Shown piece by piece: positions 1 to 64,000 of a stretch of DNA of 64,000 nucleotides (the stretch's first letter is position 1; each line of letters starts with the position of its first letter). The stretch comes from Arenicola marina (taxonomy: Eukaryota; Annelida; Polychaeta; Arenicolidae). The notes beneath the pieces are model-generated. The model was not told the origin of the DNA. It ran no database searches and saw only the letters and a list, made by a program, of their open reading frames with translations. The stretch is from contig OZ025252.1 in NCBI GenBank assembly GCA_964019135.1, positions 10,308,823 to 10,372,822 on the forward strand. Direction: 5' to 3'. Position numbers and translations under genes: made by a program.

Positions 1-1962
1 CCGTAATGACCGGATCCGTCTGTCAGTGTGATCCGGGTACTGTACCACATACCGTAATGACCGGATCCGTCTGTCAGTGTGATTCGGGTACTGTATCACA
101 TACCGTAGTGACCGGCTCCGTCTGTCAGTGTGATCCGGGGACTGCACCACATACCGTAATGACCGGATCCGTCTGTCAGTGTGATCCCGGTACTGTACCA
201 CATACCGTAATGACCGGGTCCGTCTGTCAGTGTGATCCGGGTACTGTACCACATACCCTAATGACCGGATCCGTCCGTCAGTGTGATCCGGGTACTGCAC
301 CACATACCGTAATGACCGGCTCCGTCTGTCAGTGTGATCCGGGTAGTGTACCACATACCGTAATGACCGGATCCGTCAGTCAGTGTGATCCGGGTACTGT
401 ACCACATACCGTAATGACCGGATCCGTCTGTCAGTGTGATCCGGGTACTATACAACATACCGTAATGACCAGATCCGGCTGTCAGTGTAATCCGGGTACT
501 GCACCACATACCGTAATGACCGGATCCGTCTGTCAGTGTGATCCGGGTACTGTACCACATACCGTAATGACCGGATCCGTCTGTCAGTGTGATCCGGGTA
601 CTGTACCACATACCGTAATGACCGGATCCGTCTGTCAGTGTGATCCGGGTACTGTACCACATACCGTAATGACCGGATCCGTCAGTCAGTGTGATCCGGG
701 TACTGTACCACATACCGTAATGACCGGATCCGTCTGTCAGTTTGATCCGGGTACTGCACCACATACCGTAATGACCGTCTGTCAGTGTGATCTGGGTACT
801 GCACCACATACCCTAATGACCGGATCCGTCTGTCAGTGTGATCCGGGTACTGTACCACATACCGTAATGACCAGATCCGGCTGTCAGTGTAATCCGGGTA
901 CTGCACCACATACCGTAATGACCGGATCCGTCTGTCAGTGTGATCCGGGTACTGTACCACATACCGTAATGACCGGATCCGTCTGTCAGTGTGATCCGGG
1001 TACTGTACCACATACCGTAATGACCGGATCCGTCTGTCAGTGTGATCCGGGTACTGTACCACATACCGTAATGACCGGATCCGTCTGTCAGTGTGATCCG
1101 GGTACTGTACCACATACCGTAATGACCGGATCCGTCTGTCAGTGTGATCCGGGTACTGTACCACATACCGTAATGACCGGATCCGTCTGTCAGTGGATCC
1201 GGGTAGTGTACCACATACCGTAATGACCGGCTCCGTCTGTCAGTGTGATCCGGGTACTGTTCCACATACCGTAATGACCGGCTCCGTCTGTCAGTGTGAT
1301 CCGGGTACAGTACCACATACCGTAATGACCGGATCCGTCTGTCAGTGTGATCCGAGTACTGTACCACATACCGTAATGACCGGCTCCGTCTGTCAGTGTG
1401 ATCCGGGTACTGTACCACATACCGTAATGACCGGATCCGTCTGTCAGTGTGATCCGGGTACTGTACCACATACCGTAATGACCGGCTCCGTCTGTCAGTG
1501 TGATCCGGGTACTGTACCACATACCGTATTGACCGGCTCCGTCTGTCAGTGTGATCCGGGTACTGCACCACATACCGTAATGACCGGCTCCCTCTGTCAG
1601 TGTGATCCGGGTACTGTACCACATACCGTAATGACCGGATCCGTCTGTCAGTGTGATCCGGGTACTGTACCACATACTGTAATGACCGTCTGTCAGTGTG
1701 ATCCGGGTACTGTACCACATACCGTAATGACCGGCTCCGTCTGTCAGTGTGATCCGGGTACTGTACCACATACCGTAATGACCGGATCCGTCTGTCAGTG
1801 TGATCCGGGTACTGTACCACATACTGTAATGACCGTCTGTCAGTGTGATCCAGGTACTGTACCACATACCGTAATGATCGGATTCGTCTGTCAGTGTGAT
1901 CCGGGTACTGTACCACATATCGTAATGACCGGCTCCGTCAGTCAGTGTGATCCGGTTAGTGT
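1..1962. repeat. 51-bp satellite array, left part (about 38 units)
   Basis: Direct tandem repeats of a 51-bp unit whose landmarks are ACCGTAATGACCGGATCCGT, then TCAGTGTGATCCGGGTAC, then TGTACCACAT. Common variants are GGATCC versus GGCTCC, GTCTGT versus GTCAGT, and ACTGTA versus ACTGCA. A 45-bp short unit lacks one 6-bp GGATCC-type segment, and a rarer 50-bp unit has CAGTGGATCC in place of CAGTGTGATCC (for example near 1,193). Each unit holds about four CpGs and usually a BamHI-type GGATCC. Both strands read open over long stretches because 51 and 45 are multiples of three and the unit has no stop in several frames. Opposed open frames, frequent amino-acid-changing variants and phase-breaking 50-bp units argue against coding. 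The array continues to the right of the LINE. Confidence 0.97.
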
Positions 1963-1974
1963 TACAGTGTTGTC

Positions 1975-2826
1975 ATGAGCCTCCACGCCATGGTGACAAC
2001 ACTGACGACCACCCTGACGGCAGTCAACAAGCGACTGACCAGACTGCAGGACCGAAACAGCGGCTTGCAGAAGGACGTAAAGGACAAGACCGACCGCTGC
2101 GACAAGCTGACGAAGGAGGTTTCAGACGTGAGACGGGAAAACGCCAAGCTGACTGCCAACATCCAGAAGACGACATGGACAACACTACGGGCCGGACAGC
2201 CAGACAAGACGCTCCTCATCGGGACAAGCCTCATCAGAGACGTTGACGAGAGGAAGCTGAAGGACACGAGCGTCATCAGTGTCTCTGGAGCGACACTTCC
2301 GACCCTGACGGACCGACTGAAGGCCATCCCCAAGACGTTCAAGCGCATTGTCATCGTGGGAGGGGGCAACGACTGCTCCAATCGCGGCGCTTCCCTGGAC
2401 ACCATCGTGGAGCGCTTCAGTAAGCTCATCCGGGCTGCCAAGGACAAAGCTGCCTCCGTGATGGTGTCTGCCATCTGTCCACGACTTGGCACGGACATGA
2501 GGGAACGCATCGACATGGTTAACTCCGGCCTGCAAGGACTATGCGACGACATGGGATGCGACTTTACCGACAACTCCCCCCTGTTTAGGCTTAATGACGG
2601 ATCCTTCAACGACGGATACATGACGAATGACGCGACACATCTGACGTGCAAGGGCCAGAACAGACTCTGCCAACTGCTCAAGTTGACACCAGACGATGCG
2701 GACAAGGACAAAGACGTCTGTACCCGACCCCGTAAGACCCCAAGGACCACGACGGACGTGGACGCAGCCGGACGGATCAGGACGGACCGGCGACGGGACC
2801 AGGACGACGACATAACGCGACAGTAG
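1975..2826 (+). CDS. LINE ORF1 protein, coiled coil plus SGNH esterase-like domain (first frame)
   Basis: 283 codons from ATG to TAG. Residues about 10-65 are rich in K, E, D, R and L in a heptad-like pattern, consistent with the coiled coil used for ORF1 trimerisation. Residues about 78-235 look like an SGNH hydrolase: block I is GTSLIRD at 83-89 (Ser85 as nucleophile candidate, GTS in place of the usual GDS), a block II glycine lies in VSGAT near 104, block III is GGGND at 129-133, and block V is DATH at 219-222 (Asp and His of the triad). This is the esterase module known from CR1-type ORF1 proteins; its cellular role is unsettled. The frame stays open upstream to the insertion point, so 1975 is merely the first Met and the real start may be lost. 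The frame stops at 2824-2826, but clear coding continues one frame over (next entry), so this copy appears to carry an indel near here. The product would be an RNA-binding partner of ORF2. Confidence 0.85.
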   Translation: MSLHAMVTTLTTTLTAVNKRLTRLQDRNSGLQKDVKDKTDRCDKLTKEVSDVRRENAKLTANIQKTTWTTLRAGQPDKTLLIGTSLIRDVDERKLKDTSVISVSGATLPTLTDRLKAIPKTFKRIVIVGGGNDCSNRGASLDTIVERFSKLIRAAKDKAASVMVSAICPRLGTDMRERIDMVNSGLQGLCDDMGCDFTDNSPLFRLNDGSFNDGYMTNDATHLTCKGQNRLCQLLKLTPDDADKDKDVCTRPRKTPRTTTDVDAAGRIRTDRRRDQDDDITRQ

Positions 2827-3239
2827 ACAGGAGACCTGCGTATTGCATCGCCGACCGCGGAGAACGGGACCGTGACGGAGACGACTGGACCCAGGTTCAG
2901 CGACGGCACCGTGACGGAGGCGAGTGGACGCGGGGACAGCGACGGCACTGTGACGGAGGCGAGAGGACGCAGGTAGAGGGACGGCACCGTGACGGAGGCG
3001 AGAGGACGCAGGTAGAGGGACGGCACCGTGACGGAGGCGAGTGGACACATGTAGAGCGACGGCACCGAGCCCGACGAGAGGCGACAGACAGATCCCGCGC
3101 GACAGAGAAGACGAACGACCAGCCTAGGTGTTACTACTGCGCGGAGGAAGGACATGTGACCGACAACTGCCGACATGGACACTACGTCACTTGTTACACT
3201 TGTGGTCGCTCGGGCCACAAGGCCAAGTTTTGTAAATAG
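2826..3239 (+). CDS. LINE ORF1 C-terminal part: basic 13-residue repeats and two CCHC zinc knuckles (shifted frame)
   Basis: This frame is shifted by a net -1 (or +2) relative to the upstream ORF1 part and is open to the TAG at 3,237-3,239. It first encodes an Arg/Asp/Gly-rich linker made of 13-residue repeats built around RRHRDGGEWT. It then encodes two perfect C-x2-C-x4-H-x4-C knuckles: CYYCAEEGHVTDNC beginning at 3,129 and CYTCGRSGHKAKFC ending just before the stop. CCHC knuckles are the usual nucleic-acid-binding end of ORF1 proteins, so this is very likely the C-terminus of the same protein, about 420 residues in all. It has no ATG of its own. A frameshift in this copy is the simplest reading; programmed frameshifting cannot be excluded. 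The stop is in the same frame as ORF2, whose ATG is 27 nt downstream. Confidence 0.8.
   Translation, partial: DRRPAYCIADRGERDRDGDDWTQVQRRHRDGGEWTRGQRRHCDGGERTQVEGRHRDGGERTQVEGRHRDGGEWTHVERRHRARREATDRSRATEKTNDQPRCYYCAEEGHVTDNCRHGHYVTCYTCGRSGHKAKFCK
2862..3070 (+). repeat. 39-bp minisatellite inside LINE ORF1
   Basis: Four to five direct copies of a 39-bp unit marked by GACGGCACCGTGACGGAGGC recur at about 2,901, 2,940, 2,979, 3,018 and 3,057. As 39 is a multiple of three, copy number can change without breaking the frame, giving a 13-residue repeat between the esterase-like domain and the zinc knuckles. Confidence 0.9.
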
Positions 3240-3266
3240 GTATTCGGCAATGGAGGAAGGGCCGAT

Positions 3267-6200
3267 ATGTTAAGTGATGGCTCCACTGACGATTTAATAT
3301 TATGTAGCAAGTCTGATTTACATTTTATGAATGAGGGGAGCTGTCAATGTGATTTTACTGGGCAACTAGGCAGTAAAGCCCATATTTTAAGCGATCTAAC
3401 CGACACAGATGTTGCACATTGTAATGATGAGCTTTGTTTTATGGAAGATGACATGTCACGTGATGTTTTAACGATACCATGCAAGGTAAAAGAGTCAAAA
3501 GATATTTTAAGCCGTGCTGCAGATAGTGTAAGGTACCGGCCTGATCAGCCTTTTATGATGAATGAGGATCATACATGTGCCCCTACCGACATAATAGCTA
3601 CACCCAAGAATAATGAGGTAAGGTACGACCCCACATCTGTCCAGGACTGCCGCAATCATGAAAAGGTAAGCGAACGACAGGAGAATTTAGTGGCAGCGAT
3701 CGAAGCCAACGAAGATGAAGAGTTATTTGGGCTCGCGCCATTTCATCAGAGAAATGTAAAAAATCTCAAGATAGCCCACATTAACATAAACAGCGTACGA
3801 CATAAGTTTGGACCGCTTAGCCAAGCACTGGGAAAAGGCGCATTAGATGTCTTGTTCATTCAAGAGACTAAGTTAGACGATAGCTTTCCGGCAGGCCAAT
3901 TTACTTTAAATGGGTACAAGGTCCACCGAAATGATAATACAGACAGCTCTGGAGGCATAATGGTGCAGGTAAGAGACGATATACCACACCGGCGGCGCAA
4001 GGATATAGAAATTAATGAAGACGAGAAGGGGCGTATCGAATCCCTGGCAATAGAAGTGACGCTGAATGCTGAAAAGTGGCTCTTTCTCAGTGTATACAAG
4101 CAGCCGAAGGTAAAAAACGCATTACTTGTGACAAAGATCGATAGCCTTCTGAATGCAATCGCTGCTGAACAGGTTAACCTTGTACTGTTGGGAGATTTAA
4201 ATGTAAACATGTTAAACCATAAAAATTGTCTGAATGACGTATTAGAGGTCTATGGTACTAAAAATATCGTTAAGTCACCAACTTGTTTCAAAGGTAAAAT
4301 ACCGACCTTAATTGATGTTGTGATTACAAATGTGTCGAAGCGCTTACGAGATGTATCATGTATAGATACGGGCCTCAGCGATTTTCACCATATGGTTTGC
4401 GTAGCAACGAAAATAGAAGTTCCCATTAGGCAGCAGAAACGTGTCTATTATCGAAGCTTTAAACATTTTGATGAGATTAAATACAAAGACGATCTAGCAT
4501 CGGTACCTTTTCATGTAGGTGAAGTCTTTGAAGATGTTGATGATTCATATTGGTTTTGTAGCACATTGATCAAAGAGGTCGTTGATAGACATGCACCAAC
4601 CAAGCAACGGGTAGTTAAGAATAACTGTGTGCCCTATATGAATAGCCATCTTCGCAAAGCCATAAATGTAAAAAATATGCTGAGACGGAAGTACGAGCAA
4701 TTGAGTAGCCAAGAGAATAGGGAAAAATACAGAAAGCAAAGGAATCTCATAGGACGTCTTCGGAAAGTAAGCATGCAAAAGTACATAAAGGGGAAATGTA
4801 GCGAAGCTACGACTAACGGGAAGGAATTCTGGAAAGTTGTAAAACCACTGATATCAAGAAAAAACGCAAGCAGCGGAAACGTGTTACTGAAAGAGCGAGA
4901 CGAAATAATATCAGATCCATCAAAGGTAAGTGACATATTTAATCAATATTTCATAGACGTTGCCAAAGACATAGGCCAACTAGATGACATACCAGATGAT
5001 CAACCAATAGACGAAACTCTTCTTTATCACAAAGATCATAAATCCGTTATGGCTATAAAGGAAGGTAACCAAGGTATAACGGAAACTTTTAACTTTCGGG
5101 CAGTAAGTAGCCACGAAATATACAATGCACTTAAAGGCATTGACGTGTCGAAGGCTAGTGGCTACGACAAGATACATCCGAAGCTTATCAAGCTGGGAGC
5201 TGCCATCCTGTGTGAGCCATTAAGGTGTGTGTTAAATATGACGATTAATTGTAATACGTTTCCAAAAGAACTAAAATACGCTGAAGTCACACCAATTTTC
5301 AAGAAGAAGGACAACTTAAATAAGGAAAACTACAGGCCGGTAAGTGTTCTTCCCTGTATCTCCAAGATATATGAACAAATATTGTGTGACCAGCTTATGT
5401 CCTTTATGGAACCCAGGTTATCACCCAGACTATCTGGGTTGAGAAAGGGACACAGTTGTCAAAGCCTACTGATGCGCTTAGTTGAAGACTTCAAAAATGC
5501 ATTAGATAATAATCAAGTTATGGGAGCTATACTAATGGATCTCTCAAAAGCATTCGATTGTCTTCCACACAGATTATTGATTACCAAGATGAACGCTTAT
5601 GGCATAAGTAAACAATCATGTACGCTAGTTGCAAGCTATCTTACGAACCGCGAACAGAGGGTAAAACTAGGACATAATCGGAGCGAGTGGCTTACCCTCA
5701 AGAAAGGAGCACCACAGGGATCTGTTTTTGGTCCACATCTGTATAATGTATTTACGAATGACCTGCTTGTATCCACCGCACGGGGAACCGATAAGTATAA
5801 TTATGCTGATGATAATACTGTGGCGGCTCAAGGTAAGGAGTTTAAGAAGGTTAAAGTAACTCTAGAGAAGGCGTTATCGGAGATAACAACGTGGTTCGTC
5901 GACAATTACATGAAAGCGAACCCAAGTAAGTACCAGGCAATCGTGTTTGAAAAGAGAAACGAATTAAGTCAGCACAGATCGTTTTCGATTTCTGGAACAG
6001 AACTGGCAGCACAACAGGAAGTAACACTACTAGGTATTCAACTGGACGCTAGGTTAACTTTCGGCAACCACATATCAAGTTTATGCAAGAAGGCTGGAAA
6101 AAGTCTCAATGTTTTAGCTAGAGTTTCTAAATTAATGGATGTTGATAGCAAACTTACGTTATTTCATGCTTTTATTCTTTCACATTTTAATTATTGTCCC

Positions 6201-6659
6201 GTTGTATGGCATTTTTGTGATATGAAAAATATGCGTAAGATTGAAAAGATACAGGAGCGGGCATTGAGGTATGTGTTTAATGACTTTAGATCAGAATACG
6301 CAGAGTTGAGGAAGAGAGCGGGTAGACCATTGCTATATGTTGAACGATTGCGCTGCATATCATTAGAAGTTTACAAGAGTATCAACAAGATTGGGCCTAG
6401 TTATCTTCATGACATGTATAACGTGAAGGAAAACAATTACATTTTAAAAAATGGGCCAAATATATGTATGCCACGCGTTAAGACAACAGCTTATGACCAT
6501 AATTCATTGAAGTATCAAGGTAGCAAGCTATGGAACATGCTCAACAAGGAAACGAAGTTAGCCAAATCTGCCAAGGAATTTAAAACAACGCTGTCAACCT
6601 CGGATGTGTTCTTGTGTCACTGTAATTCGTGCACATTATGTAACATAGCTAATGGGTAA
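3267..6659 (+). CDS. LINE ORF2 protein: endonuclease and reverse transcriptase
   Basis: 1,130 codons, uninterrupted. It nicks target DNA and copies LINE RNA onto the nick (target-primed reverse transcription). Endonuclease landmarks: ININS at 172-176, QETK with catalytic Glu200, GDLN at 309-312, and SDFHH from Ser371 with catalytic Asp372 and His. Reverse transcriptase: LKGIDVSKASGYDKIHP near 628-645, NYRPVSVLP, motif A DLSKAFD with Asp758, motif B APQGS from 815, motif C YADD at 846-849 with both catalytic aspartates. The thumb-like tail has SHFNYCPVVW and ends in a Cys cluster (C1117, C1119, C1122, C1125). No RNase H domain is seen. About 165 residues precede the endonuclease, an acidic extension unlike the usual short leader. 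The extension is open from the first Met after the ORF1 stop, and several internal Mets (for example residue 30) could also serve as starts. Base composition is clearly AT-richer than ORF1. All key catalytic residues are present, so the protein looks potentially active. Confidence 0.95.
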   Translation: MLSDGSTDDLILCSKSDLHFMNEGSCQCDFTGQLGSKAHILSDLTDTDVAHCNDELCFMEDDMSRDVLTIPCKVKESKDILSRAADSVRYRPDQPFMMNEDHTCAPTDIIATPKNNEVRYDPTSVQDCRNHEKVSERQENLVAAIEANEDEELFGLAPFHQRNVKNLKIAHININSVRHKFGPLSQALGKGALDVLFIQETKLDDSFPAGQFTLNGYKVHRNDNTDSSGGIMVQVRDDIPHRRRKDIEINEDEKGRIESLAIEVTLNAEKWLFLSVYKQPKVKNALLVTKIDSLLNAIAAEQVNLVLLGDLNVNMLNHKNCLNDVLEVYGTKNIVKSPTCFKGKIPTLIDVVITNVSKRLRDVSCIDTGLSDFHHMVCVATKIEVPIRQQKRVYYRSFKHFDEIKYKDDLASVPFHVGEVFEDVDDSYWFCSTLIKEVVDRHAPTKQRVVKNNCVPYMNSHLRKAINVKNMLRRKYEQLSSQENREKYRKQRNLIGRLRKVSMQKYIKGKCSEATTNGKEFWKVVKPLISRKNASSGNVLLKERDEIISDPSKVSDIFNQYFIDVAKDIGQLDDIPDDQPIDETLLYHKDHKSVMAIKEGNQGITETFNFRAVSSHEIYNALKGIDVSKASGYDKIHPKLIKLGAAILCEPLRCVLNMTINCNTFPKELKYAEVTPIFKKKDNLNKENYRPVSVLPCISKIYEQILCDQLMSFMEPRLSPRLSGLRKGHSCQSLLMRLVEDFKNALDNNQVMGAILMDLSKAFDCLPHRLLITKMNAYGISKQSCTLVASYLTNREQRVKLGHNRSEWLTLKKGAPQGSVFGPHLYNVFTNDLLVSTARGTDKYNYADDNTVAAQGKEFKKVKVTLEKALSEITTWFVDNYMKANPSKYQAIVFEKRNELSQHRSFSISGTELAAQQEVTLLGIQLDARLTFGNHISSLCKKAGKSLNVLARVSKLMDVDSKLTLFHAFILSHFNYCPVVWHFCDMKNMRKIEKIQERALRYVFNDFRSEYAELRKRAGRPLLYVERLRCISLEVYKSINKIGPSYLHDMYNVKENNYILKNGPNICMPRVKTTAYDHNSLKYQGSKLWNMLNKETKLAKSAKEFKTTLSTSDVFLCHCNSCTLCNIANG

Positions 6660-6830
6660 GGTTTTATGAGATGCAAAGATTGTTATATTTTCATTGTCTT
6701 ATGTATATATATCTCATCCGCTCATGTCATTTTATCATTGTCTGTCAATAGCACGTGTGCTAATGTTTATTGTTGACTTTTACATACCGAGGTTAAATAA
6801 AACTTTATCTTATCTTATCTTATCCTATGT
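6660..6830 (+). other. LINE 3'UTR, AATAAA signal and TTATC tail
   Basis: About 170 bp of AT-rich sequence follow the ORF2 stop. AATAAA lies at 6,796-6,801. From 6,804 the element ends in TTATC repeats (about four, the last imperfect), then CTATG passes into satellite sequence. CR1/L2-group elements end in short tandem repeats recognised by their reverse transcriptase, so this tail is the likely priming end. Confidence 0.85.
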
Positions 6831-6835
6831 ACCAC

Positions 6836-8728
6836 ATACCGTAATGACCGGCTCCGTCAGTCAGTTTGATCCGGGTACTGTACCACATACCGTAATGACT
6901 AGCTCCGTCAGTCAGTGTGATCCGGTTAGTGTACCACATACCGTAATGACCGGCTCCGTCAGTCAGTTTGATCCGGGTACTGCACCACATACTGTAATGA
7001 CCGTCTGTCAGTGTGATCCGGGTACTGTACCACATACCGTAATGACCGGATCCGTCTCTCAGTGTGATCCGGGTACTGTACCACATACTGTAATGACCGT
7101 CTGTCAGTGTGATCCGGGTACTGTACCACATACCGTAATGACCGGCTTCGTCTGTCAGTGTGATCCGGGTACTGTACCACATACCGTAATGACCGGATCC
7201 GTCTGTCAGTGTGATCCAGGTACTGTACCACATACCGTAATGACCGGCTCCGTCTGTCAGTGTGATCCGGGTACTGTACCACATACCGTAATGAGCGGAT
7301 CCGTCTGTCAGTGTGATCCGGGTACTGTACCACATACTGTAATGACCGGATCCGTCTGTCAGTGTGACCCGGGTACTGTACCACATACTGTAATGTCCGT
7401 CTGTCAGTGTGATCCGGGTACTGTACCACATACTGTAATGACCGAATCCGTCTGTCAGTGTGATCCGGGTACTGTACCACATACTGTAATTACCGTCTGT
7501 CAGTGTGATCCGGTTACGGTACCACATACCGTAATGACCGGATCCGTCTGTCAGTGTGATCCGGGTACTGTACCACATACCGTAATGACCGGATCCGTCT
7601 GTCAGTGTGATCCGGGTACTGTACCACATACCGTAATGAGCGGCTCCGTCTGTCAGTGTGATCCGGGTACTGCACCACATATCGTAATGACCGGCTCCGT
7701 CAGTCAGTGTGATCCGGTTAGTGTACCACATACCGTAATGGCCGGCTCCGTCAGACAGTTTGATCCGGGTACTGTACCACATACCGTAATGACTGGCTCC
7801 GTCAGTCAGTGTGATCCGGTTAGTGTACCACATACTGTGATGACCGGCTCCGTCTGTCAGTGTGATCCGGGTACTGTACCACATACCGTAATGACCGGCT
7901 CCGTCAGTCAGTTTGATCCGGGTACTGTACCACATACCGTAATGACTAGCTCCGTCAGTCAGTGTGATCCGGTTAGTGTACCACATACCGTAATGACAGG
8001 GCTCCGTCAGTCAGTTTGATCCGGGTACTGCACCACATACTGTAATGACCGTCTGTCAGTGTGATCCGGGTACTGTACCACATACCGTAATGACCGGATC
8101 CGTCTCTCAGTGTGATCCGGGTACTGTACCACATACTGTAATGACCGTCTGTCAGTGTGATCCGGGTACTGTACCACATACCGTAATGACCGGCTTCGTC
8201 TGTCAGTGTAATCCGGGTACTGTACCACATACCGTAATGACCGGATCCGTCTGTCAGTGTGATCCAGGTACTGTACCACATACCGTAATGACCGGCTCCG
8301 TCTGTCAGTGTGATCCGGGTACTGTACCACATACCGTAATGAGCGGATCCGTCTGTCAGTGTGATCCGGGTACTGTACCACATACTGTAATGACCGGATC
8401 CGTCTGTCAGTGTGACCCGGGTACTGTACCACATACTGTAATGTCCGTCTGTCAGTGTGATCCGGGTACTGTACCACATACTGTAATGACCGAATCCGTC
8501 TGTCAGTGTGATCCGGGTACTGTACCACATACTGTAATTACCGTCTGTCAGTGTGATCCGGTTACGGTACCACATACCGTAATGACCGGATCCGTCTGTC
8601 AGTGTGATCCGGGTACTGTACCACATACCGTAATGACCGGATCCGTCTGTCAGTGTGATCCGGGTACTGTACCACATACCGTAATGAGCGGCTCCGTCTG
8701 TCAGTGTGATCCGGGTACTGCACCACAT
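6836..8728. repeat. Segmental duplication in the 51-bp array, offset 1,047-1,048 bp
   Basis: About 845 bp from 6,836 to 7,680 recur at about 7,883-8,728 with the same order of variant units, including rare markers: the 45-bp units, ATGTCCGTC, GTAATTACCGTC and GGTTACGGTACC. The offset is 1,047 bp until a one-base insertion near 7,998 makes it 1,048. Few differences are visible, so this is a recent block duplication. Confidence 0.9.
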
Positions 8729-9539
8729 ACCGTAATGACCGAATCCGTCTGTCAGTGTGATCCGGGTACTGTACCACATACCGTAATGACCGTCTGTCAG
8801 TGTGATCCGGGTACTGCACCACATACCCTAATGACCGGATCCGTCTGTCAGTGTGATCCGGGTACTGCACCACATACCGTAATGACCGGATCCGTCAGTC
8901 AGTGTGATCCGGGTACTGTACCACATACGGTAATGACCGTCAGTCAGTGTGATGCGGGTACTGCACCACATACCGTAATGACCGGTACGTCAGTCAGTGT
9001 GATCCGGGTACTGCACCACATACCGTAATGACCGTCAGTCAGTGTGATCCGGGTACTGCACCACTGACCTTAATGACCGGTACGTCAGTCAGTGTGATCC
9101 GGGTACTGCACCACATACCGTAATGACCGTCTGTCAGTGTGATCCGGGTAGTGTACCACATACAGTAATGACCGAATCCGTCCGTCAGTGTGATCCGGTT
9201 ACTGTACCACATACCGTAATGACCGGCTCCGTCTGTCAGTGTGATCCGGGTACTGTACCACATACCGTAATGACCGGCTCCGTCTGCCAATGTGACCCGC
9301 GTAGTGTACCACATACCGTAATGATCGGATCCGTCTGTCAGTGTGATCCGGGTACTGCACCACATACCGTAATGACAGGATCCGTCACTCAGTGTGATCC
9401 GGGTACTGTACCACATACCATAATGACCGGCTCCGTCTGTCAGTGTGATCCGGGTACTGCACCACATACCGTAATGACCGGCTCCGTCTGTCAGTGTGAT
9501 CCGGGTACTGTACCACATACCGTAATGACCGGATCCGTC

Positions 9540-10640
9540 TGTCAGTGTGATCCGGGTACTGTACCACATACTGTAATGACCGTCTGTCAGTGTGATCCGG
9601 GTACTGTACCACATACCGTAATGACCGGATCCGTCTGTCAGTGTGATCCGGGTACTGTACCACATACCGTAATGACCGGATCCGTCTGTCAGTGTGATCC
9701 GGGTACTGTACCACATACTGAAATGACCATCTGTCAGTGTGATCCGGGTACTGTGCCACATACCGTAATGACCGGCTCCGTCTGTCAGTGTGATCCAGGT
9801 ACTGTACCACATACCGTAATGATCGGATTCGTCTGTCAGTGTGATCCGGGTATTGTACCACATATCGTAATGACCGGCTCCGTCAGTCAGTGTGATCCGG
9901 TTAGTGTACCACATACCGTAATGGCCGGCTCCGTCAGACAGTTTGATCCGGGTACTGTACCACATACCGTAATGACTGGCTCCGTCAGTCAGTGTGATCC
10001 GGTTAGTGTACCACATACTGTGATGACCGGCTCCGTCTGTCAGTGTGATCCGGGTACTGTACCACATACCGTAATGACCGGATCCGTCTGTCAGTGTGAT
10101 CCGGGTACTGTACCACATACTGTAATGACCGTCAGTCAGTGTGATCCGGGTACTGTACCACATAACGTAATGACCGGATCCGTCTGTCAGTGTGATCCGG
10201 GTACTGTACCACATACCGTAATGACCGGATCCGTCTGTCAGTGTGATCCGGGTACTGTACCACATACTGTAATGACCGTCTGTCAGTGTGATCCGGGTAC
10301 TGTACCACATACCGTAATGACCGGCTCCGTCTGTCAGTGTGATCCAGGTACTGTACCACATACCGTAATGATCGGATTCGGCTGTCAGTGTGATCCGGGT
10401 ACTGTACCACATATCGTAATGACCGGCTCCGTCAGTCAGTGTGATCCGGTTAGTGTACCACATACCGTAATGACCGGCTCCGTCAGTCAGCTTGATGCGG
10501 GTACTGTACCACATACCGTAATGACTGGCTCCGTCAGTCAGTGTGATCCGGTTAGTGTACCACATACCGTAATGACCGGCTCCGTCAGACAGTTTGATCC
10601 GGGTACTGCACCACATACTGTAATGACCGTCTGTCAGTGT
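9540..10640. repeat. 549-bp higher-order block in the 51-bp array
   Basis: The marker string GATCGGATTCG occurs at 9,821 and 10,370, 549 bp apart, which equals nine 51-bp plus two 45-bp units. The order of neighbouring variants (45-bp units, ATATCG, GGTTAGTG, GACAGTTTGATCC) is largely shared. A related block ends at the left LINE join, with its marker at 1,876. Confidence 0.85.
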
Positions 10641-13600
10641 GATCCGGGTACTGTACCACATACCGTAATGACCGGCTCCGTCAGTCAGTGGATCCGGGTA
10701 CTGTACCACATACCGTAATGACCGGATCCGTCAGTCAGTGGATCCGGGGACTGTACCACATACCGTATTGACCGGCTCCGTCTGTCAGTGTGATCTGGGT
10801 ACTGTACCACATACCGTAATGACCGGCTCCGTCAGTCAGTGGATCCGGGTACTGTACCACATACCGTAATGACCGGCTCCGTGAGTCAGTGGATCCGGGT
10901 ATTGTACCACATACCGTAATGACCGGATCCGTCCGTCAGTGTGATCTGGGTACTGTACCACATACCGTAATGACCGGCTCCGTCAGTCAGTGGATCCGGG
11001 TACTGTACCACATACCGTAATGACCGGCTCCGTGAGTCAGTGGATCCGGGTACTGTACCACATACCGTAATGACCGGATCCGTCCGTCAGTGTGATCCGG
11101 GTACTGTACCACATACCGTAATGACCGGCTCCGTCTGTCAGTGTGATCTGGGTACTGTACCACATACCGTAATGACCGGATTCGTCAGTCAGTGTGATCC
11201 GGGTACTGTACCACATACCGTAATGACCGGATCCGTCTGTCAGTGGATCCGGGTAGTGTACTACATACCCTAATGACCGGCTCCGTCTGTCAGTGTGATC
11301 CGGGTACTGTACCACATACCGTAATGACCGGCTCCGTCTGCCAGTGTGATCCGGGTACAGTACCACATACCGTAATGACCGGATCCGTCTGTCAGTGTGA
11401 TCCGAGTACTGTACCACATACCGTAATGACCGGATCCGTCAGTCAGTGTGATCCGGGTACTGTACCACATACTGTAATGACCGTCTGTCAGTGTGATCCG
11501 GGTACTGTACCACATACCGTAATGACCGGCTTCGTCTGTCAGTGTGATCCGGGTACTGTACCACATACTGTAATGACCGTCTGTCAGTGTGATCCGGGTA
11601 CTGTACCACATACCGTAATGACCGGCTCCGTCTGTCAGTGTGATCTGGGTACTGTACCACATACCGTAATGACCGGCTCCATCTGTCAATGGATCCGGGT
11701 ACTGTACCACATACCGTAATGACCGGCTCCGTCTGTCAGTGTCATCTGGGTACTGTACCACATACCGTAATGACCGGATTCGTCAGTCAGTGTGATCAGT
11801 GTACTGTACCACATACCGTAATGACCGGATCCGTCTGTTAGTGGATCCGGGTAGTGTACCACATACCGTAATGACCGGCTCCGTCTGTCAGTGTGATCCG
11901 GGTACTGTACCACATACCGTAATGACCGGCTCCGTCTGCCAGTGTGATCCGGGTACAGTACCACATACCGTAATGACCGGATCCGTCTGTCAGTGTGATC
12001 CGAGTACTGTACCACATACCGTAATGACCGGCTCCGTCTGTCAATGTGATCCGGGTACTGTACCACATACCGTAATGACCGGATCCGTCTGTCAGTGTGA
12101 TCCGGGTACTGTACCACATACCGTAATGACCGGCTCCGTCTGTCAGTGTGATCTGGGTACTGTACCACATACTGTAATGACCGTCTGTCAGTGTGATCCG
12201 GGTAGTGTACCACATACCGTAATGACCGGATCCGTCTGTCAGTGTGATCCGGGTACTGTACCACATACCATAATGACCGGCTCTGTCTGTCAGTGTGATC
12301 CGGGTACTGTACCACATACCGTAATGACCGGATCCGTCAGTCAGTGCGATCCGGGTACTGCATCACATACCTTAATGACCGGATCCGTCTGTCAGTGTGA
12401 TCCGAGTACTCCACCACATACCGTAATGACGGGCTCCGTCTGTCAGTGTGATCCGGGTACTGTACCACATACCGTAATGACCGGATCCGTCCGTCAGTGT
12501 GATCCGGGTACTGTACCACATAACGTAATGACCGGCTCCATCTGTCAGTGTGATCCGGGTACTGTACCACATACCGTAATGACCGGATCCGTCAGTCGGT
12601 GTGATCCGGGTACTGCACCACATACCGTAATGACCGAATCCGTCGGTCAGTGTGATCCGGTACTGCACCACATACCGTAATGACGGGCTCCGTCTGTCAG
12701 TTTGATCCGGGTACCGTACCACATACCGTAATGACCAGTTCCGTCTGTCAGTGTGATCCGGGTACTGCACCACATACCGTAATGACGGGCTCCGTCTGTC
12801 AGTGTGATCCGGGTACTGTACCACATACCGTAATGACCGGCTCCGTCTGTCAATGTGATCCGGGTACTGTACCACATACCGTAATGACCGGATCCGTCAG
12901 TCAGTGTGATCCGGGTACTGCACCACATACCGTAATGACGGGCTCCGTCTGTCAGTGTGATCCGGGTACTGTACCACATACCGTAATGACCGAATCCGTC
13001 GGTCAGTGTGATCCGGGTACTGCACCACATACCGTAATGACGGGCTCCGTCGGTCAGTGTGATCCGGGTACTGCACCACATACCGTAATGACCGGCTCCG
13101 TCTGTCAGTGTGATCCGGGTACTGCACCACATACCGTAATGACCGGATCCGTCAGTCAGTGTGATCCGGGTACTGCACCACATACCGTAATGACGGGCTC
13201 CGTCGGTCAGTGTGATCCGGGTACTGCACCACATACCGTAATGACCGGATCCGTCAGTCAGTGTGATCCGGGTACTGCACCACATACCGTAATGACGGGC
13301 TCCGTCCGTCAGTGTGATCCGGGTACTGTACCACATACCGTAATGACCGGCTCCATCTGTCAGTGTGATCCGGGTACTGTACCACATACCGTAATGACCG
13401 AATCCGTCGGTCAGTGTGATCCGGGTACTGCACCACATACCGTAATGACGGGCTCCGTCGGTCAGTGTGATCCGGGTACTGCACCACATACCGTAATGAC
13501 CGGCTCCGTCTGTCAGTGTGATCCGGGTACAGTACCACATACCGTAATGACCGAATCCGTCGGTCAGTGTGATCCGGGTACTGCACCACATACCGTAATG

Positions 13601-16099
13601 ACGGGCTCCGTCTGTCAGTGTGATCCGGGTACTGTACCACATACCGTAATGACCGGATCCGTCTGTCAGTTCGATCCGGGTACTGTACCACATACCGTAA
13701 TGACGGGCTCCGTCTGTCAGTGTGATCCGGGTACTGCACCACATACCGTAATGACCGGCTCCGTCTGTCAGGGTGATCCGGTTAGTGTACCACATACCGT
13801 AATGACCGGCTCCGTCAGTCAGTTTGATCCGGGTACTGCACCATATACTGCAATGACCGTCTGTCAGTGTGATCCGGGTACTGTACCACATACCGTAATG
13901 ACCGTCTCTGTCTGTCAGTGTGATCCGAGTACTGCACCACATACCGTAATGACCGGATCCGTCAGTCAGTGTTATCCGGGTACTGCACCACATACCGTAA
14001 TGACCGAATCCGTCTGTCAATGTGATCCGGGTACTGTACCACATACCGTAATGACCGGCTCAGTCAGTCAGTGTGATCTGGGTACTGTACCACATACCGT
14101 AATGACCGGATCCGTCTGTCAGTGTGATCCGGGTACTGTACCACCTACCGTAATGACCGGCTCCGGCTGTCAGTGTGATCCGGGTACTGCACCACATACC
14201 GTAATGACCGGCTCCGTCTGTCAATGTGATCCGGGTACTGTACCACATACCGTAATGACCGGCTCCGTCAGTCAGTGTAATCCGGGTAGTGTACCACATA
14301 CCGTAATGACCGGCTCCGTCAGTCAGTTTGATCCGGGTACTGTACCACATACCGTAATGACCCGATCCGTCTGTCAGTGTGATCCGGGTACTGTACCACA
14401 TACCGTAATGACTGGATCCGTCAGTCAGTGTGATCCGGTTAGTGTACCACATACCGTAATGACCGGCTCCGTCTGTCAGTGTGATACGGGTACTGTACCA
14501 CATACCGTAATAACCGGATCCGTCTGTCAGTGTGATCCGGGTACTGTACCACATACCGTAATGACCGGCTCCGTCTGTCAGTGTGATCCGGGTACTTTAC
14601 CACATACCGTAATGACCGGATCCGTCAGTCAGTGTGATCCGGGTACTGCACCAGATACCGTAATGACGGGCTCCGTCGGTCAGTGTGATCCGGGTACTGT
14701 ACCACATACCCTAATGACCGGATCCGTCTGTCAGTGGATCCGGGTACTGCACCACATACCGTAATGACCGAATCCGTCGGTCAGTGTGATCCGGGTACTG
14801 CACCACATACCGTAATGACGGGCTCCGTCTGTCAGTGTGATCCGGGTACTGTACCACATACCGTAATGACCGGCTCCGTCTGTCAGTGTGATCCGGGTAC
14901 TGTACCACATACCGTAATGACGGGCTCCGTCTGTCAGTGTGATCCGGGTACTGCACCACATACCCTAATGACCGGCTCCGTCTGTCAGTGTGATCCGTGT
15001 ACTTCACCACATACCGTAATGACCGAATCCGTCGGTCAGTGTGATCCGGGTACTGTACCACATACCGTAATGACCGGCTCCGTCTGTCAGTGTGATCCGG
15101 GTACTGTACCACATACCCCAATGACCGGATCCGTCTGTCAATGGATCCGGGTACTGCACCACATACCGTAATGACCGAATCCGTCGGTCAGTGTGATCCG
15201 GGTACTGTACCACATACCGTAATGACCGGCTCCGTCTGTCCGTGTGATCCGGGTACTGTACCACATACCCTAATGACCGGATCCGTCTGTCAGTGGATCC
15301 GGGTACTGCACCACATACCGTAATGACCGAATCCGTCTGTCAGTGTGATCCGGGTACTGCACCACATACCGTAATGACCGTATCCGTCTGTCAGTGTGAT
15401 CCGGGTACTGTACCAATACCGTAATGACCGGCTCCGTCTGTCAGTGTGATCCGGGTACTGTACCACATACCGTAATGACCGGCTCCGTCTGTCAGTTTGA
15501 TCTGGGTACTGTACCACATACCGTAATGACCGGCTCCGTCAGTCAGTGTGATCCGAGTACTGTACCACATACCGTAATGACCGAATCCGTCTGTCAGTGT
15601 GATCCGGGTACTGTACCACATACCGTAATGACCGAATCCGTCTGTCAGTGTGATCCGGGTACTGTACCACATACCGTAATGACCGAATCCGTCTGTCTGT
15701 GTGATCCGGGTACTGTACCACATACCGTAATGACCGGCTCCGTCTGTCAGTGTGATCCGGGTACTGTACCACATGCCGTAATGACCGGCTCCGTCTGTCA
15801 GTGGGATCCGGGTACTGCACCACATACCGTAATGACCGTCTGTCAGTCTGATCCGGGTACTCTACCACATACCGTAATGACCGGATCCGTCAGTCAGTGT
15901 GATCCGGGTACTGCACCACATACCGTAATGACCGGCTTCGTCAGTCAGTGTGATCCGGGTACTGCACCACATACCGTAATGACCGAATCCGTCTGTCAGT
16001 GTGATCCGGGTACTGTACCACATACCGTAATGACCGGCTCCGTCAGTCAGTGTGATCCGGGTACTGTACGACATACCGTAATGACCGGCTCCGTCTGTC

Positions 16100-19000
16100 A
16101 GTTTGATCCGGGTACTGTACCACATACCGTAATGACCGGATCCGTCTGTCGATGTGATCCGGGTAGTGTACCACATACCGTAATGACCGTCAGTCAGTGT
16201 GATCCGGGTACTGTACCACATACCGTAATGACCGTCTGTCAGTGTGATCCGGGTACTGTACCACATAACGTAATGACCGGCTCCGTCTGTCAGTGTGATC
16301 CGGGTACTGTACCACATACCGTAATGCCCGGATCCATCAGTCAGTGTGATCCTGGTACTGCACCACATACCCTAATGACCGGATCCGTCTGTCAGTTTGA
16401 TCCGGGTACTGCACCACATACCGTAATGACCGGCTCCGTCTGTCAGTTTGATCCGGGTACTGCACCACATACCGTAATGACCGGCTCCGTCTGTCAGTTT
16501 GACCTGGGTACTGTACCACATACCGTAATGACCAGATCCGTCTGTCAATGTGATCCGGGTACTGCACCACATACCGTAATGACCGGCTCCGTCAGTCAGT
16601 GTGATCCGGGTACTGTACCACATACCGTAATGACCGTCCGTCAGTGTGATCCGGGTACTGTACCACATACCGTAATGACTGTCTGTCAGTGTGATCCGGG
16701 TACTGTACCACATACCGTAATGACCGGCTCCGTCTGTCAATGTGATCCGGGTACTGTACCACATACCGTAATGATCGGATCCGTCAGTCAGGGTGATCCG
16801 GGTACTGTACCACATACCGCAATGACCGGCTCCGTCTGTCAGTGTGATCCGGGTACTGCACCACATACCGTAATGACCGGATCCGTCTGTCAGTGTGATC
16901 CGGGTACTGTACCACATACCGTATTTACCGGCTCCGTCTGTCAGTGTGATCCGGGTACTGCACCACATACCGTAATGACCGGATCTGTCTGTCAGTGTGA
17001 TCCGGGTACTGTACCACATACCGTAATGACCGGATCCGTCTGTCAATGTGATCCGGGTAGTGTACCACATACCGTAATGACCGTCAGTCAGTGTGATCCG
17101 GGTACTGTACCACATACCGTAATGACCGTCTGTCAGTGTGATCCGGGTACTGTACCACATACCGTAATGACTAGATTCGTCAGTCATTGTGATCCGAGTA
17201 CTGTACCACATACCGTAATGACCGGCTCCGTCAGTCAGTGTGATCCGGGTACTGTACCACATACCGTAATGACCGGATCCGTCTGTCAATGTGATCCGGG
17301 TAGTATACCACATTCCGTAATGACCGTCAGTCAGTGTGATCCGGGTACTGTACCACATACCGTAATGACCGGCTCCGTCAGTCAGTGTGATCCGGGTACT
17401 GTACCACATACCGTAATGACCGGATCCGTCTGTCAATGTGATCCGGGTACTGTACCACATTCCGTAATGATCGTCAGTCAGTGTGATCCGGGTTCTGTGC
17501 CACATACCGTAATGACCGTCTGTCAGTGTGATCCGGGTACTGTACCACATACCGTAATGACCGGCTCCGTCTGTCAATGTGATCCGGGTACTGTACCACA
17601 TACCGTAATGATCGGATCCGTCAGTCAGTGTTATCCGGGTACTGCACCACATACCGTAATGACCGAATCCGTCTGTCAATGTGATCCGGGTACTGTACCA
17701 CATACCGTAATGACCGGCTCAGTCAGTCAGTGTGATCCGGGTACTGTACCACATACCGTAATGACCGGATCCGTCTGTCAGTGTGATCCGGGTACTGTAC
17801 CACATACCGTATTTACCGGCTCCGTCTGTCAGTGTCATCCGGGTACTGCACCACATACCGTAATGACCGGATCTGTCTGTCAGTGTGATCCGGGTACTGT
17901 ACCACATACCGTAATGGCTAGATTCGTCAGTCATTGTGATCCGAGTACTGTACCACACACCGTAATGACCGGCTCCGTCAGTCAGTGTGATCCGGGTACT
18001 GTACCACATACCGTAATGACCGGATCCGTCTGTCAATGTGATCCGGGTACTGTACCACATACCGTAATGACCGTCTGTCAGTGTGATCCGGGTACTGTAC
18101 CACATACCGTAATGACCGGCTCCGTCTGTCAATGTGATCCGGGTACTGTACCACATACCGTAATGATCGGATCCGCCAGTCAGTGTGATCCGGGTACTGT
18201 ACCACATACCGCAATGACCGGCTCCGTCTGTCAGTGTGATCCGGGTACTGCACCACATACCGTAATGACCGGATCCGTCTGTCAGTGTGATCCGGGTACT
18301 TCACCACATACCGTATTGACCGGCTCCGTCTGTCAGTGTGATCCGGGTACTGTACCACATACCCTAATGACTAGATCCGTCAGTCAGTGTGATCTGGGTA
18401 CTGCACCACATACCGTAATGACAGGATTCGTCAGTCAGTGTGATCCGGGTACTGTACCACATACCGTAATGACCAGCTTCGTCTGTCAGTGTGATCCGGG
18501 TACTGTACCACATACCGTAATGACCAGCTCCGTCAGTCAGTGTGATCCGGGTACTGCACCACATACCGTAATGTCTAGATCCGTCAGTCAGTGTGATCCG
18601 GGTACTGTACCACATACCGTAATGACTAGATCCGTCAGTCAGTGTGATCCGGGTACTGCACCACATACCGTAATGACCGGCTCCGTCAGTCAATGTGATC
18701 CGGGTACTGTACCACATACCGTAATGACCGTCAGTCAGTGTGATCCGGGTACTGTACCACATACCGTAATGACCGTCTGTCAGTGTGATCCGGGTACTGT
18801 ACCACATACCGTAATGACCGGCTCCGTCTGTCAGTGTGATCCGGGTACTGTGCCACATACCGTAATGCCCGGATCCGTCAGTCAGTGTGATCCTGGTACT
18901 GCACCACATACCCTAATGACCGGATCCGTCAGTCAGTGCGATCCGGGTACTGCACCACATACCGTAATGACCGGCTCCGTCTGTCAGTTTGATCCGGGTA

Positions 19001-19390
19001 CTGCACCACATACCGTAATGACCGGCTCCGTCTGTCAGTTTGATCTGGGTACTGTACCACATACCGTAATGACCGGATCCGTCTGTCAATGTGATCCGGG
19101 TAGTGTACCACATACCGTAATGACCGTCAGTCAGTGTGATCCGGGTACTGTACCACATACCGTAATGACTGTCTGTCAGTGTGATCCGGGTACTGTACCA
19201 CATACCGTAATGACCGGCTCCGTCTGTCAATGTGATCTGGGTACTGTACCACATACCGTAATGATCGGATCCGTCAGTCAGGGTGATCCGGGTACTGTAC
19301 CACATACCGCAATGACCGGCTCCGTCTGTCAGTGGGATCGGGTACTGCACCACATACCGTAATGACCGGATCCGTCTGTCAGTGTGATCC
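16100..19390. repeat. Diverged long-range duplication in the 51-bp array (spacing about 2.5 kb)
   Basis: A block with the markers ATGCCCGGATCC (ATG at 16,324 and 18,865) and GATCGGATCCGTCAGTCAGG (16,773 and 19,263) occurs twice. The first marker pair is 2,541 bp apart and the second 2,490 bp, a difference of exactly one 51-bp unit. This indicates gain or loss of a single unit after the duplication. Confidence 0.75.
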
Positions 19391-19959
19391 GGGTACTGTA
19401 CCACATACCGTATTTACCGGCTCCGTCTGTCAGTGTGATCCGGGTACTGCACCACATACCGTAATGACCGGATCTGTCTGTCAGTGTGATCCGGGTACTG
19501 TACCACATTCCGTAATGACTAGATTCGTCAGTCGTTGTGATCCGAGTACTGTACCACATACCGTATTTACCGGCTCCGTCTGTCAGTGTGATCCGGGTAC
19601 TGCACCACATACCGTAATGACCGGATCTGTCTGTCAGTGTGATCCGGGTACTGTACCACATACCGTAATGACTAGATTCGTCAGTCAGTGTGATCCGGGT
19701 ACTGTACCACATACCGTAATGACCGGCTCCGTCAGTCAGTGTGATCCGGGTACTGTACCACATACCGTAATGACCGGATCCGTCTGTCAATGTGATCCGG
19801 GTAGTGTACCACATACCGTAATGACCCTCAGTCAGTGTGATCCGGGTACTGTACCACATACCGTAATGACCGTCTGTCAGTGTGATCCGGGTACTGTACC
19901 ACATACCGTAATGACCGGCTCCGTCTGTCAATGTGATCCGGGTACTGTACCACATACCG

Positions 19960-21760
19960 TAATGATCGGATCCGTCAGTCAGGGTGATCCGGGTACTGTA
20001 CCACATACCGCAATGACCGGCTCCGTCTGTCAGTGTGATCCGGGTACTGCACCACATACCGTAATGACCGGATCCGTCTGTCAGTGTGATCCGGGTACTG
20101 TACCACATACCGTATTTACCGGCTCCGTCTGTCAGTGTGATCCGGCTACTGTACCACATACCGTAATGACCGGATCTGTCTGTCAGTGTGATCCGGGTAC
20201 TGTACCACGTACCGTAATGACTAGATTCGTCAGTCAGTGGGATCCGGGTACCGCACCACATACCGTAATGACCGGATTCGTCAGTCATTGTGATCCGAGT
20301 ACTGTACCACATACCGTAATGACCAGCTCCGTCTGTCAGTGTGATCCGGGTACTGTACCACATACCTTAATGACTAGATCCGTGAGTCAGTGTGATCTGG
20401 GTACTGCACCACATACCGTAATGACCGGATTCGTCAGTCAGTGTGATCCGGGTACTGTACCACATACCGTAATGACCGGCTCCGTCAGTCAGTGTGATCC
20501 GGGTACTGTACCACATACCGTAATGACTAGATCCGTCAGTCAGTGTGATCCGGGTACTGCACCACATACCGTAATGACCGGATTCGTCAGTCAGTGTGAT
20601 TCGGGTACTGTACCACATACCGTAATGACCAGCTCCGTCTGTCAGTGTGATCCGGGTACTGTACCACATACCGTAATGACAGGCTCCGTCAGTCAGTGTG
20701 ATCCGGGTACTGTACCACATACCGTAATGACCAGATCCGTCTGTCACTGTGATCCGGGTACTGTACCACATACCGTAATGACCGGATCCGTCAGTCAGTG
20801 TGATCCGGGTACTGTACCACATACCGTAATGATCGGATCCGTCAGTCAGTGTGATCCGGGTACTGTACCACATACCGCAATGACCGGCTCCGTCTGTCAG
20901 TGTGATCTGGGTACTGCACCACATACCGTAATGACCGGATCCGTCTGTCAGTGTGATCCGGGTACTGTACCACATACCGTATTTACCGGCTCCGTCTGTC
21001 AGTGTGATCCGGGTACTGTACCACATACCGTAATGACCGGATCTGTCTGTCAGTGTGATACGGGTACTGTACCACGTACCGTAATGACTAGATTCGTCAG
21101 TCAGTGGGATCCGGGTACCGCACCACATACCGTAATGACCGGATTCGTCAGTCATTGTGATCCGAGTACTGTACCACATACCGTAATGACCAGCTCCGTC
21201 TGTCAGTGTGATCCGTGTACTGTACCACATACCGTAATGACTAGATCCGTCAGTCAGTGTGATCTGGGTACTGCACCACATACCGTAATGACCGGATTCG
21301 TCAGTCCGTGTGATTCGGGTACTGTACCACATACCGTAATGACCAGCTCCGTCTGTCAGTGTGATCCGGGTACTGTACCACATAACGTAATGACCGGCTC
21401 CGTCAGTCAGTGTGATCCGGGTACTGTACCACATACCGTAATGACCAGGTCCGTCTGTCAGTGTGATCCGGGTACTGTACCACATACCGTAATGACCGGA
21501 TCCGTCAGTCAGTGTGATCCGGGTACTGTACCACATACCGTAATGATCGGATCCGTCAGTCAGTGTGATCCGGGTACTGTACCACATACCGCAATGACCG
21601 GCTCCGTCTGTCAGTGTGATCTGGGTACTGCACCACATACCGTAATGACCGGATCCGTCTGTCAGTGTGATCCGGGTACTGTACCACATACCGTATTTAC
21701 CGGCTCCGTCTGTCAGTGTGATCCGGGTACTGTACCACATACCGTAATGATCGGATCCGT
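19960..21760. repeat. 867/714-bp higher-order duplication in the 51-bp array
   Basis: The rare marker CTAGATTCGTCAGTCAGTGG lies at 20,221 and 21,088, 867 bp apart (17 units). Further right the marker GATCGGATCCGTCAGTCAG lies at 20,831 and 21,545, only 714 bp apart (14 units). The second copy therefore lacks three whole units (153 bp) relative to the first. Confidence 0.85.
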
Positions 21761-22170
21761 CAGTCAGTGTGATCCGGGTACTGTACCACATACCGTAATG
21801 ACCGGATCCGTCAGTCAGTGTGATCCGGGTACTGCACCACATACCGTAATGACCGGATCCGCCAGTCAGTGTGATCCGGGTACTGTACCACATACCGTAA
21901 TGACCGGATCCGCCAGTCAGTGTGATCCGGGTACTGTACCACATACCGTAATGACCGGATCCGTCTGTCAGTGTGATCCGGGTACTGTACCACATACCGT
22001 AATGACCGGATCCGTCAGTCAGTGTGATCCGGGTACTGCACCACATATCGTAATGACCGGATCCGTCAGTCAGTGTGATCCGGGTACTGTACCACATACC
22101 GTAATGACCGGATCCGTCAGTCAGTGTGATCCGGGTACTGTACCACACACCATAATGACCGGATCCGTCT

Positions 22171-23286
22171 GCCTACAAGTTGTAGAGAACTAGAAGAAGA
22201 AGAAAACAGGTTTAGCGGAATTTGATGAGGAGAGGATCGTGAGGAGCCTGAACCTACCATGGTCTGGATTGGTTTAGCTGTTGTATTGATTCCTTGCCTT
22301 CCAACTGGGAATTACAGGTAATGGGCGTCAACTTTTTAGCCTAACCACGAGCTCTCCTTGCCGAAAAAAGTAGCGTGATGAAGGTGCGAGGGCTGAATAG
22401 AAATCTACGAGTTGAACCAGGGGTGTGGCTGGGGGGAGGACGTGGGAGAGGAGCGCGGGATTAACAGAAAGTGGGGAGGGGGTGGGAGGGTCAGGCGGTG
22501 ATGAGACGAAACGGGAGACAAGGGGGGTGGGGGTGATGTTAAGGGGTGGTGGTCATGCCACAACTAGGGTGGGGACGTAATTCTGTCAGCCGGCGCCCGG
22601 GAGAAGCGCTCGGGGCGTAGATAGAAGAGGACTTGATCGGAGGGCAAGGCTCCTTGGCCAGGTTGGTGTTAGATGAATGTTGTAGCCTCGCCGTGGCTGG
22701 AGTACGTGCCTTGACCGTGAATGGGGGGCCGGCATGACTACACACGAGTGGGATGTCCTAGTCACTGCCGTGTATGTCGTGGCACTCACTATCAGGGGGC
22801 TGTGTGCCTCCTGGCGGAGTGGAGGGTGGGGGGAGGGGGGTGGTCACTTCCTGGTGGGCGGCCACTGAGTAATGACGTCACACCCATGCTATCATTCTGC
22901 AAGCCTCGATGCTCTCTATGTTCACATACACACAGTGGCGGATCCAGGGGGGGGGGGCTTTCAGGAGCAAGCCAAGCACTGTTAAAGGCAGATTTTTGAG
23001 AAAAATTGCGTTTTTTATGTATCAATATTGTCACACGGGGTCTACCGATTGTGTATGGTAGGAGACACACAGGGATGTCTCCAAATCCCAGGGTGGCAGC
23101 AAACGCTCCCAATCTGTTTTCCCAGTGATACTATACAAGGGACCAGCAATGGTAATTAAATAGATTGTGGGTAACCATGAACTTGCATTAACAGCTTGTT
23201 ATTTCCGCTTCTTACATCGGACAAACGCACTTACCAGTATCTCAACGGCTTCTCACTACATCATGTCCTGACCTCATTGGTAAGAC
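22171..23286. other. Single-copy spacer, no gene recognised
   Basis: Non-repetitive sequence after the 51-bp array. A purine/G-rich stretch occupies about 22,420-22,545 and a G-run lies near 22,946-22,957. Only short open frames without recognisable domains are present. It contains the hAT-like terminal motif listed separately. Confidence 0.7.
22933..22957 (+). mobile_element. hAT-like terminal motif (remnant, one end only)
   Basis: CAGTGGCGGATCCAGG followed by a G-run resembles the terminal inverted repeat of many hAT-superfamily DNA transposons. I did not find the inverted partner (CCTGGATCCGCCACTG) in this window, so it may be one end of a truncated element or chance. Confidence 0.35.
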
Positions 23287-23630
23287 AACCAATATGGCCA
23301 TCAGTGAGGCAATTAGTGTAACAACCAATATGGCCATCAGTGAGGCAATTAGTGTAACACCCAATATGGCCATCAGTGAGGCAATTAGTGTAACAACCAA
23401 TATGGCCATCAGTGAGGCAATTAGTGTAACAACTAATATGGCCATCAGTGAGGCAATTAGTGTAACAACCAATATGGCCACCAGTGAGGCAATCAGTGTA
23501 ACAACCAATATGGCCACCAGTGAGGCAATTAGTGTAACAACCAATATGGCCATCAGTGAGGCAATTAGTGTAACAACCAATATGGCCATCAGTGAGGCAA
23601 TTAGTGTAACAACCAATATGGCCGTTATAG
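23287..23630. repeat. 36-bp minisatellite (about 9.5 copies)
   Basis: Direct repeats of a 36-bp unit marked by AATATGGCCATCAGTGAGGC and AATTAGTGTAACAACC, with few variants (CACCAG for CATCAG, AATCAG for AATTAG). The unit is a multiple of three and lacks stops, so open frames run on both strands. Each unit carries AATATGGCC, a YY1-like core. Two partial units lie just beyond, near 23,618 and 23,645. Confidence 0.95.
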
Positions 23631-24417
23631 TAAGAAATGACCACCAATATGGCCATTGCTTACAGGGGCCGGTACACTGGCAATAGGTGCGACGTATGAC
23701 AACCGCCTCTGATTGGTGAATGACGTTGCTGCGCGTGTAGCCAATGGGATTCAAGGCTGCTACTCAGTGTTATTGTTCTCGCCAAGTGATACACAGTCTC
23801 GATAACATATATATATATATGAAAGAAATAGAATGACCGCAACGTACTTCGCACTTTGTTTATGAGCCTTAAAATTATAAACGAAAGCGACGTATTTCAA
23901 GTAGGCGTCAGTTATGTATAGCGATATAGCTCAATACTTGGCCCTATGTTACCCGTTAATACACGCGCAACATTTCGTTTGTATCCATACTTACACATTA
24001 TATATAATACTACCATTGTGATGAAAGATTATTTCGCTGATTTGAGAAACTGAGACCGAAAAGAGTCTGTGATGAGGGTGGAGGTAAAGGGGGAGGGGGG
24101 GGGGTATAAATGGTACAACTATAAGACATACAGTTTGCCAACGGAAAAAACGTGGTGACTTCTGCGACCAAGAATCGTAGTGCTGGCATGGCAGCAATTT
24201 CTGGTCTTGTTGAACCCGTTTCAAGGTTTGAGGGGATCATATTGCGGCTGCTCATACAGCCAGTCTCCACGTACACTGATTATTTTGGTAAATATCTTGG
24301 CCACATTGCCTGACTGTGTGCATGTAACAAATAGTACCTCTGTAACAAATAGATACATTTTAACGGCTATGTGCAGAACAGCGATGCCCATATTGTGTGG
24401 ACGTAGTAGACACAGAC
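23631..24417. other. Single-copy spacer, no gene recognised
   Basis: Contains an AT dinucleotide run at 23,806-23,820 and a G-run at about 24,089-24,104 directly followed by TATAAA at 24,105-24,110. The TATAAA could be a core promoter element, but no coding sequence follows before the 46-bp array. Confidence 0.6.
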
Positions 24418-25466
24418 ACACTTGCCCCACACAGTATGCCACCAGTGTATTATACACACACACACTTTCCCCACACAGTATGCCACCAGTGTATTATACA
24501 CACAGCCACACTTGCCCCACACAGTATGCCACCAGTGTATTATACACACAGCCACACTTGCCCCACACATTATGCCACCAGTGTATTATACACACAGCCA
24601 CACTTGCCCCACACATTATGCCACCAGTGTATTATACACACAGACACACTTTCCCCACACATTATGCCACGAGTGTGTTATACACACAGACACACTTTCC
24701 CCACACAGTATGCCACCAGTGTATTATACACACACACACTTTCCCCACACAGTATGCCACCAGTGTATTATACACACAGCCACACTTGCCCCACACAGTA
24801 TGCCACCAGTGTATTATACACACAGCCACACTTGCCCCACACATTATGCCACCAGTGTATTATACACACAGCCACACTTGCCCCACACATTATGCCACCA
24901 GTGTATTATACACACAGACACACTTTCCCCACACATTATGCCACGAGTGTGTTATACACACAGACACACTTTCCCCACACAGTATGCCACCAGTGTATTA
25001 TACACACAGACACACTTTCCCCACACATTATGCCACCAGTGTATTATACACACAGTCACACTTTCCCCACACATTATGCCACCAGTGTATTATACACACA
25101 GTCACACTTTCCCCACACATTATGCCACCAGTGTATTATACACACAGTCACACTTTCCCCACACATTATGCCACCAGTGTATTATACACACAGTCACACT
25201 TTCCCCACACATTATGCCACCAGTGTATTATACACACAGTCACACTTTCCCCACACATTATGCCACCAGTGTATTATACACACAGACACACTTTCCCCAC
25301 ACATTATGCCACCAGTGTATTATACACACAGTCACACTTTCCCCACACATTATGCCACCAGTGTATTATACACACAGACACACTTTCCCCACACATTATG
25401 CCACCAGTGTATTATACACACGGACACACTTTCCCCACACATTATGCCACCAGTGTATTATACACT
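24418..25466. repeat. 46-bp minisatellite (about 23 copies, some of 44 bp)
   Basis: Unit landmarks are TGCCACCAGTGTATTATACA, then CACAG, then CACACTTGCCCCACACA (or TTTCCCC). A six-unit block of 274 bp is duplicated: the rare CCACGAGTGTG variant occurs near 24,667 and 24,941, exactly 274 bp apart. After about 25,020 nearly all units are CACATTATG plus TTTCCCC forms, a homogenised run. Each unit holds a near-palindrome, GTGTATTATACAC. Confidence 0.95.
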
Positions 25467-25479
25467 AACAACTTAAATG

Positions 25480-26866
25480 CTGTGCACTCCGCTTGATTCT
25501 GTTTGTCCGTAAAAAAGTTGCAATTAACTGAAGTTGCGATTATCCGAAGTTGGCGACTTTGACGGGTCAGAATATATTGCATTTACATGTGTGTACGTGC
25601 ACACGTGTTGGGTGTATATACACTTCAGATACACGTGTTGGGTGTATATACACTTCAGATACACGTGTTGGGTGTATATACACTTCAGATACACGTGTTG
25701 GGTGTATATACACTTCAGATACACGTGTTGGGTGTATATATACTTCAGATACACGTGTTGGGTGTATATACACTTCAGATACACGTGTTGGGTGTATATA
25801 CACTTCAGATACACGTGTTGGGTGTATATACACTTAAGATACACGTGTTGGGTGTATATACACTTCAGATACACGTGTTGGGTGTATATACACTTCAGAT
25901 ACACGTGTTGGGTGTATATACACTTCAGATACACGTGTTGGGTGTATATACACTTCAGATACACGTGTTGGGTGTATATACACTTAAGATACACGTGTTG
26001 GGTGTATATACACTCCAGATACACGTGTTGGGTGTATATACACTTCAGATACACGTGTTGGGTGTATATACACTTCAGATACACGTGTTGGGTGTATATA
26101 CACTTCAGATACACGTGTTGGGTGTATATACACTTCAGATACACGTGTTCGGTGTATATACACTTCAGATACACGTGTTGGGTGTATATACACTTCAGAT
26201 ACACGTGTTGGGTGTATATACACTTCAGATACACGTGTATACGCTAACCATTCAATATAAAACACAACTTTTCGAATTCGCCATGATCGTATAATGAAGC
26301 CGTATTTGGTGTCTGAAGACTTTATAGGCGACAGCAGCATCTCATATGTTATCACGTCTCACATCACCGCGAGGAACAGACAACCCCGAAACAAAGGGAA
26401 TAGACACATTTCATTGCACATGAAGCTTTCATGCATGTTGCAATGAATTTGACATAAACAACATCTCAAGTTCTACCATCTTCATGATCAAAGGGAGGAC
26501 CCGAACAGTGTTCAGGTTGCCGGGCAATGAGGTGAGGCACATTACAACATGGCCGCACCCATCAATTCCTGTGTTCTAACATGCCACACGTTGCTCAATG
26601 CCAATCACCGAAGAGACTACACTCATGACAAAGCCTGTGGCCTGTGTTCCCTGGTGCAGACTGTTAATCCGGCGATAACAACAAAGTTATACAGGTGTCA
26701 AAGTGTCCGTTGATAGCGCATTATCTCTATATGCCTTCTAACGACGTCTAGATTCGGCCTCGAATGTTGCAATTAGCCGAAGCTCCCACCCATTTTCAGG
26801 CAAATGTGTGTTGCGATTAAGTGGATTTGCGACTTACCGAAGTGCGATTAAGTGGCGTGCACTGTA
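25480..26866. mobile_element. Candidate non-autonomous pogo-like (Tc1/mariner superfamily) element containing a minisatellite
   Basis: The left end reads CTGTGCACTCCGCTTGAT from 25,480. The right end, on the other strand, reads CAGTGCACGCCACTTAAT from 26,864 inward and is followed by TA, the duplication expected for Tc1/mariner elements. The left side lacks an adjacent TA. A 16-bp subterminal motif of form TTGCRAYTANCYGAAG occurs at 25,518, 25,534, 26,767 and 26,827, with partial forms near 26,811 and 26,843. Such TTGCGATTA/CCGAAG motifs are typical of pogo/Tigger ends. No transposase is present. About 640 bp of the interior is the 30-bp minisatellite. The family is inferred, and the subterminal motifs being direct rather than inverted is odd. 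Confidence 0.45.
25600..26242. repeat. 30-bp minisatellite (about 21 copies, very homogeneous)
   Basis: Unit landmarks are ACACGTGTTGGGTGTATATA followed by CACTTCAGAT. Copies differ at only a few bases (TTAAG, TCCAG, a TATATAT variant and one TTCGG). Each unit holds two perfect palindromes, ACACGTGT (with the CACGTG E-box) and GTGTATATACAC. The 30-bp length keeps all frames open on both strands. The array lies inside the candidate pogo-like element. Confidence 0.97.
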
Positions 26867-27191
26867 GATCATTTCCCTACAAAATATTTAAACACCTTTC
26901 TCAGGGAAACAAAATGAGTTACTTTAAGATTGATCTCAGGTTATATCCATGTATTGAAATTTGCATAAAAAATTCAATTAATTCTCTGTCTATTATGGGT
27001 ATGTCATGCTTGTTGGGATTACACTCTTCACCACTGTAGCTTTAGTTTAGGTTGACCTAACCATTTCTTAAATAAACTAAATAAACTGTGGATTAGAGAC
27101 CGATGCACACATGCCACACGTGTTCCACCCTGCTACATCCACTTCCTAAAGTCACGGAGCGACAATGTGTACAAACACTTTGATGACAACG

Positions 27192-27389
27192 GTAGCCATG
27201 GTGACAATACAGCAATGGTGACATCAGTGGACCTGGCAGTATAAAGCTAAAGGCAGCGGCGGTAACATTTGGATAACAGTAATATAGCCATGGTGATGAT
27301 GCAATAATGCGAGGCGCAATGGCCCTAGCAACCATCGAGATACAGATAACGGCGGCAACAATTGGATTACAGTAGTTGCCATGGTGACC
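27192..27389. promoter_or_regulatory. Cluster of RFX (X-box)-like palindromic motifs
   Basis: GTAGCCATGGTGAC (27,192-27,205), TAGCCATGGTGAT (27,285-27,297) and GTTGCCATGGTGACC (27,375-27,389) resemble the RFX half-site pair GTNRCC-RGYAAC, with one mismatch in the right half. AGCAATGGTGAC at 27,211 is weaker. They may instead be relics of a decayed minisatellite. Confidence 0.25.
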
Positions 27390-27664
27390 GTACGACAAAG
27401 GTGACAACAATATACCAAACAATACCATAGCGACAGGTAAGGGCGGTAAAAAATGCCTGACAGACAGGGGATGGTTTCACTAAACACACTTACTATGGGC
27501 TCACCCCCTACCCTTTTAACGAGGATACCCTTTTTCAATGCTAACTGTAAGCCATATTAACATTACATACTTCCTAGGTTTCTATGTATATCTATGCGTG
27601 CCTCGATCAAGTCGTAGATATCTTCGTACGTGGGAAGATTGTTAACTTTTCAGGTCAACCTGGA

Positions 27665-27765
27665 GTTCCAAAATTCATTCAATATATCCATGACATCAAA
27701 ATTTTAAAATCGCCTCAAATTTCAAAGGATGCTTGGCACCTTGAAAAGATTGAATGATTTGGAAC
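27665..27765. other. Foldback (imperfect inverted repeat, about 100 bp)
   Basis: GTTCCAAAATTCATTCAAT at 27,665-27,683 pairs with ATTGAATGATTTGGAAC at 27,749-27,765. Inside, TTTCAAAGG pairs with CCTTGAAA. The structure could be a small foldback element or a hairpin RNA precursor; the sequence alone does not decide. Confidence 0.55.
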
Positions 27766-28754
27766 CCCTCGGTTTACTGTTCACAATGCATAGGGCATTA
27801 TAATGCGAAGTAATGACGGTGTACGACACAACAATAGGTTTGTTATGAACGCTTACATCAAAACCACCATTCCCATTTGTTCAATTTTTGTCATATCAAA
27901 TTGATAGAAGTCATTACCTTTCTCATCGGTAATTGTTTCACTTCCGGCGTTTACGGACGCGGTACAGAGGCTCGTTACAGTACGATGCTTTACAAAGGGA
28001 GGAAGGCCTCGTGAAGGACACGTGCAATGGTTGCCCGAGCCTTATATGAGGGTGTAGGAGCGACGTGTACCGCGCGGGGTGGGGGGGGGGAGGCTGGGCA
28101 GGGAGGCACAGGGATCCAGATGTACAGTGGTCATCCCAGGGTGTCTCACCCCCGACACCCCGACACCCCCGACACCCGTGAGGGGCCAGCCGTGGGGATG
28201 GCACCCCGCGCCACACCAAGACAGCTGCGACCTTTGTCAGCCATCATGACACATTTGTCTTGCGACACAAGTAACCATTGTTGTCCGGGGAGACCCGGGC
28301 TACCTGGACACCGTGTACGAGCTACACGGCAGGCTTAATATTAGGCATGTCCCTTTGGTTTTTGTAACATCTGTGTCAGACCTTTCGCTCAGCCATTGTC
28401 TTGTGAAGCCCGTCGAGCGGGAAGCAAAAGAAGCGCGTTCATCCAGTTACCCCACGTCCCCTGCTCCCCCCCGCCCCCTCCCCTTCCACCCCCTCCCCCC
28501 ATCGCATCATCCTCCTCCTCCTCCTACCACCTAACTAACCCACCTGAGGTCCATATTCGTGTTCAGCTAGCACTCCCCGATAGCGAGAGAAAAACACGTC
28601 ACTAATCTTTTGCTGTATTTAGAAAATGGTATAATATTTTTATTCTTATTTCCGGCGACTAAAGAGGTTACAAGTAACAGCGAGTGCGGCCAGGTATGGG
28701 GCCAAAGTGGGAAGGGTGGCAAGCCAGGCGAGGGCAGGGGTGAGGGTCGGGGGT

Positions 28755-29640
28755 GGCCACAGCGGGGGTGGGTACGCGGCTGAGGGGGAGGCGGGAGAGG
28801 GGAGGGGTACGCGGCGGAGGGGAAGGCGGGAGAGGGGAGGGGTACGCGGCTGAGGGGGAGGCGGGAGAGGGGAGGGGTACGCGGCGGAGGGGGAGGCGGG
28901 AGAGGGGAGGGGTACGCGGCGGAGGGGAAGGCGGGAGAGGGGAGGGGTACGCGGCTGAGGGGGAGGCGGGAGAGGGGAGGGGTACGCGGCGGAGGGGGAG
29001 GCGGGAGAGGGGAGGGGTACGCGGCGGAGGGGAAGGCGGGAGAGGGGAGGGGTACGCGGCTGAGGGGGAGGCGGGAGAGGGGAGGGGTACGCGGCTGAGG
29101 GGGAGGCGGGAGAGGGGAGGGGTACGCGGCGGAGGGGAAGGCGGGAGAGGGGAGGGGTACGCGGCTGAGGGGGAGGCGGGAGAGGGGAGGGGTACGCGGC
29201 GGAGGGGGAGGCGGGAGAGGGGAGGGGTACGCGGCGGAGGGGAAGGCGGGAGAGGGGAGGGGTACGCGGCGGAGGGGAAGGCGGGAGAGGGGAGGGGTAC
29301 GCGGCTGAGGGGGAGGCGGGAGAGGGGAGGGGTACGCGGCGGAGGGGAAGGCGGGAGAGGGGAGGGGTACGCGGCTGAGGGGGAGGCGGGAGAGGGGAGG
29401 GGTACGCGGCTGAGGGGGAGGCGGGAGAGGGGAGGGGTACGCGGCTGAGGGGGAGGCGGGAGAGGGGAGGGGTACGCGGCGGAGGGGAAGGCGGGAGAGG
29501 GGAGGGGTACGCGGCGGAGGGGAAGGCGGGAGAGGGGAGGGGTACGCGGCTGAGGGGGAGGCGGGAGAGGGGAGGGGTACGCGGCTGAGGGGGAGGCGGG
29601 AGAGGGGAGGGGTACGCGGCTGAGAGGGGGGGGGAGGGGA
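28755..29640. repeat. 35-bp G-rich minisatellite (about 25 copies)
   Basis: Direct units marked by GGAGGGGTACGCGGCTGAGG (or GCGGCGGAGG) and GGCGGGAGAGG, nearly pure G/A on the plus strand apart from TACGCGGC. Three subtypes (CTGAGGGGGAGG, CGGAGGGGAAGG, CGGAGGGGGAGG) alternate irregularly. Each unit carries several G-runs able to form quadruplexes. The C-rich strand has no stops in any frame, giving Pro/Ser/Arg-rich open frames of 333-364 codons that overlap each other and are not considered genes. Confidence 0.96.
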
Positions 29641-29908
29641 GGAGCACGACGGGCGCAACACAACTCGACTAGGCTAATGGCCGACACCACGACGTGCATG
29701 CGCGGTGACGCCACGTAGTCCGTCAACTGTTGCTAATGATAACGCCAAGGCTAGCATGTGGGGGTAAGATAGATGGGAAAGAGTTCTGGGGGCGAGACTG
29801 AGAGCGAGAAGGGCGAGAATCTCGTGGCCCGTGACACCCTCTGCATGCCATGGCCGTGGTTCCCCGAGCGGCGGCGCCTGGAACCAGACCGGCCACCACA
29901 CCACGCCA
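29641..29908. other. Short single-copy spacer
   Basis: Nothing recognised. The right end (29,883-29,911) resembles the sequence bordering the far side of the next array. Confidence 0.6.
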
Positions 29909-30806
29909 CACAACCTGCGACTGGCCGGCCCGGCCACACGGCCAGCGACTGGCCAGCCCGGCCACACGACCAGCGACTGGCCAGCCCGGCCACACGACCA
30001 GCGACTGGCCAGCCCGGCCACACGACCAGCGACTGGCCACACAGCCAGCCCGGCCACACGACCAGCGACTGGCCAGCCCGGCCACACGACCAGCGACTGG
30101 CCAGCCCGGCCACACGACCAGCGACTGGCCAGCCCGGCCACACGACCAGCGACTGGCCACACAGCCAGCCCGGCCACACGACCAGCGACTTGCCAGCCCG
30201 GCCACACGACCAGCGACTGGCCAGCCCGGCCACACAACCAGCGACTGGCCACACGACCAGCGACTGGCCAACCCGGCCACACGGCCAGCGACTGGCCAGC
30301 CCGGCCACACGACCAGCGACTGGCCAGCCCGGCCACACGACCAGCGACTGGCCAGCCCGGCCACACGACCAGCGACTGGCCACACAGCCAGCCCGGCCAC
30401 ACGACCAGCGACTGGCCAGCCCGGCCACACGACCAGCGACTAGCCAGCCCGGCCACACGACCAGCGACTGGCCAGCCCGGCCACACGGCCAGCGACTGGC
30501 CAGCCCGGCCACACGACCAGCGACTGGCCAGCCCGGCCACACGGCCAGCGACTGGCCAACCCGGCCACACGGCCAGCGACTGGCCAGCCCGGCCACACGA
30601 CCAGCGACTGGCTAGCCCGGCCACACGACCAGCGACTGGCCAGCCCGGCCACACGACCAGCGACTGGCCACACGACCTGCGACTGGCCAGCCCGGCCACA
30701 CGACCAGCGACTGGCCAGCCCGGCATATGACCAGCAACTGGCCAGCCCGGCCACACGACCAGTGACTGGCCACCACACCATGCCACACTGGCACCAGACC
30801 GGCCAC
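29909..30806. repeat. 28-bp minisatellite (about 30 copies)
   Basis: Units marked by ACCAGCGACTGGCCAGCCCG followed by GCCACACG. Interspersed longer forms carry GGCCACACAGCCAGCCCGG (near 30,034, 30,154 and 30,379); the first two are 120 bp apart, so a four-unit block was copied. CAGCGACTGG is a hairpin-prone half palindrome. Open frames on both strands reflect the lack of stops. Confidence 0.95.
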
Positions 30807-31221
30807 ATGGTACCACCCTCGTAAAAAAGGAGAGGGGGGCAAGAAATCAAGACAATGAGTTGTACAAAACGCAAGGGGGCACATCCAAAAACACACACAT
30901 CCGAAGGCGTTATGTCGGCGGCTCGCGCATCTGATGGCGCGAGCGTCGACTCGTGTGTCATGGCCCCAGGGCCTCTGGCGAGGTGGGGGGGGGGGCGGGT
31001 GTTACCTACCGCAATTCCCTACCCTACAACTAAGTCCGCGTGCTCCCCGTGTACAGGTGGGCATTCCCCAGGTGAGATCCACAACGACACATTACGTGAG
31101 AGCCACAAACCCTCATATCCGTAGTCCTGGTCATGTCAGCGCCTGGCCCAGGGGACAGGCACGCGACGGGCTCATTTCCTGCCGCTACAACCAGAGCGAC
31201 CCCTAGCGGGGTAAGAGTGGC
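30807..31221. other. Single-copy spacer, no gene recognised
   Basis: GC-rich sequence with a G-run near 30,986-30,996. Short open frames only. Confidence 0.6.
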
Positions 31222-32112
31222 CACTGTTGTCACCGACTTCTTGGCGTCACCTCTTCAATGATAACCTGTTATCATCACCTCTTAACGTCACCCAATCAAT
31301 GATAACCTGTTGTTGTCACCTCTTAACGTCACGCCTTCAATGATAACCTGTTATCATCACCTCTTAACGTCACCCCTTCAATGATAACCTGTTGTTGTCA
31401 CCTCTTAACGTCACCCCTTCAATGATAACCTGTTATCATCACCTCTTAACGTCACCCTTTCAATGATAACCTGTTGTCATCACCTCTAAACGTCACCCCT
31501 TCAATGATAACCTGTTTTTGTCACCTCTTAACGTCACCCCTTCAATGATAACCTGTTATCATCACCTCTTAACGTCACCCCTTCACTGATAACCTCTTGT
31601 CATCACCTCTTAACGTCACCCCTTCAATGATAACCTGTTGTTGTCACCTCTTAACGTCACCCCTTCAATGATAACCTGTTGTCATCACCTCTTAACGTCA
31701 CCCCTTCAATGATAACCTGTTGTTGTCATCTCTTAACGTCACGCCTTCAATGATAACCTGTTATCATCCCCTCTTAACGTCACCCCTTCAATGATAACCT
31801 GTTGTCATCACCTCTTAACGTCACCCCTTCAATGATAACCTGTTGTCATCACCTCTTAACGTCACCCCTTCAATGATAACCTGTTATCATCACCTCTTAA
31901 TGTCACCCCTTCAATGATAACCTGTTGTCATCACCTCTTAACGTCACCCCTTCAATGATAACCTGTTATCATCACCTCTTAACGTCACCCCTTCAATGAT
32001 AACCTGTTGTCATCACCTCTTAACGTCACCCCTTCAATGAAAGCCTGTTGTTGTCACCTCTTAACGTCACGCCTTCAATGATAACCTGTGGTTGTCATCT
32101 CTTAGCGTCATT
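31222..32112. repeat. 41-bp minisatellite (about 21 copies)
   Basis: Units marked by AACGTCACCCCTTCAATGAT and AACCTGTTNTCATCACCTCTT. Three subtypes differ after AACCTG (TTATCATC, TTGTTGTC, TTGTCATC); the first part tends to alternate TTATCATC with TTGTTGTC, a dimeric 82-bp order. The TTATCATC subtype makes an inverted GATA pair, TGATAACCTGTTATCA. Confidence 0.95.
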
Positions 32113-32383
32113 CTTCTTGCAGTACACTTGGTAATGGATTAAACCTTGTCAGCAACTTTCAACTTTGAACATTATTTATTTAGGGCAAGTTGGCAGTTTG
32201 GCTCTTGTTACAAGAAATGAATACATTATGTTCATATTCAGGTGACACACGGCATCAAAGGCTAAATTATGATGACATAGCACAGATGACTGTTGCAAGA
32301 CATGTATATGCAATTAGTACCTGAAGAATAACTGTTTTTCAGCGGAAGTTAGTTGTAGTAGCCGTAGTCTGTAGTAAAAAAAT
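32113..32383. other. Short AT-rich single-copy spacer
   Basis: No gene, RNA or repeat recognised between the 41-bp and 27-bp arrays. Confidence 0.6.
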
Positions 32384-35255
32384 TCACGGCCAGTGTGGCT
32401 GCAAGTGTGAGGCTGCGAACAGTGTGACTGCAAGTGTGTGGCTGCGACCAGTGTGGCTGCAAGTGTGTGGCTGAGACCATTGTGGCTACAAGTGTGGTTG
32501 CGACCAGTGTGGCTCCGACCAGTGTGGCTGCAAGTGTGTTGCTGCGACCAGCGTGGCTGCAAGTGTGTTGCTGCGACCAGTGTGGCTACAAGTGTGTGGC
32601 TGCGACCAGTGTGGCTGCAAGTGTGTGGCTGTGACCAGTGTGGCTGCAAGTGTGTTGCTGCCACCAGTGTGGCTGCAAGTGTGTGGCTGCGACCGGTGTG
32701 GCTGCAAGTGTGTGGCTGCGACCAGTGTGGCTACAAGTGTGTGGCTGCGACCAGTGTGGCTGCAAGTGTGTTGCTGCCACCAGTGTGGCTGCAAGTGTGT
32801 TGCTGCCACCAGTGTGGCTGCAAGTGTGTTGATGCCACCAGTGTGGCTGCAAGTGTGTTGCTGCTACCATTGTGGCTGCAAGTGTGTTGCTGCGACCAGT
32901 GTGGCTGCAAGTGTGTTGCTGCCACCAGTGTGGCTGCAAGTGTGTTGCTGCGACCAGTGTGGCTGCAAGTGTGTTGCTGCCACCAGTGTGGCTGCAAGTG
33001 TGTTGATGCGACCAGTGTGGCTGCAAGTGTGTGGCTGCGACCAGTGTGGCTGCAAGTGTGTTGCTGCGACCAGTGTGGCTGCAAGTGTGTTGCTGCCACC
33101 AGTGTGGCTGCAAGTGTTTTGATGCGACCAGTGTGGCTGCAAGTGTGTTGCTGCCACCAGTGTGGCTGCAAGTGTGTTGCTGCTACCATTGTGGCTGCAA
33201 GTGTGTTGCTGCGACCAGTGTGGCTGCAAGTGTGTTGCTGCCACCAGTGTGGCTGCAAGTGTGTTGCTGCGACCAGTGTGGCTGCAAGTGTGTTGCTGCC
33301 ACCAGTGTGGCTGCAAGTGTGTTGATGCGACCAGTGTGGCTGCAAGTGTGTTGCTGCGACCAGTGTGGCTGCAAGTGTGTTGCTGCGACCAGTGTGGCTG
33401 CAAGTGTGTTGCTGCGACCAGTGTGGCTGCAAGTGTGTGGCTTCGACCAGTGTGGCTGCAAGTGTGTGGCTGCGACCAGTGTGGCTGCAAGTGTGTGGCT
33501 GTGACCAGTGTGGCTGCAAGTGTGTGGCTGCCACCAGTGTGGCTGCAAGTGTGTGGCTGCGACCAGTGTGGCTGCAAGTGTGTTGCTGTGACCAGTGTGG
33601 CTGCAAGTGTGTTGCTGCCACCAGTGTGGCTGCAAGTGTATGGCTGCGACCGGTGTGGCTGCAAGTGTGTGGCTGCGACCAGTGTGGCTACAAGTGTGTG
33701 GCTGCGACCAGTGTGGCTGCAAGTGTGTTGCTGCGACCAGTGTGGCTGCAAGTGTGTTGATGCGACCAGTGTGGCTGCAAGTGTGTGGCTGCCACCAGTG
33801 GGGCTGCAAGTGTGTGGCTGCGACCAGTGTGGCTGCAAGTGTGTGGCTGTGACCAGTGTGGCTGCAAGTGTGTGGCTGCCACCAGTGTGGCTGCAAGTGT
33901 GTGGCTGCGACCAGTGTGGCTGCAAGTGTGTTGCTGCGACCAGTGTGGCTGCAAGTGTGTTGCTGCCACCAGTGTGGCTGCAAGTGTGTGGCTTCGACCA
34001 GTGTGGCTGCAAGTGTGTGGCTGCCACCAGTGTGGCTGCAAGTGTGTGGCTGCGACCAGTGTGGCTGCAAGTGTGTGGCTGTGACCAGTGTGGCTGCAAG
34101 TGTGTTGCTGCCACCAGTGTGGCTGCAAGTGTGTGGCTGCGACCGGTGTGGCTGCAAGTGTGTGGCTGCGACCAGTGTGGCTACAAGTGTGTGGCTGCGA
34201 CCAGTGTGGCTGCAAGTGTGTTGCTGCCACCAGTGTGGCTGCAAGTGTATGGCTGCGACCGGTGTGGCTGCAAGTGTGTGGCTGCGACCAGTGTGGCTAC
34301 AAGTGTGTGGCTGCGACCAGTGTGGCTGCAAGTGTGTGGCTGCGACCAGTGTGGCTGCAAGTGTGTGGCTGTGACCAGTGTGGCTGCAAGTGTGTTGCTG
34401 CCACCAGTGTGGCTGCAAGTGTATGGCTGCGACCGGTGTGGCTGCAAGTGTGTGGCTGCGACCAGTGTGGCTACAAGTGTGTGGCTGCGACCAGTGTGGG
34501 TGCAAGTGTGTTGCTGCGACCAGTGTGGCTGCAAGTGTGTTGATGCGACCAGTGTGGCTGCAAGTGTGTGGCTGCCACCAGTGGGGCTGCAAGTGTGTGG
34601 CTGCGACCAGTGTGGCTGCAAGTGTGTGGCTGTGACCAGTGTGGCTGCAAGTGTGTGGCTGCCACCAGTGTGGCTGCAAGTGTGTGGCTGCGACCAGTGT
34701 GGCTGCAAGTGTGTTGCTGCGACCAGTGTGGCTGCAAGTGTGTTGCTGCCACCAGTGTGGCTGCAAGTGTGTGGCTTCGACCAGTGTGGCTGCAAGTGTG
34801 TGGCTGCCACCAGTGTGGCTGCAAGTGTGTGGCTGCGACCAGTGTGGCTGCAAGTGTGTGGCTGCGACCAGTGTGGCTGCAAGTGTGTGGCTGTGACCAG
34901 TGTGGCTGCAAGTGTGTTGCTGCCACCAGTGTGGCTGCAAGTGTGTGGCTGCGACCGGTGTGGCTGCAAGTGTGTGGCTGCGACCAGTGTGGCTACAAGT
35001 GTGTGGCTGCGACCAGTGTGGCTACAAGTGTGTTGCTGCGACCTGTGTGGCTGCAAGTGTGTGGCTGTGACCAGTGTGGCTACAAGTGTGTAGCTGCGAC
35101 CAGTGTGGCTACAAGTGTGGCTACAAGTGTGTGGCTGCGACCAGTGTGGCTGCAAGTGTGTGGCTGCGACCAGTGTGGCTGCAAGTGTGTGGCTGCGACC
35201 AGTGTGGCTGCAAGTGTGTGGCTGCGACCAGCGTGGCTGCAAGTGTGTGGCTGCT
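32384..35255. repeat. 27-bp minisatellite (about 106 copies) with a 783-bp higher-order duplication
   Basis: Units marked by GCTGCGACCAGTGTGGCTGC followed by AAGTGTG. Variants are TTGCTGC/TGGCTGC, CCACC/CGACC, GGCTACAAG, TTGATGC and GGCTTCG. A block of 29 units recurs with an offset of exactly 783 bp: CCACCAGTGGGGCTGC follows 33,781 and 34,564, and GCTTCGACC occurs at 33,991 and 34,774. The unit is a multiple of three without stops in several frames, so Cys/Val/Ala-rich frames of up to 643 codons and opposed His/Thr-rich frames run through it; they are not taken as genes. Confidence 0.97.
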
Positions 35256-36283
35256 TTGTCATATCTTGGACGTACAACAATATGTGTGCAGCAAGGTACA
35301 TTTCTTTCCCGTGGTTTACCCATGAGACGACATTGGCGAGAGCTCAATGTCAAGTCCCACCGCTGACAGCACCTTGGCGCATTGGATACGTGTATATACG
35401 TATAGGCCTCGGACTTCGACTGGTGCCACTAGCTGTCGGCAGTCGCCTGAGAGGGCACCACTGACGATAAGTGGCTGCGCGCGTTTTGTGGGGCCGCCTG
35501 GCGCGCCGCCTGGTGGCCGAGTGGCCACCCGGGGCTCCAGGACTGCCGCCAATCTCGTGACGTCAGCCGCTTTTTAACGTGTTTTGCCGTTTGCTGATGT
35601 CTTCATATAAACGTCCCCGGTTACGAGAAAGCCGGTCGCCAGGGATTCCGGAAATACTAATTGTACTCCTCGTCATGAATAATGTACGGCGCCTGCCGTG
35701 GCGGCTGTGGAAAAGGAAGCTCAACGTCCCTTAATTGATGCCCTGGTTTGCTCTTTCTCTGCCAGTAAACAAAAGGTCGTCTTCTTTGGCCGCCTCGCCT
35801 ATTTTAGACGCGCATCTACCGTACACCTGCAGCAGCACCTTCTATTTGGACGGCGCACCAGGGCGACCCCTGGGCGACCGACGGAGAATTAGGAGAGTGT
35901 CTAAAGCAGGTCTCTGAAGACCTGACTCCCCCTGGGAAACTCTCAGTAACATTTTTGCCGAAACTCGGAGTCACAATTTTTGTCTTTTGCTATTTACCCA
36001 CCATCTCATAATGGAAGTAGAGGGCTACTATGGTAGCCACACATATCTGCCGCACCTCATTCCCCCGTCGAACGCGCCGCCAGCCTCTGCCTCCCCTCAC
36101 CCCTCCTCTCTCCCTACCTCTGCCTGTTACCAGGGTTGTTGGTACCCGAATGACAATTATCCAACTCTGCGATGACGTTTTTGCTCTATATGTTGATGGC
36201 GGCGGTCGGCATGCTGGCCTCATACGCCGCTCATTAATACTGACATATCAGGTAGTCAGCCTGAACGCCCGCGCCACCGACCA
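35256..36283. other. Single-copy spacer with a possible core promoter, no gene recognised
   Basis: Mixed-composition DNA with short open frames only. It holds a CRE plus TATA pair (separate entry) and a small hairpin, CAGGTCTCTGAAGACCTG, at 35,907-35,924 (7-bp arms, 4-nt loop). A pyrimidine-rich stretch lies at about 36,060-36,125. Confidence 0.6.
35558..35611 (+). promoter_or_regulatory. Possible promoter: full CRE and TATAAA
   Basis: TGACGTCA, the perfect cAMP-response palindrome, lies at 35,558-35,565, and TATAAA at 35,606-35,611, about 40 bp apart. No credible coding region follows: the ATG near 35,675 opens only about 16 codons. Confidence 0.2.
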
Positions 36284-37053
36284 GCGCCGCACGGGGGCGC
36301 CACTTGCTGCGCGTCACACGGGGGGGTCACTGGCTGCCCGTCACAAGGGGGTGCCACTGGCTGCCCGTCCCACGGGGGCGTCACTGGCTCCGTCACAAGG
36401 GGGTGCCACTGGCTGCCCGTCACACGGGGATGGGGAGGCGGGGGGGTTACTGGCTGCGTCACAAGGGGGCGCCACTGGCTGCCCGTCACACGGGGACGTC
36501 ACTGGCTCCGCCACAAGGGGTGCCACTGGCTGCCCGTCACACGGGGTTGGGGGGGGGGGGGTTACTGGCTGCGTCACACGGGGGCGCCACCGACTGCGCG
36601 TCACAAGGGGGCGCCACTGGCTGCCCGTCACAAGGGGGCGCCATTGGCTGCGTCACACGGGGGCGCCACCGACTGCGCGTCACAAGGGGGCGCCACTGGC
36701 TGCCCGTCAGCGTCACAAGGCGACGCCACTGGCTGCGACACACGGGGGCGCCACTGGCTGCCCGTCACAAGGGGACACCACTGGCTGCGCCTCACAAGGG
36801 GGCGCCACTGGCTGCCCGTCACACGGGGACGCCACTGGCTGCGCGTCACACGGGGGCCCCACTGGCTGCGCGTCACACGGGGGCGCCACTGGCTGCGCGT
36901 CAGAAGGGGGCGCCACTGGCTGCGCGTCAAAAGGGGGCACCACTGGCTGCGCCTCACAGGGGGGGCGCAACTGGCTGCGCGTCACAAGGCGACGCCACTG
37001 GCTGCCCGTCACACGGGGGCGCCGCTGACCGCGTCACATGGGGGCGCCCAGTG
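36284..37053. repeat. 28-29-bp GC-rich minisatellite (about 26 copies)
   Basis: Units marked by GGCGCCACTGGCTGCGCGTC (or CCCGTC) and ACAAGGGG or ACACGGGG, with a variable G-run that changes unit length (a run of about ten Gs at 36,549). GGCGCC is a palindrome. Open frames on both strands are by-products. Confidence 0.94.
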
Positions 37054-37060
37054 GCGCTCC

Positions 37061-37231
37061 TATGTAACCCTGGTAACCGTGACGTGATCGTAGCGTGAGT
37101 TAACCCTAGCAACCATAATGTGAGTTAACCCTAGTAACCATAGCGTGAGTTAACCTTGGTAACCGTAACGTGAGTTAACCTTGGTAACCGTAACGTGAGT
37201 TAATCCTGGTAACCGTAACGTGAGTTAATCC
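37061..37231. repeat. 25-bp minisatellite (about 6-7 copies)
   Basis: Units marked by GTGAGTTAACCTTGGTAACC and GTAAC; the left copies are diverged (CTAGCAACCATAATG). GTTAAC and GGTAACC are palindromic. Confidence 0.9.
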
Positions 37232-38437
37232 ACGCCCATGTGATTTGCTTTCTTTCAACTGGTGACAGTGCTGGAATCAGTATTACAGATAAATAGGTAC
37301 TTTAGGTGAGACCACTCCAACCGCCCGTACCTCTCCTGGGAGGTCAGGGAAGAGGGCAACTGCCCCTCCCCCCCCCCACCACCACCACCACCCCACCCCA
37401 CACCCCCGCCTCCCCCTGGCCACCCTGCCCGTCGTGCAGTGGGATCAGTCGCTCTCACTCCCTTTCGCATTGTGAGATGGGATGCAATGGACGGTCGTGG
37501 AGGCTGTGAAATATGTAGGAATGCCCAGAGTGAGTCGAAAGGTTTGTGAAGACGGGGGAGCGGGTGGTGGGGGTGGGGGGGTGGGAGCGGGGGGCGGGGG
37601 CCCCAGGGGTTCAGTCAGGCCCATTGGTTGGCCCGGCAAATGAAGCCATTCGGACAATTTGCGCGTGGCTTCTTCCGTCCGAGCTATCTGGTCATTGACT
37701 GCCTCGGCTCGCTCCCCATTGTCGCAGGCCCCTCCCCCCCCCCCACCCTCACCCACTCCCGTCGTTCCGCACACCCCACCCAGGCTAATGCTGCCGCTTC
37801 ATCCTATTTCATACTTTTTTTTGTCGCCTTCTCGTTGTTTTCGTTAATAATGCGGGCAGCCGGCATTATCTGGCGAGGCCGGACTGATAACTGTGAATGA
37901 ATCAGAGACCGGGCGTCCCGCCTTGCGCTGACCAGGCGCCCAGGCGGTCGCCCTCACCTCCCTGCCTCCCCAACCCTCCGCCTTCCCCTGCCCCCCCCCC
38001 CCCTCCCGACCCCCTCGCCCCGCCCGCCTGCCTCCTATTCGTGTCAATGACCACTTTCCCGTCATGATAAATAGCCGGATGAGCCCGCAAAATTTCCTCA
38101 CTTGCCTCTCGCATAAAAACGAGAATCGATGCCAACATTCCTACAGTTCGCAGTTTGCGTCCAGAACTCGTCTTTCGTGCCCCATGCCCCCCCCCCCCCA
38201 CCAGTCTGGGGGCCTCAATATCGAAGGCACCTGTTTTCTGGATGAGAGAGCGGACAACAGAACGGAACATTTTTATACGTGAGTCAATGTTTGAAATGCA
38301 AAACGTGATAATTTGTTTCGAACTTGTCAGCATGGGCGGAGGCCTCGCCAGGGTTTGGAAGGACAATGAATGGTGGATGGCTTGACCCGGGGCCTTCCTG
38401 GCGCCCGTCACGTGTTTGCACGAGCCACTTACGGGAG
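37232..38437. other. Single-copy spacer, no gene recognised
   Basis: Contains C-runs and CCA runs at about 37,360-37,410, a G-rich stretch at 37,555-37,605, and C-runs near 37,733-37,745, 37,990-38,005 and 38,187-38,200. Short open frames only. Confidence 0.65.
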
Positions 38438-40930
38438 AGCATCATGATGACGTCTCTCAGCCCGAGGGCCCCCCATACAGAGAGCCCCCGTACTACACAC
38501 TGAGCCACCCCCCCCCCCACACACACACACTGAGGCCCCCATGATGACGTCTCTCAGCCCGAGGGCCCCCCATACAGAGAGCCCCCGTACTACACACTGA
38601 GCCCCCCCCCCACACACACACACACTGAGGCCCCCATGATGACGTCTCTCAGCCCGAGGGCCCCCCATACAGAGAGCCCCCGTACTACACACTGAGGCCC
38701 CCCCCACACACACACACACACTGAGGCCCCCATGATGACGTCTCTCAGCCCGAGGGCCCCCCATACAGAGAGCCCCCGTACTACACACTGAGCCCCCCCC
38801 CCACACACACACACACTGAGGCCCCCATGATGACGTCTCTCAGCCCGAGGGCCCCCCATACAGAGAGCCCCCGTACTACACACTGAGGCCCCCCCCCCAC
38901 ACACACACACACTGAGGCCCCCATGATGACGTCTCTCAGCCCGAGGGCCCCCCATACAGAGAGCCCCCGTACTACACACTGAGGCCCCCCCCCCACACAC
39001 ACACACACACTGAGGCCCCCATGATGACGTCTCTCAGCCCGAGGGCCCCCCATACAGAGAGCCCCCGTACTACACACTGAGGCCCCCCCCCCCCACACAC
39101 ACACACTGAGGCCCCCATGATGACGTCTCTCAGCCCGAGGGCCCCCCATACAGAGAGCCCCCGTACTACACACTGAGGCCCCCCCCCCCACACACACACA
39201 CACACTGAGGCCCCCATGATGACGTCTCTCAGCCCGAGGGCCCCCCATACAGAGAGCCCCCGTACTACACACTGAGCCACCCCCCGCCCCCACACACACA
39301 CACTGAGGCCCCCATGATGACGTCTCTCAGCCCGAGGGCCCCCCATACAGAGAGCCCCCGTACTACACACTGAGCCCCCCCCCCCCCCCACACACACACA
39401 CTGAGGCCCCCATGATGACGTCTCTCAGCCCGAGGGCCCCCCATACAGAGAGCCCCCGTACTACACACTGAGGCCCCCCCCCCCCACACACACAAACTGA
39501 GGCCCCCATGATGACGTCTCTCAGCCCGAGGGCCCCCCATACAGAGAGCCCCCGTACTACACACTGAGCCCCCCCCCACACACACACTGAGGCCCCCATG
39601 ATGACGTCTCTCAGCCCGAGGGCCCCCCATACAGAGAGCACCCGTACTACACACTGAGCCACCCCCCCACCCCCACACACACACTGAAGCCCCTACCACA
39701 CACTGAGGCCCCCATGATGACGTCTCTCAGCCCGAGGGCCCCCCATACAGAGAGCCCCCGTACTACACACTGAGCCCCCCCCCCCCGACACACACACACA
39801 CTGAGGCCCCCATGATGACGTCTCTCAGCCCGAGGGCCCCCCATACAGAGAGCCCCCGTACTGCACAATGAGCCACCCCCCCCCCCACACACACACTAAA
39901 GCCCCTACCTCACACTAAGGCCCCCCTACCATACACTGAAGCCCCCATGATGACGTCTCTCAGCCCGAGGGCCCCCCATACAGAGAGCCCCCGTACTACA
40001 CACTAAGCCACCCCCCCCCACACACACACACACACTGAAGCCTCTACCACACACTGAGGCCCCCCTACCATACACTGAAGCCCCCATGATGACGTCTCTC
40101 AGCCCGAGGGCCCCCCATACAGAGAGCCCCCGTACTACACACTGAGCCACCCCCATCCCCCCCCCCCACACACACACACTGAAGCCCCTACCACACACTG
40201 AGGCCCCCATGATGACGTCTCTCAGCCCGAGGGCCCCCCATACAGAGAGCCCCCGTACTACACACTGAGCCACCCCCCACCCACACACACACACTGAGGC
40301 CCCCATGATGACGTCTCTCAGCCCGAGGGCCCCCCAAACAGAGAGCTCCCGTACTACACACTGAGCCACCCCCCACCCACACACACACACTAAAGCCCCT
40401 ACCACACACTGAGGCCCCTATGAGGACGTCTCTCAGCCCGAGGGCCCCCCAAACAGAGAGCTCCCGTACTACACACTGAGCCACCCCCCCCCCCCCCCAC
40501 ACACACACTGAGGCCCCCCTACCATAGACTGAAGCCCCCATGATGACGTCTCTCAGCCCGAGGGCCCCCCATACAGAGAGCCCCCGTACTACACACTGAG
40601 CCACCCCACCCCCACACACACACACACTGAGGCCCCCATGATGACGTCTCTCAGCCCGAGGGCCCCCCATACAGAGAGCCCCCGTACTACACACTGAGGC
40701 CCCCCCCCCACACACACACACTGAGGCCCCCATGATGACGTCTCTCAGCCCGAGGGCCCCCCATACAGAGAGCCCCCGTACTACACACTGAGCCACCCCC
40801 CACCCACACACACACACTGAAGCCCCTACCACACACTGAGGCCCCCATGATGACGTCTCTCAGCCCGAGGGCCCCCCATACAGAGAGGCCCCGTACTACA
40901 CAATGAGCCACCCCCCCCACTCCCCACACA
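38438..40930. repeat. Roughly 96-bp minisatellite with variable C-run and CA-run (about 24 copies)
   Basis: The constant part begins ATGATGACGTCTCTCAGCCC and continues with GAGGGCCCCCCATACAGAG, AGCCCCCGTACTACACACTG, then a run of C and a run of CA of varying length. Spacing of the ATGATGACG start is 95-99 bp to about 39,600; after that extra pieces such as ACACTGAAGCCCCTACCA lengthen many units to 120-140 bp. Opposed-strand Cys/Gly-rich open frames are by-products. Confidence 0.95.
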
Positions 40931-41083
40931 CACTGAAGCCTCTACCACACATTGAAGCCCCCCTACCGTACACTGAAGCCCCATACACACTGAAGCCCCC
41001 CTACCGTACACTGAGGCCCTCATATACTGAGCCCACCTACCGTACACTGAAGCCCCATACACACTGAAGCCCCCCAAACAGAC
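40931..41083. repeat. Transition zone between the 96-bp and 74-bp arrays
   Basis: Short irregular pieces of ACACTGAAGCCCC, CCCCCCTACCGTACACTGA and CATACACACTGAAGCC. They resemble the insert pieces of the right part of the 96-bp array and sub-parts of the 74-bp unit. Confidence 0.8.
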
Positions 41084-44000
41084 AGAAGGTTCGCTACGCA
41101 TACTGAGCCCCCCTACCATACACTGAAGCCCCTACACGCTGAGCCCCCCAAACAGACAGAAGGTTCGCTACGCATACTGAGCCCCCCTACCACACACTGA
41201 AGCCCCTACACGCTGAGCCCCCCAAACAGACAGAAGGTTCGCTACGCATACTGAGCCCCCCTACCATACACTGAAGCCCCTACACGCTGAGCCCCCCAAA
41301 CAGACAGAAGGTTCGCTACGCATACTGAGCCCCCCTACCATACACTGAAGCCCCTACACGCTGAGCCCCCAAACAGACAGAAGGTTCGCTACGCATACTG
41401 AGCCCCCCTACCACACACTGAAGCCCCTACACGCTGAGCCCCCCAAACAGACAGAAGGTTCGCTACGCATACTGAGCCCCCCTACCATACACTGAAGCCC
41501 CTACACGCTGAGCCCCCCAAACAGACAGAAGGTTCGCTACGCATACTGAGCCCCCCTACCACACACTGAAGCCCCTACACGCTGAGCCCCCCAAACAGAC
41601 AGAAGGTTCGCTACGCATACTGAGCGCCCCTACCACACACTGAAGCCCCTACACGCTGAGCCCCCCAAACAGACAGAAGGTTCGCTACGCATACTGAGCC
41701 CCCCTACCATACACTGAAGCCCCTACACGCTGAGCCCCCCAAACAGACAGAAGGTTCGCTACGCATACTGAGCCCCCCTACCATACACTGAAGCCCCTAC
41801 ACGCTGAGCCCCCCAAACAGACAGAAGGTTCGCTACGCATACTGAGCCCCCCTACCACACACTGAAGCCCCTACACGCTGAGCCCCCCAAACAGACAGAA
41901 GGTGCGCTACGCATACTGAGCCCCCCTACCACACACTGAAGCCCCTACACGCTGAGCCCCCCAAACAGACAGAAGGTTCGCTACGCATACTGAGCCCCCC
42001 TACCACACACTGAAGCCCCTACACGCTGAGCCCCCCAAACAGACAGAAGGTTTGCTACGCATACTGAGCCCCCCTACCACACACTGAAGCCCCTACACGC
42101 TGAGCCCCCCAAACAGACAGAAGGTTCGCTACGCATACTGAGCCCCCCTACCATACACTGAAGCCCCTACACGCTGAGCCCCCCAAACAGACAGAAGGTT
42201 CGCTACGCATACTGAGCCCCCCTACCACACACTGAAGCCCCTACACGCTGAGCCCCCCAAACGGACAGAAGGTTCGCTACGCATACTGAGCCCCCCTACC
42301 ACACACTGAAGCCCCTACACGCTGAGCCCCCCAAACAGACAAAAGGTTCGCTACGCATACTGAGCGCCCCTACCACACACTGAAGCCCCTACACGCTGAG
42401 CCCCCCAAACAGACAGAAGGTTCGCTACGCATACTGAGCCCCCCTACCATACACTGAAGCCCCTACACGCTGAGCCCCCCAAACAGACAGAAGGTTCGCT
42501 ACGCATACTGAGCCCCCCTACCACAAACTGAAGCCCCTACACGCTGAGCCCCCCAAACAGACAGAAGGTTCGCTACGCATACTGAGCCCCCCTACCACAC
42601 ACTGAAGCCCCTACACGCTGAGCCCCCCAAACAGACAGAAGGTTCGCTACGCATACTGAGCCCCCCTACCATACACTGAAGCCCCTACACGCTGAGCCCC
42701 CCAAACAGACAGAAGGTTCGCTACGCATACTGAGCCCCCCTACCATACACTGAAGCCCCTACACGCTGAGCCCCCAAACAGACAGAAGGTTTGCTACGCA
42801 TACTGAGCCCCCCTACCATACACTGAAGCCCCTACACGCTGAGCCCCCCAAACAGACAGAAGGTTCGCTACGCATACTGAACCCCCCTACCACACACTGA
42901 AGCCCCTACACGCTGAGCCCCCCAAACAGACAGAAGGTTCGCTACGCATACTGAGCCCCCCTACCATACACTGAAGCCCCTACACGCTGAGCCCCCCAAA
43001 CAGACAGAAGGTTCGCTACGCATACTGAGCCCCCCTACCATACACTGAAGCCCCTACACGCTGAGCCCCCCAAACAGACAGAAGGTTCGCTACGCATACT
43101 GAGCCCCCCTACCATACACTGAAGCCCCTACACGCTGAGCCCCCCAAACAGACAGAGGGTTCGCTAAGCATACTGAGCCCCCCTACCATACACTGAAGCC
43201 CCTACACGCTGAGCCCCCCAAACAGACAGAAGGTTCGCTACGCATACTGAGCCCCCCTACCACACACTGAAGCCCCTACACGCTGAGCCCCCCAAACAGA
43301 CAGAAGGTTCGCTACACATAATGAGCCCCCCTACCACACACTGAAGCCCCTACACGCTGAGCCCCCCAAACAGACAGAAGGTTCGCTACGCATACTGAGC
43401 TCCCCTACCACACACTGAAGCCCCTACACGCTGAGCCCCCCAAACAGACAGAAGGTTCGCTACGCATACTGAGCCCCCCTACCATACACTGAAGCCCCTA
43501 CACGCTGAGCCCCCCAAACAGACAGAAGGTTCGCTACGCATACTGAGCCCCCCTACCACACACTGAAGCCCCTACACGCTGAGCCCCCCAAACAGACAGA
43601 AGGTTCGCTACGCATACTGAGCCCCCCTACCATACACTGAAGCCCCTACACGCTGAGCCCCCCAAACAGACAGAAGGTTCGCTACGCATACTGAGCCCCC
43701 CTACCACACACTGAAGCCCCTACACGCTGAGCCCCCCAAACAGACAGAAGGTTCGCTACGCATACTGAGCCCCCCTACCATACACTGAAGCCCCTACACG
43801 CTGAGCCCCCCAAACAGGCAGAAGGTTCGCTGCGCATACTGAGCCCCCCTACCATACACTGAAGCCCCTACACGCTGAGCCCCCCAAACAGACAGAAGGT
43901 TCGCTACGCATACTGAGCGCCCCTACCACACACTGAAGCCCCTACACGCTGAGCCCCCCAAACAGACAGAAGGTTCGCTACGCATACTGAGCCCCCCTAC

Positions 44001-47000
44001 CACACACTGAAGCCCCTACACGCTGAGCCCCCCAAACAGACAGAGGGTTCGCTACGCATACTGAGCCCCCCTACCACACACTGAAGCCCCTACACGCTGA
44101 GCCCCCCAAACAGACAGAAGGTTCGCTACGCATACTGAGCCCCCCTACCACACACTGAAGCCCCTACACGCTGAGCCCCCCAAACAGACAGAAGGTTCGC
44201 TACGCATACTGAGCCCCCCTACCATACACTGAAGCCCCTACACGCTGAGCCCCCCAAACAGACAGAAGGTTCGCTACGCATACTGAGCCCCCCTACCATA
44301 CACTGAAGCCCCTACACGCTGAGCCCCCCAAACAGACAGAAGGTTCGCTACGCATACTGAGCCCCCCTACCACACACTGAAGCCCCTACACGCTGAGCCC
44401 CCCAAACAGACAGAAGGTTCGCTACGCATACTGAGCCCCCCTACCACACACTGAAGCCCCTACACGCTGAGCCCCCCAAACAGACAGAAGGTTCGCTACG
44501 CATACTGAGCCCCCCTACCACACACTGAAGCCCCTACACGCTGAGCCCCCCAAACAGACAGAAGGTTCGCTACGCATACTGAGCCCCCCTACCACACACT
44601 GAAGCCCCTACACGCTGAGCCCCCCAAACAGACAGAAGGTTCGCTACGCATACTGAGCTCCCCTACCACACACTGAAGCCCCTACACGCTGAGCCCCCCA
44701 AACAGACAGAAGGTTCGCTACGCATACTGAGCCCCCCTACCATACACTGAAGCCCCTACACGCTGAGCCCCCAAACAGACAGAAGGTTCGCTACGCATAC
44801 TGAGCTCCCCTACCACACACTGAAGCCCCTACACGCTGAGCCCCCCAAACAGACAGAAGGTTCGCTACGCATACTGAGCCCCCCTACCATACACTGAAGC
44901 CCCTACACGCTGAGCCCCCCAAACAGACAGAAGGTTCGCTACGCATACTGAGCCCCCCTACCACACACTGAAGCCCCTACACGCTGAGCCCCCCAAACAG
45001 ACAGAAGGTTCGCTACGCATACTGAGCCCCCCTACCATACACTGAAGCCCCTACACGCTGAGCCCCCCAAACAGACAGAAGGTTCGCTACGCATACTGAG
45101 CCCCCCTACCACACACTGAAGCCCCTACACGCTGAGCCCCCCAAACAGACAGAAGGTTCGCTACGCATACTGAGCCCCCCTACCACACACTGAAGCCCCT
45201 ACACGCTGAGCCCCCCAAACAGACAGAAGGTTTGCTACGCATACTGAGCCCCCCTACCATACACTGAAGCCCCTACACGCTGAGCCCCCCAAACAGACAG
45301 AAGGTTCGCTACGCATACTGAGCCCCCCTACCATACACTGAAGCCCCTACACGCTGAGCCCCCCAAACAGACAGAAGGTTCGCTACGCATACTGAGCCCC
45401 CCTACCACACACTGAAGCCCCTACACGCTGAGCCCCCCAAACAGACAGAAGGTTCGCTACGCATACTGAGCGCCCCTACCACACACTGAAGCCCCTACAC
45501 GCTGAGCCCCCCAAACAGACAGAAGGTTCGCTACGCATACTGAGCCCCCCTACCATACACTGAAGCCCCTACACGCTGAGCCCCCCAAACAGACAGAAGG
45601 TTCGCTACGCATACTGAGCCCCCCTACCATACACTGAAGCCCCTACACGCTGAGCCCCCCAAACAGACAGAAGGTTCGCTACGCATACTGAGCCCCCCTA
45701 CCACACACTGAAGCCCCTACACGCTGAGCCCCCCAAACAGACAGAAGGTGCGCTACGCATACTGAGCCCCCCTACCACACACTGAAGCCCCTACACGCTG
45801 AGCCCCCCAAACAGACAGAAGGTTCGCTACGCATACTGAGCCCCCCTACCACACACTGAAGCCCCTACACGCTGAGCCCCCCAAACAGACAGAAGGTTTG
45901 CTACGCATACTGAGCCCCCCTACCACACACTGAAGCCCCTACACGCTGAGCCCCCCAAACAGACAGAAGGTTCGCTACGCATACTGAGCCCCCCTACCAT
46001 ACACTGAAGCCCCTACACGCTGAGCCCCCCAAACAGACAGAAGGTTCGCTACGCATACTGAGCCCCCCTACCACACACTGAAGCCCCTACACGCTGAGCC
46101 CCCCAAACGGACAGAAGGTTCGCTACGCATACTGAGCCCCCCTACCACACACTGAAGCCCCTACACGCTGAGCCCCCCAAACAGACAAAAGGTTCGCTAC
46201 GCATACTGAGCGCCCCTACCACACACTGAAGCCCCTACACGCTGAGCCCCCCAAACAGACAGAAGGTTCGCTACGCATACTGAGCACCCCTACCATACAC
46301 TGAAGCCCCTACACGCTGAGCCCCCCAAACAGACAGAAGGTTCGCTACGCATACTGAGCCCCCCTACCACAAACTGAAGCCCCTACACGCTGAGCCCCCC
46401 AAACAGACAGAAGGTTCGCTACGCATACTGAGCCCCCCTACCACACACTGAAGCCCCTACACGCTGAGCCCCCCAAACAGACAGAAGGTTCGCTACGCAT
46501 ACTGAGCCCCCCTACCATACACTGAAGCCCCTACACGCTGAGCCCCCCAAACAGACAGAAGGTTCGCTACGCATACTGAGCCCCCCTACCATACACTGAA
46601 GCCCCTACACGCTGAGCCCCCAAACAGACAGAAGGTTTGCTACGCATACTGAGCCCCCCTACCATACACTGAAGCCCCTACACGCTGAGCCCCCCAAACA
46701 GACAGAAGGTTCGCTACGCATACTGAACCCCCCTACCACACACTGAAGCCCCTACACGCTGAGCCCCCCAAACAGACAGAAGGTTCGCTACGCATACTGA
46801 GCCCCCCTACCATACACTGAAGCCCCTACACGCTGAGCCCCCCAAACAGACAGAAGGTTCGCTACGCATACTGAGCCCCCCTACCATACACTGAAGCCCC
46901 TACACGCTGAGCCCCCCAAACAGACAGAAGGTTCGCTACGCATACTGAGCCCCCCTACCATACACTGAAGCCCCTACACGCTGAGCCCCCCAAACAGACA

Positions 47001-50000
47001 GAGGGTTCGCTACGCATACTGAGCCCCCCTACCATACACTGAAGCCCCTACACGCTGAGCCCCCCAAACAGACAGAAGGTTCGCTACGCATACTGAGCCC
47101 CCCTACCACACACTGAAGCCCCTACACGCTGAGCCCCCCAAACAGACAGAAGGTTCGCTACACATAATGAGCCCCCCTACCACACACTGAAGCCCCTACA
47201 CGCTGAGCCCCCCAAACAGACAGAAGGTTCGCTACGCATACTGAGCTCCCCTACCACACACTGAAGCCCCTACACGCTGAGCCCCCCAAACAGACAGAAG
47301 GTTCGCTACGCATACTGAGCCCCCCTACCATACACTGAAGCCCCTACACGCTGAGCCCCCCAAACAGACAGAAGGTTTGCTACGCATACTGAGCCCCCCT
47401 ACCACACACTGAAGCCCCTACACGCTGAGCCCCCCAAACAGACAGAAGGTTCGCTACGCATACTGAGCCCCCCTACCATACACTGAAGCCCCTACACGCT
47501 GAGCCCCCCAAACAGACAGAAGGTTCGCTACGCATACTGAGCCCCCCTACCACACACTGAAGCCCCTACACGCTGAGCCCCCCAAACAGACAGAAGGTTC
47601 GCTACGCATACTGAGCCCCCCTACCATACACTGAAGCCCCTACACGCTGAGCCCCCCAAACAGGCAGAAGGTTCGCTGCGCATACTGAGCCCCCCTACCA
47701 TACACTGAAGCCCCTACACGCTGAGCCCCCCAAACAGACAGAAGGTTCGCTACGCATACTGAGCGCCCCTACCACACACTGAAGCCCCTACACGCTGAGC
47801 CCCCCAAACAGACAGAAGGTTCGCTACGCATACTGAGCCCCCCTACCACACACTGAAGCCCCTACACGCTGAGCCCCCCAAACAGACAGAGGGTTCGCTA
47901 CGCATACTGAGCCCCCCTACCACACACTGAAGCCCCTACACGCTGAGCCCCCCAAACAGACAGAAGGTTCGCTACGCATACTGAGCCCCCCTACCACACA
48001 CTGAAGCCCCTACACGCTGAGCCCCCCAAACAGACAGAAGGTTCGCTACGCATACTGAGCCCCCCTACCATACACTGAAGCCCCTACACGCTGAGCCCCC
48101 CAAACAGACAGAAGGTTCGCTACGCATACTGAGCCCCCCTACCATACACTGAAGCCCCTACACGCTGATCCCCCCAAACAGACAGAAGGTTCGCTACGCA
48201 TACTGAGCCCCCCTACCACACACTGAAGCCCCTACACGCTGAGCCCCCCAAACAGACAGAAGGTTCGCTACGCATACTGAGCCCCCCTACCACACACTGA
48301 AGCCCCTACACGCTGAGCCCCCCAAACAGACAGAAGGTTCGCTACGCATACTGAGCCCCCCTACCACACACTGAAGCCCCTACACGCTGAGCCCCCCAAA
48401 CAGACAGAAGGTTCGCTACGCATACTGAGCCCCCCTACCACACACTGAAGCCCCTACACGCTGAGCCCCCCAAACAGACAGAAGGTTCGCTACGCATACT
48501 GAGCTCCCCTACCACACACTGAAGCCCCTACACGCTGAGCCCCCCAAACAGACAGAAGGTTCGCTACGCATACTGAGCCCCCCTACCATACACTGAAGCC
48601 CCTACACGCTGAGCCCCCAAACAGACAGAAGGTTCGCTACGCATACTGAGCTCCCCTACCACACACTGAAGCCCCTACACGCTGAGCCCCCCAAACAGAC
48701 AGAAGGTTCGCTACGCATACTGAGCCCCCCTACCATACACTGAAGCCCCTACACGCTGAGCCCCCCAAACAGACAGAAGGTTCGCTACGCATACTGAGCC
48801 CCCCTACCACACACTGAAGCCCCTACACGCTGAGCCCCCCAAACAGACAGAAGGTTCGCTACGCATACTGAGCCCCCCTACCATACACTGAAGCCCCTAC
48901 ACGCTGAGCCCCCCAAACAGACAGAAGGTTCGCTACGCATACTGAGCCCCCCTACCACACACTGAAGCCCCTACACGCTGAGCCCCCCAAACAGACAGAA
49001 GGTTCGCTACGCATACTGAGCCCCCCTACCACACACTGAAGCCCCTACACGCTGAGCCCCCCAAACAGACAGAAGGTTTGCTACGCATACTGAGCCCCCC
49101 TACCATACACTGAAGCCCCTACACGCTGAGCCCCCCAAACAGACAGAAGGTTCGCTACGCATACTGAGCCCCCCTACCACACACTGAAGCCCCTACACGC
49201 TGAGCCCCCCAAACAGACAGAAGGTTCGCTACGCATACTGAGCCCCCCTACCACAAACTGAAGCCCCTACACGCTGAGCCCCCCAAACAGACAGAAGGTT
49301 CGCTACGCATACTGAGCCCCCCTACCACACACTGAAGCCCCTACACGCTGAGCCCCCCAAACAGACAGAAGGTTCGCTACGCATACTGAGCTCCCCTACC
49401 ACACACTGAAGCCCCTACACGCTGAGCCCCCCAAACAGACAGAAGGTTCGCTACGCATACTGAGCCCCCCTACCACACACTGAAGCCCCTACACGCTGAG
49501 CCCCCCAAACAGACAGAAGGTTCCCTACGCATACTGAGCCCCCCTACCATACACTGAAGCCCCTACACGCTGAGCCCCCCAAACAGACAGAAGGTTCGCT
49601 ACGCATACTGAGCCCCCCTACCATACACTGAAGCCCCTACACGCTGAGCCCCCCAAACAGACAGAAGGTTCGCTACGCATACTGAGCCCCCCTACCATAC
49701 ACTGAAGCCCCTACACGCTGAGCCCCCCAAGCAGACAGAAGGTTCGCTACGCATACTGAGCCCCCCTACCATACACTGAAGCCCCTACACGCTGAGCCCC
49801 CCAAACAGACAGAAGGTTCGCTACGCATACTGAGCCCCCCTACCATACACTGAAGCCCCTACACGCTGAGCCCCCAAACAGACAGAAGGTTTGCTACGCA
49901 TACTGAGCCCCCCTACCATACACTGAAGCCCCTACACGCTGAGCCCCCCAAACAGACAGAAGGTTCGCTACGCATACTGAACCCCCCTACCATACACTGA

Positions 50001-53000
50001 AGCCCCTACACGCTGAGCCCCCCAAACAGACAGAAGGTTCGCTACGCATACTGAGCCCCCCTACCACACGCTGAAGCCCCTACACGCTGAGCCCCCCAAA
50101 CAGACAGAAGGTTCGCTACGCATACTGAGCCCCCCTACCATACACTGAAGCTCCTACACGCTGAGCCCCCCAAACAGACAGAAGGTTCGCTACGCATACT
50201 GAGCCCCCCTACCACACACTGAAGCCCCTACACGCTGAGCCCCCCAAACAGACAGAAGGTTCACTACGCATACTGAGCCCCCCTACCATACACTGAAGCC
50301 CCTACACGCTGAGCCCCCCAAACAGACAGAAGGTTCGCTACGCATACTGAGCCCCCCTACCACACACTGAAGCCCCTACACGCTGAGCCCCCCAAACAGA
50401 CAGAAGGTTCGCTACGCATACTGAGCCCCCCTACCACACACTGAAGCCCCTACACGCTGAGCCCCCCAAACAGACAGAAGGTTCGCTACACATACTGAGC
50501 CCCCCTACCACACACTGAAGCCCCTACACGCTGAGCCCCCCAAACAGACAGAAGGTTCGCTACGCATACTGAGCCCCCCTACCACACACTGAAGCCCCTA
50601 CACGCTGAGCCCCCCAAACAGACAGAAGGTTCGCTACGCATACTGAGCCCCCCTACCATACACTGAAGCCCCTACACGCTGAGCCCCCCAAACAGACAGA
50701 AGGTTCGCTACGCATACTGAGCCCCCCTACCACACACTGAAGCCCCTACACGCTGAGCCCCCCAAACAGACAGAAGGTTCGCTACGCATACTGAGCCCCC
50801 CTACCATACACTGAAGCCCCTACACGCTGAGCCCCCCAAACAGACAGAAGGTTCGCTACGCATACTGAGCCCCCCTACCATACACTGAAGCCCCTACACG
50901 CTGAGCCCCCCAAACAGACAGAAGGTTCGCTACGCATACTGAGACCCCCTACCACACACTGAAGCCCCTACACGCTGAGCCCCCAAACAGACAGAAGGTT
51001 CGCTACGCATACTGAGCGCCCCTACCACACACTGAAGCCCCTACACGCTGAGCCCCCCAAACAGACAGAAGGTTTGCTACGCATACTGAGCCCCCCTACC
51101 ACACACTGAAGCCCCTACACGCTGAGCCCCCCAAACAGACAGAAGGTTCGCTACGCATACTGAGCCCCCCTACCATACACTGAAGCCCCTACACGCTGAG
51201 CCCCCCAAACAGACAGAAGGTTCGCTACGCATACTGAGCCCCCCTACCCCACACTGAAGCCCCTACACGCTGAGCCCCCCAAACGGACAGAAGGTTCGCT
51301 ACGCATACTGAGCCCCCCTACCATACACGGAAGCCCCTACACGCTGAGCCCCCCAAACGGACAGAAGGTTCGCTACGCATACTGAGCCCCCCTACCACAC
51401 ACTGAAGCCCCTACACGCTGAGCCCCCAAACAGACAGAAGGTTCGCTACGCATACTGAGCCCCCCTACCACACACTGAAGCCCCTACACGCTGAGCCCCC
51501 AAACAGACAGAAGGTTCGCTACGCATACTGAGCCCCCCTACCACACACTGAAGCCCCTACACGCTGAGCCCCCCAAACAGACAGAAGGTTCGCTACGCAT
51601 ACTGAGCCCCCCTACCATACACTGAAGCCCCTACACGCTGAGCCCCCCAAACGGACAGAAGGTTCGCTACGCATACTGAGCCCCCCTACCACACACTGAA
51701 GCCCCTACACGCTGAGCCCCCAAACAGACAGAAGGTTCGCTACGCATACTGAGCCCCCCTACCACACACTGAAGCCCCTACACGCTGAGCCCCCAAACAG
51801 ACAGAAGGTTCGCTACGCATACTGAGCCCCCCTACCACACACTGAAGCCCCTACACGCTGAGCCCCCCAAACAGACAGAAGGTTCGCTACGCATACTGAG
51901 CCCCCCTACCATACACTGAAGCCCCTACACGCTGAGCCCCCAAACGGACAGAAGGTTCGCTACGCATACTGAGCCCCCCTACCACACACTGAAGCCCCTA
52001 CACGCTGAGCCCCCCAAACAGACAGAAGGTTCGCTACGCATACTGAGCCCCCCTACCACACACTGAAGCCCCTACACGCTGAGCCCCCCAAACAGACAGA
52101 AGGTTCGCTACGCATACTGAGCCCCCCTACCATACACTGAAGCCCCTACACGCTGAGCCCCCCAAACAGACAGAAGGTTTGCTACGCATACTGAGCCCCC
52201 CTACCATACACTGAAGCCCCTACACGCTGAGCCCCCAAACAGACAGAAGGTTCGCTACGCATACTGAGCCCCCCTACCATACACTGAAGCCCCTACACGC
52301 TGAGCCCCCCAAACAGACAGAAGGTTCGCTACGCATACTGAGCCCCCCTACCACACACTGAAGCCCCTACACGCTGAGCCCCCCAAACAGACAGAAGGTT
52401 CGCTACGCATACTGAGCCCCCCTACCATACACTGAAGCCCCTACACGCTGAGCCCCCCAAACAGACAGAAGGTTCGCTACGCATACTGAGCCCCCCTACC
52501 ACACACTGAAGCCCCTACACGCTGAGCCCCCCAAACAGACAGAAGGTTCGCTACGCATACTGAGCCCCCCTACCATACACTGAAGCCCCTACACGCTGAG
52601 CCCCCCAAACAGACAGAAGGTTCGCTACGCATACTGAGCCCCCCTACCATACACTGAAGCCCCTACACGCTGAGCCCCCAAACAGACAGAAGGTTCGCTA
52701 CGCATACTGAGCCCCCCTACCACACGCTGAAGCCCCTACACGCTGAGCCCCCCAAACAGACAGAAGGTTCGCTACGCATACTGAGCCCCCCTACCACACA
52801 CTGAAGCCCCTACACGCTGAGCCCCCCAAACAGACAGAAGGTTCGCTACGCATACTGAGCCCCCCTACCATACACTGAAGCCCCTACACGCTGAGCCCCC
52901 CAAACAGACAGAGGGGTTCGCTACGCATACTGAGCCCCCCTACCACACACTGAAGCCCCTACACGCTGAGCCCCCCAAACAGACAGAAGGTTCGCTACGC

Positions 53001-56000
53001 ATACTGAGCCCCCCTACCATACACTGAAGCCCCTACACGCTGAGCCCCCCAAACAGACAGAAGGTTCGCTACGCATACTGAGCCCCCCTACCACACACTG
53101 AAGCCCCTACACGCTGAGCCCCCCAAACAGACAGAAGGTTCGCTACGCATACTGAGCCCCCCTACCATACACTGAAGCCCCTACACGCTGAGCCCCCCAA
53201 ACAGACAGAAGGTTCGCTACGCATACTGAGCCCCCCTACCATACACTGAAGCCCCTACACGCTGATCCCCCCAAACGGACAGAAGGTTCGCTACGCATAC
53301 TGAGCCCCCCTACCACACACTGAAGCCCCTACACGCTGAGCCCCCCAAACAGACAGAAGGTTTGCTACGCATACTGAGCCCCCCTACCATACACTGAAGC
53401 CCCTACACGCTGAGCCCCCCAAACAGACAGAAGGTTCGCTACGCATACTGAGCCCCCGTACCACACACTGAAGCCCCTACACGCTGAGCCCCCCAAACAG
53501 ACAGAAGGTTCGCTACGCATACTGAGCCCCCCTACCATACACTGAAGCCCCTACACGCTGAGCCCCCCAAACAGACAGAAGGTTCGCTACGCATACTGAG
53601 CCCCCCTACCACACACTGAAGCCCCTACACGCTGAGCCCCCCAAACAGACAGAAGGTTCGCTACGCATACTGAGCCCCCCTACCACACACTGAAGCCCCT
53701 ACACGCTGAGCCCCCCAAACAGACAGAAGGTTCGCTACGCATACTGAGCCCCCCTACCATACACTGAAGCCCCTACACGCTGAGCCCCCCAAACAGACAG
53801 AAGGTTCGCTACGCATACTGAGCCCCCCTACCACACACCGAAGCCCCTACACGCTGAGCCCCCCAAACAGACAGAAGGTTCGCTACGCATACTGAGCCCC
53901 CCTACCATACACTGAAGCCCCTACACGCTGAGCCCCCCAAACAGACAGAAGGTTCGCTACGCATACTGAGCCCCCCTACCACACACTGAAGCCCCTACAC
54001 GCTGAGCCCCCCAAACAGACAGAAGGTTCGCTACGCATACTGAGCCCCCCTACCATACACTGAAGCCCCTACACGCTGAGCCCCCCAAAACAGACAGAAG
54101 GTTCGCTACGCATACTGAGCCCCCCTACCATACACTGAAGCCCCTACACGCTGAGCCCCCCAAACGGACAGAAGGTTCGCTACGCATACTGAGCCCCCCT
54201 ACCACACACTGAAGCTTTGCTACGCATACTGAGCCCCCATACCATACACTGAAGCCCCTACGCGCTGAGCCCCCCTACCATACACTGAAGCCCCTACGCG
54301 CTGAGCCCCCCAAACAGACAGAAGGTTCGCTACGCATACTGAGCCCCCCTACCACACACTGAAGCCCCTACGCGCTGAGCCCCACAAACGGACAGAAGGT
54401 TCGCTACGCATACTGAGCCCCCCTACCACACACTGAAGCCCCTACACGCTGAGCCCCCCAAACAGACAGAAGGTTCGCTACGCATACTGAGCCCCCCTAC
54501 CACACACTGAAGCCCCTACACGCTGAGCCCCCCAAACAGACAAAAGGTTCGCTACGCATACTGAGCCCCCCTACCATACACTGAAGCCCCTACACGCTGA
54601 GCCCCCCAAACAGACAGAAGGTTCGCTACGCATACTGAGCCCCCCTACCACACACTGAAGCCCCTACACGCTGAGCCCCCCAAACAGACAGAAGGTTCGC
54701 TACGCATACTGAGCCCCCCTACCATACACTGAAGCCCCTACACGCTGAGCCCCCCAAACAGACAGAAGGTTCGCTACGCATACTGAGCCCCCCTACCACA
54801 CGCTGAAGCCCCTACACGCTGAGCCCCCCAAACAGACAGAAGGTTCGCTACGCATACTGAGCCCCCCTACCATACACTGAAGCCCCTACACGCTGAGCCC
54901 CCCAAACAGACAGAAGGTTCGCTACGCATACTGAGCCCCCCTACCATACACTGAAGCCCCTACACGCTGAGCCCCCCAAACACACAGAAGGTTCGCTACG
55001 CATACTGAGCCCCCCTACCACACACTGAAGCCCCTACACGCTGAGCCCCCCAAACAGACAGAAGGTTCGCTACGCATACTGAGCCCCCCTACCATACACT
55101 GAAGCCCCTACACGCTGAGCCCCCCAAACAGACAGAAGGTTCGCTACGCATACTGAGCCCCCCTACCACACACTGAAGCCCCTACACGCTGAGCCCCCCA
55201 AACAGACAGAAGGTTCGCTACGCATACTGAGCCCCCCTACCATACACTGAAGCCCCTACACGCTGAGCCCCCCAAACAGACAGAAGGTTCGCTACGCATA
55301 CTGAGCCCCCCTACCACACACTGAAGCCCCTACACGCTGAGCCCCCCAAACAGACAGAAGGTTCGCTACGCATACTGAGCCCCCCTACCACACACTGAAG
55401 CCCCTACACGCTGAGCCCCCCAAACAGACAGAAGGTTCGCTACGCATACTGAGCCCCCCTACCACACACTGAAGCCCCTACACGCTGAGCCCCCCAAACA
55501 GACAGAAGGTTCGCTACGCATACTGAGCCCCCCTACCATACACTGAAGCCCCTACACGCTGAGCCCCCCAAACAGACAGAAGGTTCGCTACGCATACTGA
55601 GCCCCCCTACCATACACTGAAGCCCCTACACGCTGAGCCCCCAAACGGACAGAAGGTTCGCTACGCATACTGAGCCCCCCTACCACACACTTAAGCCCCT
55701 ACACGCTGAGCCCCCCAAACAGACAGAAGGTTCGCTACGCATACTGAGCCCCCCTACCACACACTGAAGCCCCTACACGCTGAGCCCCCCAAACAGACAG
55801 AAGGTTCGCTACGCATACTGAGCCCCCCTACCATACACTGAAGCCCCTACACGCTGAGCCCCCAAACGGACAGAAGGTTCGCTACGCATACTGAGCCCCC
55901 CTACCACAAACTGAAGCCCCTACACGCTGAGCCCCCCAAACAGACAGAAGGTTCGCTACGCATACTGAGCCCCCCTACCACACACTGAAGCCCCTACACG

Positions 56001-57985
56001 CTGAGCCCCCAAACAGACAGAAGGTTCGCTACGCATACTGAGTCCCCCTACCATACACTGAAGCCCCTACACGCTGAGCCCCCCAAACAGACAGAAGGTT
56101 CGCTACGCATACTGAGCCCCACTACCACACACTGAAGCCCCTACACGCTGGGCCCCCCAAACAGACAGAAGGTTCGCTACGCATACTGAGCCCCCCTACC
56201 ATACACTGAAGCCCCTACACGCTGAGCCCCCCAAACAGACAGAAGGTTCGCTACGCATACTGAGCCCCCCTACCATACACTGAAGCCCCTACACGCTGAG
56301 CCCCCCAAACAGACAGAAGGTTCGCTACGCATACTGAGCCCCCCTACCACACACTGAAACCCCTACACGCTGAGCCCCCAAACAGACAGAAGGTTCGCTA
56401 CGCATACTGAGCCCCCCTACCACACACTGAAGCCCCTACACGCTGAGCCCCCCAAACAGACAGAAGGTTCGCTACGCATACTGAGCCCCCCTACCACAAA
56501 CTGAAGCCCCTACACGCTGAGCCCCCCAAACAGACAGAAGGTTCGCTACGCATACTGAGCCCCCCTACCATACACTGAAGCCCCTACACGCTGAGCCCCC
56601 CAAACAGACAGAAGGTTCGCTACGCATACTGAGCCCCCCTACCACACACTGAAGCCCCTACACGCTGAGCCCCCCAAACAGACAGAAGGTTCGCTACGCA
56701 TACTGAGCCCCCCTACCATACACTGAAGCCCCTACACGCTGAGCCCCCCAAACAGACAGAAGGTTCGCTACGCATACTGAGCCCCCCTACCATACACTGA
56801 AACCCCTACACGCTGAGCCCCCCAAACAGACAAAAGGTTCGCTACGCATACTGAGCCCCCCTACCACACACTGAAGCCCCTACACGCTGAGCCCCCCAAA
56901 CAGACAGAAGGTTCGCTACGCATACTGAGCCCCCCTACCATACACTGAAGCCCCTACACGCTGAGCCCCCCAAACAGACAGAAGGTTCGCTACGCATACT
57001 GAGCGCCCCTACCACACACTGAAGCCCCTACACGCTGAGCCCCCGAAACAGACAGAAGGTTCGCTACGCATACTGAGCCCCCCTACCACACACTGAAGCC
57101 CCTACACGCTGAGCCCCCCAAACAGACAGAAGGTTCGCTACGCATACTGAGCCCCCCTACCATACACTGAAGCCCCTACACGCTGAGCCCCCCAAACAGA
57201 CAGAAGGTTCGCTACGCATACTGAGCCCCCCTACCATACACTGAAGCCCCTACACGCTGAGCCCCCCAAACAGACAGAAGGTTCGCTACGCATACTGAGC
57301 CCCCCTACCATACACTGAAGCCCCTACACGGTGAGCCCCCCAAACAGACAGAAGGTTCGCTACGCATACTGAGCCCCCCTACCACACACTGAAGCCCCTA
57401 CACGCTGAGCCCCCCAAACAGACAGAAGGTTCGCTACGCATACTGAGCCCCCCTACCATACACTGAAGCCCCTACACGCTGAGCCCCCCAAACAGACAGA
57501 AGGTTCGCTACGCATACTGAGCCCCCCTACCATACACTGAAGCCCCTACACGCTGAGCCCCCCAAACAGACAGAAGGTTCGCTACGCATACTGAGCCCCC
57601 CTACCATACACTGAAGCCCCTACACGCTGAGCCCCCCAAACAGACAGAAGGTTCGCTACGCATACTGAGCCCCCCTACCACACACTGAAACCCCTACACG
57701 CTGAGCCCCCCAAACAGACAGAAGGTTTGCTACGCATACTGAGCCCCCCTACCATACACTGAAGCCCCTACGCGCTGAGCCCCCCAAACAGACAGAAGGT
57801 TCGCTACGCATACTGAGCCCCCCTGCCACACACTGAAGCCCCTACACGCTGAGCCCCCCAAACAGACAGAAGGTTCGCTACGCATACTGAGCCCCCCTAC
57901 CACACACTGAAGCCCCTACACGCTGAGCCCCCCAAACAGACAGAAGGTTCGCTACGCATACTGAGCCCCCCTACCATACACTGAA
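41084..57985. repeat. 74-bp satellite array (about 228 units)
   Basis: Units marked by ACAGACAGAAGGTTCGCTAC, GCATACTGAGCCCCCCTACC, AYACACTGAAGCCCCTACAC and GCTGAGCCCCCCAA. The main polymorphism is CCATACAC versus CCACACAC; rarer markers are GAGCGCCCC, GAGCTCCCC, GGTTTGC, GGTGCGC, AACGGAC, ACAAAAGG, CACAAACTG and 73-bp units short of one C. The unit has stops in all frames, so no long open frame crosses these 17 kb. A disturbed patch at 54,210-54,375 has fused, shortened units with CTACGCGCTG. No gene or RNA is seen inside. Confidence 0.98.
41480..49176. repeat. Near-perfect 3,846-bp tandem duplication within the 74-bp array
   Basis: Rare marker units recur with an exact offset of 3,846 bp, about 52 units including two 73-bp ones. 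GAGCGCCCC is at 41,621/45,467, 42,361/46,207 and 43,914/47,760; GGTGCGC at 41,901/45,747; CCACAAACTG at 42,521/46,367; CACATAATGAG at 43,315/47,161. Homology begins near 41,480 and the second copy ends near 49,110-49,176. I saw only about four or five differences (for example near 43,166, 43,530, 44,322 and 46,284). A third, rearranged partial copy appears to follow from about 49,250. Confidence 0.9.
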
Positions 57986-58310
57986 GCCCCCCCCCCACAC
58001 ACTGGGGCCCCAATACACATTGCGGTCCCCATATACTAACCCCCCTACCACACACTGAGCCCGCCTACCATACACTGAAGCCTCCCTTCACACTGAGCCG
58101 CTCCACACAGGCCCTTCACACATTGAGGCCCCCCACACACTGATGCCCCCCCCCACCACACACACTGATGCCCTTCCACACACTGATGCCCCCTGCCACA
58201 CACTGATGCCGCCTGCCACACACTGATGCCCCCTGCCACACACGGAGACCCCCTGCCACACACGGAGGCCCCCTGCCACACAATGTGCCCCCCTACACAC
58301 TGAGTCCCTC
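57986..58310. repeat. Transition zone with a small irregular minisatellite
   Basis: After a C-run near 57,988 the sequence holds loose CACACTGAGCC and CACTGAAGCC pieces. About six imperfect repeats of ACACACTGATGCCCCCTGCC-like units (20-26 bp) follow at 58,131-58,275, ending in variants ACACGGAGRCC. It links the 74-bp and 38-bp arrays. Confidence 0.8.
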
Positions 58311-60287
58311 TACCACACACTGTGGTCCCCCTACACCCTGAGTCCCTCTACCACACACTGTGGTCCCCCTACACCCTGAGTCCCTCTACCACACACTGTG
58401 GCCCCCCTACACACTGAGTCCCTCTACCACACACTGTGGCCCCCCTACACACTGAGTCTCACTACCACACAGTGTGGCCCCCCTACACACTGAGTCCCAC
58501 TACCACACACTGTGGCCCCCCTACACACTGAGTCCCTCTACCACACACTGTGGCCCCCCTACACCCTGAGTCCCTCCACCACACACTGTGGCCCCCCTAC
58601 ACACTGAGTCCCTCTACCACACACTGTGGCCCCCCTACACACTGAGTCCCACTACCACACAGTGTGGCCCCCCTACACACTGAGGCCCTCTACCACACAC
58701 TGTGGCCCCCCTACACACTGAGTCCCACTACCACACATGGTGGCCCCCCTACACACTGAGGCCCTCTACCACACACTGTGGCCCCCCTACACACTGAGGC
58801 CCTCTACCACACACTGTGGCCCCCATACACACTGAGTCCCTATACCACACACTGTGGCCCCCCTACACACTGAGTCCCACTACCACACATGGTGGCCCCC
58901 CTACACACTGAGGCCCTCTACCACACACTGTGGCCCCCCTACACACTGAGGCCCTCTACCACACACTGTGGCCCCCATACACACTGAGTCCCTATACCAC
59001 ACACTGTGGCCTCCCTACACACTGAGTCCCTCTACCACACACTGTGGCCCCCCTACACACTGAGTCCCTCTACCACACACTGTGGCACCCCTACACACTG
59101 AGTCCCTCCACCACACACTGTGGCCCCCCTACACACTGAGTCCCTCTACCACACACTGTGGCCCCCCTACACACTGAGTCCCTCTACCACACACTGTGGC
59201 CCCCCTACACACTGAGTCCCTCCACCACACACTGTGGCCCCCCTACACACTGAGTCCCTATACCACACACTGTGGCCCCCCTACACACTGAGTCCCTCTA
59301 CCACACACTGTGGCCCCCCTACACACTGAGTCCCTCCACCACACACTGTGGCCCCCCTACACACTGAGTCCCTCCATCACACACTGTGGCCCCCATACAC
59401 ACTGAGTCCCTATACCACACACTGTGGCCTCCCTACACACTGAGTCCCTCTACCACACACTGTGGCCCCCCTACACACTGAGTCCCTCTACCACACACTG
59501 TGGCCCCCCTACACACTGAGGCCCTCTACCACACACTGTGGCCCCCCTACACACTGAGTCCCTCCACCACACACTGTGGCCCCCCTACACACTGAGTCCC
59601 TCCATCACACACTGTGGCCCCCCTACACACTGAGTCCCTCTACCACACACTGTGGCCCCCCTACACACTGAGTCCCTCTACCACACACTGTGGCCCCCCT
59701 ACACACTGAGTCCCTCTACCACACACTGTGGCCCCCCTACACACTGAGTCCCTCTACCACACACTGTGGCCCCCCTACACACTGAATCCCTCTACCACAC
59801 ACTGTGACCCCCCTACACACTGATGCCCTCCATCACACACTGTGGCCCCCCTACACACTGAGTCCCTCTACCACACACTGTGACCCCCCTACACACTGAG
59901 GCCCTCTACCACACACTGTGGCCCCCCTACACACTGAGGCCCTCTACCACACACTGTGGCCCCCCTACACCCTGAGTCCCTCTGCCACACCCCGTGGCCC
60001 TCTACCACACACTGAGCCCCTCTACCACACACTGTGGCCCCCCTACACACTGAATCCCTCTACCACACACTGTGGCCCCCCTACACACTGAGGCCCTCTA
60101 CCACACACTGTGGCCCCCATACACACTGAGTCCCTATACCACACCCTGTGGCCCCCCTACACACTGAGGCCCTCTACCACACACTGTGGCCCCCCTACAC
60201 CCTGAGTCCCTCTGCCACACCCTGTGGCCCTCTACCACACACTGAGCCCCTCTACCACACACTGAGCCCCCCACCACACTGAGCCTC
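58311..60287. repeat. 38-bp minisatellite (about 52 copies)
   Basis: Units marked by CCCCCCTACACACTGAGTCC and CTCTACCACACACTGTGG. Variants are GAGGCCCTC, GAGTCCCAC, CTCCACC, CTATACC and CCATACAC, several of which recur in the same order. A few units near 59,990-60,020 and 60,205-60,265 are shortened. Confidence 0.96.
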
Positions 60288-60470
60288 CCAAACAGACGGA
60301 AGGGTCCCCACGCATACTGAGACCCACACACAGACAAAGGACCCCCCACACACTGAGACCTCCACGCACACAGACTGAGGGCCCCCCCCCAGAAACAGAC
60401 AAAGGACCCCCCACACACTGAGACCTCCACACACACAGAGGACCCCTACACACAGACTGAGGACCCCGCA
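60288..60470. repeat. Transition zone holding a diverged piece of the 74-bp unit
   Basis: From 60,288 the string CCAAACAGACGGAAGGGTCC and then CCACGCATACTGAG matches the 74-bp core (CCAAACAGACAGAAGGTTCG, CTACGCATACTGAG) with few changes. It is followed by AGACAAAGGACCCCCCACAC pieces, twice, that lead into the 21-bp array. Confidence 0.85.
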
Positions 60471-63400
60471 CACACAGACTGAGGACCCCCCACACACAGC
60501 CTGAGGGCCACCACACACCGACTGAGGGCCACCACACACCGACTGAGGGCCCCCACACACAGACTGAGGACCCCCCCACACACAGCCTGAGGGCCCCCAC
60601 ACACCGACTGAGGGCCCCCACACACAGACTGAGGACCCCGCACACACAGCCTGAGGACCCCCCACACACAGACTGAGGGCCCCCACACACAGACTAAGGG
60701 GCCTCACACACAGACTGAGGGCCCCCACACACAGACTGAGGACCCCGCACACGCAGACTGAGGACCCCCCACACACAGCCTGAGGGCCCCCACACACAGA
60801 CTGAGGGCCACCACACACCGACTGAGGGCCCCCACACACAGACTGAGGACCCCGCACACACAGATTGAGGACCCCCCACACACAGACTGAGGACCCCGCA
60901 CACACAGACTGAGGGCCACCACACACAGACTGAGGGCCCCCACACACAGACTGAGGACCCCGCACACACAGATTGAGGACCCCCCACACACAGACTGAGG
61001 ACCCCGCACACACAGACTGAGGGCCACCACACACCGACTGAGGACCCCCACACACAGACTGAGGGCCCCCACACACAGACTGAGGGCCCCCACACACAGC
61101 CTGAGGGCCCCCACACACAGACTGAGGGCCACCACACACCGACTGAGGGCCCCCACACACAGCCTGAGGGCCCCCACACACAGACTGAGGGCCACCACAC
61201 ACCGACTGAGGGCCCCCACACACAGACTGAGGACCCCGCACACGCAGACTGAGGACCCCCCACACACAGCCTGAGGGCCCCCACACACAGACTGAGGGCC
61301 ACCACACACCGACTGAGGGCCCCCACACACAGACTGAGGACCCCGCACACACAGACTGAGGACCCCCCACACACAGCCTGAGGACCCCGCACACAGGCTG
61401 AGGGCCACCACACACCGACTGAGGGCCACCACACACAGACTGAGGGCCACCACACACCGACTGAGGGCCCCCACACACAGCCTGAGGACCCCGCACACAC
61501 AGACTGAGGACCCCCCACACACAGCCTGAGGGCCCCCACACACAGACTGAGGGCCACCACACACCGACTGAGGGCCCCCACACACAGACTGAGGACCCCG
61601 TACACACAGACTGAGGACCCCCCACACACAGCCTGAGGGCCCCCCACACACAGCCTGAGGACCCCGCACACAGACTGAGGGCCACCACACACAGACTGAG
61701 GGCCCCGTACACACAGACTGAGGACCCCCCACACACAGCCTGAGGGCCCCCACACACAGACTGAGGGCCACCACACACCGACTGAGGGCCCCGTACACAC
61801 AGACTGAGGACCCCGTACACACAGACTGAGGGCCCCCACACACAGACTGAGGGCCACCACACACCGACTGAGGGCCCCCACACACAGACTGAGGACCCCG
61901 TACACACAGACTGAGGACCCCCCACACACAGCCTGAGGGCCCCCACACACAGACTGAGGGCCACCACACACCGACTGAGGGCCCCCACACACAGACTGAG
62001 GGCCCCGTACACACAGACTGAGGACCCCACACACGGACTGAGGGCCCCTCCCACACACAGACTGAGGACCCCCCACACACAGCCTGAGGGCCCCCACACA
62101 CAGACTGAGGGCCACCACACACCGACTGAGGGCCCCCACACACAGACTGAGGACCCCGTACACACAGACTGAGGACCCCCCACACACAGCCTGAGGGCCC
62201 CCACACACAGACTGAGGGCCACCACACACCGACTGAGGGCCCCCACACACAGACTGAGGGCCCCGTACACACAGACTGAGGACCCCCCACACACAGCCTG
62301 AGGGCCCCCACACACAGACTGAGGACCCCCCCACACAGACTGAGGGCCCCCACACACAGACTGAAGGCCACCACACACCGACTGAGGACCCCCCACACAC
62401 AGCCTGAGGGCCCCCACACACAGACTGAGGGCCACCACACACCGACTGAGGGCCCCCACACACAGACTGAGGGCCCCGTACACACAGACTGAGGACCCCC
62501 CACACACAGCCTGAGGGCCCCCACACACAGACTGAGGGCCCCCACACACAGACTGAGGGCCCCCACACACAGACTGAAGGCCACCACACACCGACTGAGG
62601 ACCCCCCACACACCGACTGAGGGCCCCCACACACCGACTGAGGGCCCCCACACACCGACTGAGGGCCCCCACACACAGACTGAGGACCCCCCACACACAG
62701 ACTGAGGACCCCCCCACACACAGCCTGAGGGCCCCCACACACAGACTGAGGGCCACCACACACCGACTGAGGGCCACCACACACAGACTGAGGGCCCCCA
62801 CACACAGACTGAGGACCCCCCACACACAGACTGAGGACCCCGCACACACAGCCTGAGGGCCCCCACACACAGACTGAGGGCCACCACACACCGACTGAGG
62901 GCCCCCACACACAGACTGAGGACCCCCCACACACAGATTGAGGACCCCCCACACAGACTGAGGGCCCCCACACACAGACTAAGGGGCCTCACACACAGAC
63001 TGAGGGCCCCCACACACAGACTGAGGGCCCCCACACACAGACTGAAGGCCCCCACACACAGACTGAGGGTCCCCACACACAGACTGAGGGCCCCCACACA
63101 CAGACTGAGGGCCACCACACACCGACTGAGGGCCCCCACACACAGATTGAGGACCCCCCACACAGACTGAGGGCCCCCACACACAGACTAAGGGGCCCCA
63201 CACACAGACTCAGGGCCTCCACACATAGACTTAGGACTTCCCACGCCCAGACTGAGGGCCCCCACACACAGACTGAGGGCCCCCACACACAGACTGAGGG
63301 CCCCCACACACAGACTAAGGGGCCCCCACACACAGACTGAGGGCCCCACACACAGACTGAGGGCCCCACACACAGACTGAGGGCCCCTCCCACACACAGA

Positions 63401-63657
63401 CTGAGGACCCCACACACGGACTGAGGGCCCCTCCCACACACAGACTGAGGGCCCCTCCCTCACAGACTGAGGGCCCCTCCCACACACAGACTGAGGGCCC
63501 CTCCCACACACAGACTGAGGACCCCACACACAGACTGAGGGCCCCTCCCACACACAGACTGAGGTCCCCACACACAGAATGAGGGCCCCTCCCACACACA
63601 GACTGAGGACCCCACACACAGACTGAGGGCCCTCCCCCCCCCCCCCCACACAGATTA
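60471..63657. repeat. 21/22-bp minisatellite (about 150 copies) with a 107-bp pentameric order
   Basis: The basic unit is GAGGGCCCCCACACACAGAC plus T. Subtypes are GAGGGCCACCACACACCGACT, GAGGACCCCGCACACACAG and GAGGACCCCCCACACACAG. In 60,700-62,900 five subtypes recur in fixed order (21+21+21+22+22 = about 107 bp), many times and with deletions. From about 63,180 the order is lost and GAGGGCCCCTCCCACACACAG units dominate. Opposed-strand Cys/Val/Trp-rich open frames of up to 907 codons are by-products. Confidence 0.95.
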
Positions 63658-64000
63658 AAGGCTCTCACACAGACTGAGGTGAGGGTGTCAGGAGAGTGCC
63701 TGTCGGCTGGCAGCAGGTTTGTATCTGTCTCATCGGCCATACTGAAGCACGGCAAAAATGCAATGGGGGATGCGTTTTTTTTCGTGGTGGTGAGAAGGGA
63801 CATCTTGCCAAGCTCATCAGATTGTCAAGGACATTGCCAGTGATGGCGGTGAAGGGGTGCTGGCGGTGAGGGGTAGCGCGCGTCTGTCCCTTCCGCAACC
63901 CGCCCCATTGCCCCGCCACCCCCGCTCGGCTGGAACTGTTCGCGAGCACAAAGTTGGCATCCCTGCTACATGGATTATGTTTAGATGTGGGAGGCTCCTT
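63658..64000. other. Single-copy right edge, no gene recognised
   Basis: Sequence loses repeat character after the last ACACAGACTGAGG near 63,680. It has a T-run near 63,775 and only short open frames; nothing is recognised. Confidence 0.6.

What the first reader, a model, noticed from the sequence alone, without database searches (positions are those of the whole stretch)
38438..63657. A 25-kb relay of four satellites that share one core
Arrays with units of about 96, 74, 38 and 21 bp lie head to tail. All contain an ACACACTGAG core followed by a C-run. The joins (40,931-41,083; 57,986-58,310; 60,288-60,470) hold intermediate, irregular pieces. This looks like successive satellites re-seeded from parts of a previous one, leaving the parental forms side by side. 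No unrelated DNA separates them, unlike the arrays at 28-37 kb.
Basis: partly seen in the sequence, partly recalled or inferred. Interest (0 to 1): 0.75.

Follow-up and report, generated by a model that had tools for sequence, protein, structure and literature searches.

The report
Four nested minisatellites, one short ancestor
A 25-kb stretch of an animal chromosome consists of four neighbouring tandem repeats that most likely grew at this spot from one roughly 20-base repeat; the process is well known, but the genome around it seems unusually full of such repeats.

Summary
The tract is real: arrays of about 96, 74, 38 and 21 bp run from 38,443 to about 63,650 with no unrelated DNA between them. 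The four units together are more alike than shuffles allow (0 of 500 at 1-, 2- or 3-letter preservation) and mostly more alike than to 55 other arrays from the same genome; the 21-bp unit is the weakest case. All break down mostly into 15-30-bp monomers of one type (C-run, CA-rich, CTGAG/CTGAAG). Each array repeats a different group of them: higher-order repeats. Diagnostic words of all four (up to 3 mismatches) occur nowhere else in the 867-Mb assembly, so they most likely arose in place. The exact ACACACTGAG core is absent from the 74- and 21-bp arrays.

The directional "relay" is not supported: a diverged stretch of the 74-bp unit lies beyond the 38-bp array, the 21-bp unit is closest to that join, and the monomer network is branched. 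Best reading: one old mixed array of ~20-bp monomers, with different monomer groups amplified locally by unequal exchange or slippage.

Such processes are known. More unusual: about 27% of 24 random 5-kb samples is minisatellite (95% interval 17-38%).

The parts
38443..40938 (+). Array A (96-bp class): 24 units built from a 29-bp CATGATGACGTCTCTCAGCCCGAGG-containing monomer, a 17-bp, a 19-21-bp and a 24-38-bp monomer; 8 of the 12 units on the 3' side carry 1-2 or more extra 18-22-bp monomers, 0 of 12 on the 5' side
   Evidence: Fisher p 0.0013 on a split chosen after seeing the data
40939..41069 (+). Join 1: seven monomers; the first continues a long-form A unit, the other six form long-short dimers (21+17, 21+15, 21+17) resembling half of the 74-bp unit
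   Evidence: J1 dimer against B dimer 33/38, z 7.1
41070..57986 (+). Array B (74-bp): 227 units by one anchor; unit = 38-bp ACAGACAGAAGG dimer + 21-bp long + 15-bp short monomer; mean pairwise edit distance 2.15 per unit (2.9%), 51 distinct units
41415..49106 (+). Tandem duplication of about 52 units inside array B: copies offset by 3,846 bp, 1,025-bp exact run, 4 mismatches over one copy length; outer limits approximate
57987..58304 (+). Join 2: 17 irregular 14-25-bp monomers, five of them variants of GCCCCCTGCCACACACTGAT
58305..60227 (+). Array C (38-bp dimer: 21-bp long + 17-bp short monomer)
   Evidence: divergence between monomers at lag 1 0.338, at lag 2 0.061
60228..60462 (+). Join 3: 12 monomers, including a diverged copy of the 74-bp unit's 38-bp module (60,284-60,321) and two more diverged ones
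   Evidence: 78-80% identity to array B over about 134 bp; 33/38 identity, z 9.0, the other two 71% and 68%
60463..63657 (+). Array D (21-bp monomer, with a weak five-monomer, about 107-bp secondary period)
   Evidence: lag-5 divergence 0.091 against 0.129 at lag 1

Best explanation
One locus-private minisatellite with a monomer of about 15-21 bp (C-run, CA-rich middle, CTGAG or CTGAAG end) existed here first. Its monomers diverged into several types, giving a long mixed array. Different groups of neighbouring monomers were then amplified at different points: one group that includes a 29-bp module of unknown origin (96 bp), a four-monomer group (74 bp), a long-short dimer (38 bp), and single monomers with a weak five-monomer period (21 bp). 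The joins are leftover, less amplified stretches of the old array. Amplification was most likely by unequal sister-chromatid exchange, slippage or break-induced copying; the 3,846-bp duplication in the 74-bp array suggests that blocks of about 52 units were copied at once. SHOWN: common monomer type, privacy to the locus at up to 3 mismatches, higher-order structure, the duplication as assembled, 74-bp relics beyond the 38-bp array. INFERRED: the recombination or replication process, the single ancestor, and that the tract has no selected function.
For: Unit similarity beats shuffles and mostly beats 55 other arrays of the genome. Whole-genome pattern counts with up to 3 mismatches equal the window counts for all four diagnostic words: 227, 24, 49 and 82, none on the reverse strand, none for the reversed controls. 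A 24-base monomer word with up to 1 mismatch, found in arrays A and B and in join 1, has 237 matches in the genome and 237 in the window. A-B 72% identity over 174 bp; B-join 3 78-80% over about 134 bp. Join monomers lie at a mean nearest normalised distance of 0.14-0.26 from array monomers, against 0.45-0.49 for shuffled ones. Dimer phase: B-C 23 in phase, 12 swapped. Duplication. Extra B-like monomers occur only in the A units on the B side.
Against: The 21-bp array's kinship is weak once 3-letter composition is kept and rests partly on short words in join 3. The 29-bp module of array A has no relative here and its origin is unexplained. CA/C-rich repeats of about 20 bp with an ACACACTGA-like core exist elsewhere, for example C8:34,183,469-34,184,143, 69% over 660 query bases, E 2e-59, so a monomer of this look can arise or be present more than once. 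The monomer cutting rules were mine and were written after reading the sequence. No reads, other haplotype or related species were available.
Confidence: 0.78

Rival explanations
1. Directional relay as first proposed: each satellite was seeded from a part of the one before it, from one end to the other.
For: Neighbouring arrays A-B and B-C share long words and in-phase modules. Within-array divergence rises B 2.9%, C about 6% at lag 2, D about 13%, which a chain of different ages could give.
Against: 74-bp relics lie beyond the 38-bp array. The 21-bp unit is nearest to join 3, not to the 38-bp array. The network is branched. Array A is more diverged than B (4.1% among 16 units of near-median length against 2.1% in a sample of 120 of 226, after the same run-collapsing), so divergence is not monotonic.
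Confidence: 0.1
2. Independent origin: CA/C-rich slippage produced four look-alike satellites side by side.
For: This genome is rich in minisatellites, and CA/C-rich arrays of about 20 bp with similar cores occur at other loci. Some pairs with the 21-bp unit do not beat trinucleotide-preserving shuffles.
Against: Summed similarity is beyond all 500 shuffles of each kind. Words that are not low-complexity are shared across array borders (AAACAGAC..AAGG..CATACTGAG, 33/38). A monomer word is shared by arrays A and B and seen nowhere else. Of 19 sampled neighbouring arrays separated by other DNA, none was clearly related; the best two were reached by 3 and 17 of 200 shuffles.
Confidence: 0.07
3. 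Partial assembly artefact: the arrays exist, but their order, length or the 3,846-bp duplication was created by the assembler.
For: Arrays of 97% identity are hard to assemble, and the two 3.8-kb copies differ at only 4 positions over the copy length.
Against: The joins are single, irregular and specific, and array B holds 51 distinct units. The two copies are not identical. Reads were not available, so this remains open, above all for the duplication.
Confidence: 0.05
4. The tract serves a function (centromere core, regulatory or coding repeat).
For: Some arrays give long open frames, for example 907 aa on the minus strand across array D, whose 21-bp period is a multiple of 3.
Against: The units are private to one locus in 867 Mb, unlike a centromeric family shared by chromosomes. 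No Rfam match in the window at gathering thresholds. Array B, two thirds of the tract, has no ORF of 150 aa or more. Few G-quadruplex-type motifs with loops up to 7 (0-3 per array).
Confidence: 0.03

Closest known systems
Alpha-satellite higher-order repeats, including 'cascading' HORs (PMC11050224, passages read)
   Same: Groups of diverged monomers amplified as blocks; different HOR arrays on one chromosome, one extending into another (20mer into 15mer on human chromosome 15); monomer types repeated inside a unit.
   Different: Monomer about 20 bp, not 171 bp; no sign here of a family shared by chromosomes; 25 kb, not hundreds of kb; private to one locus.
Complex tandem repeats and minisatellites of human genomes (PMC10502081, passages read)
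   Same: Loci made of several distinct units, thought there to grow by slippage.
   Different: In that study complex loci of 500 bp or more tended to have units under 10 bp and single-unit loci tended to be minisatellites; here four long units share one monomer type.
Smith's unequal-crossover model and concerted evolution (as summarised in PMC8122249, passages read)
   Same: Predicts periodic arrays arising in place; homogenised higher-order units are an outcome of concerted evolution.
   Different: A model, not a sequence family; nothing here contradicts it.
Break-induced replication in alpha-satellite arrays (PMC11034957, abstract and outline seen)
   Same: A route, tested in a human cell line, for fast expansion and contraction of arrays.
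   Different: Not tested for this locus or organism.

Membership tests
Higher-order repeat (HOR) minisatellite | Units repeat in tandem | tested here: met
Higher-order repeat (HOR) minisatellite | Copies of the whole unit are more alike than the monomers inside a unit | tested here: met
   B: units differ by 2.9% while its two halves are 68% alike; C: 0.061 at lag 2 against 0.338 at lag 1. A: whole units of near-median length 4.1% apart. D: only a weak five-monomer period, 0.091 against 0.129
Higher-order repeat (HOR) minisatellite | Monomers share ancestry | tested here: met
   weakest for D, and the 29-bp module of A is not shown to be related
Centromeric satellite family (as alpha satellite) | Shared by many chromosomes | tested here: not met
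   diagnostic words only in this window
Centromeric satellite family (as alpha satellite) | Bound by CENP-A | not testable with these tools
   needs ChIP or CUT&RUN
Dispersed or transposed satellite | Same unit at several loci | tested here: not met
   227/24/49/82 genome matches, the same numbers in the window alone; looser 62-79% hits elsewhere exist
Hypervariable minisatellite (VNTR) | Copy number differs between individuals | not testable with these tools
   one assembled haplotype only

The most novel reading that the evidence does not exclude
The genome is under a general minisatellite drive (about a quarter of it), so in-place birth, splitting and re-amplification of tandem repeats is a main source of its DNA, and this tract preserves several steps of one such lineage side by side, which would let the birth of higher-order repeats be followed at one locus-private tract.
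Probability: 0.3. Interest if true: 0.55.

Novelty: new member of a known kind. Interest (0 to 1): 0.35.

Why it matters
It is a compact, assembled example of several higher-order repeats arising in place from one short monomer, with relic monomers between them and an apparently recent 52-unit block duplication. On its own it confirms known ideas of satellite turnover. The wider setting matters more: if the sample is representative, this animal's genome holds several times the share of tandem repeats that one published comparison found at most, and would be a good place to measure how such arrays are born.

Tried and rejected
Tried: (1) A genome-wide ACACTG/CACTG seed motif for minisatellites. 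Among 37 independent random-locus arrays ACACTG is in 4 against 0.6 expected, but it ranks only fourth among the 6-mers tested, and CACTGA is in 1 against 0.6; not claimed. (2) G-quadruplex or i-motif instability as driver: 0-3 motifs per array with loops up to 7; not supported. (3) A specific one-to-one match of array A's 37-bp module with B's 38-bp module: it beats shuffles (z 4.0), but A's module matches C's dimer (z 4.0) and two D monomers (z 4.6) as well; only general monomer kinship is claimed. (4) Edge-to-centre gradient in array B: the 15-unit bins show no trend, apart from one bin that is probably raised by the single 150-base unit. (5) Splice-donor words in random arrays: GGTRAG in 3 of 37 units, 2.3 expected; no general enrichment. 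(6) Naming the organism: COX1 reads with the invertebrate mitochondrial code, but no collection here allowed a species call. (8) Literature: searches gave no paper that I could tie to this genome or this locus; that is not evidence that none exists.

Caveats: 100 random positions were drawn in five lists of 20, on contigs C1-C14 only. I fetched 24 of them, each cut to its first 5 kb, before seeing any: 11 of list 1 (its first 12 without the ninth) and the first 13 of list 2. After single-letter shuffling of the same 24 loci TRF called 29 of 120,000 bases. The foreign set of 55 is 41 TRF arrays of the random loci (37 independent ones, as counted) plus 10 of the window and 4 downstream. The Fisher tests use counts that I read and typed in. 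Of the four abutting related pairs, three keep the same period (probably one array split by TRF); only L050 (52 to 136 bp) changes unit length. Nearest distances depend on how many distinct monomers each array has.
Full report
WHERE. The window is C5:10,308,823-10,372,822 of an 867-Mb, 762-contig genome. COX1 reads through with the invertebrate mitochondrial code, so it is most likely an animal with that code; I could not name it. The 25-kb tract lies in a cluster of minisatellites: 80% of the window is tandem repeat of period 9-150, the 51-bp array upstream fills the next 10 kb, and the 10 kb downstream hold further 14-, 37/50-, 18- and 28-bp arrays.

THE OBSERVATION. TRF and the raw sequence confirm the four arrays and the absence of unrelated DNA between them. 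The exact word ACACACTGAG is missing from the 74- and 21-bp arrays. What is shared is a monomer, mostly 15-30 bp, with a C-run and a CTGAG-like end.

MORE THAN CHANCE. Summed unit similarity is 148; the best of 500 circular shuffles reached 85, 95 and 118 with 1-, 2- and 3-letter preservation. Pairs involving the 21-bp unit are the weakest: at 3-letter preservation 110, 19 and 11 of 500 shuffles reach them. As a natural control I compared the four units with 55 other arrays (41 from random loci, 14 from the window and its downstream flank), both strands. Pairs among the 96-, 74- and 38-bp units (33, 32, 28) beat every foreign array (maximum 20). The 21-bp unit scores 20, 17 and 18 with its neighbours and at most 14 with foreign arrays, but the 38-bp unit has one foreign match at 20.

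PRIVATE TO THE LOCUS. Words of 26-36 bases from each unit were counted in the whole assembly with up to 3 mismatches: 227, 24, 49 and 82 matches, all forward, 0 for the reversed control (the listing for the first is capped, the count is whole). The same counts are found in the window alone. A 24-base monomer word shared by arrays A, B and join 1 has 237 matches, again the same number in the window. The units therefore did not come from, or spread to, another assembled place at this similarity. Looser searches do find CA/C-rich repeats elsewhere at 62-79% identity (several read). I cannot tell distant kinship from convergence there.

HIGHER-ORDER STRUCTURE. The 74-bp unit is a 38-bp dimer with ACAGACAGAAGG plus a 21-bp long and a 15-bp short monomer. 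The 38-bp unit is a long-short dimer, 31/38 identical to the 36-bp dimer of the 74-bp unit and in the same phase (23 against 12 when swapped). The 21-bp array has a weak five-monomer period (TRF 107 bp). The 96-bp units have a 29-bp module for which I found no relative. On the side facing the 74-bp array, 8 of 12 of these units carry extra 18-22-bp monomers; on the other side 0 of 12 do (p 0.0013 on a split chosen after seeing the data).

JOINS AND ORDER. Monomers of the three joins lie close to array monomers (mean nearest distance 0.14-0.26, shuffled 0.45-0.49). Join 3 holds a diverged copy of the 74-bp unit's 38-bp module (33/38; 78-80% over about 134 bp by BLAST), although the 38-bp array lies between it and the 74-bp array. 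The 21-bp unit is closest to monomers of join 3. The spanning network is branched. This fits an old mixed array in which different groups were amplified better than a chain from one end to the other. It does not fix the order in time.

TURNOVER. Array B has 51 distinct units among 227, no trend from edge to centre, and an excess of identical units at lag 52 (0.41 against 0.11-0.22 at the other ten lags tried). This is a 3,846-bp tandem duplication with 4 mismatches over one copy length. Block copying by unequal exchange or break-induced replication is the likeliest cause; an assembly duplication is not excluded.

THE WIDER GENOME. In 24 random 5-kb stretches, 26.7% of the bases lie in minisatellites with at least 4 copies and score at least 100 (bootstrap 95% interval 16.9-37.6%; 18 of 24 stretches hold such an array). 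Shuffled sequence gives 29 of 120,000 bases with the looser setting, against 28.6% in the real stretches with that setting. A cod genome paper states 0.5-3% tandem repeats as typical for eukaryotes and about 8-11% for cod, the highest of the assemblies it compared (PMC5241972, passages read; methods differ). In the same sample, abutting arrays were related in 4 of 4 pairs and separated ones in 0 of 19 clearly, though three of the four are probably one array split by TRF. So related abutting arrays are not surprising in this genome, and the finding looks like an elaborate case of a common process.

VERDICT. A real, well-resolved nest of higher-order minisatellites, most likely formed in place; a new member of a known kind. 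The relay in the strict sense is not supported.

Noticed in passing
24 random 5-kb loci L034-L057: About 27% of sampled bases (95% interval 17-38%) lie in minisatellites, far above the 0.5-3% that a cod genome paper gives as typical for eukaryotes.
   Followed up: partly
L042:1363-4965: A 61-bp minisatellite of about 57 copies overlaps the 3' end of a katanin-p60-like exon (PDB match 6b5c, E 2.8e-19; Pfam AAA) and its unit spans the exon end and a GTAAGT donor, like the 'mirages' described in amphioxus (PMC3087553, passages read).
   Followed up: partly
L036:432-922 and about L045:2840-4360: Two further arrays whose units look like repeated exon-intron borders (GTGAG after an open frame; TTGCAG/TTTCAG before a short open stretch). 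For the first Pfam gave only a match below cut-off; the second was not searched.
   Followed up: partly
window 1975-6830: A LINE-like retrotransposon (RT, Pfam RVT_1; upstream frame with a GDSL esterase domain; CCHC-like knuckles seen by eye only) lies inside the 51-bp satellite array, which continues on both sides.
   Followed up: partly
L050:159-1717: A 52-bp array runs directly into a 136-bp array that shares its unit, a second small example of a change of unit length within one tract.
   Followed up: no
C8:34,181,129-34,186,291 (L011, L012, L022): A 20-bp minisatellite on another chromosome with a CAGTGTGTGT core matches both the 38-bp and the 21-bp array queries at about 67-70%; distant kin or convergence is open.
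   Followed up: no
window 60,252-62,975, minus strand: A 907-aa open frame across the 21-bp array, probably a mechanical result of a period divisible by 3.
   Followed up: no
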